From assembly GCA_016169945.1 (NCBI GenBank), contig JADLSH010000140.1, forward strand, positions 620,001 to 684,000: 64,000 nt of DNA, read 5' to 3'. The notes below the pieces were generated by a model, which was not told the DNA's origin, searched no databases, and saw only the letters and a program-made list of their open reading frames with translations. Made by a program: the position numbers and the translations under genes. This document shows positions 1 through 64,000 of the stretch, piece by piece (the first letter of the stretch is position 1; each line of letters opens with the position of its first letter). The DNA comes from Trachythela sp. YZ-2020 (Eukaryota > Cnidaria > Anthozoa > Malacalcyonacea > Clavulariidae).

Positions 1-60
1 ATAATCATATATGTAGACAGATCTGACACTCTTTGTCATTCTATCTTCCTGTCTGTATAT

Positions 61-1164
61 ATATATATATATTTCAATTTCAATTTCAATTTATTAAAGA
101 TTACATAAATTCGCACCATCGGTAAGGTGAATTACATTATATATTACAGGGTGTAAAATGATATATTACATTCAATTGGTATGTAGTTAAAACTATTAAA
201 AAATCTTAGTTAAAATATAGCATGCAATAATATATAGTTAAAATTTTAAAGGATCTCAGTTATTGCTGATTATAAACCACCGTCATAGTCGGAAAAAACT
301 ATTTTTGAATCTATCTGTTCTACATTTATATAAAGACAAATTATTTCCACTACGCACCGATCGTCCATGCGATTCATACCTCGTACGAGGTATAAGGTAG
401 GAAAGTTTCGAACTTGACTGGGTTTTAAGTTTATTAAAAAGTTTCAAACACAAACGTTGACGGTTGTCATCAAGTCTTGGACATCCAGTAAGAGCTAAAC
501 CTTCGCGGTAGGATAAATGTGGAAATATAATGCGGAAAAATCGCTTCTGTATGCGTTCGATCTTCTCAACAAGAAAAGAAGGGAGGCATGTATGCCACAC
601 AGCGCAGCCATACTCCAAAATGGAGCGGATAAGAGATGTATATATACTTATTAGGTCATCTTCAGGCACTCCATTACGCTTCAGAGTACGAATAATATAT
701 AAACGTCTTGCGGCTTTCTTCGTAATAATATCTACGTGATCATTCCATTTTAAGTCGTCTTGGATTTGAAGACCTAACAATTTATGGCTACTAATCATTT
801 CGAGCGGTATTCTATTGATGGTAAGCTGTGGTAAATCAGGCACATCACGTTGGAAATTAACTCTCAATTCTTTGCACTTTTTTGGATTGAGTTTCATAAA
901 ATTTTGGTCGGACCAGGTTGAAATATGGTCCAGTTCGTATTGCATGTTGGATTGGCCATGATTTGGGATGACTTCGGAGATAGTAAGATCGTCTACATAC
1001 TTCCATTGGTCTGACTCTAATGTTTTTAAGTCGTTGACCATTACCAAAAACAAGATGGGACCTAATTTTGTTCCTTGGGGAACACCGGCATGTACTTGTG
1101 CCCAATCGGAGATTGATTCCCCAAGTTTGACCCTCTGTCTGCGATCGGTTATAAATATATAGTT
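61..1164 (-). mobile_element. 5'-truncated non-LTR retrotransposon (LINE)
   Basis: A minus-strand LINE remnant. Its 3' tail is the short (TTTCAA)n run at about 73-95, followed on the + strand by a TA-rich microsatellite. Only the last half of the reverse transcriptase remains; no endonuclease domain is seen on the 5' side (above 1164), so this is a typical 5' truncation. Family is probably CR1-like by the C-terminal pattern, which is an inference. Confidence 0.8.
283..1164 (-). pseudogene. reverse transcriptase, C-terminal half of a LINE ORF2
   Basis: Reverse transcriptase copies the LINE RNA into the genome. The reading frame is open from 1164 down to 283 and bounded upstream by a stop at 1165-1167. 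In order it shows the RT motif GVPQGTKLGP (about 1084-1055), the catalytic YVDD box (999-988) and the thumb/C-terminal region with the LEYGCAVWH and RIQKRFFRIIFP signatures common in CR1-like elements. The RT fingers, the first catalytic aspartate (the F.DF.KAFD block) and the whole endonuclease are missing, so it cannot be functional. There is no natural ATG for this piece; it is the inside of a longer protein. Confidence 0.85.
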
Positions 1165-3939
1165 TTAAACCGTTGTAATGTTTCATTGTAGCACACTCGT
1201 TGAAGGCTGCAGACATGCAGACGAATGCTCCTAAAATCCTCCGTACGAAGGCCTCCGTACATTTTGGAGGCCTTAGCCTTTGCAATGCCTCTTCCACAGT
1301 CCGTCATAGTGCCATCAGTATATAGCCATTTATTAACATAGCTCCCCTGTAATGGCTCGCCGATCCGCTGCAGGACGTTAGTCCAAACAACTGGTAACTG
1401 AGATGAAGTATATAAATTTGTCTGTTTCACTTGACATATAAAGTATTAAATACAAAGGCAAAACCATTCAGCTGGTTGGACCGAAAATGCCGCAACTTAA
1501 TGAAAGACGGCTAACTTCACTCACAAACATTTGCCACCTCTACGTTCTGACAAAGCTGAGAGACATTTGTCTAGTTCAGTTTTGTTTGACAGTCAGTATG
1601 TTGTTTGTTTCACATATTAACCAACTAATATTTTTGTTGTTTACAAAAAATGTTATAACAAAAGTTGATTTTACTATTAGAGCCTCATTTTCAACTGGTC
1701 GCAGCTGCCATGACAAAGCAGTGATTATGCCCACTAATGACAAATAGCCTATAAATTCTATTTTTTCTTTTTTGTGCTATATGCCATGGTAATAACTAAA
1801 GAGATTATCCACAGTATTACATCCGCCTGCACCTTGACAAGCTTGCAACTGTCATGGCCAAGTAGAAACTAGGCTTATTATAAAGCATGTTTTGCAGCAC
1901 ATCAGATTTTCTAGTTTTGTGCAAGCTAGTTTATGAACGATGTAAATTTAAAATTGAAGTTCTATTGTTGTTCTGTTTGCAATTTTTTTCTGAGACGATT
2001 CTGTTGCATGTTCTTTTTCAAACTTTTTTTTCCTGATTTTTTCTGTCCCCATCACTTTCTTAATAATCCATTCCTTATTTGTTTGCCTTCGCTTTTTGAA
2101 GGTGGTCTTGAAATAATTTTCCGTGTTTGTATACATATTTTAGATGAAAATAATAGGATATCATTTACTTGTACTAAATGCCTGAACTTCATATGTACTG
2201 TTACCATGGTAACATAGAAACGCCCCCAACAGCGTGGTTAAGGGCGCTTGCTCGGGACAGAGTAGCAAAATAAGTGAAGAATAGAAAAACGTATAATCAA
2301 GTTTAAAATATAGGCAGTAGGTGTATCCAACATTTAAACATAAAAAATATAGATATTTATAGTTAATTATCTCCAACGTTTAATTAGTTTGAAACGGTCG
2401 CAAAATGGATTCAATTAAATTCGCTTTACTACAAAATATATCTTGCTGTTATATGATTTTTGAGGTTTACATCATAGTTTCATTAGTAATTATGCATCAC
2501 AAAAATTTGTGGGCAGATTTATTTAGTATTAAAGTCGGTAGAGTGTTCGGCAACTTGTAAAATGATCACCTGAAAAAACCGAGTTTAAAGTTTTTGCCCC
2601 CCTTCGTCCCCCTTCCCCCAAGTGTCCGCCACTGATTTAAGCTTGGTCTTTTCAGCATCCTCCTGATGATTTAAAGTAACCCACCAATGGAGGCACTAAA
2701 ATGTAAGGAAAAAATTATGTTCCTTATTGCATTCAAAAATATTTACACTAATAGCTATTAAGGCAAACACCAACAAAACTTTTTCTCTGTGTACAGGTAT
2801 GCTTCTCGAATAACCCAGCCTCCTATTACCTTAAAACCTTTTTGACTTAAATTTCATGTAAATAAATTATAGCCTATCAAGCCTTCCGTGGTTGTAAAAT
2901 CATTGATACAGCTTTGTTACACAGTGAATCAGCTATCATCCAAAGGCTTTGAGAAGTTAGCTTAATCAACCTAAATACCTGATAGTATATATTTCAAAAG
3001 TTAAACCATTAGCACCTAACACTATCTCCTTAACTAACCAACCAGTAAAACCATTTCAAGTTCTATATATAATAGGTCACAGTAATTAGTAAAACAACAA
3101 AGTACAGTAAGGCCCAATATTGTAGCTTAAATATAATCATGAAATCTATAGTGATTTTCACTATAAACAACAGTATAAAATACAATCAGAAAAATACATC
3201 CCTTCCTAAATCTCTTTACAACAATTACTAAAATTTTGTTTGTTTACTCGCAGAATATGATAATTGTCAAATATGGCCTCACACGACATTTTAATAGAGA
3301 TAGAAAATTACTATATTCACTTACCAAGAACGATGTTTTTGCGTTTCCCTTGTGAGTTATTTGTCTGTTACATTTTTCTTGCATTTAAACGTATTCTTTA
3401 ATCCATATTTCGTCAGTGTGTGCTATAAAATGCAGACTTTCTGTTGCTCGACAATGCTCGACGACATAGGAAGGCTCAATTTCAAATTCGATTTTGAGGT
3501 CTTTTTTATGTTTCACGCTCGATTTTGTATTGAGCGCAATCGCAGGAACATTTTTCAGCACTGGAGAACGATTTTGAGCTAGAGAAACCGACTTCTCTTT
3601 CAAATATTCGCATTTTAGTAAGTAATAGAAGAAAAATGTAATATAATTTATAGTGTTTGTTTACAGTCGCTTTCCTGAGTCCCAGTCCCCCAAGCAACAC
3701 GACAATTTTTGAAAATTGCCATGTTTTGAGGTCTATATCTCGGAAACTATTGAACTAAATCAAAAAAGGTTGAAGAACTTATTAACTAACTTTTTCTGCT
3801 CTTTTCAAATCCGTAAAGATCCCACAAGTGATATAGGCACTTTAACATCAACTTAATGTTACAGTAACAGTGATACTTAGTAATGACACCACAGTGATAC
3901 ATCGTGGGCTATGAATGTTCTCCTTGAAGTGTCTATTTT
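1165..3939. other. no gene seen (AT-rich, probably intron)
   Basis: Only short, codon-poor reading frames with no recognisable motif. Homopolymer-rich AT sequence; nothing resembling an exon, RNA gene or clear repeat boundary was found. Confidence 0.5.
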
Positions 3940-4263
3940 GTTGTTCATTGACTTACAGTGATCCACTATTATGTACAAGTGGATTTGATGCGTGATATTG
4001 TCTGGCGTGAAGAAGCAAAATAATACAACTGAGCTTGCAAATTGGGGCATTTTTAAGCTTAATAGCTCTGCTTTATTATTTTTGTCAGTCGTACAGCAGA
4101 TAATATTTGCTGTCAAGGCGAGACTTATTGATACTGGCGTAATTAAGAGTCGAAGAAAGATGCTGGAATAGTTTGGCATTTCATGGGTCATATATATGAG
4201 ACATTTGATTATGATGAAGGCAAACATTGAACAAACACACCTGATACGCCTTGCAATATAATT
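3940..4263 (+). repeat. repeat unit A, left half (split by the 9.7-kb element)
   Basis: Shares long stretches (for example GTCGTACAGCAGAT, TTGATTATGATG, CAAACATTGAAC) with 38290-38600 and 49000-49640. It breaks off at 4263 and resumes at 13952, showing that the element between was inserted into an older copy of the unit. Confidence 0.75.
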
Positions 4264-4500
4264 GTGACCTTCCATGGGAAAACATACCTTAACGATATTT
4301 CGTTGAAACGGCCAAAAAAACGGATAACGAACGGATAGAGAACGTTTTGTTATAACGTTTCAACGAATCTCAAAAACGTTTTGACGATTTGAGTAAAAAA
4401 TCTAAACGAATAAAGTCGAGGATTTGAACGGATAAAAAAACGTTCTATCAGAAGTCGTTTGATAAATTATTGAACGTTCCTATCGAAATTCGCCATAACG
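4264..4500 (+). repeat. left TIR and AACG-rich subterminal region
   Basis: The first ~40 bp pair with 13912-13951. The next 200 bp carry many AACGT/AACGAA/AACGGAT motifs in both directions, as does 13690-13920. Dense subterminal motifs of this kind usually serve as transposase-binding sites. Confidence 0.7.
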
Positions 4501-7500
4501 CATATGATTAAGGATAGCAGTCAACAGAATAGAATGTGGCAAACAAGTAACCTCTATCGGCGCACAAAAGTACTCAAGTGATATAAATATTATACAAATT
4601 TAACTAAACATTCTGATAAATTACGCTATGAGTATTGTTTGAAAATTCGAAGATATAGTACAGCAGTTATATTAGTTACATGAAGTTGTACAGTATGAAT
4701 TATTGTGCAGTATTCTTTAAATTTGACATATATTGAGATATTCAATAACTATTCTGGAAGATGTTTCAAACCTCTGGTGCGGAAACCACGCTGCCAAAAC
4801 AAGGCAAGGCACAGGCTATAATTTAGATCGTTAAGCAGCTTAAATCTCGCGCCAATTGATTTAATTTCCTGCCTGAAATAATTATTATGAAGAAAAATTG
4901 TCAACAGATCAAAGCAAAATCTATTGCGCGTTAAAGAGTATAGATTATATGAATGTTTATTATGTGCCCAATCCTTTTATATACTTATACACCAAACTTG
5001 TATTCTGCCATGACTAGAAATCGAGGTCAGCCACCGGCTTGACTTGCGGGCTCGTAATTTCAGATTTCATCGGAAAAAGTCAAGACGGCGGGGTTTTTTT
5101 GTTTTTTTTTGTCAAGACGGCGGTTCGTTTCTATAAGGAATTGAACAATTTGAGTACGGCTGATTTTATAGGTGAGAGCAATAAAAACCTGGAAAATACT
5201 GCGTGGTTGAGAGAATTATATCCAGAAGATAATTCTGATGAGGATCTTGACAATTTTGAAAATTTCAATTGCAAATAAGCCCCAACGGTGGAACATCCGA
5301 CATTATAAAAGCAATATTAAACTATTATTATACAAAATACTATTTATATTCAAACAAAACACACGCAAATACCAGCAACAGTCTCTTAATTTATCATTAA
5401 AATTCCAGAACGATTATTTGTTGCCAACGCAAGCCAAAATATTAAATTTGCCGTGCCAAATAGCGCTATTTTTCGTGAACCTACGAGCAAAATTTGAAAA
5501 TAAGACAGCGGTAGACACCCTGGTAACCTGGTAACAACTCAAGAATGTAAAATGGCAACAAGAACCGAAATAACGAGCAATGTTTTGCTTGTTTACGCTA
5601 GTTTAAGGCTATATCTCAGCGCTTGATGGATTAAATTACGACGAATTTGCGGCATGAAAATGCTATATTTCACGTCGTTCGGGAACAAGTTTAAGGATGC
5701 TGTAACGCCTTTAAATGTTGCTAAAAACAAAGTATTGTCTACCTCGAATTTTCCTAGACGTGGGCCCGTGCGAAAAGTCGAACATATGTGGCCAAATTTA
5801 CGTCTAGGAAAACCTCACTTCGTCAAATCATGTCAATTTGTTAGGCGTTTATATACAAGGTAAGAATTATAAACACAGTCTCTCGGGAACATATCTGCGC
5901 TACTCGGATTGTCGGCAGATTTTCGGGAGTTGATAGTGGCCTAATTTGCTAAATTTATAGACGTGGGCCCGTAGAAATTCTTAACAGGATCTAATACAAA
6001 ATGCGTATTTTGAATTTTCTCTTATCAAATCTATAGAAAGCCGCCATCTTGAATTTATTTGGTAGAAACCTAACGCGCATGCTTAGCAGCCATGTTGTAC
6101 TTAATTTCTAGCCATGAGCCGTATTTATACTAAAGAGTGAAGACGGTGACCATTGTGGTATAATTATCGCAGGCCATTTATGTCAGTCTCCATCAATTAA
6201 TACAGCTATGTTATTAAAACGGATGCATCTGAAGTTGTATCTATATTGTTGGAGCAAACACTATAGACATTCGTTTCATTCTCTTTATTATTTATTTAGT
6301 TATTTACATCAATTCCAAGGTCGCCATTTTTGTTGCCATATTTGTTCCTACGACACTGCAGTTATATGCTCTCATACGCCGGTCCCCAACGCCGGTCCCA
6401 ACCGCAAATTATTAACTCTAGATCAATACATGTTATTAATTAACTAAGTTCTTGGTGGTCACTAATGTATCTCTAAGAATTTCATCAGGAAATATTTTAT
6501 TTCCGTCCATACTAGAGCTTCTACACAGAAATTAATCATAGAAAATAGCATACAATGTCAACTGTCTAAATGTTTCTAAGCTACCTGCGCTAGCTATAGT
6601 ACCCTGAAAAGGAAACCAATTATGCCATGTCTAAGACCTGGCATAAATGGTAAATTTTTGTTAGTTAACATTGGAACGTCCGGCGTTCCGCAACTTAAAT
6701 TCGAATGTCCGGCGTTCCGCAATTCCGAATGTCCGGAATTCCGCCCTGAAAAGCAACCTAATACTCGACCCTGGCAGCAAGAGTGCACAGTTTTTTTTAC
6801 TAAGGTATATAGCAATAGCAAACTGCCCATGTAGAAACAGCGGTTCGAAAGTAAACTCCAGCCGCCCATATAGAAACGACAGTCCCAAACCCATGCACAG
6901 GGGAGTTTATACTCACCAATATAACAAAAGAGTGATCCTCATTCACTTCGAGACATCAACTTGTGACACAATTTGTGCCTCCTGCCTACCTACGATAATG
7001 CAAGCAAGACTTCCCCAGACATCCACATTGTCAAGTAAGAATAACATACAACATAACACAATGACATGTGTCTGGCAAAATCTTTTATGCTTGTCCTGCC
7101 TATTATTATCCTTGCAATTTTGAGGTTGCATCTACACACAAATTCATTCAAAATGTTTTTATAAACTTGGTAAGCAATTGTTGTTTGAGTGTGGGTAAAT
7201 GCACCCTATTTAAATTATCCCAGTTATGTGACCACCAAGCTAAACTACGCAAACCTCATGCCAAGCCACTTTTAAGGTCTGGCAACCTTTCAACTGATGT
7301 TTATTCACGTCCATCTGAACGATACATCAATTTCCTCTTGTCATAATAAGCAATCTAAAGCGAGTTATATACCAGTACTGCATTAGATAAACCTTTCTAT
7401 AATAGATAACTACAGTAATTAGTTAACATGTTCTGTATCTACTATATCAAAAAGGCATGTCATGTAACGCCAATTTGATTTTCAGCCAGCATATATTTAA

Positions 7501-8286
7501 ACTAAAGCAGGTTTTAAATCGTGCACACCAAAGATACTAATACAATAGGTGGATTTATAGGGGGCTAGATTAAGTAACTAAACGCAGAAATGTTAATTTT
7601 ATAGTCATGAGGTTCATAGGAGCACATTTATTTATTTTTGAGTCGTTATTCATTAAACTTGCCTGATGAGTGATGAGCAAAGTACATGTAAAATCGACCT
7701 TCAGACCTTGGACACTTATTTACTGCTGTACATATAGTTAGCTGGCTATAAAGTATGCTAAATTGCTAAAACATATTCAACTGAACTTACCATATATATG
7801 CAATTTTACAATGACTCGCCAGATTTTTTCTCTCCTAATTCGATTCACCACGTATGTTATACCGACAATATATAACATGTATATGAACGTCCGCCCTTGA
7901 ACTGGTGCATACTAAGTATTCGGCAGTATTAAACCAGATTACCGCCGTGTTCTCACTCATATTTACCATATATCTAATGTACAGTAGGCCATAGTAGATT
8001 AATTTGCCTCGAATTAAGCCAAAGGCACGCATTGATTTACTTTGCAGTGGTGACAACTACAGCATGCATGTATATGACGTCAAAACCAACGGGGGTCAGT
8101 CCTGGGTGTCAATCCTATATTAATGGAGAGACATATACAAACCCCATTATGCTTTTAAGTATAGTAAAATAACGTTGCAGTGTAAGGGCACTTGCGTGAG
8201 TGCAAATATGAACTGTTTTAAAGTTCGTTTTACTTGTACACACAAAACACACGGATTTTATAAATATAATTGAAAGGAACGTGTAT
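4501..8286. other. inside of 9.7-kb element, no gene seen
   Basis: No convincing coding sequence. Small features only: a direct repeat of GTCAAGACGGCGG with T-runs at 5079-5122; two copies of AGACGTGGGCCCGT at about 5757 and 5960; and a cluster at 6671-6745 built from GTCCGGCGTTCCG units (three partial copies). Confidence 0.5.
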
Positions 8287-9285
8287 TAGACGGTCAGCCA
8301 GCCTCGAAAAAAGTGACTGTCGATGGCATTTTTTGTTACAAGCAGGAAACCACACTAAATGTCATCGGAGTATGTTCACTTTGACGGTGAAAGTGGTTGC
8401 CTTCCGTAATTTTTCTATTTATGTACCGAAATTGGAATGTTTTTATAACGACATTTCGATAGATGGGAATCCATTTAAAAGCAATTTTCGATATCATGGA
8501 TTTATTGTAATTGGTTCACTACCTAATTAACATGTGCAAATTCCTCCTTTTCTTAATTTCCATAACTCAAAGTGACATGCTAATGAGAAAATGGTATTAC
8601 TATTACACTTGTTAAAATACTTGTATGGAGGCGAGTTTCAATATAAGGATGGATTTATTAGGACGAGTGGTTACCCAAAGGCTTAAATTCGTAAATTATT
8701 GCGTTTAATTTCGAATATTTATCGATTTTGATGGTCTATGTGTTGTAGTAAAACTACGTGTTTGCGCCAACATGCTGTTTTTCAACCATTTACATGCCAA
8801 AACTCGACTGCCTCAACAGAAATATATTGTGTTACACGGGTGGCAACCGGGCGTGTAATACTGATTCGTATGTAATCTAAACATATGTGATTGTTGCCTG
8901 TCTGTAACACAACAAAAACATATTGTTGTGGCTTCTTTTTGAAAGGTCGTGTTTTGATGTATTTGCGCCATGTTTCTTATTAGCATATCATTTTGAATTA
9001 TACGAAAGAAGATTACCCGAGCTTTACAAATGTTAATTAGATAGTCAGCCAATTAAAATAAAACACTAATATAAAATACAGCATTCGACAAAAATCCCAT
9101 CCTTCGAAATGTTTTAGAAAAAACCTTCAAATTTTAGTATATAAATAAAAAATTACGGTTGGCAACCACTCTCACTCTCAAAGTAAACACTATCCTAAGA
9201 CATTTTGCGCAGTTTCATGCTTGTAACAAAAAATGCCATCGACAGTGTTTTCTAGACACTTTTTTCAAGCTTGGCCGGCCGTCTA
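8287..9285. mobile_element. 1-kb foldback/MITE nested in the 9.7-kb element
   Basis: TIRs of about 70 bp: TAGACGG at 8287, then GAAAAAAGTG and CTGTCGATGGCATTTTTTG, with the reverse complements at 9216-9285. A TAT on each side is a possible 3-bp target duplication. No coding capacity; non-autonomous. Confidence 0.7.
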
Positions 9286-11003
9286 TATCTTGTGACTGCG
9301 TTCGTTTGTGGTGGTTAATCTAGCGTATGTCATATGTGTCGGCTATCTTGTTAGGCATGCTAATTAATTCAGTTCTCGTCATATTTCGCGAATATAATAT
9401 CTAAAAATATTTGTACATTGCAGATTTTCATAATACACAGACCTGTTTGTAAGCTCAATTAAGCAGCATAATATTGGCCCGTTATACTGCGCAAGCTACA
9501 ATGCATGCATGTGCAGAACAAGTGTTGTAATCTGCCGGCATTCCCGTCTGCACAGGTATACAGTAGATACAGGTTCTCAGTACCGAGCAACACAGTTTAT
9601 AGTTACTTGATGCGCATATTCATTGCTGGCACTCAAACCCTGTTAATTTAAAACAAAATCAACCAACAGATCCCTGACCCGGTGGCAATATCAAAACTAT
9701 ATGCCGAGCTATATGCCATTTTTAAAAATACATAGATTACAATCATGGTATGAATTTCAAAACAGTATGAAAATCAAAAAATTACATTGCGAGTTGTTTT
9801 TGCGATGAGTGGAAAAGAGCCATTATTGAATAAAAATTTTGAACATGAGTAACGTGGCACAAGGTGTTACTTGATGCACAGTAGCATCCAACTCTTGTCA
9901 CCAATGCATAATTAAAACAATTCACATGCATACATGTGCCTTTGCCAAAAAGAGTATATTTGCATGCAATGTATTATTGGCCTCAATGTAGCCCATCTCT
10001 TTTATTCTATGACATATAATGTTTACATGCACGCATGCCTGCGGTAAAATCGCATGTTTCAGGATATATTGCATTCTATACCGTTTTGGGCATTCAAATA
10101 TTTATTGTAGTGTTGCATTATAGCAAGAACATATAGCATATACCAAACATTACAGCTAGGATAACTTGAATTAACTGCACTCCAGAGTTGTAATTAAACT
10201 GAGCGTTAAATACTCTGCGCGCTATCCAATAGCTAAATTGAAACCGCCGTGTGGGCTATCTATCCGGAATTAATTCAGAGTGCAAGAATGCGAAACCAAA
10301 TATGATAAGAAGGCAATATAATTGTTTTATTGTCATGCTTTCAGCTTTATACATGCAGTGTCATGCTGCGAGATGGGAAACAATTACATTGCATGTCAGA
10401 AAAGTGACAAAGACGTGCAGAATATTTATAATAGTATAAGTCTGATGTTCCATTCGAAGTTGCAAATTGGTTGGAATTACAGCGCAACAAAATTTATAAT
10501 TCTAATACTTAAAAATATGCATAAGAAAACTTATATAAATTGCTAACATGCAACGAACACTCTAATCAGTTATGTATCGATCAATTATCTATGCTGTCAC
10601 CACTATGATGTTTTCAAGATTTCGCAGCGGCTTGTTTTGTATTTAACATCGAAATGAATTAATGAAACAGAATAATAGTTACATTCAACGTACGCATGAT
10701 ATATTTCCTGCAAAGCTGAACGACGGAAACCCCCTGACCGTTCCTACCCATACTATTTTCCCTAAATTTTACATAAGACATGAGCAAAGAAAGAATAGAT
10801 ATTTTGCATCCGTTCGCAATTTTTACTGCCAAAAGGGAATGGTTAAAGGTCTTCTTCATGTAAAATCGTCCTAAATATAGCATTGATTGAGAAAGTGTCA
10901 TTGTAATGCACGCGTTATTCCAACTAGATCAAAGGTCAGGTTTTCCATGTGAGGCTCATTGTTTATAAGTACATTTTATAATCACTAGTTCTAAATAGCT
11001 ATT
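9286..11003. other. no gene seen
   Basis: AT-rich filler of the 9.7-kb element with several TGCATGCA-type palindromes around 9500-10030. No motif-bearing reading frame. Confidence 0.45.
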
Positions 11004-12621
11004 ATGAGTGGAGAACAAGAAACTGAAAACAAGGACAGTTTGGACGAAAACGTGAGCACATTTCTAGACGTTGGCTGCGGATGCTCGGGCGGTCGAAATG
11101 GAATTCCATGTTCGAAATCTTTTTCGAAAGAAACAATGCTTTTCAACCTTAATAATTGCTTAGAATTGAGTAGAGAAGAACTTGACCTGGTAGTTTTGGC
11201 AAACATACAAGCGTCAACACATGAGCATAATGAGCAAGTTGGTGAAAAACGAATTAGGAGTACCCGATGCTGTTTCACGTATAAATCAATACCAATATGC
11301 AAGAACATGTTCCTGCAGCTCTATGGCATAAGCAATACTCGTTTTCGTTCGCTTAAAGAACATTACGATACCTTCGGCATTTACCCCAGAACACATGGGA
11401 ATAAGAAGAGAATTATTCGAATGCCAAGTAACACTATACCCTATTCAACTATTGCAGATATAAAGACATTTATATCAAATTATGCCGAAGAAAATGGGGT
11501 ATTGTTGCCCGGTAGAATACCTGGCTACAAGAATGACGACATTAAGCTGCTACCATCATGTGAAAGCAAAATGAGCGAATGGAGATGTTATAAGGAAAGG
11601 TGCGAAATTGCAGGGAAGATTTCAGTATGCTATTCGAAATTTGTCGACCTCTGGAAGGACATCTTCCCTTAATTTATCTGAAGAAGAGAAATCGGTTAGT
11701 GTTAAGCTGCACCAAGAACATTTGGACAGAGCTAAAGCCGAGCGAGAATGTTACAGAAAATCTTGTAAAGAAGCAGAAGACAATTTTACATCGTTTGAAG
11801 AAGACTTTGACTTCACGGAGTCCCACAACTCATGCTCGCTCGAAAAAACAATGCACTATTCGTTTGATTATGCCCAGCAAGTTCACATACCAAGTAATCC
11901 GATGCAGCCTGGCCCAATCTATTTTAAGACATCACGAAAATGCGTGATTTTTGGTGTCACATCAGAAGCTGTTCCCCGGCAAATTAATTTTCTAATAGAT
12001 GAAGCTGTATCAGTTGGAAAAGGAGCCAATCCAACCATTAGCTACTTACACTACTTTTTGCAGCATCATGGCTTTGGCGAAACCGAGGTGCATTTTCACG
12101 CAGACAATTGTGGTGGGCAAAACAAAAACAATTTCTTTTTGTGGTACTTTTCCTGGAGAGTTATAAATAATCTCCACAGGACAATTTTATATTCGTTTCT
12201 CCTTGCGGGTCACACAAAATTCGGTCCAGATCGTTGTTTCGGCTTGTTAAAGAAAGCATTTAGGTCTACCTATGTGTCGTCCATATACGAGTTTGGTTCA
12301 CTGGTAGATATGTGAAGCTCCATCGGTGTTAATAAAGCCCAGCTTGTGGGAACACACGATGGTAAAGTCATCGTTCCTGTTTACGATTGGTCAACATTCC
12401 TGGGTCAATACTTCAGAAAGATCCCAAACATCACAAAATTTCATCACTTTCGTTTTGTTTTTGGTAAACCGGGAATTGTTTATTACAAAGAGTTCGTCGA
12501 TTCGGAGGAAAGGAAATTCGCCTTATTGAAAAAGGCGACCATTTTGCCGCCTTCTAACATGCCGCCGAAAGTCAAGCCAAATGGTCTAGATGGAGAGAGA
12601 CAGAGGTACCTTTTTAAGTGA
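11004..12621 (+). pseudogene. DUF7869-like transposase-type protein, broken
   Basis: Two frames hold one protein. The first (11004-11672) has an N-terminal cysteine cluster (CGCSGG...C), then a block ending in LPGRIPGYKNDDIKLLPS and YSKFVDLWKDIFP. The second (from about 11673) resumes at LNLSEEEKS and carries the hallmark HADNCGGQNKNN (Asp codon 12103-12105) and GHTKFGPDRCFGLLKK, then a TGA at 12313-12315, after which the same frame continues with GVNKAQLVGTHDGKV and FHHFRFVF to the stop at 12619-12621. Proteins with this layout are common repeat-associated 'DUF7869' proteins; the conserved Asp in HADNCGGQ is a candidate catalytic acid of an RNase-H-like fold (inference). At the junction near 11670 the frame shifts and about 20 residues seem lost. 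Pseudogene: one indel plus one nonsense codon. Confidence 0.75.
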
Positions 12622-13690
12622 AAAAGACAATTTTGCTAACAAAGCACCGAAGATCTTGTTGCTCCGGCTCCGGACTTAGACTAAATACAGTATGTAGAAT
12701 TGAAACTGCATGCATATGCCTTTCAAATAAGCATATTTCAAACATCGCATAATTTTGCACGTGTCGAATGCATTCAAAACAATAAATAATCAGCTGAAAT
12801 GCCTCATCATCCATTGTTTTTATTGCATTCGGAGCATGGCAAAATGCGACGTTTGAAACAGGCCTAAGTTAAACATCATCAAGCTGTCACAACAGTCAGA
12901 TTTTCTTCAGACAAACCAGAGACACACCGGATGCGAATGCATGCTTCATCTTACTTATCACTGCAAAAGCATTTAACTTACATAGCCATGACTTTTAATT
13001 AAACCTATTTTAAATTTGTATTTATTTACGCATGTATTTTAGCTCAGTAGCTTGAACCTATAGTTTATGCAAATCTAGACAAATCTCTAATTCTTTATCA
13101 GATGTAAATACATCATACATTGATTAAAGGTAAAAATTCATTTATTTTCAACTCTGCTCATGGTTTACTAGTAAGTTAGATATTATAGTCTTTATAACAT
13201 GCAAAATTCCTCAATTTAGTTAGGTGTTGTCTGTTGATATACCGATTTCCGACAATGTAAGTTCATTAGCACCTTGCCAAAGCATCTGGCAATACAGTTG
13301 CTATAATACGACATATGGCTTGCGATTTTGTGTGTCCTGTCGAACTTTATGAAACTCTACAGAATTGTTTAGGCACCGCTTTCCGTCATTGCACCCTCTG
13401 AACCGGCTGTTCAAAAACGATTAGTAGATTTTTAAAAGAAACTTTTTTACGTTATGCTTGAAATAATTGCGTTTCGGCAAAAATAATAATAGCATTTCAT
13501 GTAGTTCACGCTAAGACAGAATCGACAAGCGCACGGAAGAAGATTCGAGTAGCCTATAAACCCCCAATTTCCTTTTACACAAATTGTATTAAGGAGCAGG
13601 CGTGAATCGCTTTCTAGGAGTATTTCTCTGCAACACTTTCTATGCTTATCCTATAAGATTCTAACATTGCAAAAGGTTGGTGAACTTAGT
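12622..13690. other. no gene seen
   Basis: Sequence between the broken transposase-type gene and the right subterminal region. No motif-bearing frame. Confidence 0.45.
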
Positions 13691-13951
13691 GTTTGTTTGA
13701 ACGAAATCCAATATCGCTCGAACGAAATCCAATCTTTCGAACGAACGCTAAATCCAAATGTTTGAACGGTTTTGAAACATTTTTCAAACGTTTTTTCCAT
13801 GCGTTTCAACTGGCCGTTAGGAATTATGAACGTTCTCCAAAATCGTTTTAACGAAACGCTGAAACGCCTGAACGCCTAACGAACGGATAACAAACGAATT
13901 TTTAGCACGTTTTTCAAAAGCGTTAAGGTATGTTTTCCCATGGAAGGTCAC
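13691..13951 (-). repeat. right TIR and AACG-rich subterminal region
   Basis: Reverse complement of the left end over the last ~40 bp (GTTAAGGTATGTTTTCCCAT...). The inner part repeats GAACGAAATCCAAT and AACG-type motifs. Confidence 0.7.
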
Positions 13952-14480
13952 ATATACGGTACTGATACACCTATATAATTTTGAATATGTTGTGATATAC
14001 TTGCCAAAGCACTCAAGCAGTTCTTACTATAGCTCTCAGGAACAGTTCACATGATTTTACAATATAATATTTACTTCACATATGTTTATGCAATAGACCA
14101 CTTTCATAATTCAGATGAGTTTAAATATTCTTTTATGTGCATCTTAATAAGCCTCATTGTCCACGTTCAGGTTAATAAATTCTATCCAATTTCAGTCACA
14201 GAAACGAGGCTGATAAGGCTTATTAAGATGCACATAAAAGAATATTTAAACTCATCTGAATTATGAAAGTGGTCTATAGGCAGCATCTCTACAACATAAA
14301 TTGTAATTATATTTCCAACCTCCCGCTGACTTCTCGCAGGCTGGCCAGCTTGATGACTGTTATCTGACCTTTATCATTTTGGGACCCCTATTTATAAGCA
14401 GGAGTATAGATGTTGAAACAAGTATAGATACCCACTTTCAGAGTATAGAAGTTGAAACAAATACAGAAAATATCCAGTTA
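13952..14480 (+). repeat. repeat unit A, right half
   Basis: Continues the unit broken at 4263: GATACACCTATATAATTTTG, CACATGATTTTACAATATAATA and so on are also found at 38455 and 49330. Carries a nested MITE at 14094-14276. Confidence 0.75.
14094..14276. mobile_element. 183-bp palindromic MITE
   Basis: TAGACCACTTTCATAATTCA at the left end and its exact reverse complement at the right; arms of about 59 nt are essentially perfect around a ~65-nt loop. Absent from the other copies of repeat A (38580 and 49465), so it is an insertion. Target duplication is probably TA or ATA. Near-perfect arms suggest a recent insertion. Confidence 0.85.
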
Positions 14481-14917
14481 CGAAAAACTGTCAAAAATAG
14501 TAAGCTTAACATTTCCAAAACAGAAGTTGACTTCACGGAAACCAAATGATAAGGCATAAGACTTTTTAGATTGCTTGAAACTGGATTAATTATATCAATG
14601 TGAAGAGTGCACATATTTGTAACAGTGTCAAGTAATTTGTTTCCATGGTTATATTATAAATTTTAACTTTCACAAAGACAAAAGTCTGAAATGCATTGAC
14701 CAAAATGAGACAATTGCTAATTTGATCTTAGCTGGAATTAGTCGAGGTGTTAAAACGTATGAAAATAGAGAAAAAATCAATTATTGCGTGGGGATAGAAA
14801 CGACATGTAAAATAAAGATATGTTTTACTCAATTGATAATACAAGTCCGGATTTTTATATAAAATAGTTTGTCAATATGAAACCATGATATTCCTAACTT
14901 TTAATCTTTCCTTTTAG
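14481..14917. other. intron before the first LRR exon, no other feature
   Basis: Ends in a pyrimidine-rich tract (CTTTCCTTTTAG) immediately before the exon at 14918. Confidence 0.5.
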
Positions 14918-14989
14918 GGACCTGTACAACAATGAACTTAAAACTATTCCAGAAAATGTATTTCAAGGTCTCGTGTCTTTACGTGAGCT
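14918..14989 (+). CDS. LRR exon 1 of a host gene (partial)
   Basis: A 72-nt exon encoding one leucine-rich repeat: after one leading base it reads DLYNNELKTIPENVFQGL then VSLREL, matching the LRR pattern LxxNxLxxIPxxxFxGLxxLxxL. The acceptor is CCTTTTAG and the donor GTAAGT. One repeat per 72-nt exon in a fixed phase is the layout of LGR/glycoprotein-hormone-receptor-type and other secreted or membrane LRR proteins. It joins in phase with the exon at 46569: trailing CT plus leading A gives a Leu codon. It acts as a structural ligand-binding repeat outside the cell if the receptor interpretation holds. Which receptor it belongs to cannot be told from two repeats. Confidence 0.85.
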
Positions 14990-15099
14990 GTAAGTACCTT
15001 GTTTTCTATATAGTTTGATATTACTCCCTAACCTATTTTTGCTAAACAACTCTCTTAGACTGTTACCCAGTATAAGCAATCCTTTCATGTGAGAGAATC

Positions 15100-15330
15100 C
15101 TGAGTAACTGGACAAAACCTTTCGCGTTGCTTCCATATTTTTACGCGAATATAAAACCACAGCGCGAATTTAAGCCAGCTAGGATTTCAGAGGTGCAAGC
15201 CTGTTGCTCTGACTACAGTGTACTGGCGAACGTCGTCGCCATCGTGGGCGGTGAATACTTGCGCGATCTCTAGAATAGAAAGTGAAATCAAGAAAAATAT
15301 AGACATTTCGTTTAATATAGACTCTCATTG
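15100..15330 (+). repeat. intron segment duplicated after the second LRR exon
   Basis: ACTGGACAAAACCT, CATATTTTTACGCGA, ACCACAGC, AGGATTTCAGA, GACTACAGTGTACTGGCGAAC and CAGACTCTCAT recur in the same order at about 47180-47350. The copies follow the two LRR exons at similar distances (~110 and ~540 bp), so exon and flank probably duplicated together. Confidence 0.75.
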
Positions 15331-18300
15331 TATCATTTGAATTGAAAACTACTATTTCACCCCCAGATATTGGTTGTATATATAGTTATTTTATGCACAA
15401 TTCACGCATTGACAAATCGCTTCAGAAAACATCAGAACTGAGATCAATACTGAAGTTGCCCAAATTAATAATATGTTCTGAGCGAAGAATTCCGCCAAAC
15501 CTATCTATTTCCACACAACTCACAAACGTGATTACTATACGATGATAATCAGTAAAAAAGGTCTTTGTACGATAGTTTCTATTTGTCATGTATGTATTGT
15601 TGACTATGCCACCAGATTTGAAACTTTCGGTCTTTTACATATCTGATATTGTCATGCAGAATACCTAGACATGATGCTCTTTGTAAAGTAACTCACGAAT
15701 AATAGTTAACTTTCAGCCTTCTTACGTCAAACAATCCGCATTCCCTGACATACTAGATGCTCCACAAATAACAGTCCTACGTTTCTCGTTCCGAAATTCA
15801 GAACTGTATGGTATCAAAAGTCCTTCATGGCAAGAATAATTCGAATGTGGAGCCATCTCGGTGATGAATTGAATTTACCAATGCACAATCGTTCTTCATT
15901 TTAAGTCAATTTTTCATATGTTCAATATTTCGTCTCCGAACTCACGTTCTAATAGTTGATGATCATCGTAGTTATAAAACATTTTTTCTAAAGTATAACT
16001 ACGTCCGTATAGTCTTACAACGTCATTATCGTGCTGCATGTACGTAACGAAATATACAACTGTTAGTTGTTTAGTGTGTTATCACTCACTGATAATAATT
16101 GTAGTTCTAATTCAATATTTTCATATCAGTTGCCAATTGGTCCAGAAGTAATTGGCTTACGGTGCTGCTGCAGATTCCCGACTATAAATATGGCGAATTT
16201 GGTAAATAGATAAGTACATATTCTTGTTCGGATTCGTGACTCATTAAAGGGGAGATTGAAGTGTTTAATCTGTTTGAATCTGTTTGCATAAGACCAACTT
16301 CTACATTTGTTTCCCATATGGTGGAAAATTTTTATTATTATAGATAAATGTATAAGAACAAAGTTGTGATTGATTGATTGAATCATTGAATGATTGCTTG
16401 ATATATCCAGTGTTCTAAATTGAGAGGAAGTGCGCAATCAATTCTTAAGGAGGCAAATGGTGAACAGGTGATATTTACAGTAAATAAGCTTAATGTTGCA
16501 ATACCACGGAGTGATACTTAGTACAGATTCCACAGTTATACATGATGACTCAGAGGAGGTATCTTCGATATACCGCGATGCATTGCGGGTTTGCACATAT
16601 TAATACATATTATCAATTTGCCGGAGCGAGTCGTTGATTCTTCGGTTGCCGCTATCGCAGTGACAACGTCAACACAGAAGTAAATTATAAACGATAATAA
16701 ACGTACAGGCATTTTTGCTTTTTATTCCCAAGCTAAGGTAATTAAAATTTTACTTGTAACAATGCATATTATTTTCAATACCAGTTGTAAATTATTTGAT
16801 ATATATAAATTTAACATGAATTCAATCCAATTTTAATACTAAAGCCCAGGATTAGATACAATATTGTTTACAAAACCAACGCACCCACATTATAGACTTG
16901 AAAGTTCCCATCTGATGTTTCAACAGACAACATTTATATTAATATTAAAAGTGTTGTTCTCAATGTTGTGTGAATATTATATTTGTACTCTGTTGCATAT
17001 AATTGCATTAATATAATTGCATTACAACCATCAGACTGGACTGGTTTACTGACAGTAAATAAAGAATATGTAATACAATATATTAACTGTTTTATGTCTG
17101 TGTACTACACCATTGTTTTTCAAAAATATTCAAAATTGAGATTGATATTCATCAGGTAGTTGCATGGATGATAAATAAATTCTAACAATTATTTAAAGTT
17201 ATGATCTTTAATTGTAGGAAGAAATGTCAAAGAAATGTGTACATCATGTATATTGTATGAATCCAAAGGGACAGCCGGACAGATGCTTACAATACAATTA
17301 ATTCAATGAAAAATCCTTGGGCTACCACACTCTCACCTGAGATGTAATGCTTTATGTTACAAAGGAGCTAATTACATGAATATGCCCTGACAACATGCAT
17401 GGACTATTTCAAGCCAGCTACCGGAGATTGGTTTACGGTCATTATTGTTATGCAGATGAATGAACATGTTCACCTCAAGCCAAAATAGACATATATTATT
17501 TTTAAAGATGAAATCTCATCCCTCAAATAATTATACAACATAAATATTTAAATATACAATAAAATAAGTGGGTTTTAACCAAGTCTATTATATTGTGCTA
17601 AATGGTAATGTGGTGGTCAATTTCATATGTACGAGAGCAAGCTAGGAACTGATGTCTAACAACTACTGTACATTACATATACTTGCTACCAACCACATGA
17701 CCAATATATCTAAATCACACACCATATGCTGCCCTGTTGCACTTAATGAACACACCTATAAAAACTGGTTTACATAGAGCACACAAAAGACAAGACAGAT
17801 CCACACTATTTCTCATTTTCGAACATAACTTAGGCATAACAGTTACAACCAAATGGAAATCAGGCCGAAAATACAAACTCTCTAAGGCACTGCAAAATGA
17901 TAACAGTGCTTCAAAACTTTATTATAAAGCCAATTTATAGATCACCATGTATAAATTTAAGTTAATGAGACAACACATTAAATTGAGGTTTGTTTTACTG
18001 TACAACAAGTGGGAAAAGCCTGTCAACACCCACCAAAATTAAAAGAAAATATTTCTCATTAAAGTTCAAAGTATGTCCAGACACGTGCAATACGAATGCA
18101 ATTTGCTCAGCCATTCGAATGTCTCTACTGCCAATCATATTTCAATGACAATAGGCAATGCGCGCTATATAAAGTCTAGCGTGTCAATTTGTAGCCTGCG
18201 CCGCAGACTTATATTATATCCGTCTGCGAATTAGTGATAACATTCTTGTCCTGACTCCCGTCGTGTACCTGAGTTTGAGTACTAGATCCTGTTGGCTCGC

Positions 18301-18382
18301 TGTTAAGTCCAAACTTAGATCAAATCTGACTGGATATCGCGTGAACGTTTGAAAACCAGCCTGTTCGCAGGCTTCCGGAAAA
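15331..18382. other. no gene seen (intron)
   Basis: AT-rich sequence with no supported coding region. 16480-16600 shares short stretches (GTGATACTTAGTA, CCACAGT) with 3870-3905, suggesting an old repeat. Confidence 0.5.
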
Positions 18383-19466
18383 TTGGCCCGTAAATTGCGA
18401 ATTCGGCAATGCAAATCCAAATTTTACATACTAGTTGATTATGGTATTAGAATATATCATTTCTGTATGCATTATTCATGTGTATTATATTCACGAAATA
18501 TTGTTAAACACGGGAAGAGATATTTTTTCGAAGGTAAAGGAAAATTTAATGTATTAGAGGCGTTAAAGAATCTCCCTTTTATTGTGAATATTTCGAGCAA
18601 CTTTATATGTAAACAGTGTCTTTCTCAGCTGAAGAAACGTAAAGGACTGATTTATCAACTATCAGATATCGAAAGCGCGATTCAAAAAACATACAATTCC
18701 AAATAAACGAGTAGTTCGTCAGCCACGAAGAGACGCGGTGAGGACAGGCTGCACAGCGAGCTATCGTCCTTCACAACACCGACAAAACAGCGTCCACTGC
18801 CTACAATTTCAACTCCAGTACGGGAAAATATACAGCGAAGTTCACAGCCTTCTGAGGTGCCAATTTCTCCACTGCGTGCACAGAATCCACAGAGAACGGT
18901 CGCAACGGATGATGACGCAACAAATCTAGAGCAACCAAATAAAGATATTGATGTTACAATTAAAATCAACTGGCCAACGCGAAATGCCGAGCGAAAGCTC
19001 CCAACTGACTTGGAATCGCTCGGGAAAATGCTTTTGAGAAGCACATATAAACAAATTGCCAATGCTGCCTGGAAAAACCCGTCTATTAAACGCAACCTGA
19101 CTGACTTGATGCTTAAGGACATTGAAAGAGAGGCTACTGGCCTTTGTTCAAGAAAGAATCCATCTTGCCTTGGGACAACTGACAAGAAAAGCATGATGCT
19201 ATTTTAAAAGGAAAAAGTATCGAATGAGATCAAAGAGAGAGCACCACTTCTTCATTCAGTTATATCTGCTGCAAGCATTAACATATGCAGTAAAGCAACC
19301 AAAGGGAAGCCTCATTTTGCTGCAATAGCAATGGCAGCTGCTGTCTGTTTGAAAAATCGATCAAGATACATTACTGCTGTGCAGCTACTGGTGACAATAT
19401 TTATTTATCACTCTAATTGGATGGTAGGTAGAATATTACATTATGGAGCATTGGGGATTAAGTAGC
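18383..19466 (+). pseudogene. decayed repeat-associated gene of unknown function
   Basis: One frame runs from about 18383 to the TAG at 19464-19466, interrupted only by TAA at 18704-18706 and TAA at 19205-19207. Blocks visible: RYFFEGKGKFNVLEALKNLP; a C-x2-C pair (FICKQCLSQLKKRKGLI); a Ser/Pro/Thr-rich linker; then KINWPTRNAERKLP, SLGKMLLRSTYKQIA, CSRKNPSCL, and after the second stop APLLHSVISAASIN and FAAIAMAAAVCLKNRSRY. The style is that of multi-copy uncharacterised proteins of cnidarian genomes, often transposon-linked; I do not know the function. The start is not certain (no ATG at 18383). The frame may run into an intron near 19424 (ATG|GTAGGT). Confidence 0.65.
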
Positions 19467-19485
19467 ATTGCACTCTATGTTGTTA

Positions 19486-19759
19486 CCGTAAAATCTCTAA
19501 TAATCCACTCCCCAATAAACCCCCCCCCCAACAAGCCCTCTCTCTAATACCCTCCACCCCTTGGATGAAAAAATGTATTAAGCACCCTTTTCTAATATGT
19601 GCCATCTAATAAGTGAGTAAGCCCCTGCCCCATTGTCTCTTTTCACATGCATGGTAATGTGATTGAACAAAATTATATAATATTACAGAAAATTATAAAA
19701 GGCACCCTTTTAAATATGCTCCGTCCCACAAAGTGGCAGAAAAAATAGTGAGATTACGG
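19486..19759. mobile_element. possible MITE with C-rich centre
   Basis: Short inverted ends CCGTAAAATCTC / GAGATTACGG, and inner matching phrases (CACCCTTTTCTAATATG and CACCCTTTTAAATATG, in direct orientation). The centre has a C-run. No target duplication found, so weak. Confidence 0.4.
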
Positions 19760-19967
19760 GCCAGATGGGACAGTGCTGCCACTCAATGGATTGAATATAA
19801 AGTTGATATTGTATATTCTTGTACAATCATATTTGGTATATGATGACAATACATAATATGTAATCTAAAAATAGCAATTCTATTGACACTTGCCTATTTA
19901 TATCCTTTTAGAATGAGTCTTTGGATTGACCAGAGTATAAATATTGGTTCTCTTCAGTCTTCACCTC

Positions 19968-20210
19968 AGTAGGTAACCCCCCCCCCCCCACAAAGGTACG
20001 GAAGTAATTAGTATTCAAACGAATGTATTTATGACGTCACATTTATTTCCAGCCATATGGCATCAACAGGGGGTGTGCGTGCAAGAGTTCGTACTTAGTG
20101 TGCGTGCAAGAGTTCGTACTTAGTATACGTCCAAGAGTTCGTACTTAGCGTGCGTACAAAGCGTTACGTCATGCCTATATTTTTTGCGTCATCGGTTGTG
20201 TGCGAGTAAT
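19968..20210 (+). repeat. left TIR of element 1
   Basis: Pairs with 24532-24772. Contains a C-run, the block TTTCCAGCCATATGGCATCAAC, and three 25-bp direct repeats (next entry), ending in GTCATGCCTATATTTTTTGCGT. Confidence 0.85.
20073..20150 (+). promoter_or_regulatory. triple GCAAGAGTTCGTACTTAG repeat (TIR copy)
   Basis: Three tandem ~25-bp units of GTGCGTGCAAGAGTTCGTACTTA, 130-210 bp upstream of the GRF gene start. The same motif lies in the right TIR and in the divergent promoter at 23171-23233, so it precedes every gene of the element. Confidence 0.65.
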
Positions 20211-20282
20211 CAGAGAGTATAGATTTGAGGGTTAAGTGAGATTTGTTATTCTGTTTACGACTTTCACGGAGAGGACTTCACT

Positions 20283-20855
20283 ATGAAATGTTTACATGGA
20301 GAACCTGCTTCTATAGCAACAACGAAGAATAGTTCGTTTTGGTTCTGTGGTCAAAACCCAAGTTGTAATTTCTTTTGCTCGGAAGACGAAGGTTACCAGT
20401 TTGAAAAAGCCATAGCTGCTTGGAGATCTACGAACTAGCCACAACCGCAATGCCACGGGCATCATAAACATGCAAGAATGCGTATCGTCAAAGATCTGAT
20501 GAAAAGAAGTTATGGAAGACCATTTTTCGTGTGTTCTAACAAGAAGAATCCGTGTTCCTTTTGGGTATGGGGTGATGTGAAGCCAATGATGAAACCACTT
20601 TGTCATCATGCGTTTTCGTGTGCATTGCGAAAGGTGAAGAAGGAAGGCATTAATAAGGATCGTATGTTCTTTACTTGTCCAAACGACAAGTACGAATCGT
20701 GTCGGTTTTTTGAATGGGCACCTGACGAATCAGACGTTGAACCTTTCCTTGACGTAGACTTTACCAAGCCACAATTAGATAGTTATGGCTGCATCAGAGA
20801 CAGCTATTTGGCAACTGAATTTATTAATGATTTTGCAAACAAGTTAGATCTGTAA
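20283..20855 (+). pseudogene. triple GRF-type zinc-finger protein with in-frame TAG
   Basis: GRF fingers bind single-stranded or structured DNA (as in NEIL3, APE2 and TOP3A). The frame from ATG 20283 to the TAA at 20853-20855 holds three Cys-His-Cys-Cys fingers: CLHG...FWFC...CNFF near residues 3-32; CHGHH...FFVC...CSFWVW after the stop; and CHHAF...MFFTC...CRFFEWAP. A single TAG at 20436-20438 (codon 52) interrupts it just before QPQCHGHH. Conserved coding on both sides of the stop means it is a recent nonsense mutation, or less likely programmed readthrough. A downstream ATG at 20478 could still make a two-finger protein of 125 residues. It is transcribed inward from the left TIR. Confidence 0.8.
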
Positions 20856-20945
20856 ATTATATAGTTTTGTTCGTGTTTATCACGTGTTTTGTAATTTTCG
20901 AGGAAAGCTTTGGTGGGATTTTGTAGCAGTTGTCTGGAAATTCTC

Positions 20946-21095
20946 TAAAGCTTCTGTGGAGCTTCTGTGGAGTTTCTGTGGAGTTTCTGTGAAGCTTCTG
21001 TGAAGCTTCTGTGAAGCTTCTGTAAAACTTCTGTGGAGCTTCTGTGGAGCTTCTGTGGAGCTTCTGTAAAACTTCTGTGGAGCTTCTGTGGAGCT
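20946..21095. repeat. 12-bp minisatellite
   Basis: About a dozen tandem units of AGCTTCTGTGGA with small variants. Downstream of the GRF gene, no coding role evident. Confidence 0.85.
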
Positions 21096-21179
21096 CTCAC
21101 AATAGGTTTGTGGGCATGCTTTAAAGATCATTAAATCTCCCCAACCATCGTTAGGATTTGTTTTGTGTATAAATAGTCG

Positions 21180-21465
21180 TGTATAGCAAAGAATTTTCTT
21201 ATTTTACATTAACATTCGTAAGACGAGCACTAAAATGAACAGTCTATGATTTCGTATTCGTATAACCCCCTTTATCTCCCCTTTGACGATAAACTTCATG
21301 CATAGCGGTCCCCGCAAATGTAGTGTAAAGTGAGCTGAAGCAAAATCACGCGCATATCACGTGCGTCTCGCGTACGATCTTAATTAGTGCTTAACCATTG
21401 CGTGCGACCTTTCTGTGCGACACCACACGGGGGCGGAAGGAAATTTAAAACAAATTTATTTATCG
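21180..21465. other. segment shared with element 4
   Basis: TTCGTATTCGT followed by a C-run and CTTTATC also occurs at about 52690-52720 in the third Polinton-ended element; the segment just after the gene remnant (ATTAACACATGGATTAACG at 21656) recurs at 50575. The two elements are therefore related outside their ends. Confidence 0.6.
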
Positions 21466-21467
21466 CC

Positions 21468-21560
21468 TTAAAGCAAAAGCTTGAACCTCGCCTCAAAGTT
21501 CATCAAGAGTCGTTTCATGATCTTTCCCAAAGTTTTTAAAATGTTCCGCTGCGTGCTCAA
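21468..21560 (-). pseudogene. partial copy of the 3' end of the helical zinc gene
   Basis: About 90 bp (CATGATCTTTCCCAAAGTTTTTAAAATGTTCCGC... on the + strand) matches the end of the gene at 22562-22996, around its HFKNFGKDHE coding part. A broken duplicate inside the same element. Confidence 0.65.
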
Positions 21561-21811
21561 AAGGGAGATAAAGGAGGCAACACGAAATCGTACTGATTTT
21601 AAGATCAGAGTATTGTTGCCAAAGCTACCGCGTTGGTTGACTGCATGTATCAATTAACACATGGATTAACGTTTTGTACACACGGTAGTTATATCGCACG
21701 CATAAACACAGATTAGTGTTTTAAACAATCTATTTCACACATAAACTAATGACAAATTTATGTTTTAAACAAATTATTTCTCAAAGCAGCAGCCTTACAT
21801 CAATAAACAAT

Positions 21812-22443
21812 AGATAGATAGATAGATAGAAATTTTATTTATACACGCTGACCCCGTCAACCGAAGCTGATTTCCACGAGGGGTGTGTGCCAAAAAAAAA
21901 TTTACAAAGTGTTATTCAGAGTTATTTACAAGATATATAAGTTTTAAAAGATATATAGAGTATCAAAATAGTTGGTAGACTATTTACAGGGTATATTATT
22001 TACAATACTTATTGTTCATAGACATAGATGTGAGCAGCGATTTTATTTCGAAAGGAAGAAAGTGATTTGCTTTCCCTAATTTCTTTTGGAATGGAGTTCC
22101 AAAGGTTTGCTCCGTCATACATGAAACTATTTTTCATATTATTAGTACGCGGTTTTGGTAAATAGAGACCACTTGAAATGTCCCGAAGGTGATATAGTTT
22201 GTTTTCTCACTTTTATATGAAAATAGATTTGTGAGTGATTTGGGGCCCATTTTATTTAATACTTTATATACCATTCTTGCTTTAGCCTTCTTCCTTTCTG
22301 GTTGGAGTGGTTCCCAACCCAATGCACGCAAAGCAATATAATGATCTACGTCATTGCTCATACTCAAGATAATTCTAGCAGCTCGATTTTGGAGTTTTTG
22401 AAGTCGTTTTGATTGTGTTTCACCAAACACATCCCATACTTCA
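21812..22443 (-). mobile_element. 3' end of a LINE, inserted in element 1
   Basis: Ends in a (TAGA)n tail at 21812-21832, then a 3' UTR (GCTGACCCCGTCAACCGAAGCTGATTTCC) clearly related to that of the LINE at 43.56 kb, then the last part of the reverse transcriptase ORF. 5'-truncated at about 22443 and inserted into element 1, so younger than it. Confidence 0.8.
22030..22435 (-). pseudogene. LINE reverse transcriptase C-terminus
   Basis: Shows KRLQKLQNRAARII and LGWEPLQPERKKAKARMVYK, then after a frameshift near 22190 LYLPKPRTNNMKNSFMYDGA and LWNSIPKEIRES, the standard CR1-type C-terminus. No catalytic motifs left. Confidence 0.8.
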
Positions 22444-22561
22444 CAGCAATGAATAAAAATGAATAAAAGCTAAACAATATATTAAACGTTTACACATAAA
22501 AGTGTCCCGCGCACAATGTCCTAAGTAATTTAGAGATCATTAATCCAATACGAAAGATCAT

Positions 22562-22996
22562 TCAAAATGTAGTAGTAAAGCCTGAATCCCGCCTCAAGTT
22601 CATCAAGAAATCAAGAGTCGCCTCATGATCTTTCCCAAAGTTTTTAAAATGTTCCGCCGCGTGCTCATGATACTCCAACCTCATCACACGAATAGCCTCA
22701 ATAAACTCTCGCCAAAGTATTCCCTGTTCGATCCCTCGCTTTAGAGCCTCCAAACCATACATTATCTGATTGTCCTCTTCTGATAACATAATGCATTCAT
22801 GTCTCCTCTGACTCGGATGATCAACTTCACAACCGCGGCACTTTTCTTTGCAAAGTTTCTTAATCTCGTAAGCAACAGCTTCTGCAAATATCGCATCCAT
22901 CAAATGACATAGATTCTTCACCTCTGACGAAGCGACCTCGTCCACATTTAAATTCATGGCCCAAAGCACTTGTTCCTCGTGACGAGAAAAACTCAT
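22562..22996 (-). CDS. helical zinc-motif protein, element 1 copy a
   Basis: An intact 144-residue frame from ATG at 22994-22996. The middle carries a probable zinc site, C-R-G-C-x3-H-P-S-Q-x2-H-x-C, flanked by predicted helices (AIFAEAVAYEIKKLC before; YGLEALKRGIEQGILWREFIEAIRVM after). It is homologous to the proteins at 23946-24474 and 26451-26840, by the shared pattern A-I-[FY]-A-x2-V-A-x-E-I...L-C and E-A-[LI]-x-R...W-x2-F-[IV]-E. Function unknown to me. It diverges from the gene at 23291 across a 295-bp spacer that holds the promoter-like repeat. No signal peptide or membrane segment. It is the only clearly intact gene in element 1. Confidence 0.7.
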   Translation of the reverse strand: MSFSRHEEQVLWAMNLNVDEVASSEVKNLCHLMDAIFAEAVAYEIKKLCKEKCRGCEVDHPSQRRHECIMLSEEDNQIMYGLEALKRGIEQGILWREFIEAIRVMRLEYHEHAAEHFKNFGKDHEATLDFLMNLRRDSGFTTTF

Positions 22997-23170
22997 AACT
23001 AAAGCCCTCTATATGTAAACAACAGTTGTTTCGATTCTCCCGAATTAGACTCTGTAACAAACTGTGCACGCAACATTCAGAAAAAATAAATAACACACGC
23101 TCAATACGTAATGCACGCACAATAAAGCGTACGCACGTCTTTGTTCGTACTAAACAATACGCACGGCTCT

Positions 23171-23233
23171 GTGCGTGCAAGAGTTCGTACACAACTGTTC
23201 GTACAAAACTGTTCGTGCAGAACTGTTCGTACG
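23171..23233. promoter_or_regulatory. shared GTTCGTAC motif in a divergent promoter
   Basis: GTGCGTGCAAGAGTTCGTAC followed by three further ACTGTTCGT(A/G)C copies. It sits between a minus gene (start 22996) and a plus gene (start 23291) and matches the triple repeats in both TIRs. Probably a bidirectional control element recognised by one factor. Confidence 0.65.
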
Positions 23234-23290
23234 ATGTTATTAACATTCAAATAAAAGTCGAATAAATCACATCATAATCAATCTGTCATC

Positions 23291-23813
23291 ATGCAGTGTA
23301 AAGCAGACATCGGTGGAATCATAGACATGGATGGGTTTCAAATTGGAAAGAAATTTTTCTGAAATGAGTTGGGTGTCATAAAAGTCGGAGACGTTGAAGC
23401 CTCATCGTTCTTTTTTTGACATCGGTATGAGTTGGAACGAGCTCAATGAGAAAGACAAGAAAACCTGCAGCTTTGTTCAAAGACGCATCCACAAGTTACC
23501 GTTTGGATTGCCGCGGGGCACCGAACTATTCCCTATTTCGGACTTGCAGGCAATGGTAGGGAATTTCTACCGTGAAATACGTATAGATTCAAACTCTACA
23601 ATTGCCTACAAAGGCGGACACTTCGAAAGGGATTTGTTGGCAAGTCTTCGTATTGCGGCCGTAAATTTGGAATGCTACGGTTGTCCTAAAGCCGAAAAAC
23701 TATTTGATCAACTGATCTGGTTAGAAACCTGCGGGAATCATTTGGAAAGCAACGCTTATCAACATTGCGCAAAAGTTGAAGTCGAAGCCTTTGCGATGTG
23801 GCTGCAGCAGTAA
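23291..23813 (+). pseudogene. conserved IDMDGF / ERDLL protein, possibly nuclease-fold
   Basis: Two frames hold one ~170-residue protein: ATG 23291 begins with CKADIGGIIDMDGFQIGKKF; a TGA at 23360-23362 follows; the frame continues NELGVIKVGDVEASSFFF and shifts in a T7 run near 23410, resuming FFDIGMSWNELN, IHKLPFGLPRGTELF, AYKGGHFERDLLASL, CYGCPKAEKLFD, LETCGNH and the C-terminal KVEVEAFAMWLQQ. The acidic IDMDGF and E-R-D blocks recall DnaQ-like/RNase-H-fold exonucleases, a guess from motifs only. Broken by one nonsense codon and one homopolymer frameshift. A histone-type stem-loop lies 15 nt after the stop. Confidence 0.65.
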
Positions 23814-23828
23814 AGACAAACACAAAAC

Positions 23829-23844
23829 GGTTCTTTTAAGAACC
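23829..23844 (+). terminator. histone-type 3' stem-loop
   Basis: GGTTCTTTTAAGAACC fits the consensus GGYYYTTYTNARRRCC of replication-dependent histone mRNAs: a 6-bp stem and 4-nt loop. It is preceded by AAAAC and followed by an A-rich, purine-rich stretch, 15 nt after the stop of the + gene. An AATAAA also lies at 23863. Only the + orientation fits the consensus. Confidence 0.55.
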
Positions 23845-23945
23845 AACATATTTACAAAAAGAATAAAAACGAAACTTCGCTTACTAACATATTTACACTG
23901 AATCATTCAATCTTAAAGTTTACTTCTCAAATATTCCACATATGC

Positions 23946-24474
23946 CTAATAATGAACCTCTTCATGACTTCTAACTTGCTCGCCTGTCGCCCTCACAGTA
24001 TACTTAAAGCTAGGGGGCATCGAGAAAAAGACCGTAGTCCCTGACTCGTGTGGGTCATCACGACCTAAATCCTCTTTCCAGTTAGAAAGTTGGACTAAAA
24101 CACTCAGCATCTCACTGTTCCCCACACTCATCATTGATTTGACAAACATAGGGTCCCTCCTCATTTGATTCCAATATTCAAACACGTATTTATCCCACTG
24201 AAGCTCTAAAACTTTCGTCACCTCAACAAACTTATTCCATACCATGTCTTTATTATTAACTCGCTCTATGGCTTCCAAATCATACATCTGCCATCTCTCC
24301 TCATACGATAACATAAGACACTCACTCTGACTAAAACGATTTAGTTTACAACCACAACACCTCTCTTCGAAAAGCTCATAAATCTCGCAAGAAACAGTTT
24401 GTGCAAATATTGTCCCTAACAAATTGCACAGCTTCGGAAAGCTGTATTAGAAATATTGCCCTTGAAGAACGCAT
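23946..24474 (-). pseudogene. helical zinc-motif protein, element 1 copy b
   Basis: A 158-residue open frame (24422-23946) related to the gene at 22562: GTIFAQTVSCEIYELF, a C-C-G-C...C-L-M zinc-like site in which HPSQ has become RFSQ and the second His is Ser, then YDLEAIERVNNKDMVWNKFVEV. It has a longer C-terminus (to VRSHEEVHY). No ATG stands at the start of this frame; the likely start (ATG near 24474) is in another frame, so a 1-nt indel near 24435 breaks the N-terminus. It reads inward from the right TIR. Confidence 0.6.
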
Positions 24475-24531
24475 ATTTTGTTGGGAAAAAAGCATTTTAA
24501 AATAAACGTTACCTACCCCTATTCATTTAGT

Positions 24532-24772
24532 TTGTATACTCGCATTCAACCAATTACGCAAAAAATATAGGCATGACGTAACGCTTTGTACGCACGCTAA
24601 GTACGAACTCTTGGACGTACACTAAGTACGAACTCTTGCACGCACACTAAGTACGAACTCTTGCACGCACACCCCTGTTGATGCCATATGGCTGGAAATA
24701 AATGTGACGTCATACATACATTCGTTTGAATACTAATTACTTCCGTACCTATATGGGGGGGGGTTACCTACT
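24532..24772 (-). repeat. right TIR of element 1
   Basis: Reverse complement of 19968-20210 with a few differences. Contains the three TAAGTACGAACTCTTG repeats at about 24590-24673 and a G-run next to the terminus. Confidence 0.85.
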
Positions 24773-24778
24773 CACCTC

Positions 24779-25469
24779 GAACCCGTTCTGCCACTAATTG
24801 GGTGTATAATGTGCTTCGATCATTAATTCAAGGTTATCTAAATTAGGTAATGCTAGATTAGTAATATAATAGTTTTCAGTCAAGGAATGTTCTATTACAT
24901 AAACTTGACTTTTACCATTCCAGTAGTGCTTTGTCTACAATATAAGGAAAAGAGAAGGTTAAAATTAGTTATGTTAAATAATGGTTAAAATTACTATTTT
25001 TTAACTTAAGGTTAAAATTAAGTAACCTTAGGTTAAAATTACTATTTTTTAACTACTTCAAACTCAAAGAGTTGTTTACATAGTAGCTATGTAATAGATT
25101 GATATTGTGCATTCTGTGTATAGACCCTAATAAAGACATTTCTCTCCACTATTAATGGGTAATTCAAATAAATTTGTGCTTAGAAACGCAAAGTTTATGT
25201 GCGTATGGTTTTTGAACAAATCACTAATCGAAGAAGAGCGATCTAATTGCACATTTTAATTAGCAGCTTGAATGCCACAAAATACCCCATTTTCAAAATG
25301 TGATCCCTCGTTGGTTTGTGGAGGGTTTTTTCAGTTATTGGTATCGAGAGATAGAGAAGCTCTTCATGTATACAGTGATGTTATTTTTATTAACCTTGCC
25401 GGTGAAAAGTTTAAAAAACTCCAGCATATTTCAAAGCTATTTTTACACCTTGAGTAGTAACACGAAAAT
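24779..25469. other. host sequence between two Polinton-style elements
   Basis: No gene. A tandem pair of ~65-bp units (GGTTAAAATTACTATTTTTTAACT) lies at about 24980-25060. Both neighbouring elements are bounded by their own target duplications, so this 0.7 kb is the old locus. Confidence 0.55.
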
Positions 25470-25710
25470 TAGGTCTTTAGTATGGAGCGGGGCTTAATGG
25501 ACCCAGTTTTATGCGTAAAATTTAACGAGTTACCCTGCATAATTTATGAGTTAATTATGTTAATGATCTGAATTAATTAATTCATTTCCGAGGATAATCC
25601 GAACAAATCCGAGTATGAGATATGCATATTAATGAGCATTTATAATTAGATTCATTCCGACGACGTTAAAACAACGAGAGGTTTCCGACAGTTCGCCATT
25701 TTGTTCCAAG

Positions 25711-26094
25711 ATGGCAGAACAGCTAATTCTGGATGTTTTTAAGGAAAATAATGTAGAATTAACGCAGGATACTTTACGGTTTTATATAAAACTGCTTTTA
25801 GAAAAGCATGAACATACATATAACTCCATGATATGTAGTATTGTAAGAGATAATGTGTTTGAAAATTTATGTCAAACATATGAAGAGACTAAGCCTTTAA
25901 ATTCTGGTAGAATTATGGCTTACTTGGCTTTAGTTTACAAAGTGAGCGATTTTTGTGACACTGAAACAGTGCGAGAAGCCGTTCGAATATGTGTAGACGA
26001 TTTAAAACAATTTGATTTAGCGAGCTATGAAATTAAACTGTCTTGGTTTCAACGCTTAATTTCATGGTTAGTGTTACAGCTTAACCGCGTGTAA
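25711..26094 (+). CDS. Bcl-2-like protein, left-arm copy
   Basis: 127 residues from the ATG in CCAAGATGGCAG. The sequence resembles the core of Bcl-2 family apoptosis regulators: a BH3-like LLEKHEHTYNSM, then VFENLCQTYEE and a BH1-like LNSGRIMAYLAL (compare N-W-G-R-I-V-A-F in cellular members, with the key G-R kept), helices with DTETVREAVRICVDDL, and a BH2-like SWFQRLISWLV. No clear C-terminal membrane anchor. Such proteins block or promote mitochondrial cell death; viral and adintovirus genomes are known to carry them. The assignment rests on motif reading only. First gene inside the left end, 235 bp from the terminus. The C-terminus differs from the mirror copy by a 2-nt indel. Confidence 0.5.
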   Translation: MAEQLILDVFKENNVELTQDTLRFYIKLLLEKHEHTYNSMICSIVRDNVFENLCQTYEETKPLNSGRIMAYLALVYKVSDFCDTETVREAVRICVDDLKQFDLASYEIKLSWFQRLISWLVLQLNRV

Positions 26095-26166
26095 TTTGAA
26101 TATCACTAATTGGAATTGAATAGCGAAAGTCGTTAAGAAGTCATTAACTGTTGTACATGGGTGAAC

Positions 26167-26265
26167 ACATTGTACTTTAACGACATTGCCCAAACCATTA
26201 ATTTTCCTCATTGACTTTAAATTGCTTAAGCAGGACAGAAAGACTGAACACATTGTACTTTAACG
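26167..26265 (+). promoter_or_regulatory. direct repeat CATTGTACTTTAACGACA upstream of helical gene
   Basis: GAACACATTGTACTTTAACGACA occurs twice, at about 26163 and 26246, each followed by GCCCAA; a related TTTGTACTTTAA sits 20 bp before the ATG at 26451. Mirrored at about 30410-30525. Probably promoter elements of the second gene. Confidence 0.45.
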
Positions 26266-26450
26266 ACAGTGCCCAAGCTTGATTTTGCTGAGCTTGTACA
26301 AAAAGGTTGTTAACGACTGGACTAGCCTGATCTTGTAGTTCTCTACACGGCGAAGTAGGGAGCACACATAGATAGCACAAATTGAAAACTTTCGCTTTGG
26401 AGCAACGACGTAAACTTTTGAAAACATTTTTGTACTTTAAAAAAAAAAAT

Positions 26451-26840
26451 ATGTTGCAAGATGATATTTACATTGTTGACGAAAGTCGATTATGTCGGAA
26501 CCCCCTCAAATTGTTGGAAGCAATTTACGCTGATACAGTTGCAAATGAAATTACGCAGTTGTGCCAGGAAAACGAATGTAATATAGACGAAGGATGGCAG
26601 ACGTACGGTATAGAAGCTATAGAACGTGTTAATAGCAAGCATTTGGTTTGGGACTCGTTTGTCGAGGCTGCAAGAATACTGAAAATCAATTGCCACGAAA
26701 ACGTCCTTGAGCGTTTAAGAGAATTAAAAAAGGCACCAGAACACATGTTCGTTTACGACTTGGAAGAATCGTATCACTGTAGAAAGAGCCACCAATTTCA
26801 ATGCATCCTAAATTATTTATCTTTTTGGAGGGAAAAGTAA
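26451..26840 (+). CDS. helical protein related to element 1 proteins, left-arm copy
   Basis: 129 residues from ATG 26451, after an A-rich tract. Shares with 22562-22996 and 23946-24474 the pattern LEAIYADTVANEITQLC and YGIEAIERVNSKHLVWDSFVEAARIL, but the central Cys/His zinc site is mostly gone (only CQENECNIDEG remains). It converges with the C2HC gene at 27153. Function unknown; predicted soluble and alpha-helical. Its mirror copy is identical in the part I compared. Confidence 0.65.
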   Translation: MLQDDIYIVDESRLCRNPLKLLEAIYADTVANEITQLCQENECNIDEGWQTYGIEAIERVNSKHLVWDSFVEAARILKINCHENVLERLRELKKAPEHMFVYDLEESYHCRKSHQFQCILNYLSFWREK

Positions 26841-27152
26841 ACAAGTCAAGGATATCGAATGCTCATATCCGTACGTGGTCAGGCAATATTTCTATAGTAA
26901 AAAGTAGTTGACGTGTTATTATAATTATAAAGAGGTTAAGGCGATAAACTTTTAATTCCACCTTTGGGATAACTTTACTTTACATTAAAAGCTATACGTA
27001 AAGCATACTGTAACTAAACATTCAGTTATATTACGTGTGCATGCGCAATTGAAAATAGAGAAAATATACGTCTTGTGTACAATTTTATTAAAATATTATT
27101 ACACTTCGCATAGAGTATATTATATCTGTTTATATAATGTAGTTGAGGAAGT

Positions 27153-27734
27153 CTAGTCTGAATCAGTATTTTCGCCCTCTTCAATATAAGCATTGTCTTT
27201 TAAAAGACGTTTCAGAAGAAACTTTCTTTTATCAACGGCTGCTTCCAAAGCCTCATCATGATCAAAGTCGTCACTGTTTATAAACACATCTCTCGTGTTC
27301 ATTACTTTTTTATGTACATGATTCCTCCTAAGCTGTCTCATCCACAATAGACGTTCCAGATAAACACTTTCGAGCTCTTTTTGTAGTTTAGGTAATATCA
27401 ACGCGTACGCTTGCTTGTTGGAAGTTTCGTCATCAAGACCGTTTTCGATAAGATTCTGTTTTATTTCTTCGTACTCGCTGGCATATCTTTGTTTTGCTTC
27501 CTCTATTAATGGTTTCCAAGGATCACTTTCATCTTCTAATTCAGATCCTGATTCATTTCCATCTACCTCAGAATTTTGTGCATTATCACTATTTGACGCT
27601 TCGTCATCTGACTCCATGGGTACGGCATTGTGATCTGTATCCGACTCTTCCTCTCGGAATAGGCAGTATTCGTTTTCGTGTCTGCGCAAATTAAAGCGAC
27701 GATTAAAAGATTTACCACAAAACTTGCAGCTCAT
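27153..27734 (-). CDS. C2HC-finger acidic protein, left-arm copy
   Basis: 193 residues from the ATG at 27732-27734. One N-terminal finger: C3, C6, H19, C24 (CKFCGKSFNRRFNLRRHENE), a basic patch, then a strongly acidic Ser/Asp/Glu stretch (about residues 27-70), then a conserved helical part with SDPWKPLIEEAKQRYASEY, VYLERLLWMRQLRRNHVHKK and DHDEALEAAVDKRKFLLKRL. The layout (one finger plus acidic tract) suggests a nucleic-acid-binding or chromatin/transcription factor; the family is a multi-copy cnidarian one with no function known to me. It begins next to the palindrome centre. Confidence 0.7.
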   Translation of the reverse strand: MSCKFCGKSFNRRFNLRRHENEYCLFREEESDTDHNAVPMESDDEASNSDNAQNSEVDGNESGSELEDESDPWKPLIEEAKQRYASEYEEIKQNLIENGLDDETSNKQAYALILPKLQKELESVYLERLLWMRQLRRNHVHKKVMNTRDVFINSDDFDHDEALEAAVDKRKFLLKRLLKDNAYIEEGENTDSD

Positions 27735-27915
27735 CACTCTAGCACTGTTAGTAGCAAATGAGGGATTTTAAGAAAATTATTGCCTCATGAGCACTTGCTC
27801 TGTTGTATAGCTCATGAATGAGCGTTGACGTAGACAAGCTCACGACGACCACTCATAATTACTCATACCCCATGAGCACTCTGAAATGCTCATTTTCGTT
27901 GAGCAGAGATAAAAG

Positions 27916-28017
27916 ATGGCCCGAGCAAGACGAAAACATGATCCATTAATTGACTTAATTATACGAAAATACAATCTCTCAAGATGCGACTATAGCGAAA
28001 TCAACTTGCGGATATAA
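27916..28017 (+). other. short frame starting MARARRKHD at the palindrome centre
   Basis: A 33-codon frame (MARARRKHDPLIDLIIRKYN..., stop 28015-28017) begins in the last 25 bp of the left arm. The same start (ATG plus basic MARARRKH) is present on the minus strand at 28533 and 28791, each running into different sequence. It may be the N-terminus of a lost gene whose body was replaced when the palindrome formed. Too short to call a gene. Confidence 0.35.
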
Positions 28018-28766
28018 GTAATGTTCTATTTAATACTTGTAATGTTGCATACATCTCTCACCAATAACTTCTATATTATTCTTCTATACATTATTTTCGT
28101 TCAGCTTGGGCCACTACTCATATATGCTCAACGTAAATGAACATTGTAAGCCCAGTATTTTTATGAGTTCTGTATGAATAAGTTCAATAACATATCGTGA
28201 GCGTAGTTCAATTCAGCCGTGCTCAATCGATCCCTTCCGAGCGAGCCAAAAAGCAGTTAATGTAAAGTCAACAGGGTTGATTGGCAATACAAAGCAATAC
28301 CGCAAAGCGAAAATCATTTTACGACCAAGAGTTGAGAACAGGCCTAGTTTCAGGTTAATCTATTTGGTGTCTTCTAAAAAGACCGCTTGGTTTTTGAGCC
28401 TATACTATCCGTAGCAGACATGAATATCCTTTCTGTCTAATCTAGTATGCGGCTAAGTGGGGTGTTGAACAGACATAAGGACCAAGTCACTCAAAGTCAG
28501 TAATGGATCATGTTTTCGTCTTGCTCGGGCCATCTATTATGTCTGCTCAACGAAAATGAGCATTTCAGAGTGCTCGTAAGGCATGAGTAATCATGAGTGG
28601 TCGTCGTGAGCTTGTCCACAAAAGTGTTGAAAATACTATATCTTCGTACTTTTCAACTCGGCTTCCAGCAGCCAGCAGTCGTTTGGAGCATTGTTGGCAA
28701 AGTAGATAGGGCATGAAAATTCTTACAGGTCTGGTAGCCAGTCTGAATGAGTTAAGGGACATCTGG
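27941..28766. other. centre (loop) of the palindrome
   Basis: 826 bp without a clear gene. 28501-28619 is a further inverted copy of the arm end at 27835-27953, so the centre holds a nested, older generation of the repeat. Confidence 0.7.
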
Positions 28767-28956
28767 CATGTTTTCGTCTTGCTCGGGCCATCTTTTATCT
28801 CTGCTCAACGAGTGCTCATGGGGTATGAGTAATTATGAGTGGTCGTCGTGAGCTTGTCTACGTCAACGCTCATTCATGAGCTATACAACAGAGCAAGCGC
28901 TCATGAGGCAATAATTTTCTTAAAATCCCTCATTTGCTACTAACAGTGCTAGAGTG

Positions 28957-29538
28957 ATGAGCTGCAAGTTTTGTGGTAAATCTTTTAATCGTCGCTTTAA
29001 TTTGCGCAGACACGAAAACGAATACTGCCCATTCCGAGAGGAAGAGTCGGATACAGATCACAATTCCGTACCCATGGAGTCAGATGACGAAGCGTCAAAT
29101 AGTGATAATGCACAAAATTCTGAGGTAGATGGAAATGAATCAGGATCTGAATTAGAAGATGAAAGTGATCCTTGGAAACCATTAATAGAGGAAGCAAAAC
29201 AAAGATATGCCAGCGAGTACGAAGAAATAAAACAGAATCTTATCGAAAACGGTCTTGATGACGAAACTTCCAACAAGCAAGCGTACGCGTTGATATTACC
29301 TAAACTACAAAAAGAGCTCGAAAGTGTTTATTTGGAACGTCTATTGTGGATGAGACAGCTTAGGAGGAATCATGTACATAAAAAAGTAATGAACACGAGA
29401 GATGTGTTTATAAACAGTGACGACTTTGATCATGATGAGGCTTTGGAAGCAGCCGTTGATAAAAGAAAGTTTCTTCTGAAACGTCTTTTAAAAGACAATG
29501 CTTATATTGAAGAGGGCGAAAATACTGATTCAGACTAG
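28957..29538 (+). CDS. C2HC-finger acidic protein, right-arm copy
   Basis: Mirror of 27153-27734, 193 residues from ATG 28957. Differs at very few residues (EYCPF against EYCLF; HNSVP against HNAVP). An AATAAA lies at about 29601, 60 bp after the stop. Both copies open, which argues for recent duplication or gene conversion between arms. Confidence 0.7.
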   Translation: MSCKFCGKSFNRRFNLRRHENEYCPFREEESDTDHNSVPMESDDEASNSDNAQNSEVDGNESGSELEDESDPWKPLIEEAKQRYASEYEEIKQNLIENGLDDETSNKQAYALILPKLQKELESVYLERLLWMRQLRRNHVHKKVMNTRDVFINSDDFDHDEALEAAVDKRKFLLKRLLKDNAYIEEGENTDSD

Positions 29539-29850
29539 ACTTCCTCAACTACATTATATAAACAGATATAATATACTCTATGCGAAGTGTAATAATATTT
29601 TAATAAAATTGTACACAAGACGTATATTTTCTCTATTTTCAATTGCGCATGCACACGTAATATAACTGAATGTTTAGTTACAGTATGCTTTACGTATAAC
29701 TTTTAATGTAAAGTAAAGTTATCCCAAAGGTGGAATTAAAAGTTTATCGCCTTAACCTCTTTATAATTATAATAACACGTCAACTACTTTTTACTATAGA
29801 AATATTGCCTGACCACGTACGGATATGAGCATTCGATATCCTTGACTTGT

Positions 29851-30240
29851 TTACTTTTCCCTCCAAAAAGATAAATAATTTAGGATGCATTGAAATTGGT
29901 GGCTCTTTCTACAGTGATACGATTCTTCCAAGTCGTAAACGAACATGTGTTCTGGTGCCTTTTTTAATTCTCTTAAACGCTCAAGGACGTTTTCGTGGCA
30001 ATTGATTTTCAGTATTCTTGCAGCCTCGACAAACGAGTCCCAAACCAAATGCTTGCTATTAACACGTTCTATAGCTTCTATACCGTACGTCTGCCATCCT
30101 TCGTCTATATTACATTCGTTTTCCTGGCACAACTGCGTAATTTCATTTGCAACTGTATCAGCGTAAATTGCTTCCAACAATTTGAGGGGGTTCCGACATA
30201 ATCGACTTTCGTCAACAATGTAAATATCATCTTGCAACAT
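29851..30240 (-). CDS. helical protein, right-arm copy
   Basis: Mirror of 26451-26840; 129 residues, the same protein. The upstream region differs slightly in the T/A-rich tract and in ACAACTTCGACGATTTTACGTCG against the left arm, so the arms are not base-identical. Confidence 0.65.
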   Translation of the reverse strand: MLQDDIYIVDESRLCRNPLKLLEAIYADTVANEITQLCQENECNIDEGWQTYGIEAIERVNSKHLVWDSFVEAARILKINCHENVLERLRELKKAPEHMFVYDLEESYHCRKSHQFQCILNYLSFWREK

Positions 30241-30583
30241 ATTTTTTTTTAAAGTACAACTTCGACGATTTTACGTCGTTGCTCCAAAGCGAAAGTTTTC
30301 AATTTGTGCTATCTATGTGTGCTCCCTACTTCGCCGTGTAGAGAACTACAAGATCAGGCTAGTCCAGTCGTTAACAACCTTTTGTACAAGCTCAGCAAAA
30401 TCAAGCTTGGGCACTGTCGTTAAAGTACAATGTGTTCAGTCTTTCTGTCCTGCTTAAGCAATTTAAAGTCAATGAGGAAAATTAATGGTTTGGGCAATGT
30501 CGTTAAAGTACAATGTGTTCACCCATGTACAACAGTTAATGACTTCTTAACGACTTTCGCTATTCAATTCCAATTAGTGATAT

Positions 30584-30970
30584 TCAAATTACACGCGGTT
30601 GCTGTAACACTAACCATGAAATTAAGCGTTGAAACCAAGACAGTTTAATTTCATAGCTCGCTAAATCAAATTGTTTTAAATCGTCTACACATATTCGAAC
30701 GGCTTCTCGCACTGTTTCAGTGTCACAAAAATCGCTCACTTTGTAAACTAAAGCCAAGTAAGCCATAATTCTACCAGAATTTAAAGGCTTAGTCTCTTCA
30801 TATGTTTGACATAAATTTTCAAACACATTATCTCTTACAATACTACATATCATGGAGTTATATGTATGTTCATGCTTTTCTAAAAGCAGTTTTATATAAA
30901 ACCGTAAAGTATCCTGCGTTAATTCTACATTATTTTCCTTAAAAACATCCAGAATTAGCTGTTCTGCCAT
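30584..30970 (-). CDS. Bcl-2-like protein, right-arm copy
   Basis: Mirror of 25711-26094, 128 residues. The body is identical to the left copy as far as I compared; the end reads LVLQQPRVI instead of LVLQLNRV because of a 2-nt indel before the stop. The same BH1-like NSGRI and BH2-like SWFQRLISW motifs. Confidence 0.5.
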   Translation of the reverse strand: MAEQLILDVFKENNVELTQDTLRFYIKLLLEKHEHTYNSMICSIVRDNVFENLCQTYEETKPLNSGRIMAYLALVYKVSDFCDTETVREAVRICVDDLKQFDLASYEIKLSWFQRLISWLVLQQPRVI

Positions 30971-31211
30971 CTTGGAACAAAATGGCGAACTGTCGGAAAC
31001 CTCTCGTTGTTTTAACGTCGTCGGAATGAATCTAATTATAAATGCTCATTAATATGCATAACTCATACTCGGATTTGTTCGGATTATCCTCGGAAATGAA
31101 TTAATTAATTCAGATCATTAACATAATTAACTCATGAATTATGCAGGGTAACTCGTTAAATTTTACGCATAAAACTGGGTCCATTAAGCCCCGCTCCATA
31201 CTACTTAGGTC

Positions 31212-32269
31212 AATACATATGTAAATTAATATAACTAAAGCACGTCGTAGAAAGAAAACAAAATTAAAACCGTGAAATATCATGTACATACTACAATAAC
31301 TTCAGCACGTAGCTTTAAAATTAGTGATTTTCAAAGATAAAATACTAAGTAAAATCAGCAATTTTCTCGCCGTTTTTGCCAAAAATCTTAATTTCGAAAA
31401 AAAATCCAGCGCAATGCATTGTGGTATACTGACGATTCCACCTCACGTTCTTCTGAAATTGCCTTTTGTTAGAGTATTAATGGCCATTAATGGCTAACCG
31501 TTTCCTTTAAAGAGAAAATCGTCTCCCACTAGATAGGTAAAAATGACGATGAAAAGGGATATATACATTTATTTTTTTAGGTCCGTAACTCCAGATCCGT
31601 AACCTCCTGATTGGCTGCTTACGAGGTCCGTATCACACGATACGGACCTCTCGCGTTTTCGCGCGCCAAAATAAACATAGGAGTGAAGACGATTTAAAAA
31701 TGTAAAAAAATACCAAAAAAGTTAGAAAATTTGCTATAAAATAGTAAAAATGGAAAAATAAACTGACTTTACTTATATGAACTTCGTACTAAGCAGAAGG
31801 CACACTGGAATTAACTCTATTCTGAACAAAATGCGAAAATATGGACCAAATATTAGTACTGTATTTGTTTTGTTTTATAAAAACTCATGCAGTATTCAGC
31901 ATTTCAGCTACCCTTAAAGTAGAAACCCTTAGAAGTAGAAAAACGTTTAAACAAAAATATGTGAACATGCAACTTTTCTTTAATCATCAAATTTTGAAAA
32001 AACACGTTCCACTGCAGTACATTGATTTGTTGACTCAATTGTGTCATATATTTTTCATAAACAATGTCAACAACAAAGTGTTTTCGCCAAGTTCATTTGT
32101 TATTATCGTAAAACAACAAGAAAAGTACAAAATTGTAATCAACATACCTTCTTCGTTGTCTTTTGAGTAGAAAAGCGTCGACTTAATCAAAACCAAAATT
32201 ATATTTTTGTGATGTTTTTGATCGGCAAAGGGAATGCAAGAGAGCACGAACCTTTTCCTGTCGGGAGAT
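31212..32269. other. no gene seen
   Basis: A short hairpin, AGGTCCGTA...TACGGACCT, lies at about 31580-31650. A 109-codon frame at 31841-32170 has no recognisable motif and is not called. Confidence 0.5.
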
Positions 32270-33281
32270 GTTACATCCCGGACGGAGAGAGAGGGTGCGC
32301 ACGCGATCCAACATGGTCAGTGGAAATCTTTAGAATAAATTAGCTATGCTCCACAATAACCCTGAACATCCGCAATAATAATTTGTTCGCGACTTTTTTC
32401 AAAAAGGAATTTTCCCTCGGTGGTTTTCCCTTGCTTTTGCCTTAGCGTTATGGCGTAGGTAAAGCCTCTCAGAGATCTCGACGTCCGTGGCTTCCTTCAT
32501 TGCTAGGCGTAGGCGCGGTGGAGATGTTGTCTGTTTACAAAATGTTCTGTAGTAACATAAGTCTTTCAGAAATTGGTTTATATGAGAAATTGTTTGTTAA
32601 GTATATTGGAGTCCTAATATGTTGTTAGGATTTTTTATTGAAAAGGACAGACTATATTATCTTTGTACAGAATTTCACGTAGAATTCGATGGTGCTTTTG
32701 GATTTCTCATTTGCTGTGAACAAAATTCTGTACACAGTATAAGAGCGACCAATTCTGTGATATACTAAGACTAAGTCAACATTCTATTGTCAGCCAGCGC
32801 ATAAAACCCGCAATAAAATTTTTGCATTTTAAAATGAATAAGAGTGTCCATGTCAGGTATGAAAAATAAGAGGAATTTTATGGCGAATGCAATGATATTT
32901 TCAGATTTTCCGCATATGCAGATGCGCATAGTATGCGAAGGAAATTACTCAAATTACTAAGAAATACATCTCAACGCAATTACGTAAAATGTTGTTGTTT
33001 TGCGTTCCCGGGCGGTTTATTCAGCTGTAAGTGTTCTTATATGATTTCAAAGGCTAAATAAAGCGTAATAATGTGAATTAGTAAGATTTAATAGTATGAC
33101 TAGCGTAGTTTTCGCGACTTTTGCTATTATCAGCCAAGTGTCAGCTACGCTATTGTCAGCCAACTTCACGAGGTTAAGGAAACGAAGGGATGAATGGGAA
33201 CTTTATCTTTGAGTGCCCTAAATCGTTTCACTGACCATGTTGAATCGCGTGCGCACTCTCTCTCTTCGCCCGGGATGTAAC
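32270..33281. mobile_element. 1-kb foldback/MITE
   Basis: Inverted ends of about 55 bp: GTTACATCCCGG...GAGAGAGAGGGTGCGCACGCG, then CAACATGGTCAGTG, with the reverse complement at 33225-33281. No coding capacity and no clear target duplication. Confidence 0.65.
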
Positions 33282-33618
33282 GTTTGCCTTTCTTGTCAAA
33301 GCCATGATTTATTTATTAACTTCAGCCGTTACACAACTATAAACATATATACAGACAGGAAAACGGCTCAGGAACACTAACAGAGCGTGAGCCAATTACG
33401 TTAGTGACCTGTTACAAAACAACACTTAGCTTCACAATAGAGTATAAATATCAAACAAGATTACAGTATAGTCCATTTTATCCGAAGTAGGAAGAGCATA
33501 GGTTGAAAATAAATTGATAAACGAAATAGTGTTTCCGTCGGTTACGACGAAATGGCGAAAAACCCAACTCTACATCGGATAAAATGAACTATATTACACG
33601 GAATATCAACTAGATTAT

Positions 33619-36600
33619 TTAAGAACAACATTTCATTGTTCCAGTAAGTTGTCTTGCCCTGTGGCATTTCAGACAAACTGATTTCCAAGTCTGCGGATTT
33701 TCTTGGTCAAACACGGTTAATGTTGCAGAATGATAATAATCCAGAACACGTGATTTGAAGCTCTGAAATGACAATTCTGGTTTACGCAGCTCATCTGGAA
33801 GGCAATTCCACACACGCGATACTCGTACAATATAGCTGTTCTGATGACATAGCGTTCTGACTTTAGGAATGTTGTATTTAGTAACAGAGTTATTAGATGA
33901 GCGTAGATTTATGGTTGAAGTCAGGGTGTCAATTTCTTCCGGTAGGATATCAGTTTTAATCAAGCCATGTGTGCATTTGAACAGGAATGAAATGTCAAGA
34001 TATTCGTGCCAGTAACAGAGGGGTAGCATCTTCAGCGTAGCGAGTCTTATTTTGTATGGTATGTCGGTTTGGAATGGTAAAGACAGTACGAATTTGGTCG
34101 CTCTGCGTTGTATGCGTTCGAGCTCCATACACATAGTGATAGTTTGTGGACACCACACTTGTGAGGCGTAAGCAAGATGAGATCTCACAAGTGTAAGGTA
34201 GAGACATCGTCGGGTATTCACATTTCAAACCTTGACGGTAGAACGTTTAATCATACCAAGCAGGCGGTTGGCTTTCGTGACTTGCTCGTAAATATGCGTG
34301 TTCCATCTAAGGTCTGAACAAACCGTCACTCCGAGGTCTTTCTGGGAGGAAACATGCTGCAAAGTTTTACCGTCGACTATGTATTCAGCAACAAGAGGAT
34401 GATGCTTTCTCGTAATGCTAAGTACTTTGCACTTTTCGGAATTGAACTTTAGCCTCCAACGTTGAGCCCAATTATCCACGTTACTCGCTTCCGCTTGAAG
34501 GACATTGGCGTCAATCGGTGATTCGACAACTGAGATGCATTTTGTGTCATCAGCAAACAATGAAACGTCAACAGTCGGTGATGTTATTGATTCGGGAAGG
34601 TCATTTATGTAGATCAGAAACAGGAGTGGTCCTAGTATTGATCCTTGCGGAACGCCGGAGGAAACTGGAAGAGTTTCTGAAATCTCGCCATTGACTAGTA
34701 CACGTTGTTGTCGTCCTGATAAATAACCTTTAATCCACGTTAAAATATTGCCCTTAAGCCCAAATCGACGAAGTTTCGTTGAAAGAAGATTATGGTCCAC
34801 AGTGTCAAACGCTTTAGCAAGACATCTGTTTGTTTCCCTGAATCCAGGTTTTGACTGATACGGTGTAGAACGGAAAGGAGCTGACCTGTGCAAGACTTTC
34901 CTCTCAGAAAACCATGCTGTGCAACGGATATCATGTGCTCAATATGACCAATCAAACGATTGTAAACGCATCGTTCAAAAACTTTGGCAACAACGCACAT
35001 AAGAGAAATCGGTCTGTAATTCTCAACAAAACTCTTGTTTCCTTTCTTATGAAGAGGGATGACGTTGGACAGTTTCCATTCTGATGGTAGGCAGCCGTGC
35101 TTTAAGGATTTGTTGAAGAGACATGCTAACGACGGTGTGATAGAGTGCGCGCATTCTTTCAGTAAGCGGATTGGTATATTATCTGGACCAGATGCTTTGT
35201 TAGGATCGAGGTAATATAGAACATCATATACTTCACTTTGGTCTAAAATAATGTCAGAAATAGTCTCTTCGCACATTGGTGTAGTGGGGCTTGATTTCGC
35301 ATCACCTTCGGTTAGAAAAACTGAGTGGAAATATTCATTGAACATGTCTGCAGCTTGTTTTTGAGTTTTGGAATCTACGCGTGGAGAGTCTGCGTTGCCT
35401 GTAGCGGTGGAAACTTGCTGTGGAATTCTGCTGGATTTAGTGGTTGTTTTAAAAAATGACCAGAACAATTTTGGTTTGGATGGTAGAGTTTCGCTTAGGG
35501 AACCAAAGAATATTTCACGACTTTCTGTAATCATTTTCTTGGATGTACGGCGGAGATTCTTGTATTTCTCTACAAGTGCAGCAGATTTTGTTCCAGGACG
35601 GATTTTTCGCCGCAGCGTTTCCTTCTTTTTAATCACTGATTTAATTTCGCCAGTCAACCATGGTGGATTATACCTTCCTTTGACTGTCTTTGTTGGAATA
35701 CATTGGTCAGCTACAGCAAGGAAAGTATCTCTCCATAAATTCCAGTTCTCGTTAATGTCCGACGTGGATGTAGAATCGCAAAACTCGAATTCAATCGTTT
35801 CAAAAGTACGGTTCAATTTTTCAAAATCTGCTCGGTTGGAATGATAAACCGATCTTTTGAGTTTGTGGGAACGTATTACTGCATCTTGAAACTCGAAGAG
35901 TAGGCACTTGTGGTCGGAAAACAAATTGAAATTGGTTGGATCAACTACTTCAATATTAGTAACGTTGTCGGGAATGTTTGTCATGATAAGGTCAAGAACG
36001 CTAGTTTCTCTAGTTGGAGTGAAGATCAGTTGACTTAAGTAATGGTCGGATAAGGTGTTGTAGAAAAGTCTCTCAGATTCAACGGTTGGGATTACCATGC
36101 TTTCAGACCACGAAATTCGGGGGAAGTTAAAATCACCAGTGAGGATAATTTTCTCGTAAGTATCCATACTAGTATCAAATTTTCCTGTAGCAGCAGACAA
36201 CAAGGATTCCTGCACTGTTCGTAACACATTCAACGCAAACGATTTCTAGTTCAGCGTCTAATTGACTGAAGACTACTTGTTTGGTTTCCGTAAAAGAAGA
36301 TTCTTTCGTAGCTATGAGTACGCCACCGCCAGTTTTACATTTACGGTCGACACGAAAAACATTATAATCTTGAGGTAATATTTCTACATCAAAATGTTTA
36401 TCGGATAGCCATGTTTCAGTGAGAAAAACAATGTCTACTTTCTCGGAGTATATAAAATCTTGAAGGCTTGACTTATGTGATATTATATCTCCATCGGATG
36501 ATCTATGCAGGCTAAACAAGCTTCGCGTATTCCAGCTCAACCAGCGAAAAGTCTTACGACTACACCTGTTGGGATTGCTTCGATTATTTACGACAGATGA

Positions 36601-36900
36601 ACGTTGTCCGAGTTCAGCAGATGAAATAACTGGACCAGGATTTATTTCCACATCGTTAGATAAAATAATTAGCATCAATGGCAAAGAAGATCTTTGTAAC
36701 AATAAAAGTCCGTTTACAAATCGATGAACTGAGAGCAAAGTTACATGTCTCCTAACACGACGAGCTCGATAAGAACACGGCGGTCCAAGGGTCTTCGTTT
36801 TTGCATAGAACAAACTAATGTGACTTTCTTTGGTATTTTGAATTCCACGTAAAACCAACCACAGAAAAACAATAACGTAGCTCAATTTCGGGAAAATCAT
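33619..36900 (-). pseudogene. LINE polyprotein: 2A leader, endonuclease, reverse transcriptase
   Basis: Order from 36900 downward: hydrophobic leader (SYVIVFLWLVL), DVEINPGP, endonuclease motifs WLSWNTRSLF and VDIVFLTETWLSD, a break near 36180, then IILTGDFNFPRISW, SDHKCLLFE, RYNPPWLTGEI, RT fingers (KKGNKSFVENYRPISLM, QHGFLRGKSCTGQL), a break near 34800-34890, AFDTVDHNLL, SGVPQGSILGPLLFLIYIND, catalytic FADD (34553-34542), CSDLRWNTH, a break at 34222, then LVRSHLAYASQVWCP and the C-terminal RVWNCLPDELR and CLKCHRARQL. It nicks target DNA and copies its own RNA there. Inactive here because of the three frame breaks. The 63.4-64.0-kb fragment belongs to the same family. Confidence 0.9.
36631..36654 (-). 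other. 2A-like ribosome-skipping peptide (DVEINPGP)
   Basis: Residues 83-90 of the LINE frame are D-V-E-I-N-P-G-P, preceded by a hydrophobic run (LPLMLIILSN). This is the D(V/I)ExNPG|P motif at which ribosomes skip a peptide bond; such motifs are known from several APE-type non-LTR elements. It would separate the hydrophobic leader from the endonuclease. Confidence 0.8.
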
Positions 36901-36950
36901 TTCTAATAGGATTAAGAATTGTTCTAATTTTGTTCTGATTAATTAGCGCG

Positions 36951-37940
36951 CGCGCTAAATCAAGCGCACGTGATGGCGTGTTCGTTTGCACTCGTGAGCT
37001 GATCAACTGTCCGTTTAGCTTGCGTGAGCGGGAAAAACAACGGGAAAAATAAAATTCGGTACAAAGATGAACGAAAATCCACCAATTACTCAATGAATGT
37101 CCAATATAATTTTAAAAATACCCCAGATTTTCCAAGACGTCGACTTTATCCACCGTTTCGTTGTATAGTTTATTTATAAATCCAAAGAATTAATGAAAAA
37201 AATCTTATAATTTCACAGAGCAAGGCAGCGCGTGGCCGCACGCGCTGGCGTCACGTCACGAACTAGATATTTGCTATGATATTTGTAAAGCTCCGAAATG
37301 ATATTTGTAAAGCTCCGAAAACAGGGCCTTTTTTAAGAAATAGTTAGTGGGGCCATCATCGAAAGGGGACGTAACAAGTAGGTGGTGTATTACAGGTGTG
37401 GGAAATTGAAGGGGGTCTGGGAAAAATTTTGTATTCTTGAGTCTCTGTGGCTTGATTTCCTGCATTTCAGAGACAATTTTTGATATATCCCATCTAAACG
37501 GAGCCAGGTTTTGTTGTGAGAATACCATAACCTTCCTCTAAACTCAGTCTTTCCCCCTTTTTCGGTTACATTTTGAACAAAAGGGACCTTCACTGGGGGG
37601 GGGCAAAATAGCTTACTGGGGGGGGGGGCAACATGGGGGCTGGGGGGGGCTTTGGCCCCTCAAGTACATTAGTTAAAAAAGGCCCTGTCCGAACCCCCAG
37701 GCCAAAACAATTGAATGCTAGGCTTTGTAGCTACCATAATCTTGAAAAAGTTTGTACATATCTACCAAGAATATACGTTTTCTTTATGTTTTTTTGTCTG
37801 TTTTCGCATGCTTGCTTCTCAATGTTGGTCAGCGATGCTTTGAGCCCTTGATTACGGAACACCACTGATCTCAAACCTAGTTCGCAACACTGGAATTTTT
37901 TGTGATTCAGTTTACTATGGAGCAAAAAAATAAATACGTC
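36951..37940. other. no gene; G-runs at 37594-37655
   Basis: Several runs of 8-11 G with short gaps on the + strand could form a G-quadruplex. The surrounding TTTTGAACAAAAGGGACCTTCAC recurs in diverged form at 45740-45790 (TTTTGAACAAGAGGAAC), so this is part of a repeat. Confidence 0.55.
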
Positions 37941-38076
37941 ATTTACCGTTTGGGTCGGTTCGTAGTTGAAAAATATTTTCCCTTGGTCTCAGGAGCGTTC
38001 CTCGACCTTCGGCCTCGGGCCGCTTCTGAGACCTCGGGAAAACATTTTTGCAGTAAGGACCTCCCAGCCGGTAAAT
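37941..38076. mobile_element. 136-bp MITE
   Basis: Inverted ends ATTTACCG and CGGTAAAT, with inner complementary blocks (AAATATTTTCCC...GGTCTCAG and CTGAGACCTCGGGAAAAC). Hairpin-forming, no coding. Confidence 0.55.
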
Positions 38077-38289
38077 AACATATATATATTATTCAGCTCA
38101 CTCGATCCCCTTTGGGGCTTTTCAGCGATCGATTACATGAAGTATGTCGCTTAAATATATCAAGGACTTAGCCTGCACTAAATATATATTTTACAACAAT
38201 TGTGATATTAATTTCTTAATCTATATATTCTAACGCACCCAGTCAACTTTCTCTTTGGGAGGAAACCGAAGTGCCTGGAGAAAACCCAC

Positions 38290-38600
38290 GAGTCAGCCGT
38301 ACAGCAGATCATTTTGTTATCAAGTGGAGATTCATTAATACCGCCATAAGAAGGAGTCGAAGAAAGATGCTTGATTATATTGTCATTTCATGGGTCATAT
38401 GTGGCATTTGATTATGACGCAAGCAAACATTGAACAAAGACACTTGTTACGTCTTATACACCTATATAATTTTGAATATGTTGTCATATACTTGCCAAAC
38501 CACACAAATAGTTCTTGCTATAGCACCCAGGAATGGTTGACATGATTTTACAATATAATATTTACTTCACGCATGTTTATGCAATAGCCAACATCCCAAC
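38290..38600 (+). repeat. repeat unit A, second copy
   Basis: GTACAGCAGATCAT, GAGTCGAAGAAAGATGCT and CACCTATATAATTTTGAATATG match 4085-4263 plus 13952-14095 and 49180-49470. It lacks the 9.7-kb insertion and the 14.1-kb MITE. Just upstream, GGAGGAAACCGAAG...GGAGAAAACCCACG is a phrase seen in dispersed repeats of many marine invertebrates. Confidence 0.75.
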
Positions 38601-39544
38601 AGGTGGGAATTTTGCCAGCGCTGGTCACCAAATTGCGGCGCACGCAAGAAATTATTTCAAAATTTGTTAAAATGAGCAAAAACAAGTTTTCGAGTGTCTT
38701 TTTTGGCCAGAAAACAGTGGATTTATCAGTATTAAAATACTTTTCTGCAAAGTTTATGACAAAATAAACAGGACGAAAGAAATTGGACTGAGATCAGAGA
38801 ATTATAAAGGATATTATTCTACGACGAAACATGAGCAAAATTTTACTTTGTTCGATGATGCTAGTTGTTTTGGCTCCGTGAGCTGGTAAAATTAAAAAGT
38901 TAAACTTATGGTGGGCTTGAATTTAATATTTTACCCATTTTTCTATGCAAAAATTACTGAAATAATTTTCTTATTTCAAAATCGCCATTTTGCGAAAAAT
39001 AAGAAAAAAGCCAAATTTTCAACTTCAGAATGTAAAAAATTTAGCCGAGAGCCTCAAAACGAGACTATCCTGATACGATAGTTTGAAGCTTTCTTAATTC
39101 ATTAATCAAAGTAAGATGGATATAAAAATTCCCGCTGATACCAAAAACGGCGACACTGTTTATGTGATCTGTAATTTTTTCCATAAGTACCTTTGAAAAT
39201 CCTGCCAGAAATTCCATATTTATACTATTCTTGGTTGTTAAAGCAAATCAGTTGAGAGATTAAAGCCAATTGATTTCAGAAGTACAGACAGTTTTGAAAT
39301 TATGTGAATATGTTGCCATTTCCCTCTAATATAATAAATAGTTATTCAAGGTGTGTAAATCAACACAGTGAAATGAAAAATAAGTAAAATATTTCCAAAT
39401 TTTGTAGAGAGCCCTAAAACCAAATATGCTTTAAAATAATTCTAATAGCATATACTTTATATCGGGGGAAAATTTGTTTACTTCAAAAATCGCGCAAGTA
39501 AGAATTTTTGGGATTTCCCGTCGAATTCATAGAGCTTCCGATCT
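38601..39544. other. no gene seen
   Basis: AT-rich, no open frame worth calling. Confidence 0.45.
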
Positions 39545-40842
39545 GTTCCTATACATAAAAAGTTATTTTTCCTTTGTTTGCACCCTCAAACAATCAACCT
39601 ATTAAATATTTTTGGTTGCTAGAAAATTCTAGGCCAAAATCTGTAAATATTGCTCGGAAATTCAACAGCCGAGTTTACTCGCCCCAGATCTCATTTCTAA
39701 CAAACGCGCAAATTCTAACGGATGCTCAAGCAAAATTCCCACCTGTTCAACATCCCTGCAACAAAAATTGTAAGTTCCAACCTGCCGCTGACTTCTCGTG
39801 GGCTGGCCAGCTTAATGACTGTTATATGAGCTTTATAATTTTGGGACACCTATTTATAAGCAGGATATAGGAAGTGGGGCAACCCAGGTCCAGATTATAG
39901 ATGTTGAAATATGGAATATTAGCGTAGATTTATGCCGAGTTACTGTCCACACAGCTGCATCTATGTAACACTAAAAAAGGTGAATGTACACTCAAATTTA
40001 GTGTAAGTAAACACTATATCGGTTTCCATACTTGCAACTTATGGATTAGCAAGGTAGACGGGAGACAAGGGCGCGCAGATATAATCTGGTTACCTATTAA
40101 GACACTTTTCCCTGCAGAAGGCTCTTTTTCTGATAGGTAAAAATAATTGTCTGGCATTACAGAGTAAAATTTGGGATACTTTACAATTTAATAGTTTGAC
40201 GGAAGGTTCTTGTTTATTTTCTTTAGTCGCAAACTGGATCGATCATATTATTCGTCAAAGGGAAATTCGTGCACATGAACCATTAAATTGACATACTGGC
40301 ATACGAGAGAGTAAAACAAGTCGAATTAATATGGTCAATATTATATGTCAAAAGTCAATAGTGAATAGATTATGATGCAGGGAAATATTGAACAACAGAA
40401 CAACAAGGACTTGCAATATCAAGTAATACACTTAGAAAAGGACACAAGCATTTCTTACTATAACACTCGGGGAGTGTTAATTACATGATGCTTCCTTGTT
40501 TTCCTACCTTGCATTGCTACGCTAATTTGTCAGTTCTAGTTTCCCTAATAATTTCTCATATATCCCATCTCAACAAACTGAACTTTCAGCTAATGACCCA
40601 AGCTGTTGATTTAAAACCATTCTCATAAAACGCAATTCAAATACAACATATATTTGTGGGAGAGGGGGTTCTGGGGTGTGAAGACTCGGGGATATGACAA
40701 CCATCATCCCCCTCACGTCTCTCTTTAAGCTGCACTTATTCTGAACTGAATGATCTGTTCATTGTTGCACAGCTTTGCCAGGGGTAGCCAGTTCCAGCTG
40801 ACGAACCTCAACCGAAAACAATTGGACACTCTTATATAGCGA

Positions 40843-41010
40843 TTTACAGCCGTAAACGAGCTCTGGAAGTTGTCAATATTTACAGCCGTAAACTAGCTCT
40901 GGAAGTTGCTAATATTTATACAGTCGTATTAAAACTCTGCAAGTTGTTAATAATTACAGCCGTAAATTCTGTACGTTAATAACACTCTGGAAGTGGTTAA
41001 TATTTACAGA
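40843..41010 (+). repeat. ~35-bp minisatellite within unit B
   Basis: Units like TTACAGCCGTAAACTAGCTCTGGAAGTTG followed by (T)NAATATT, about five copies. The same array occurs at about 54118-54285 and 54850-55030. Confidence 0.8.
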
Positions 41011-41014
41011 CTTA

Positions 41015-41244
41015 CGCCCGTATTCTAAAAGCTCACTCACACTCACACTCTTTGAGTGAGAGATCACAAGCACCTCATAACCATTCCATGACAGTATTTC
41101 CACTCTGCTGAGATCTTGATTTTGCGTATTCTACCCAAAATCTTATCATTGATTAAGAGAGGACTCTATCATTGATCATCAGGAACATGACTGCTGTGTC
41201 ATACTCAGTGAGTGTGAGTGTGAGTGAGTTTTTAGAATACGGGC
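41015..41244. mobile_element. 230-bp MITE with CTTA duplication
   Basis: Ends CGCCCGTATTCTAAAA and TTTTAGAATACGGGC, plus inner inverted CTCACTCACACTCACACTC. CTTA lies at 41011-41014 and 41245-41248. The paralogous site at about 54272 (ACAGCCTTAAACTC) has a single CTTA and no insert, confirming the insertion. Confidence 0.85.
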
Positions 41245-42370
41245 CTTAAACTCAAACAGCCGAAAAGTAGCTCTGGAACTTTTGGTTTTCTTGTTTTGAT
41301 TGTTCACATGATGAAATACCGAAAATATAGCATTGTATTGAATAATAGGTTTAAATAGCTTTGAAAAATAGCTTTAAACATTAAAGTAGATGCTTTTTTC
41401 TCTTTAATGAATTTACAAACGAATTCTTTATTAATATTAAAACAACAAATATTTACCTTAAATCAAAAGCGCACCGTTGCACCCCTGTCCCCAATTCCAG
41501 CGTCCCTGCATAATCGTATCTTGAACGAGGGATAGTCTATTTGACGCGGGTCGTGGGTCATCTTAGACTGGCGAAGATACAAATAGAAATGCTAACTTGC
41601 AATTAGAAATTAGTCGGTCTCCACAGTCAATTTTACAATTTTTTCAACCGGAAGCAAAAAGTGTGGGTGTGGGCATACTGGGGGAGTAAGTTCGTAGGAT
41701 AGACCCAAAAATAAGTAAGACAATTATTGCGCCTTCGGCTCTCAACCTTCCCTTCCCACATTTCGCACCCTGGAGCTGCCATTGATGGAACAAAATACAC
41801 TCTATTCAAGCAATTTATTTTTATTATTGACAGAATTTTGGACAGAATCGACTTTTTTGCAGTGATGAAAGCATCAGCGTTGGTTTCATATAATTGAAAT
41901 ATCGTTTTTAGAACAGTAGTGAAAATGTACTAAATAAATCATCATACTGGTAGCTACATCAGTCCCACCATAATTTATTAACTTGCTCACAGCATAGAAG
42001 AATCTTCTTGACGCCTTCCTTGGAATATTCTAGATATAACAGTCGAAAATAATTGACATAATTTGGTCGTAGCTTCGCTTCATAATCAAATGGTTTTAAT
42101 TTAAAAGATTTACATTTATTTGATTTAATTTTGATTGGAAAATGTCATGGTATACGATAAACGTACCCGTGCCCCAGCATTAATTACCCGCGCCCCGGAA
42201 TTAGTTTCCCGCGCCCTCGGAAGTTTTTCCCGCTCCTGTTTTGTCGAACCTGCGCCACTTTTGTTGTATCAGCTCATGTCTAAGATGACCCGCGACCCGC
42301 GCCAAATAGACTATTCCATCTTGAATATATTTCTAAATTGTCGTTAAAGTGTTGGGTTTCCAGGCGTTTA

Positions 42371-43555
42371 TGCTAATATTTATGCTTCACACCGCTAAAA
42401 GAGCGTAAACGTCGGTACAATTACAAACTCCTTTTCTGAAAATATTTGTAAATGGAAAAAATGTTGTTCACCATCGAGTAAAAGATACGCCTGATCAAAA
42501 TGCAAAAAGAATAATCTCTGTGGCCATCTTTGTCTCAGCGCTTTCACCTTTCGGAATTAATATTTACAACAATTTACAACGCAAATTTCTCCGTGGAAGT
42601 AGCGATTTTGGTTAACGATTATTGAACCTGGCATATTTTTATTTCAGGTATGAGACGTTTATTTGGCACCAGCTCCACATTACAAAATGTAATCTGTAAT
42701 TAATTACTTTTTGATGAGGTAATTTTGTAATTGTAATTAGTTACTTTTGAAAAGAGGTAATTGCAATTAGGAATTAATTACCTTTTAAAGCAAGTAATTA
42801 TAATGTAATTAGCAGTTATTTTGCAGCTCTGGGTACAGCATACTCGAATTATTAAGCAATCGTATAGCTGCTCTTTTGCACAATATGTTTCTGAAGTGTT
42901 TCCAATTCCCAATTCGCAACATAGCAAAGCTATTGTTCTTTGTTTGTGTTACGTTTATAATAGTTTTCATGTTTTAAGCAAAAGTGTTAATGCATGCGTG
43001 TTATTATTTTTTGTTTTAGTTAGAAAACTTTGGTTTCAAGCATTATAGCACACAAGAAGTTGTCAGAAGACAGCTAAGATATCGTTCCTTCAACATTTAT
43101 CGTTAGTTTTGCTCTCGGTGTGTTTTTGTCAAAGTATTTTGTGAAAACTTAACTCACTCGTAAGATCAGAGAAATGACAGAATATCTGGCGAGTTTAGTG
43201 ATAACGAAATTTTTTGCTACAATCATAGTATTATGCAGTTGTACATATGTGACCAAGCTGAAGAGATTTTCTGGCCTTGAAACAAAAAATACGGTATATA
43301 CTGTAGTATGTGATCAAGCTGCAAAGATTTTCTGGCCTCAAAACAATGATCAACCTTTGGACTCAAATAAGTCAAATATATTACAAGCTGCGCAATACGA
43401 GACATATTAAGTAAATCTAGACATATAGTTGCGGAAATGAATGTGTTATTGGATGGTAGGAAAATAAATTATATTTATGAATTTTATGTTGGTTTAAAAC
43501 CGAAATATAACGCTATCAATTGAATTCGCCTGTATATACTTACAATATACCTGAG
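42371..43555. other. no gene; TAATTAC-rich patch
   Basis: 42670-42825 is built of GTAATTA/TAATTAC units in both orientations, a partly self-complementary AT repeat. The rest carries nothing I can support. Confidence 0.5.
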
Positions 43556-45115
43556 CTAAGGTAGGTAGGTAAGGTAGGTAAAACTTTATTTTACTACGCT
43601 AACCCCAACAGCGAAAGCTGATTTCCAAGGGGGGCGTAGCATTAAATTTACATTAAAAATTTAGAAAAGTTAAACATACAAATACAATTACTTACATGCA
43701 GTTATTACAATTACATACATAATTAGATAGATAATAGTACATACAGTACATACATACATACATAATAGTAAATATTAATAGATTAAATAGTCAAGGTAAA
43801 TATGGGTTTAAAAACTCTAATTAGTAGCCAGGTGTCATACGTTTTTATTGAATATAGCTAGTGATTCTTTTCCTCTTAATTCATTTGGGAGACTATTCCA
43901 CAATTTGGCCCCTCTATAGCTAAGACTTTTTTTAAGATATTCAGTCTTAGGCTTGGGCAAATGGAGTTTAGTGGAAGAGCCCCGCAAATTATAATACTGG
44001 GAGGAAGACGTCTTTTGAAAAATATCAGTAAGTCGTAAGGGCGCTAGATCATGAGTAATTTTATACATAAGACTTGCCACAAACTGGGTTCTGCGTTCGC
44101 TCAGAGGCTTCCAGTTTAATTCATTTAGAGCAAGTTCAGATTGACCATGTTCATTTTACGACCCATGATAGCTCTAGCAGCCCTATTTTGTAATTTCTGG
44201 AGACGATCAGAAAGTGTGGTACCAATGGTATCCCAAACTTCGCAACAATAATCAAGGTGAGGCAAAACAAGTGCATTATAGGCACAAATTAATGTATTAC
44301 GGTCTACACATGATTTTAACTTTCTGATTGCCCCAATTCCGGATGAAACTTTTTTGGCAATTTTATCAATATGCTTTTCCCATGATAGAAATTCATCAAT
44401 ATAGACTCCAAGTGCCTTTGTTTCTCTTACCCTTTTAATTGGTATGTCACCAACAAATACCTTTGGGGTAGCCAATATATTATTAATATTATGCCGTGAT
44501 CCAATTAGTATGTACTCAGTTTTAACGAGATTTAAAGATAGTTTATTTGCACAGAGCCACTGATTAACGTTTGAAAGATCGTGATTGATGGCAACTTCTA
44601 CATCATGAAGAGATTTACCAGATACAGTTAACGTTGTATCGTCGGCAAACATTCTTGATGACGAGTGTTCAAGACTTGTAGGCAGATCGTTTATATAAAT
44701 TAGAAACAGGAGTGGCCCAAGAATTGAACCTTGGGGGATCCCACAAGTAACTAGATTTTTTCTAGACAATACGCCGTTCACAGTACACATTTGAAATCTG
44801 TTTTCTAAGTATGATCCTAAAAGATTTAGGGCAGGTTTTTGTAGACCATAAAGGTCAAGTTTCTTAATCAATATATTATGATTTATAGTATCAAATGCTT
44901 TCTGCAAGTCAAGAAATACTGCAATATTGAATTGACCACGGTCCATATTAATGAACCATTCGTTAGTACTGTCCAAAAGGGCAGAAGCTGTAGAATGGAA
45001 CTGCCTAAAACCAAATTGATTTTGAGACAACAAATTATTAACAGCAAAATAATCATATAGTTGGCTATATAGAACTTTTTCAAAAACTTTACTTACTATA
45101 GGCAGAATGCGATGC
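43556..45115 (-). mobile_element. CR1-like LINE, 5'-truncated
   Basis: Minus-strand LINE. The 3' end is a (TAGG)n-type tail at 43556-43580, then a 3' UTR related to the fragment at 21.8 kb, then reverse transcriptase. The 5' truncation is near 45115, inside the RT fingers. Confidence 0.85.
43835..45115 (-). pseudogene. reverse transcriptase of the 43.6-kb LINE
   Basis: Starts inside the protein at RILPIVSKVFEKVLYSQL, then LSQNQFGFRQFHSTASALL, LDLQKAFDTINHNILIKKL (first catalytic Asp), CGIPQGSILGPLLFLIYIND, the catalytic FADD box (44652-44641) and the thumb with HLDYCCEVW and RLQKLQNRAARAI. A frameshift near 44125 precedes the C-terminus: SLMYKITHDLAPLRL and LWNSLPNELRGKESL, ending at 43835. 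Endonuclease missing. One frameshift only, so relatively young. Confidence 0.88.
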
Positions 45116-46568
45116 GATGCCGAGTCCTCCTTAACTAGCTAGATCTTTAGTATTATCCAGCATGCAATTATGATTATCTCAGCGTTATATATCCGAATCA
45201 TTTGCTTTTCTTTCTTGTTATAATGCCGCTGCGGCTATTTAGTTGCGTAGTACTAACTTTATACGTATTTGAGCTGACATATTTCTTTGTCCATGAGACT
45301 GGGAATTAATAGATGCCAGTGCTTGCTTCGGGTTCCACTTAAGTTCTGTTTGACTATAGACTGCGTCGTCGCTCGTCATAGTGCCCGTTGTTCTGTATAC
45401 ACGATAATATGTCCATGCCAAAAACACTATACTGACGATTTGCAGCATTAGATCGCGCACGGCCACCGCATCATATATATATATTATCTGAAATCGCCTT
45501 AGTCTCGTCCCTCCGAAAACAATTTGGACAATCGGTAAATTTTCACCATGAATGGCCATGGGCTGCCCGTATAAAAGCATGCCCAATGATTAAAATAATA
45601 AAACTCATTTAAAGATGCGTTCTTTGAGGCCTGGAAGGAATCGCTGTTTTGAAACAGATCACTTATCTAAAGTCTTGCTTAGCATACTAGCTTAGCATAA
45701 ATCTATATCATAAAGCCATTGTTCCCTTTTTTTAAATATTTTGAACAAGAGGAACTTTTACTTCCGGGGGGCGGTCGTGAAATAGTTAACTGAGGGTGGA
45801 GGCCAACTTGGAGCTTCCCTTCAGTTTATATGAAAAAAGGCATTGCTTTGTACCGTTTCTATATGTACCAACCATTGTTTTATTATATATGTTATGTTGC
45901 ATATACAGTTATATATGTACTTAATTGATTAATATTATGAGGCGCCGTTATATTAGTTATGTTGGAAAAGCATTAAATACTGTAACATGCCGCGTTATGT
46001 CCATACGTTGTTAAAGCAAGTCATACACGGTGGAAATTGCGGAAACAGCCGATGAACCCTATCTTTATACTTTCTCTGTTCGGTTTCGTTTGCTCCTTCT
46101 TGAAAAATGAGATCATCAGAACAGTTCCGACCACTTATGTGACTGTGTCTGTTCCATTCCATGCATTAAATTAGTATTCCGAATATCCGGAGTGTTTTTA
46201 ACAGAAGTGAAATTAAGCAGCCTGTTCTTCAAAGATGCGGTAGTTGGAACAGTTCAGAATAGTCATGCGATCGTATGCTGCTCTAGTTCATTAGTGTTCG
46301 GAAAACCTGGAGTATTTTAAAACAGTAAATAGAGCCGCCTGTAGATGTACAAACTTTTCATGTGTTATGGGTTATGACTGCATGATATTTGCTATCTATT
46401 GTCGTTGTATTATTGCTTCATAACTAGATTAATCGGTTCGTTAGCAGCGTCCAACCATGGGTTTGCGAGTGGAAAACTAAGAAATATTGTGTTTCTTTTT
46501 AATATATTGAATTTGTGACTGCGTTTTCAACTAGAATTTCACCTTAAAACCGTTTCTGTTAAATTTAG
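45116..46568. other. intron before LRR exon 2, no gene
   Basis: Nothing coding supported. Contains the diverged copy (45740-45800) of the G-rich repeat at 37.6 kb. Confidence 0.5.
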
Positions 46569-46640
46569 AGATCTTCAGTGGAACCGGATAGAGCGTCTTG
46601 ACGATGGAATATTCTCTGGTCTTAAGAGTCTAACACATTT
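46569..46640 (+). CDS. LRR exon 2 of the host gene (partial)
   Basis: A 72-nt exon: after one leading base it reads DLQWNRIERLDDGIFSGL then KSLTHL, again one leucine-rich repeat (LxxNxIxxLxxGxFxGLxxLxxL). Acceptor AAATTTAG, donor GTAAGTTT. Same length and phase as 14918-14989, whose last two bases (CT) join the leading A here to give Leu. If no exon is missed between them, the intron is about 31.6 kb and holds three DNA elements and two LINEs. Confidence 0.85.
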
Positions 46641-47149
46641 GTAAGTTTACAAGATATTTAAAGTTAGGGACCATTCATTATTTATGTCTGCATGGGTGTC
46701 TTATCGAAGAGAATTGGAGCGGGTAACTCATTTATTCACCCACTTAAAAGCTGAGTAAAATAAATGGGAAATTTTCAAGAAGTACCAAGTATAGCTTGCA
46801 CATAAAGGTCGTATATGTAATAATTATCCCCTTGAGCTAGAATTATTTTCAGAGAATAGTGGGTTAAACACAACTTTCAATCTCAATCACTTTTTCATAC
46901 TTCAAAAACGTGATTGCTATAATGGTAACTGTTGCGATGTGTTTTTATTTCAAATTTTACGGTTCAGGGTCTGGTTGTACAAATATCGAGGACAGACCTA
47001 TCCAATGGGAGTAGCGATTATTTTCAAACTTTGTAAAACTGTCTGTAAGGATTTCAAACTACGGAAATAGAAGCCAACTCTATATCCCTAATCGTTGTTA
47101 TACTGTTCATTCAGCATTTAGAAAGTTAAAAACATTTTGGTTGCATTAC

Positions 47150-47370
47150 CGGCTTGTGAACATTACCCACGTAAATTCTTACTGGACAAAACCTATTGCG
47201 TTGACCATATTTTTACGCGACCACAGAACCACAGCAAGAATTCGACCAAGCAAGGATTTCAGACTACAGTGTGTTGGCGAACTCCAAAAGAGAGACTGAA
47301 ATCAGGAAAAAAAAAGGTGACATTTCGGCTAATCCAGACTCTCATCGCGTTATTTGAATCGTATAAGCGA
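47150..47370 (+). repeat. intron segment duplicated from after LRR exon 1
   Basis: Matches 15100-15330 in order (ACTGGACAAAACCTAT, CATATTTTTACGCGACC, AAGGATTTCAGAC, CCAGACTCTCATC). Confidence 0.75.
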
Positions 47371-47384
47371 TGAAATCTATTTCT

Positions 47385-48640
47385 TTTAATATCTTATCTT
47401 TCAGAAAGAAACTTATTTTATGAACATCTCTCTTTATTAAAATCTATCTTCAAATATTTTTTTTGAGAAAGTGTTACAAAACTGATTTTTCTTTTGTTCA
47501 CAAAAGCTTCGTAAGAAAAATTCTTATTAGAAAAAATCCTTATTTCAATCAAATTCGGCGAATACATTTTCTAAATATAAGAAAAATTCGACAAAAAGCC
47601 CTATAGGCCTACTTCATAAAATTTCATTAACAGAGTTTTTATAATTCAAGCATTTTTTCCGATACATAAAAAATTATTCTTTAGCAATTTTAAAATTTTC
47701 AAAGGTTATTTTTCCCTTGTTTGCACCCTCAAACAATCACCTATTAAATATTTTTGGTTGGTAGGAAAAACTAGGCCAAAATCTGTAAATATCGCTCGGA
47801 AATTCAAAAGCCGAGTTTACTCGCCCCAGATCTCATTTCTAATAACCGTGCGAATTCTAACGGATGCTCAAAAACAATTCTCACTTGTTCAACATCCCTG
47901 CAACAAAAATTGTAGTTTCCAACTTCTCGAGGTATGGCCAGCTTATTTGACTGTTATATGAGCTTAATCATTTTGGGACAACGTATTTATAAGCAGGATA
48001 TAGGAAGCGGAGTAACCCAGTTCCAGAGTATAGATGTTGAAATATCGAATATTAGTGTAGATTTATGCTGAGTTTGCTCTCCACACAGCTGCATCTATGC
48101 AACACTGAAAAAAGGTGAATTTACACTCAAATTCAGTGTAAGTAAACACCTATACTTGCCACTTATGGATTAGCAAAGTAGTCGAGAGACAAGGGCGCGC
48201 AGATATAATCTGGTTAACCTATTAAGACACTTTTCCCTGCAGAAGGCTCTTTTTCTCATAACTAAAATTGTCTGACATTACAGAGTAAAGTTTGGGATAC
48301 TTTACAATTTAATAGTTTTACTGGAGGTTCTTGATTATTTTCTTTAGTCGCAAACCGGATCGATCATATTATTCGTCAAAGGGAGATTCGTGCCCATGAA
48401 CCATTTAATATCTTATCTTTCAGAAAGAAACTTATTTTATGAAGATCCTTTTTTTAAATCTATCTTCAAATATTTTTTTTGAGAAGGTCGTACAAAACTG
48501 ATTTTTCTTTTGTTCGCAAAAGCTTCGTAAGAAAAATTCTTATGAGAAAAAATCCTTATTTCAATCAAATTCGGCGAATACATTTTCTAAATAATATTAT
48601 GAAAAATCTTTGACAAAAAGCCTAACAAAGTTTTTATAAT
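47385..48640 (+). repeat. direct repeat pair enclosing a unit B copy
   Basis: 47395-47600 and 48415-48610 are direct copies (CTTTCAGAAAGAAACTTATT, CTTCGTAAGAAAAATTCTTA, AATTCGGCGAATACATTTTC). Between them 47690-48410 matches the start of unit B at 39545-40280. Confidence 0.75.
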
Positions 48641-48999
48641 TCAAGTATAAGCAATGCATTTTCTTTATTGCGCATGCACAATTTTTTTAATGTGTACATG
48701 AAATTCTCCTTATGTCTTCCAATTTTGTTTCTACCTTTACTTATCCCAAGCACACTTATTCAAACACAATATACATGAATGCTGCAAGAACTGCGTGAAT
48801 TTTAAATCGATAAAAGAAATATTGAACTAAATAGTAATGAACGGATACACTGTAAGATAACAAAGATTGTGCGTTAGGATGCATTGCGACCAAACGGATT
48901 AATAGGCAAGTGGCATGAGGAAGTAATCTAGTTTAACCGGTTAAGACCACGACAGTTTCACCTTGACAAGAAAGATCATCTGCAAATAGAGCGCTGTGT
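48641..48999. other. no gene seen
   Basis: AT-rich spacer before repeat unit A. Confidence 0.4.
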
Positions 49000-49640
49000 T
49001 GCTCAATGAGTTACAATGACCCATGAATGTACAATGGCATATAATGCGTGACAATCTCTTGCATGCATTAAGGAGCAATATAATTCAACAGAGCAAATTG
49101 GATAATTTTTAAGCTTAATAGCGACATAGCGTTATAAAGCTTAATACGCTCTGCTTCATTATTTTCGTCAGTCGTACAGCAGATCATATTTTTTATCAAG
49201 GGAAGATTCATTAATATTGCCATAAAAAAGAAGAAAAATGCTGGATTAATTTCGAATTTCATGGGTCATATATGGCATTTGATTATGATGCAAGCAAACA
49301 TTGAACTAACACATCTGTTACTTGCAATATTAGGTATTGATACACCTATATAATTTTGAATATGTTGTAATATACTTGCTAAAGCACAGAAATAGTTCTT
49401 GCTATAGCACTCAGGAGCTGTTGACATGATTTTACAAAATAATATATACTTCAGATATGTTTATGCAATGACAGCTTTCCTGCAACATAAATTGTAATTT
49501 CCTAACTACCGCTGATTTCTCGCGGGCTGGCATGCTTGATGACTCTTATATGAGCTTTTTCATTTTGGGACCCCTATTTATAAACAGGATACCGGAAGCG
49601 GAGTAGTCCAGTTCCAAAATATAGATTTTGAGGTATAGAA
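49000..49640 (+). repeat. repeat unit A, third copy (uninterrupted)
   Basis: Corresponds to 3940-4263 joined to 13952-14470. Provides the empty site of the 9.7-kb element (GCAATATTAGGTATTGATACACC at about 49325) and lacks the 14.1-kb MITE. Confidence 0.8.
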
Positions 49641-49724
49641 TATTAGTGTAGATTCATGCTGAGTTGGTGTCCTCGTTGCTGCAAGCACATTTACACCAAA
49701 GCAGTTTAGAAGATCTTCAGAGGT

Positions 49725-49982
49725 GTTAGGTTATGCTCATAGGAGAATTGTTGGTAGATGGAATACTCGAACGGAAATTTATATACATTTTTATAGATCT
49801 AGCCAGGAGCAGTTGCGAAAAATGCAACTTAGGCCCTGTGGCAGGAATTGAACCTACGGTCCTGCGATTCCGGTGCAGCGCTCTAACCAACTGAGCTACA
49901 GAATCCAGTTGTTCGGCATTAAGCGCAAGTTCGGTATATAAGATGTGAGTGATGTCAGTATGTGGTATATGGGTAAATATGA
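49725..49982 (-). mobile_element. tRNA-derived SINE
   Basis: Minus strand. A pol III box A, TAGCTCAGTTGG, lies at 49898-49887 and a box B, GGTTCAATTCC, at 49854-49844, with tRNA-like spacing and a D-arm GTTAGAGC. The acceptor ends do not pair and the anticodon loop is imperfect, so it is a SINE head rather than a tRNA gene. The tail follows toward 49725. Confidence 0.65.
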
Positions 49983-50161
49983 AGATTTTTCTCGGCATCT
50001 CGTTCGATAGGATTAATAGTAGAAGGTGTATTACATGGAATGCTTGTACGAAAATTTATATACATTTTTATAAAAAGGTATATAAATTTCAGTTCGAATA
50101 TTCCATCTACTACCACCTTCTCTTATTAATCCTATCGAACGAGATGCCGAGAAAAATCTAT
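49983..50161. repeat. 179-bp hairpin element
   Basis: AGATTTTTCTCGGCATCTCG and its reverse complement close a long palindrome; inner arms include GATAGGATTAATAGTAGAAGGTG and ATATACATTTTTATA. The loop side resembles the SINE tail (GGAATACTCGAACGGAAATTTATA on one strand), so it probably arose from an inverted duplication of that tail. Confidence 0.65.
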
Positions 50162-50841
50162 GCTCATAGTGTAGATTTACACTGAGTTGAAGTCCATCTT
50201 GCCACAATCTCATTGACCTGAGGCTGAGTAGGTGTCAGTTGGGTAAAAGTGGGGCTTTTTGCGACGGGTGGAGCGGGTGGAGCGCCTTGCTCCACCCATG
50301 AGGTCATTCAGTGAGATTTTTCCCGCCATATTACGTCATCAGGGTGTGAGCACGGTGTGCGTACGTTGTGCGCACCATGTGCGTACTTAAGGTATTTATA
50401 TAATGTTATATTTGTAGGCTTATAAACGTTGATTTTCAAATATTGATGATTATAGTTCTCATAGCTTTCAAAGGAAGGATAAAAGGGGTTTTGATGAATA
50501 CGAATATGTATGCATTTTTCAGGCAAAACATTGAAGCGCGTCTAGTAATTAGCGCCATTTGACTGAAAGCATTAATTAACACACGGATTAACGTTTTAAA
50601 CAATTTATTTATAAAGTATAACAATTTTACACAAATAAACAGTTCCTAAACATATTGTCCAGGTTTTACGTTATTTTCTAGCTGCGATCGTTTGACTTTG
50701 TAAACTGTTCATCCTCTGTAAGCAGGAGTTTACATTTTGTCCCTTATGTTCCACCGACTTAACGTCCATGCAGGATTTTACACGCTTTACGTTTCTTGTT
50801 CGCAGGCTACAGCGGTACATTTTCGTAGTTCAGTACACCAA

Positions 50842-51129
50842 TTAAAATGTTAACCATTTATTTTTGTCTTTCTTTGTTTCCCAAGAGTTAGAATGTTTTC
50901 GTTTACTGGGCTGCCCATACTTTAATTTGGCCGCTCGTAAGTAAACATTAAATTTCCTTTCCATCTCTTCCTGCTGCTTTAACAAATAGGGGTTCCCTTG
51001 GGGTACCCTCGGGTTTCCCTGGGTGTTCCCTCGGGGTTTCCTTGGCGTTCCCTGGGGTTGCCTAGGGTTTCTGTAGGGGTTCTCTCGAGTTTCTCTCGGG
51101 TTTTTCTCGCGCCTTCGTATTTTTCTCAC
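50842..51129 (-). pseudogene. remnant reading frame with KRKHSNS tail (left arm)
   Basis: The minus frame has an Asn-Pro-Arg-rich low-complexity half (from the G-rich minisatellite) followed by LLKQQEEMERKFNVYLRAAK and QPSKRKHSNSWET. The mirror at 52325-52433 on + reads LKRQEEMERKFNVYLRGAK ... KRKHSNSGET then a stop. Conserved wording in both arms suggests the end of an old basic protein; function unknown. Confidence 0.4.
50990..51115 (-). repeat. GGGGTTCCCTC minisatellite (left arm)
   Basis: About ten 10-12-bp units such as GGGGTTCCCTC/CGGGTTTCCCT; the mirror array is at 52208-52300. G-rich on the + strand here. Confidence 0.8.
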
Positions 51130-52207
51130 GCGTCTTCGGAAAACGTTCGCATTTTTCTCATGCCTCTTCGCATTTAGTTCGCCTTTTTCTCATGCGTCTT
51201 CGCATTAAGTTCGCCTTTTGCTCATGCGTCTTCGCATTTAGTTTGCATTTTTCTCATCCGTCTTCTCATTTAGTTCGCATTTTGCTCATGCATCTTCGTA
51301 TTTTGCTCATGCCTCTTCGCATGAAGGCCCTTTGTGGCTCGATGGCCCGGAATATCTCAGCCTAGCTGACACTTAGTCTTAAGTTCGCATTCAGTTCAAG
51401 TGTCTTCGCATTAAGGTCTTTGTGGTCGTATGCGCCCTCGCATTTTGCTTAATTCACATTTATCCATTTTTCTTCGCATTCTTCGCATTAAGGTCCTTTG
51501 TGTCCCGGAAGCCCGATTGATTCCTATAGGATGCAAGGGTTGCTAATCAATCGGGCATCCGGGACACAAAGGGCCTTAATGCGAAGAATGCGAAGCAAAA
51601 TGCGAAAAATGCGAAGCAAAATGCGAAGGCGCATAGGGCCACAAAGGCCTTAATGCGAAGACACTTGAACAGAATGCGAACTTAAGGCTAAGTGTCAGCT
51701 AGGCTGAGATATTCCGGGCCATCGAGCCGCAAAAGGCCTTAATGCGAAGACGCATGAGAAAAATGCGAAAATGCATGAGCAAAATGCGAACTAAATGCGA
51801 AGATGCATGAGCAAAATGCGAACTTAATTTAATGCGAAGACGCATGAGAAAAATGCGAAGGCGCATTGGGCCACAAAGGCCTTAATGCGAAGACGCATGA
51901 AGAGAATGCGAACTTAAGACTAAGTGTCAGCTAGGCTGAGATATGCCGGGCAATCGAGCCACAAAAGGCCTTAATGCGAAGACGCATGAGAAAAATGCGA
52001 AGATGCATGAGCAAAATGGGAACTAAATGCCTTGAAGATGCATGAGAAAAATGCGAAGACGCATGAGAAAAGTGCGAACTAAATGCGAAGACGCATGAGC
52101 AACATGCGAACTTAATGCGAAGACGCATGAGAAAACGGCGAACTAAATGCGAAGACGGATGAGAAAAATGCGAACTTAATGCGAAGACGCATGAGAAAAA
52201 TACGAAG
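51116..52207. repeat. ATGCGAAGACGCATGAG satellite, both arms
   Basis: Dozens of ~20-30-bp units around ATGCGAAGACGCATGAGAAAA (reverse complement in the left arm). Each unit contains the small palindrome GCGAAGACGC/GCGTCTTCGC. Blocks AAGTGTCAGCTAGGCTGAGATAT and GCAATCGAGCCACAAA recur three times. Open frames across it are low complexity and not real genes. Confidence 0.85.
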
Positions 52208-53071
52208 GCGGGAGAGAAACCCGAGAGAACCCCTGCAGAACCTCGAGCGAACCCCGAGGAAACCCCGAGGGAACCCCAAGGTAACCCCGAGGGAACCCCT
52301 ATAATTAGAAAGTTTGGAAAATTTATTGAAGCGGCAGGAAGAGATGGAAAGAAAATTTAATGTTTACTTACGAGGCGCCAAATTAAAGCATGCACAGCCC
52401 AGTAAACGAAAACATTCTAACTCTGGGGAAACATAGAAAGACAAAAATAAATGGTTAACATTTTAATTGGTGTACTGGATTAACAGTTTACAAAGTCAAA
52501 CGATCGAGGCTAGAAAATAACGTAAAACCAGGACAATATGTTTAAGAACTGTTTATTTGTGTAGAATTGTTATACTTTATAAATAACTTGTTTAAAACGT
52601 TAATCTGTGTGTTAATTAATGCTTCCAGTCAAACGGCACTAATTACTAGACGCGTTTCAATGTTTTACCTTAAAAATGCATACATTTTCGTATTCGTCAA
52701 CCCCCCTTTATCCTTCCTTTGAAAGCCATGAAAACTGTGATCATCAATATTTGAAAATCAACGTTTATAAGCCTACAAATATAACATTATATAAATACCT
52801 TAAGTACGCACATGGTGCGCACACCGTACGCACACCCTGATAACGTCATATGGCGGGAAAAATCTCACTGAATGACGTCATGGTTGGAGCAAGAAGCTCC
52901 ACCCGCTCCACCCGTCGCAAAAGTCCCACTTTTACCCTACTGGTGTCCACACAGACACATCTGCGCAGTGAGAAAGGGGTATGTAAGGTCGGTTTTATTG
53001 ACTACGCCGGATTATTATTACAACGCGATAAAAAAACATATACGTAAAGTTTATTCGTTTCCTGAGACTAT

Positions 53072-53150
53072 ACAGAAGCTCCACCCACTCACCCGTCTTA
53101 AGTCCCTTTTACCCTACTGAGTGTCACACACATCTGCGTGCGTGAGAAGA
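53072..53150 (+). repeat. second partial copy of the element 3 right end
   Basis: AGAAGCTCCACCC..., TTTTACCCTACT, GTGTC and CACATCTGCG repeat 52890-52965 in the same order: a local tandem duplication of terminus plus flank. Confidence 0.75.
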
Positions 53151-53160
53151 GAAGAAGTAA

Positions 53161-53322
53161 GGCCCATTTGCACACTGCGCGCGCGATGGCTGGCACACGG
53201 GTAAAACTGTTCCCATTTTATCCGTTCCGTGCTGAATTCCGGTAGTCTCAGCACGGGTAAAGTGGCACGGGTAACATTTTTATCCGTGCCGTGCCAATAA
53301 TCGTGCGTAGTGTAAACGGGCC
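53161..53322. mobile_element. 162-bp MITE (GGCCC...GGGCC)
   Basis: Ends GGCCCATTTGCACACT and AGTGTAAACGGGCC, with inner inverted GGCACGG/CCGTGCC and ACGGGTAAA/TTTATCCGT blocks. No target duplication identified. Confidence 0.55.
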
Positions 53323-55869
53323 TGTGCACTCAAATTCAGTGTAAGTAAACTCCATATCGGTGTCCATCTTATGGATATAATCTGGTTAACTTATTAAAAC
53401 CATTAACATACGATACATTTCCTTGCAGAAGGTCTTTTTTCTGATTAATAAAATTGTCTGGCATGACAGAGTAAAGTTTGAGATACTTTACAGTTTAATA
53501 GGTTTACGGGACGTTCTTGATTATTTTTTTTAGTTTCACACCTGATCGATCATATTACTAGTCAAAGGGAGACTCTTGCCCATGACCCATTAAATTGATA
53601 TACTGGTTGGCATAAGCGAGAGTAAAACAAGTTGCATTAATCTGCAGAGAATGTCATGAGTTTTTCTGTCAAAAATGAATGGATTATGATGCAAGGAAAT
53701 GTTGAACAACAGAACACAAGGACTTGCAATATCAAGTAAAACACTTAGAAAATGACACAAGCAGTTCTTGCTATAACACTCAGGAACAGTTAATTACATG
53801 ATGCTTCCTTGTTTTCCTAGCTTGCATTGCTACGCCAATTTCTCAGTTCTAGTTTCCCTAATAATTTCTCATATACCCATCTAAACAGACTGAACTTTCA
53901 GTTAATGACCCAAGCTGTTGATATAAAACTATTCTAATAAAACGCAATTCAAATACAACATATTATGACAAACATCATCCCCACTCACGTCACACTTTAA
54001 GCTGCACTGATTCTGAACTGAATGCTCTGTATCTTGTTGCAGAGCCTTGCCAGGGGTAGCCAGTCCCGGCTGACGAACCTGCACACAAAAAACAATTGGA
54101 CAGTCTTATATAGCGATTTACAGCCATAAACGAACTCTGGAAGTTGTCAATATTTACAAGCGTAAACAAGCTCTGGAAGTTGCTGATATTTATACAGCCG
54201 TATTAAAACTCTGCAAGTTGTTCATAATTACAGACGTAAATTCTGTAAGTTAATAACACTCTGGAGTTGTTAATATTTACAGCCTTAAACTCTTAAACAG
54301 CCGAATACTAGCTCTGGAACTTTTGGTTTTCTTGCTTTGATTGTTCACTTGATGAAATACCGAAAATATAGCATTGATATTGAATAATAGGTTTAAATAG
54401 CTTTGAAAAAGAGCTTTAAAATTTAATGTAAATGCTATTTCCTTTTTAATGAATTTGCAAAGTTTTACAACAAGATTTATAGTTTTAAATAAGAACGAGA
54501 ACGAATTCTTTATATTATAACAACAAATATTTACCTTAAATCAAAAGAGCACCGTTGCACCACCTTTCATTGCTGCGCCAATTTTCCAGCTCCATTTTTC
54601 GCTACAGTTTCTCATATATCCGATTAAACACAATGAACTTTCAGTTAATGACCCAAGCTGTTGATATAGAACTATTTTCATCAAAAGCAATTCCAAAAGA
54701 ACATATTTTATTGGGAGAAGGGTTTCTGGGGTGTGAACCATCATCCCCACTCACGTCATACTCTAAGCTGCACTGATTCTGAACTGAATCCTCTGTAGGG
54801 GTCCCTGACGAACCTGAACCAACAAACAATTGAACAATCTTATATAGCGATTTACAGCCGGAAACGAACTCTGGAAGTTGTCAATATTTACAGCTATAAA
54901 CTAGCTCTGGAAGTTGTTAATATTTACACAGCCATATTAAAACTCTCCAAGTTGTTATTAATTACAGCGGTACGTAAATTCTGTAAGTTTATAACCCTCT
55001 GGAAGTTGTTAATATTTACACCCTTAGACTCTTAAACAGCCGAAAACTAGCACTGGAACTTTGAAAAATATAGCTTCAAACATCGCGTTTTTGCGTTTTT
55101 CTTTTTAATGAATTTACAAAGTTCTACAACAAGATTTATAGTTTTAAATAAGAACGAGGAATTAAATTATTCATATTATAATAACAAATATTTACCTTAA
55201 ATCAAAAGGGCACCCTTGTCCCCTTGCCACTATTTTCGGCGTCCCTGCACAATCGTATCTTGGACGAGGGATGGTCTATTTGGCGCGGATCGCGGGTCAT
55301 CATAGACAGGCGTGAGTACAATTTGAAATGCTAACGTGCAATTAGAAATTAGTCTGTCTCAACAGGAATTTGTTCAAGGGGGGGGGAGTTCGTTCGTGGG
55401 ATAGGCCCAAGAATAATAAGCCGAGGACTCTTGAGTCAAAATTTTCTGGAGAGAACGCCTGTCGACAATTATTGCGCCTTCAGCTCTCAACCTTCACTTC
55501 CCACTTTTCGCACCCTGGAGTTGCCATTGATGGAACAACATAAACTATATTCAAGTAATCTCTTTATATTATTGACAGAATTTGGAGAAATTGATTTTAT
55601 TGCAGTGATGAAAGCATCAGCGTTTGTTTTATATAATTGAAATATATCATACTGGCTGCTGCATCAGTCCCACCATAATTTATTAACTTGCTGACAGCAT
55701 TGAACAATCTTCTTGACGCCTTCCTTGGAATATTCTAGATATAACAGTCGAAAATAATTGACAGAATTTGGTCAGAGCTTCGCTTCATAAACATATGGTT
55801 CTAATTTAAAATATTTTACATTTTTAAATACATTTATTCGATTTCGCCGGGAAAACATTAGGGTATACG
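53323..55869 (+). repeat. repeat unit B, second copy with internal tandem duplication
   Basis: Corresponds to 39960-42160. The section with CTTTCAGTTAATGACCCAAG, the minisatellite and TATTTACCTTAAATCAAAAG is present twice (about 53880-54550 and 54590-55210). It ends in GGTATACGATAAAC, where the 55.9-kb transposon is inserted. Confidence 0.8.
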
Positions 55870-55875
55870 ATAAAC

Positions 55876-56215
55876 TACGGTGGCCCACAAGTGCAACATC
55901 AAATATTAAACGAAACATCAAATATTAAACGAAACATCAAATATTAAACGATCACATCAAATTAAAATTCATCACACCGAATTGAAATTCATCACACCGA
56001 ATTAAAATTCATCACACCAAATTAAAATTGATCACATCAAATTAAAATTCATCGCACCGAATTGAAATTCATCACACCGAATTAAAATTGATCACACCAA
56101 ATTAAAATTGATCACATTAAATTAAAATTCATCACACCGAATTAAAATTCATGACACCGAATTAAAATTCATCACACCGAATTGAAATTCATCACACGAA
56201 TTAAAATTCATCACA
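55876..56215 (+). repeat. left TIR with 20-bp tandem repeats
   Basis: Terminal GGTGGCCCACAAGTGCAAC, then three AACATCAAATATTAAACGA units, then about 13 units of AATTAAAATTCATCACACCG with variants. The right TIR (63115-63400) has the same order inverted. Tandem subterminal repeats are likely transposase-binding sites. Confidence 0.85.
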
Positions 56216-56297
56216 TATCTGTGTCAGCGGTTATTTCATAGCGCTACTTGTACTTCATAATATAACTAACTAATAATTTTCTGATGACCGTTCAAAC

Positions 56298-57505
56298 ATG
56301 GCGAATTGTGATACTTGCGAAGCAGAAGTGGCGCTCAGTGACAACTTTTGTTGTTCATGTGGCTGCCAACTTTCAAGTGAGACTGTTGCTTTGAAATATT
56401 ATTTTAAACAGGGATATGAATACAACGTGATCACAGAGTTTTTGTCCAAATTTCATGGAATTTCTATGCGTGTGCGAACCTTGAAGAACCGATTAAAGAC
56501 GCGTGGTCTGCGTAGAAGATCAATGGACTTTGATGAACAAGAAGTACGTGCACGAATTCGGCGAGAAATAGACGGCCCAGGAAGTATGTCTGGTTATCGG
56601 GGTATGTGGCACACTCTTCGCCGAGAAGGATTTATGGTACCTCGACAAAAAGTTGAAAATTTGTTAAAGGAATTAGATCCTGAAGGTTGTAAAACAAGAC
56701 GGGCTCATCGTCTAAAAAGAAGGGTTTATGTTAACCCAGGGCCAAACTATTGTTGGCATTTAGACGGCTATGACAAATTAAAAACATATGGGTTCCCCAT
56801 CCATGGGTGTATTGATGGTTTTAGCCGCAAGATGTTATGGTTGCAGTTATCAAGGTCAAACAACAACCCACGTGTTATCTTGAGATTCTTTTTGGATACT
56901 GTTAATGCCTATAATGGGTGCCCTAGAAAAATGAGAACAGATTATGGAACCGAAAACGGACTAGCTGCAGCTGCACTGTGCTATTTTACAGATAACGAAC
57001 AAGCACATATTTATGGCACATCCCAACATAATCAGAGAATTGAAGGATGGTGGTCCTATTTTAGAAGAAGCAGAGCCAACTGGTGGATAAATTTTTTTAA
57101 AGACTTAATTGAACGTGAAGTGCTAACTATACCGGAAATGATATCGAAATGGAGTGTTTGTGGTTCTGTTTTGCCGGCCTATTTCAACAGGACCTAGATC
57201 ATGTTAAAGACCACTGGAATACGCATTATATTCGAAGATCAAGGCATGAAACAGTTCCTGGGAGACCAGATGAATTATATCACCTTCCTGGAAGGCACAA
57301 CGCGCAAGATTTTTTACAGCCTGTCAATGCTCAACAACGACAACATGTCTTGGAAACTTATCCTGACACCCAAGAAGTAGATGCAAATTAATACGAGGCT
57401 TACTTCAAGTATGTAATGGATGAATGTGGTTTACGCCATCCTGACGATTGGAGAGAATGCTTAGAGTTATTTCGTAATTTAAAAAATCATGCAAATTGCC
57501 ACTAA
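56298..57505 (+). pseudogene. DDE integrase-core transposase, two breaks
   Basis: ATG 56298. N-terminal zinc ribbon C-x2-C...C-x-C (residues 4-23, CDTCEAE...CCSCGC), a helix-turn-helix-like part (LKNRLKTRGLRRR), HTH_21-like GPGSMSGYRGMWHTLRREG, then the rve core: D156 (WHLDGYDKL), D215 (RTDYGTEN), E249 (NQRIEGWW), i.e. DD33E, followed by WWINFFKDL. A 1-nt deletion near 57133 moves the frame; the correct continuation GNDIEMECLWFCFAGLFQQD, HWNTHYIRRSRHETVPGRP runs to a TAA at 57389-57391, and YEAYFKYVMDECGLRHPDDW follows to the true end at 57505. All three catalytic acids are present, but the protein is broken by one frameshift and one nonsense codon. Confidence 0.85.
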
Positions 57506-58491
57506 CTGTTTCCCCGACCTGAGTGAAATGTCTTATTGTTTAGATTTTGGATTAGCCATTTAAAAATTGTATATAATATGTCTAATTGTTTACGTGCAAA
57601 GTTAATAAAATAGATAATATGGTTTAATGTTATAACAATGTGTATCAAATCTAAGTACATTACAATCTAAACGAAAGAATTTGGTACTTGTTTGTAAATA
57701 AATGAACACAAAGGTCTCGTAATGTAATAAGATGGGTCAACGTTTTGTATCGCATATCGATTTGGCCGATGAGAAAAGACGTATGGAGGTTGGGGATTTG
57801 GGAGTTGTGACGTCTGGGAAAGATCGCAAAATATCGACAGTTTGGAATCATCTTGGCAGATTAGAGTAAAACAACTTCACACCACTGCTGGTCCATTTGT
57901 TCAATATACATTTATATTGCTTATCCAAAATTTTTAAAATCTATTAATATCTGACACTTGATTAATAGGGTGATAATCAGAAAATGGAACTTTTCTGGAA
58001 AATATTCGTATATGGTATGCTTTGAAGTTGTTGGCTCTTACAGCAATTTTTGTGTGGCGTCCCCAAATGACGTTTCTCATGGGTGAAATCGATAGAAGCA
58101 GCTAACCTACAATCGCGTGAAAAAATAATGAGACTCTTCACATTTTGGTGATCTTTTTCACGTGTATTTCCCCCTCCCCCATTAACAATGTTGAAAACAT
58201 ATTATTAGATAACCCCTTGCCTCAAAATCGTTTTAACAACAATGCACGAGGAGGGCAAGAACCACTTGTTATAGGAGGGAGGGGCCAATAAACTGCGTGT
58301 CTCAATAATTTTTGCACGCGATTGTAGGTACGTCAAGACCTTCCTCATCGTTTCATAAATTTAAGGTTCTTAAATAGAACGGTTTAGAACAGTGAACATA
58401 CGTAAAAAATGTAAAAAATTTCTAACAGTAAATATCAACTTTAAATAGATCTGTTTTGTCCTTTGAGATGGCAAGTGTATATCAAAGCATT
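57506..58491. other. convergent gene ends, with a MITE
   Basis: 3' ends of the transposase and HECT-like genes. No gene; one inverted-repeat insertion at 58105-58329 (listed separately). Confidence 0.6.
58105..58329. mobile_element. 225-bp MITE
   Basis: Ends ACCTACAATCGCGTGAAAAA and CGCGATTGTAGGT, with AATAATGAGAC/GTCTCAATAATT inside. No coding. Confidence 0.65.
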
Positions 58492-60470
58492 TTAAGGAGT
58501 TGCAAAAACACCACCTTTTCCAAGTGCAAGTAAGAAAACATCTCTGAATTCATCACTCTTGTGTATGTGGGGGACTGGCAATGTTAGTACCCTGCCACAA
58601 GCTCCAATAGTTGGGAAGCAGATGGTATGGTCAGGGTTTCTAACCAAACAATCATGATCAAATTTTACAATAACTGTCAGAGATTCACCATTCAACGGTA
58701 CGTGACGTTGTCCTGTGAGCCATCCAAGGATACCAGCAGGGGTCAGATCTGCCGTTTGAAACTGGGAATTCTCTTCGGTTGCTTCTGCATCATCAGGGAC
58801 TTGTTCTGTGGGATTTTCATCTTTCCATGCTATTGCTTCAGCATATCCACAGATGGATTCATCTTCAAGTGTTATTAAAAAGTCTTGGAAATTATCCATT
58901 ATGGAATTTTCAAGGGCCCGTCTTGAGGTGCCGTCATCAGAATATTCAGGACTCATCAAAGAAAATATATAATCTGCATCCACTTTCTGGCTTTCATTCA
59001 CGAACAGATCTTTGGCGATTTCTATGTTAGCTTTTATAACACCGAAAACACCACAAAGCTTTAAACCTTCGGCGAACTCTTTTAAGTAAAGTAATCGTCT
59101 ATTAATTATGCTTACCATCACTGTCTCGACAATATCATCTTTGTGACCATCGTCAATGCAACCCGTGTACCCATTCTCAATGATCAAATCTTTGTGTGCA
59201 ATAACATCTTTTTTTATGCTGTCAAGCAGCTTCTGACCACTAGCAGTAAAATGCTTCTCCAGATCTAAACTAGTTATGTCAATGTCTGGGTTAACGAGCA
59301 TGTTGTATGCACTTTCGTCCAAGAAACACGGGGGTGGTCCACCTTGAACAATGGAAGTTGCTGCTATTTCACCACAACATCTAAAATTGCCATTTTGAAT
59401 GTTATATATTGAATCAACTGGTGCACCATTAGGGAACATGGCAGGCCCCATTTGTGAGACTGCATCTGACAAAAACTCCTTTGACATCGCTCCCGAGTCG
59501 ATCCCATTTTCGCCCATATATCTGACACGTAGAAGCTTCTGTGGAGATGATTTTTTACACGCTCGCTGCCATAGGGACAATGACCTGAGAAATGCTGCAC
59601 CGCGTCGGACCACGAGAAAAAATTGACTTGATCTGTCCACTTTCTTTTCCATCTCTTTTACCAAAGTGGGAAGGTCAGGACATAAACTTTGGGACGAGAC
59701 ACTTTCTCCTGTTTCATTATTGCTTTTAAAAGTTGGCGTGATATTCATTGTGTGGTCGTTGTCTAGCTGTAACTGTAGCTCTCTGGCAAGGGTCTCATCA
59801 CTGTTGACTTGCAGTTCAATTTCTTGTGTGCCATTAACTTCACCCATACCGTCACCATGATATGTTTCAGTGCTCTGCGTTGGAGAATGATGGTTATCAT
59901 TTTCAGGATATTCTTCTGTCATCCGATCACTATCATTGTTGAAGTATTCCTGTAGTCGTGATCTTTTGCTGGTTGATGGGCCGCTGCCATTATCTTCACC
60001 GTCTTCATGTACGCTAAAATCACTTCTTGTACATAAAAATAAAATAATTTTGTTATAGTCCTTGCCGAGGTCTTCCCGATATTTCTTCAGTGAAAAGAAT
60101 TCTTTATGAGAGCCAGGAAGGAATAGAGCTTCTTTGCCATCCTCTAAAAGAAGCATATAATCTTCCTCTTCATCATAGCAATCGCTGTGAAACGATTTCC
60201 ACTTGTCGAAAGCCTTTCGAAGAATCTCTGCATAGGGTGCGATGCTTGAGACAGACAGTGATAGTCTCTTCCCCCGTTTTGGCTTCAGCTTCATATGCTT
60301 TAAATTCCATTCGTAAAGGCCAATAGATATTTGGACATTGCCATCTGGATTCTTCTTCTTTCCAATTGCTTTCGATACCAAAGTTTTCCACTGCTTCCCT
60401 TTCGCTTTTTGGAACTCACAGAATGTTTTCACTTTTTTCTTATCACGAGATATTTCCTTAAGAACATTAT
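58492..60470 (-). CDS. HECT-like E3 domain protein, exon 2
   Basis: About 659 codons open from a splice acceptor (CTATTCTTGCAG, ending at 60471) to the TAA at 58492. The N-terminal half has a basic stretch, an acidic/Ser-rich linker and a short UIM-like ELQLQLDND. The C-terminal half resembles HECT ubiquitin ligases: LRVRYMGENGIDSGAMSKEF, FRCCGEIAATSIVQGGPPP, ILGWLTGQRH and the end block FPTIGACGRVLTLPVPHI, in which the Cys of GAC (codon near 58597) matches the catalytic thioester cysteine, followed by DEFRDVFLLALGKGGVF. Closest in style to G2E3-like proteins. HECT enzymes transfer ubiquitin to substrates through that cysteine. Open over its whole length, so possibly functional, in contrast to the transposase. 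Phase 1, which joins exon 1 at 62210. Confidence 0.75.
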
Positions 60471-62209
60471 CTGCAAGAATAGGTGACAGTTTGTAATAAG
60501 GAAGTAAGAATACTAACTACTATTTTAAGGTTTTACTGTTAACATGTCCTTCGTGACATTAACATGTCCTTTGGGATCATATGTACGTTAAGAGCATATC
60601 ACTGGAATGATACTGTACAAACCTCGATTTTGTAAATCACTCCTTGGCTCTTGTCTACCGGTTATCCAATATTGGTGGAGCTTTTTCCTGAGCTAAAACA
60701 TAAAGTCATATCCTTCAAAAGATTTGTTTTTTGATAAATACAGATTTAACCCATTAAGATGCAATGCACTGTGATGTGTGCCCAGTTTTATATTTTACTC
60801 TGTATTTATCTAATGTATGTACTGTATGCCGAGCACTTTTACTTGTCAAGGGGAAATCATTGCATTGGTTTCTACTTACATTTTTTGTACATTTTGTACA
60901 TTTAAAAATATACAAGAAGCTGTCATTAGAACTGTTTTTGCCCTTGACACACCCTGCCTTTGTAATGTTAAGGTTAGTCATACACTGATCTCAAAATATA
61001 ACTAAACTAATGAATTAGTTACATAAAGTATAAAAAATACAGTTAAGCCAAAAATAAGTGATTAATAAGGGACCGATTGATATCCTTTCGAATACATTTA
61101 ATAGACAATATTAACCCCTGCATCCTCCAGTACTGTGAAGACTCCTGTCCCCTGCTGATTGTTGTATGCAATACAAAAACTACCCTCACTGGTATATACA
61201 CATGTACTGTATGTTCTTCCAGTCAAGTCTATTACAGGAAATTGCCCACTCTATCAGGTGAAGCAAGGGTTGTCTAATGTATTATAGTAGGCTATAATTT
61301 TTTTTTGCTTTAAATATGTGTTCTACAATTTAAAAATAGTTTGAACAGCATTTTAGGTCGTTATAAGAAGAACAATGTTTTATATGCTTTAAAGGGACCG
61401 ATTGTATACCTCTATATTGTTAGAAACTGCCTTTTCAGTGTCTTCTTACCTCTTTCATACAATTTCAAATACCTCGCTCTACATATAAGTTCACATTATG
61501 TGCTGCATTTTTACTTTAGTTTAATAAATTGGGAGGGGACGAAAGCTGCATCTTCCAAAAATTCCTGACAATCTTCAGCTAACAATTTTCTTGAAACCCG
61601 GCCCCCAACCCTCATATGCCTGCAAAAATCTTATGACTACCCCTACACTCTTACCACCCCCCCCCCCCCCAACATACTTAATAAATAAATTTTCTAATGT
61701 AGGTTGCTCGTGTTCCTGAAAGATATAAAAATATCGACGTTTCGAGCAAAGGCCCTTCGTCAGGAGGAATTAGTAGACCACGGTATAATGAATGTTAACC
61801 CCTTTTTAACCCGAATTGTTGTACTTTTACTCTACAACACCCCTGCTGTTAAAAAAATAATGATAGGATTTTTGTAGTTGCTGATTTCTATTGTCTTGAA
61901 GGACCAGTCAACAACAGGGGTAGCGCTATCCAGTCATTCTTTTAGATCAGTGTAGCACATGTTATGTATGTCATCGCTACTGTTGTCAGATTTTTAAACT
62001 GTTTATGTTTAATCCATGGTTTAATCTCATCAAGGCGCTATTTATTCAGCAAAATAATATAGAAACAGTTTATAAACTTAGTAGAAATCTATAACTGCAT
62101 ATGCACTACGAATAAAAAGTTTTAATCCAAGTTTGGGATGCCTGAAATCTTGTCAATCTACATATAATTTTCATTTAGTATTTAACAAAAATATATTAGA
62201 AATACTTAC
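60471..62209 (-). other. intron of the HECT-like gene
   Basis: Bounded by GTAAGTATT (donor, 62209 downward) and TTCTTGCAG (acceptor at 60471). No other exon recognised. Contains a C-run at about 61655-61670. Confidence 0.6.
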
Positions 62210-62276
62210 CACATCCACATTTCGAACAAAAATGTGCTTCTTCAGAAACACTCGCTCCACACGTTCGGCAAAACAT
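62210..62276 (-). CDS. HECT-like gene exon 1: zinc ribbon
   Basis: A 67-nt exon beginning at ATG 62276: MFCRTCGASVSEEAHFCSKC then GC, a zinc ribbon C-x2-C-x10-C-x2-C, with donor GTAAGT directly after. It ends in phase 1 (a single G), exactly what the acceptor of 58492-60470 requires (G|AT = Asp). The ribbon parallels that of the transposase (MANCDTCE...CCSCGC), suggesting both proteins of the element use the same kind of anchor. Confidence 0.7.
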
Positions 62277-62303
62277 AAGTCAAGTTGTCAATTCATTTCA
62301 TGC

Positions 62304-62954
62304 CAGTGTTTCCACATCCAAAAAAAAAATCCTTCTTTTTAAATTGGGAATTCCATATTTTCGGGCAAAATTCCTTGCAAAAATCTCTAAATTTCCTTCT
62401 ATTTTTCCTTGCAGACGTTAATGATTTTTCAAGTTCTAAACAGCTTTTTAGCGTAACAAGAACCATAATGTAGGCCTTCCTATTACTTGCTAATGTATTT
62501 TGATGACGGATCGACGACGGCATCTGACTCATACCTATTTATAAGATGATTAAGATAATTATAAATACCACGCTCAACAACACGTATGTGAAATCGGTAA
62601 ATACGTATCACTTTATTTGCCTAATTTGTCGCCATAATTGATAATTCCCGTACTTATTCGCGCAAAATGTTCGCGAGGTTTTGTTCGACTTTTTTTCTCG
62701 TGTATGTGGTCAAATATTACTATATTAGTGTGTTTTTCTTCACACACCCGCTATATTATACAATTTCATGTATATGGAAGCGACTTCACTGCATTTTATA
62801 TTTATGCGATATTGGGAATATTTGAATTTACACTATTTGAAAAATATGATAAAAATCCTTGTAAATTCCTTGTGAGATTTAATTCCTTGCATTTTTCCTT
62901 GCAAAGAGCGATAATTCCTTTTGCAAGGATAAATCCTTGCATGTGGAAACACTG
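62304..62954. mobile_element. hAT-type MITE, 651 bp
   Basis: Ends CAGTGTTTCCACAT and ATGTGGAAACACTG; TTTCATGC stands on both sides (62296-62303 and 62955-62962), an exact 8-bp duplication. CAGTG ends and 8-bp duplications are hAT hallmarks. Inner repeats of TCCTTGCA(A) in both orientations. It lies 28 bp upstream of the HECT-like start codon. No transposase. Confidence 0.9.
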
Positions 62955-62962
62955 TTTCATGC

Positions 62963-63114
62963 TCAGTTGCTCACAAGCGTGTCTGTCTTCCGCACTGAAC
63001 CCCCTGAAATTCTGCAGGTGTTCAAGGCTTAGATTAGTCGTATTCAGTATTGTGTACATGAAGTTGCAATGGAATCATCGAGTCACCGCTGAACATCCAA
63101 TATAAATTTTTAAA
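62963..63114. other. spacer inside the IS3EU-like element
   Basis: Short sequence upstream of the HECT-like gene; may hold its promoter. Nothing specific seen. Confidence 0.4.
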
Positions 63115-63400
63115 ATTCGGTGTGATGAATTTTAATTCGGTGCGATGAATTTCAATTCGGTGTGATGAATTTTAATTCGGTGCGATGAATTTCAATTCGG
63201 TGTGATGAATTTTAATTCGGTGTGATGAATTTCAATTCGGTGTGATGAATTTTAATATGATGTGATGAATTTTAATTCGGTGTGATGAATTTTAATTTGA
63301 TGTGATCGTTTAATATTTGATGTTTCGTTTAATATTTGATGTTTCGTTTAATATTTGATGTTTCGTTTAATACTTGATGTTGCACTTGTGGGCCACCGTA
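63115..63400 (-). repeat. right TIR with 20-bp tandem repeats
   Basis: About nine units of CGGTGTGATGAATTTTAATT, then four of GATGTTTCGTTTAATATTT, then the terminal GTTGCACTTGTGGGCCACC. Mirror of the left TIR with fewer units. Confidence 0.85.
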
Positions 63401-63423
63401 ATAAACGTACCCGCGCTCCGGCA

Positions 63424-64000
63424 TTAACTAGGTCAGTTATTGTAAAATCTCGTGTACACTTGAACAAAATTAGAACGTCAAGATATTCATGCCAGTAGCT
63501 CAGTGGTAACATTTTTAAACTTACTAGTCTCGATTCATATAAGATTTCACTTTTGAAGGGCAAAGCCAAGAATGTATTTGGTTGCCTTGCTTTGAATCGC
63601 CGCGACGCGTCCTTCTTTTTAAGCACATACAATATTTCGCCAGTAAGCCATGGTGGATTATGTCTTGCTTTGATGGTTTTCTGAGGAATGTCATCGTTAG
63701 CAATTGTGAAAAAAGTGTCTCTCCAAGAAATCCAATCATCGTTGATATTAGATGTAGATTCCAGAGTCCGGTTCATTCCTTAAAAGTTCGCACGTTTGTA
63801 ATCATCAATTGTTCTCCGAATTTGTGGGAAGCTGTTACTTTTTTCGCGATGACATAAAAAGTACGCATTTGTGATCGGAGAACATGTTGTATTTGGTGGA
63901 ATCATTGATTTCAATATTAGCAATGTTGTCCGGGATAGTTGTAATAAGAAGATCAAGAATGTTCTGTTCTCTTGTTGGAACGTAAATCAGTTAACTGAAA
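63424..64000 (-). mobile_element. internally deleted LINE fragment (runs off the window)
   Basis: Same family as the 33.6-36.9-kb LINE. The minus frame at 63776-63348 reads DDWISWRDTFFTIANDDIPQ and ARHNPPWLTGEILYVLKKK (linker after the endonuclease), then jumps within RR to FKARQPNTFLALPFKSEI and LKMLPLSYWHEYLD (end of the RT). The whole RT core is gone. Upstream frames toward 64000 show the endonuclease end (reverse of the ...SDH region). Frameshifted. Confidence 0.8.

Follow-up and report, generated by a model that had tools for sequence, protein, structure and literature searches.

Three small elements (E1, E2 and E3) were delimited in the window, the 64,000-nucleotide stretch of Trachythela sp. 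YZ-2020 DNA that was analysed. Their long inverted repeats and exact 6-bp target site duplications confirm that they are genuine elements. We consider it reasonably probable that they are non-autonomous Maverick/Polinton (adintovirus-type) derivatives that lost the core and were integrated in trans, and that E2, perhaps also E3, arose by mirror duplication of one end. The three resemble defective passengers that a full-size relative would have moved.

19968..24772, no strand: E1, 4,805 bp; duplication CACCTC; inverted repeats of about 241 bp; both ends AGTAGG
25476..31205, no strand: E2, 5,730 bp; palindromic over nearly its whole length; duplication TAGGTC; left end TTTAGT, right end (AGT)2
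50237..52941, no strand: E3, 2,705 bp; largely palindromic and rich in tandem repeats; duplication GGTGTC; left end AGTTGG, right end AGTAGG

Boundaries and ends of the elements

An exact 6-bp duplication was found at all three elements, and the probability of an exact 6-mer at each element's spacing by chance was 0.0004-0.0007 (200,000 random placements per element). The coordinates and duplications in the initial annotation proved exact, and the long inverted repeats that it described were recovered at about 241 bp in E1 (94.6% identity; 9 mismatches in 240 aligned positions), 2.4 kb in E2 and at least 478 bp in E3, where the outer 478 bp match at 91% and the sequence further inward at 83%. 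It had also called all ends AGT-type, which is true of five of the six; the exception is the left end of E2, TTTAGT. The Maverick end motif is (AGT)2 // (ACT)2, and it is exact at only one of the six ends, the right end of E2. The ends of E1 and E3 read AGTAGG or AGTTGG instead of (AGT)2, an observation that speaks against core-less Maverick derivatives.

The window was scanned for pairs of AGT...ACT ends that span 1-30 kb, are flanked by an exact 6-bp duplication and match each other at 9 or more of 14 end bases. Eight pairs were found, compared with a null mean of 6.1, and at a threshold of at least 11 of 14 there were four, compared with 0.38. These four top pairs were E1 (14), E3 (13), a pair within the E3 palindrome (13) and an unrelated pair (11). 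E2 was absent from the scan because its left end is TTTAGT.

The 6-bp duplication had been taken as a Polinton hallmark. It is present in E1, E2 and E3, but it is not diagnostic alone, since an IS3EU-like element at 55876-63400 of the same window has one as well (ATAAAC), together with TA..TA ends and an integrase-core gene. IS3EU elements are described with 6-bp duplications and mostly TA..TA ends (PMC10045372). The three elements could be non-autonomous and belong to a different superfamily of DNA transposons, one that likewise makes 6-bp duplications, and the lack of any Maverick gene among their tested ORFs would fit. However, their likeness to IS3EU and GingerRoot as described there (PMC10045372) lies in the duplications, whereas their ends are AGT..ACT and not TA..TA; the IS3EU-like neighbour encodes an integrase core, and none was found in the tested ORFs of E1-E3. 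Their cargo, moreover, includes a protein with a Bcl-2 fold, a kind known from adenoviruses and herpesviruses (weak structural matches, E 0.34 and 0.87). We regard such an origin as distinctly unlikely.

The subterminal DNA of E1 and E3 is alike (0 of 500 shuffles reached the score). The inverted repeats of E1 and the motifs common to the two elements are as follows:

19968..20208, plus strand: E1 left inverted repeat, with ATGACGTCA at 20031-20039 and the subterminal motif at 20046-20071
24537..24772, minus strand: E1 right inverted repeat, with ATGACGTCA at 24705-24713 and the subterminal motif at 24673-24698
50319..50344, plus strand: E3 left subterminal motif, common to E1
52835..52860, minus strand: E3 right subterminal motif, common to E1
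21652..21675, plus strand: 24-bp internal motif of E1, common to both E3 arms
50574..50597, plus strand: 24-bp internal motif of E3, common to E1; mirrored at 52594-52617 on the minus strand

The E2 termini showed no likeness to those of E1 and E3 (244, 199 and 109 of 500 shuffles reached the score). The single family proposed initially was therefore replaced by two end-types, one uniting E1 and E3 through their subterminal DNA, the other seen in E2, whose sole link to E1 is a homologous gene. In the best explanation, E1 and E3 go back to a common end-type, and E2 to a different one. Within the window, the end-type of E1 and E3 is represented by two elements, each with its own 6-bp duplication.

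Gene content

No match to an integrase, PolB, ATPase, protease or capsid protein was found by Pfam among the ORFs tested in E1-E3, and the earlier statement that they carry no Polinton core gene holds in that set. Of the ORFs of at least 80 aa, it comprised all 9 in E1 (two of these over most of their length), 3 of the 11 in E2 and 3 of the 4 lying wholly inside E3; one short ORF of the E2 centre was added. Three of the remaining E2 ORFs are mirror copies of those given to Pfam, and five overlapping, out-of-frame ones were left out. The claim that the elements have their own cargo stood for E1 and E2, which have accessory-type genes, but not for E3, in which no gene or cargo was recognised among the three ORFs searched. 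The contents of E1 are as follows:

20283..20855, plus strand: GRF zinc-finger gene, PF06839 on 20439-20852, with one in-frame stop
22061..22450, minus strand: LINE-like fragment, 57% alike to 43860-44249
22562..22996, minus strand: helical Cys-rich protein, open, 144 aa
23427..23813, plus strand: open frame of 128 aa, bearing Cys and His, no family found
23946..24446, minus strand: second helical Cys-rich protein, broken by a frame break near its start and an early stop near its end

The GRF finger is a firm assignment (Pfam PF06839, 3.4e-18), and a further finger upstream of the stop was recognised by eye only, with no Pfam match. The LINE-like fragment had no Pfam match of its own; the stretch that it resembles, 43860-44249, overlaps an ORF for a LINE reverse transcriptase at the end of that ORF. 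The LINE reverse transcriptases of the window mark the host as eukaryotic. The five longest relatives of the second helical protein have 186-208 aa. Since E1 contains broken genes, it may be only a relic.

Homologous helical proteins occur in E1 and E2, and hence in both end-types. The E1 family includes two protein clusters, of 45 and 39 members, which suggests amplified families. The structural model of the helical protein had a mean pLDDT of 67.4 and a best match among viral models at E 3.1, too weak for any conclusion; PHROGs gave one match below 0.001, of unknown function (the E2 helical protein, 6.1e-4); and NCBIfam gave none at 0.1 for five proteins. Both the spread of this family over the two end-types, in clusters of up to 45 members, and the six open gene copies of E2 would fit true satellites, i.e. 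stable small elements that use Maverick enzymes and capsids for a lifestyle of their own and in which selection maintains the Bcl-2-like, helical and finger proteins. At codon positions 1, 2 and 3, however, the helical genes of E1 and E2 show 47, 31 and 70 differences in one comparison and 40, 29 and 61 in the other, only a mild bias to position 3. We consider true satellites very unlikely.

The Bcl-2 fold of the E2 protein at 25711-26094 is supported by structure comparison, which upholds the initial call although the PF00452 score of 17 bits is below the gathering cut-off of 31.4. Two of 10 family members matched PF00452 at E 0.05. All Foldseek E-values for the model were above 0.1, and a profile of the family found no Bcl-2 chain among PDB sequences, which speaks against the assignment. 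We think that the comparison of the predicted structure outweighs the negative sequence profile here.

The E2 palindrome

The arms of E2 are 2.4 kb long and differ by 13 mismatches in 2,433 aligned bp (0.5%) and by 6 gap breaks, giving 98.4% identity with gaps included. Bcl-2-like, helical and C2H2-finger genes lie in each arm, and all six copies are open:

25711..26094, plus strand: left-arm Bcl-2-like protein, 127 aa
26451..26840, plus strand: left-arm helical protein, 129 aa, homologous to the E1 helical proteins
27153..27734, minus strand: left-arm C2H2-finger protein, 193 aa
27941..28766, no strand: centre between the arms, in which the inner end of the arm recurs once more, inverted, at 28494-28619; no ORF of at least 80 aa wholly inside
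28957..29538, plus strand: right-arm C2H2-finger protein, 193 aa
29851..30240, minus strand: right-arm helical protein, identical to the left-arm copy
30584..30970, minus strand: right-arm Bcl-2-like protein, 128 aa, differing from the left-arm copy at its C-terminus

A sequencing artefact is an unlikely source of the palindrome, given its dissimilar flanks, the 13 sites that distinguish its arms and the intact duplication.

Symmetric defective adenovirus genomes have one end mirrored at both ends and the core lost. E2 resembles them in both respects, with the same end region in mirror image at its two ends, but they are virion DNA, whereas E2 has been inserted into a chromosome and is flanked by a target duplication. 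The literature search found no paper on such genomes.

We propose that each of the three derivatives kept its two terminal inverted repeats, and E1 and E2 also accessory genes, and that the middle with the polymerase, integrase, ATPase and capsid genes was lost. A full-length relative would then have supplied the integrase in trans, producing the 6-bp duplications observed. In E2, and perhaps in E3, one end of the linear genome may have been duplicated in mirror image before integration, as occurs when a protein-primed linear genome is miscopied in the manner of the adenovirus forms. Such an event would place the same end sequence at both ends and double every gene.

Alternatively, full Mavericks may have inserted at these sites and later lost their middles in place, with nothing moved in trans. 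The broken GRF gene, the broken helical gene and the LINE-like fragment of E1 agree with such decay, and in a midge survey Maverick copies were fragmented by accumulated deletions (PMC8504770). In Polinton-like viruses of protists the inverted repeats can range from hundreds of bp to several thousand, up to 8 kb being allowed by the finders (PMC12220804), so a parent with 2.4-kb gene-bearing repeats would also give E2 by plain deletion of its middle. Unless the parent had such repeats, however, a simple internal deletion leaves two different gene-bearing ends, whereas the palindrome of E2 is clean, its arms mismatching at 0.5% and each carrying open genes. E3 is largely palindromic too, and the helical clusters of 45 and 39 members point to amplification. 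In-place deletion is in our view unlikely.

Relation to Mavericks and other systems

Mavericks/Polintons and adintoviruses (Eupolintoviridae) are described with 6-bp duplications, AGT-type ends and long inverted repeats; the duplications and repeats recur in all of E1-E3, and AGT-type ends at five of their six termini. Intact vertebrate Mavericks measure 12.7-24.6 kb, compared with 4.8, 5.7 and 2.7 kb here, and their inverted repeats of 46-1,447 bp are shorter than the 2.4-kb arms of E2 (PMC8097293). No core gene was found in the tested ORFs of E1-E3. Maverick/Polinton elements have accessory regions beside the core, and E1 and E2 carry accessory-type genes. Because these regions flank the core on both sides in most vertebrate Mavericks (PMC8097293), core-less derivatives integrated in trans are the simplest reading.

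Nematode Mavericks (Widen) likewise carry non-core cargo on Maverick-type DNA, but the description credits them with genes for integrase, polymerase and capsid (PMC10680173), none of which was seen in the tested ORFs of E1-E3. Tetrahymena has Tlr elements, for which a non-autonomous origin from Polintons was once suggested, and they offer the same idea of Polinton relatives dependent on others; according to the account available, however, they have their own capsid protein and diverged anciently from Polintons (PMC4028283), whereas the tested ORFs of E1-E3 gave no capsid match. DNA searches for relatives in viral and genome contig sets, from which the window's own genome may be excluded, confirmed none and so gave no link between the cargo genes and a Maverick core, which counts against the main reading. 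Among the literature matches listed under Polinton/Maverick, adintovirus, Bcl-2, non-autonomous and palindrome themes, a scope that leaves Repbase outside, no description of E1-E3 as one system was noticed.

More speculatively, the elements could form a Maverick satellite lineage: small palindromic or short elements without replication and capsid genes, which Maverick enzymes would integrate in trans and which would persist because they carry anti-death (Bcl-2-like) and DNA-binding genes, present twice in E2. This would be a germ-line-fixed defective-interfering or satellite class of a protein-primed virus-like transposon, a proposal that we hold to be unlikely. Should a resident Maverick prove to have matching ends, the elements would demonstrate trans action of the Maverick integrase on short substrates, and would show that protein-primed Mavericks yield defective palindromes which reach the germ line. 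Palindromes of the E2 type would in that case amount to a fossil record of Mavericks replicating as linear, virus-like genomes, the evidence for which otherwise rests mainly on gene content. The doubled Bcl-2-like gene on a passenger also raises the question of who gains from blocked cell death.

Boundaries and ends of three small elements

Three small Maverick/Polinton-like elements were found in the eukaryotic window, and the long inverted repeats claimed for them in the initial annotation were present in 3/3. On either side of each, 6 bp of surrounding DNA occur as an exact direct repeat:

19968-24772, E1: CACCTC on both sides (19962-19967 on the left), long inverted repeats inside
25476-31205, E2: TAGGTC (25470-25475 on the left), bounded by long inverted repeats
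50237-52941, E3: GGTGTC (50231-50236 on the left), bounded by long inverted repeats

Since the flanks differ beyond the repeats, these are target-site duplications, and all three that had been proposed were recovered. With random placement at the same spacing, the chance of an exact 6-mer match is 0.0004-0.0007 per element. All three duplications close with TC, perhaps a weak target preference. Passages of a study of vertebrate Mavericks (PMC8097293) describe 6-bp duplications for intact elements and give AGT twice as the most frequent end. Elements other than Mavericks can have a 6-bp duplication too: an IS3EU-like element in the window (55876-63400; family features as described in PMC10045372) is flanked by one, ATAAAC. 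Its ends, TACGGTGG..CCACCGTA, are of the form TACGG..CCGTA and are unlike those of E1-E3. Its integrase-core ORF lies at 56295-57194 (PF24764, 3.1e-27). On the opposite strand is a 674-aa ORF, HECT-like by eye, which matched nothing in Pfam (E 1) or in the PDB (E 0.01).

The terminal sequences are AGTAGG on both sides of E1, AGTTGG (left) and AGTAGG (right) in E3, and TTTAGT (left) and AGTAGT (right) in E2. AGT-type ends, suggested for all elements, thus held for 5/6 ends and failed at the left end of E2, and the exact Maverick motif was seen at 1/6 ends only (E2 right). E1 and E3 have in common, on each side, a subterminal block lying roughly 75-108 bp in from the tip, with best local scores of 22 and 25 against null means of 8.7 and 8.6 (0/500 shuffles each). 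A 26-base degenerate form of the block, derived from these four sites themselves and allowing up to 3 mismatches, matched only those four sites in the window (0 expected). A 24-bp internal motif common to E1 and E3 had 3 window matches (0 expected), and ATGACGTCA adjoins the subterminal block at three of its four sites (both in E1, the right one in E3), with one additional copy at 8074. The E2 termini showed no likeness to those of E1 and E3, the scores being reached by 244, 199 and 109 of 500 shuffles. Instead of the single family first envisaged, there are two end-types, E1 with E3 and E2 by itself, joined by a shared helical gene.

Gene content and the E2 palindrome

E2 is a near-complete palindrome. 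In the 2,433 aligned bp of its two arms there were 13 mismatches and 6 gap breaks, and the centre between the arms is less than 1 kb long. Three genes are open in each arm:

Bcl-2-like protein, 127 and 128 aa in the two arms, 2 residue differences
Helical protein, 129 aa in each arm, 0 differences
C2H2-finger protein, 193 aa in each arm, 2 differences

The differences are between arms over the compared parts; the two Bcl-2-like copies have different endings. This palindrome, which doubles genes including the Bcl-2-like one, is the feature most deserving pursuit. The E2 helical protein (26451-26840) is homologous to both Cys-rich helical proteins of E1 (E 1e-14 and 1e-17 as single comparisons; 31% and 33% identity), which ties E2 to E1.

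E3 is also largely palindromic but shows greater divergence, with 31 mismatches over the 467 outer bases that were aligned; it contains many tandem repeats and had no gene recognised by Pfam in 3/4 ORFs lying wholly inside it. E1 is not palindromic and has four genes between 241-bp repeats. Its GRF gene has an in-frame stop, one helical gene (minus strand, 23946-24446) is broken near both ends while the other (minus, 22562-22996) is open, and a LINE-like fragment lies inside; E1 may be no more than a decayed remnant. A leftover 84% copy (21476-21559) of the 3' part of one helical gene (22577-22667) suggests duplication of this gene within E1.

As initially noted, no polymerase, integrase, ATPase, protease or capsid gene was detected by Pfam among the ORFs compared, namely 9/9 E1 ORFs of at least 80 aa (two in main part), the same 3/4 of E3, and 3/11 of E2 plus one short centre ORF, the other 8 of E2 being mirror copies (3) and out-of-frame overlaps (5) of those compared.

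Proposed origin

E1-E3 are most likely Maverick-related passengers, which the enzymes of a full relative would have inserted. The initial interpretation is right in kind, with integrase supplied in trans as its key, still hypothetical step. No relative was found in the viral and prokaryotic contigs scanned.

In most vertebrate Mavericks, accessory regions flank the core on either side (PMC8097293). Core loss would leave the two ends with accessory genes between them, and E1 has the appearance expected of such a product. E2 instead has the same end twice. In adenovirus, whose linear genome is protein-primed, defective genomes are known that are mirror images, one of the two ends having been substituted by the other, and E2 resembles them in carrying one end twice. 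Such a molecule would retain an origin and an integrase site at both tips, so that a full relative's enzymes could copy and insert it. Alternatively, E2 could have arisen by plain deletion if its parent had long repeats that bore genes, since Polinton-like viruses of protists, as PMC12220804 describes them, can carry inverted repeats thousands of bp long. For the passenger reading, we infer the integrase source, the route to the palindrome and any benefit of the cargo.

Other features of the window

The remaining features are as follows:

286-1164, 34228-36245 and 44128-45138, each on the minus strand: reverse transcriptase ORFs (RVT_1) of LINEs, in some cases broken across frames
10995-12621: ORFs that adjoin and overlap each other in different frames; DUF7869 was matched in one (4.5e-10), and the region is probably what is left of a mobile-element or host gene
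13952-14105, 38453-38592 and 49327-49479: dispersed repeats, 87-89% alike, common to both flanking regions
49839-49900, minus: tRNA-like match (Rfam RF00005, 36.9 bits), perhaps a SINE head
40842-40966, 54116-54240 and 54850-54928: three tandem arrays of a similar 36-bp unit
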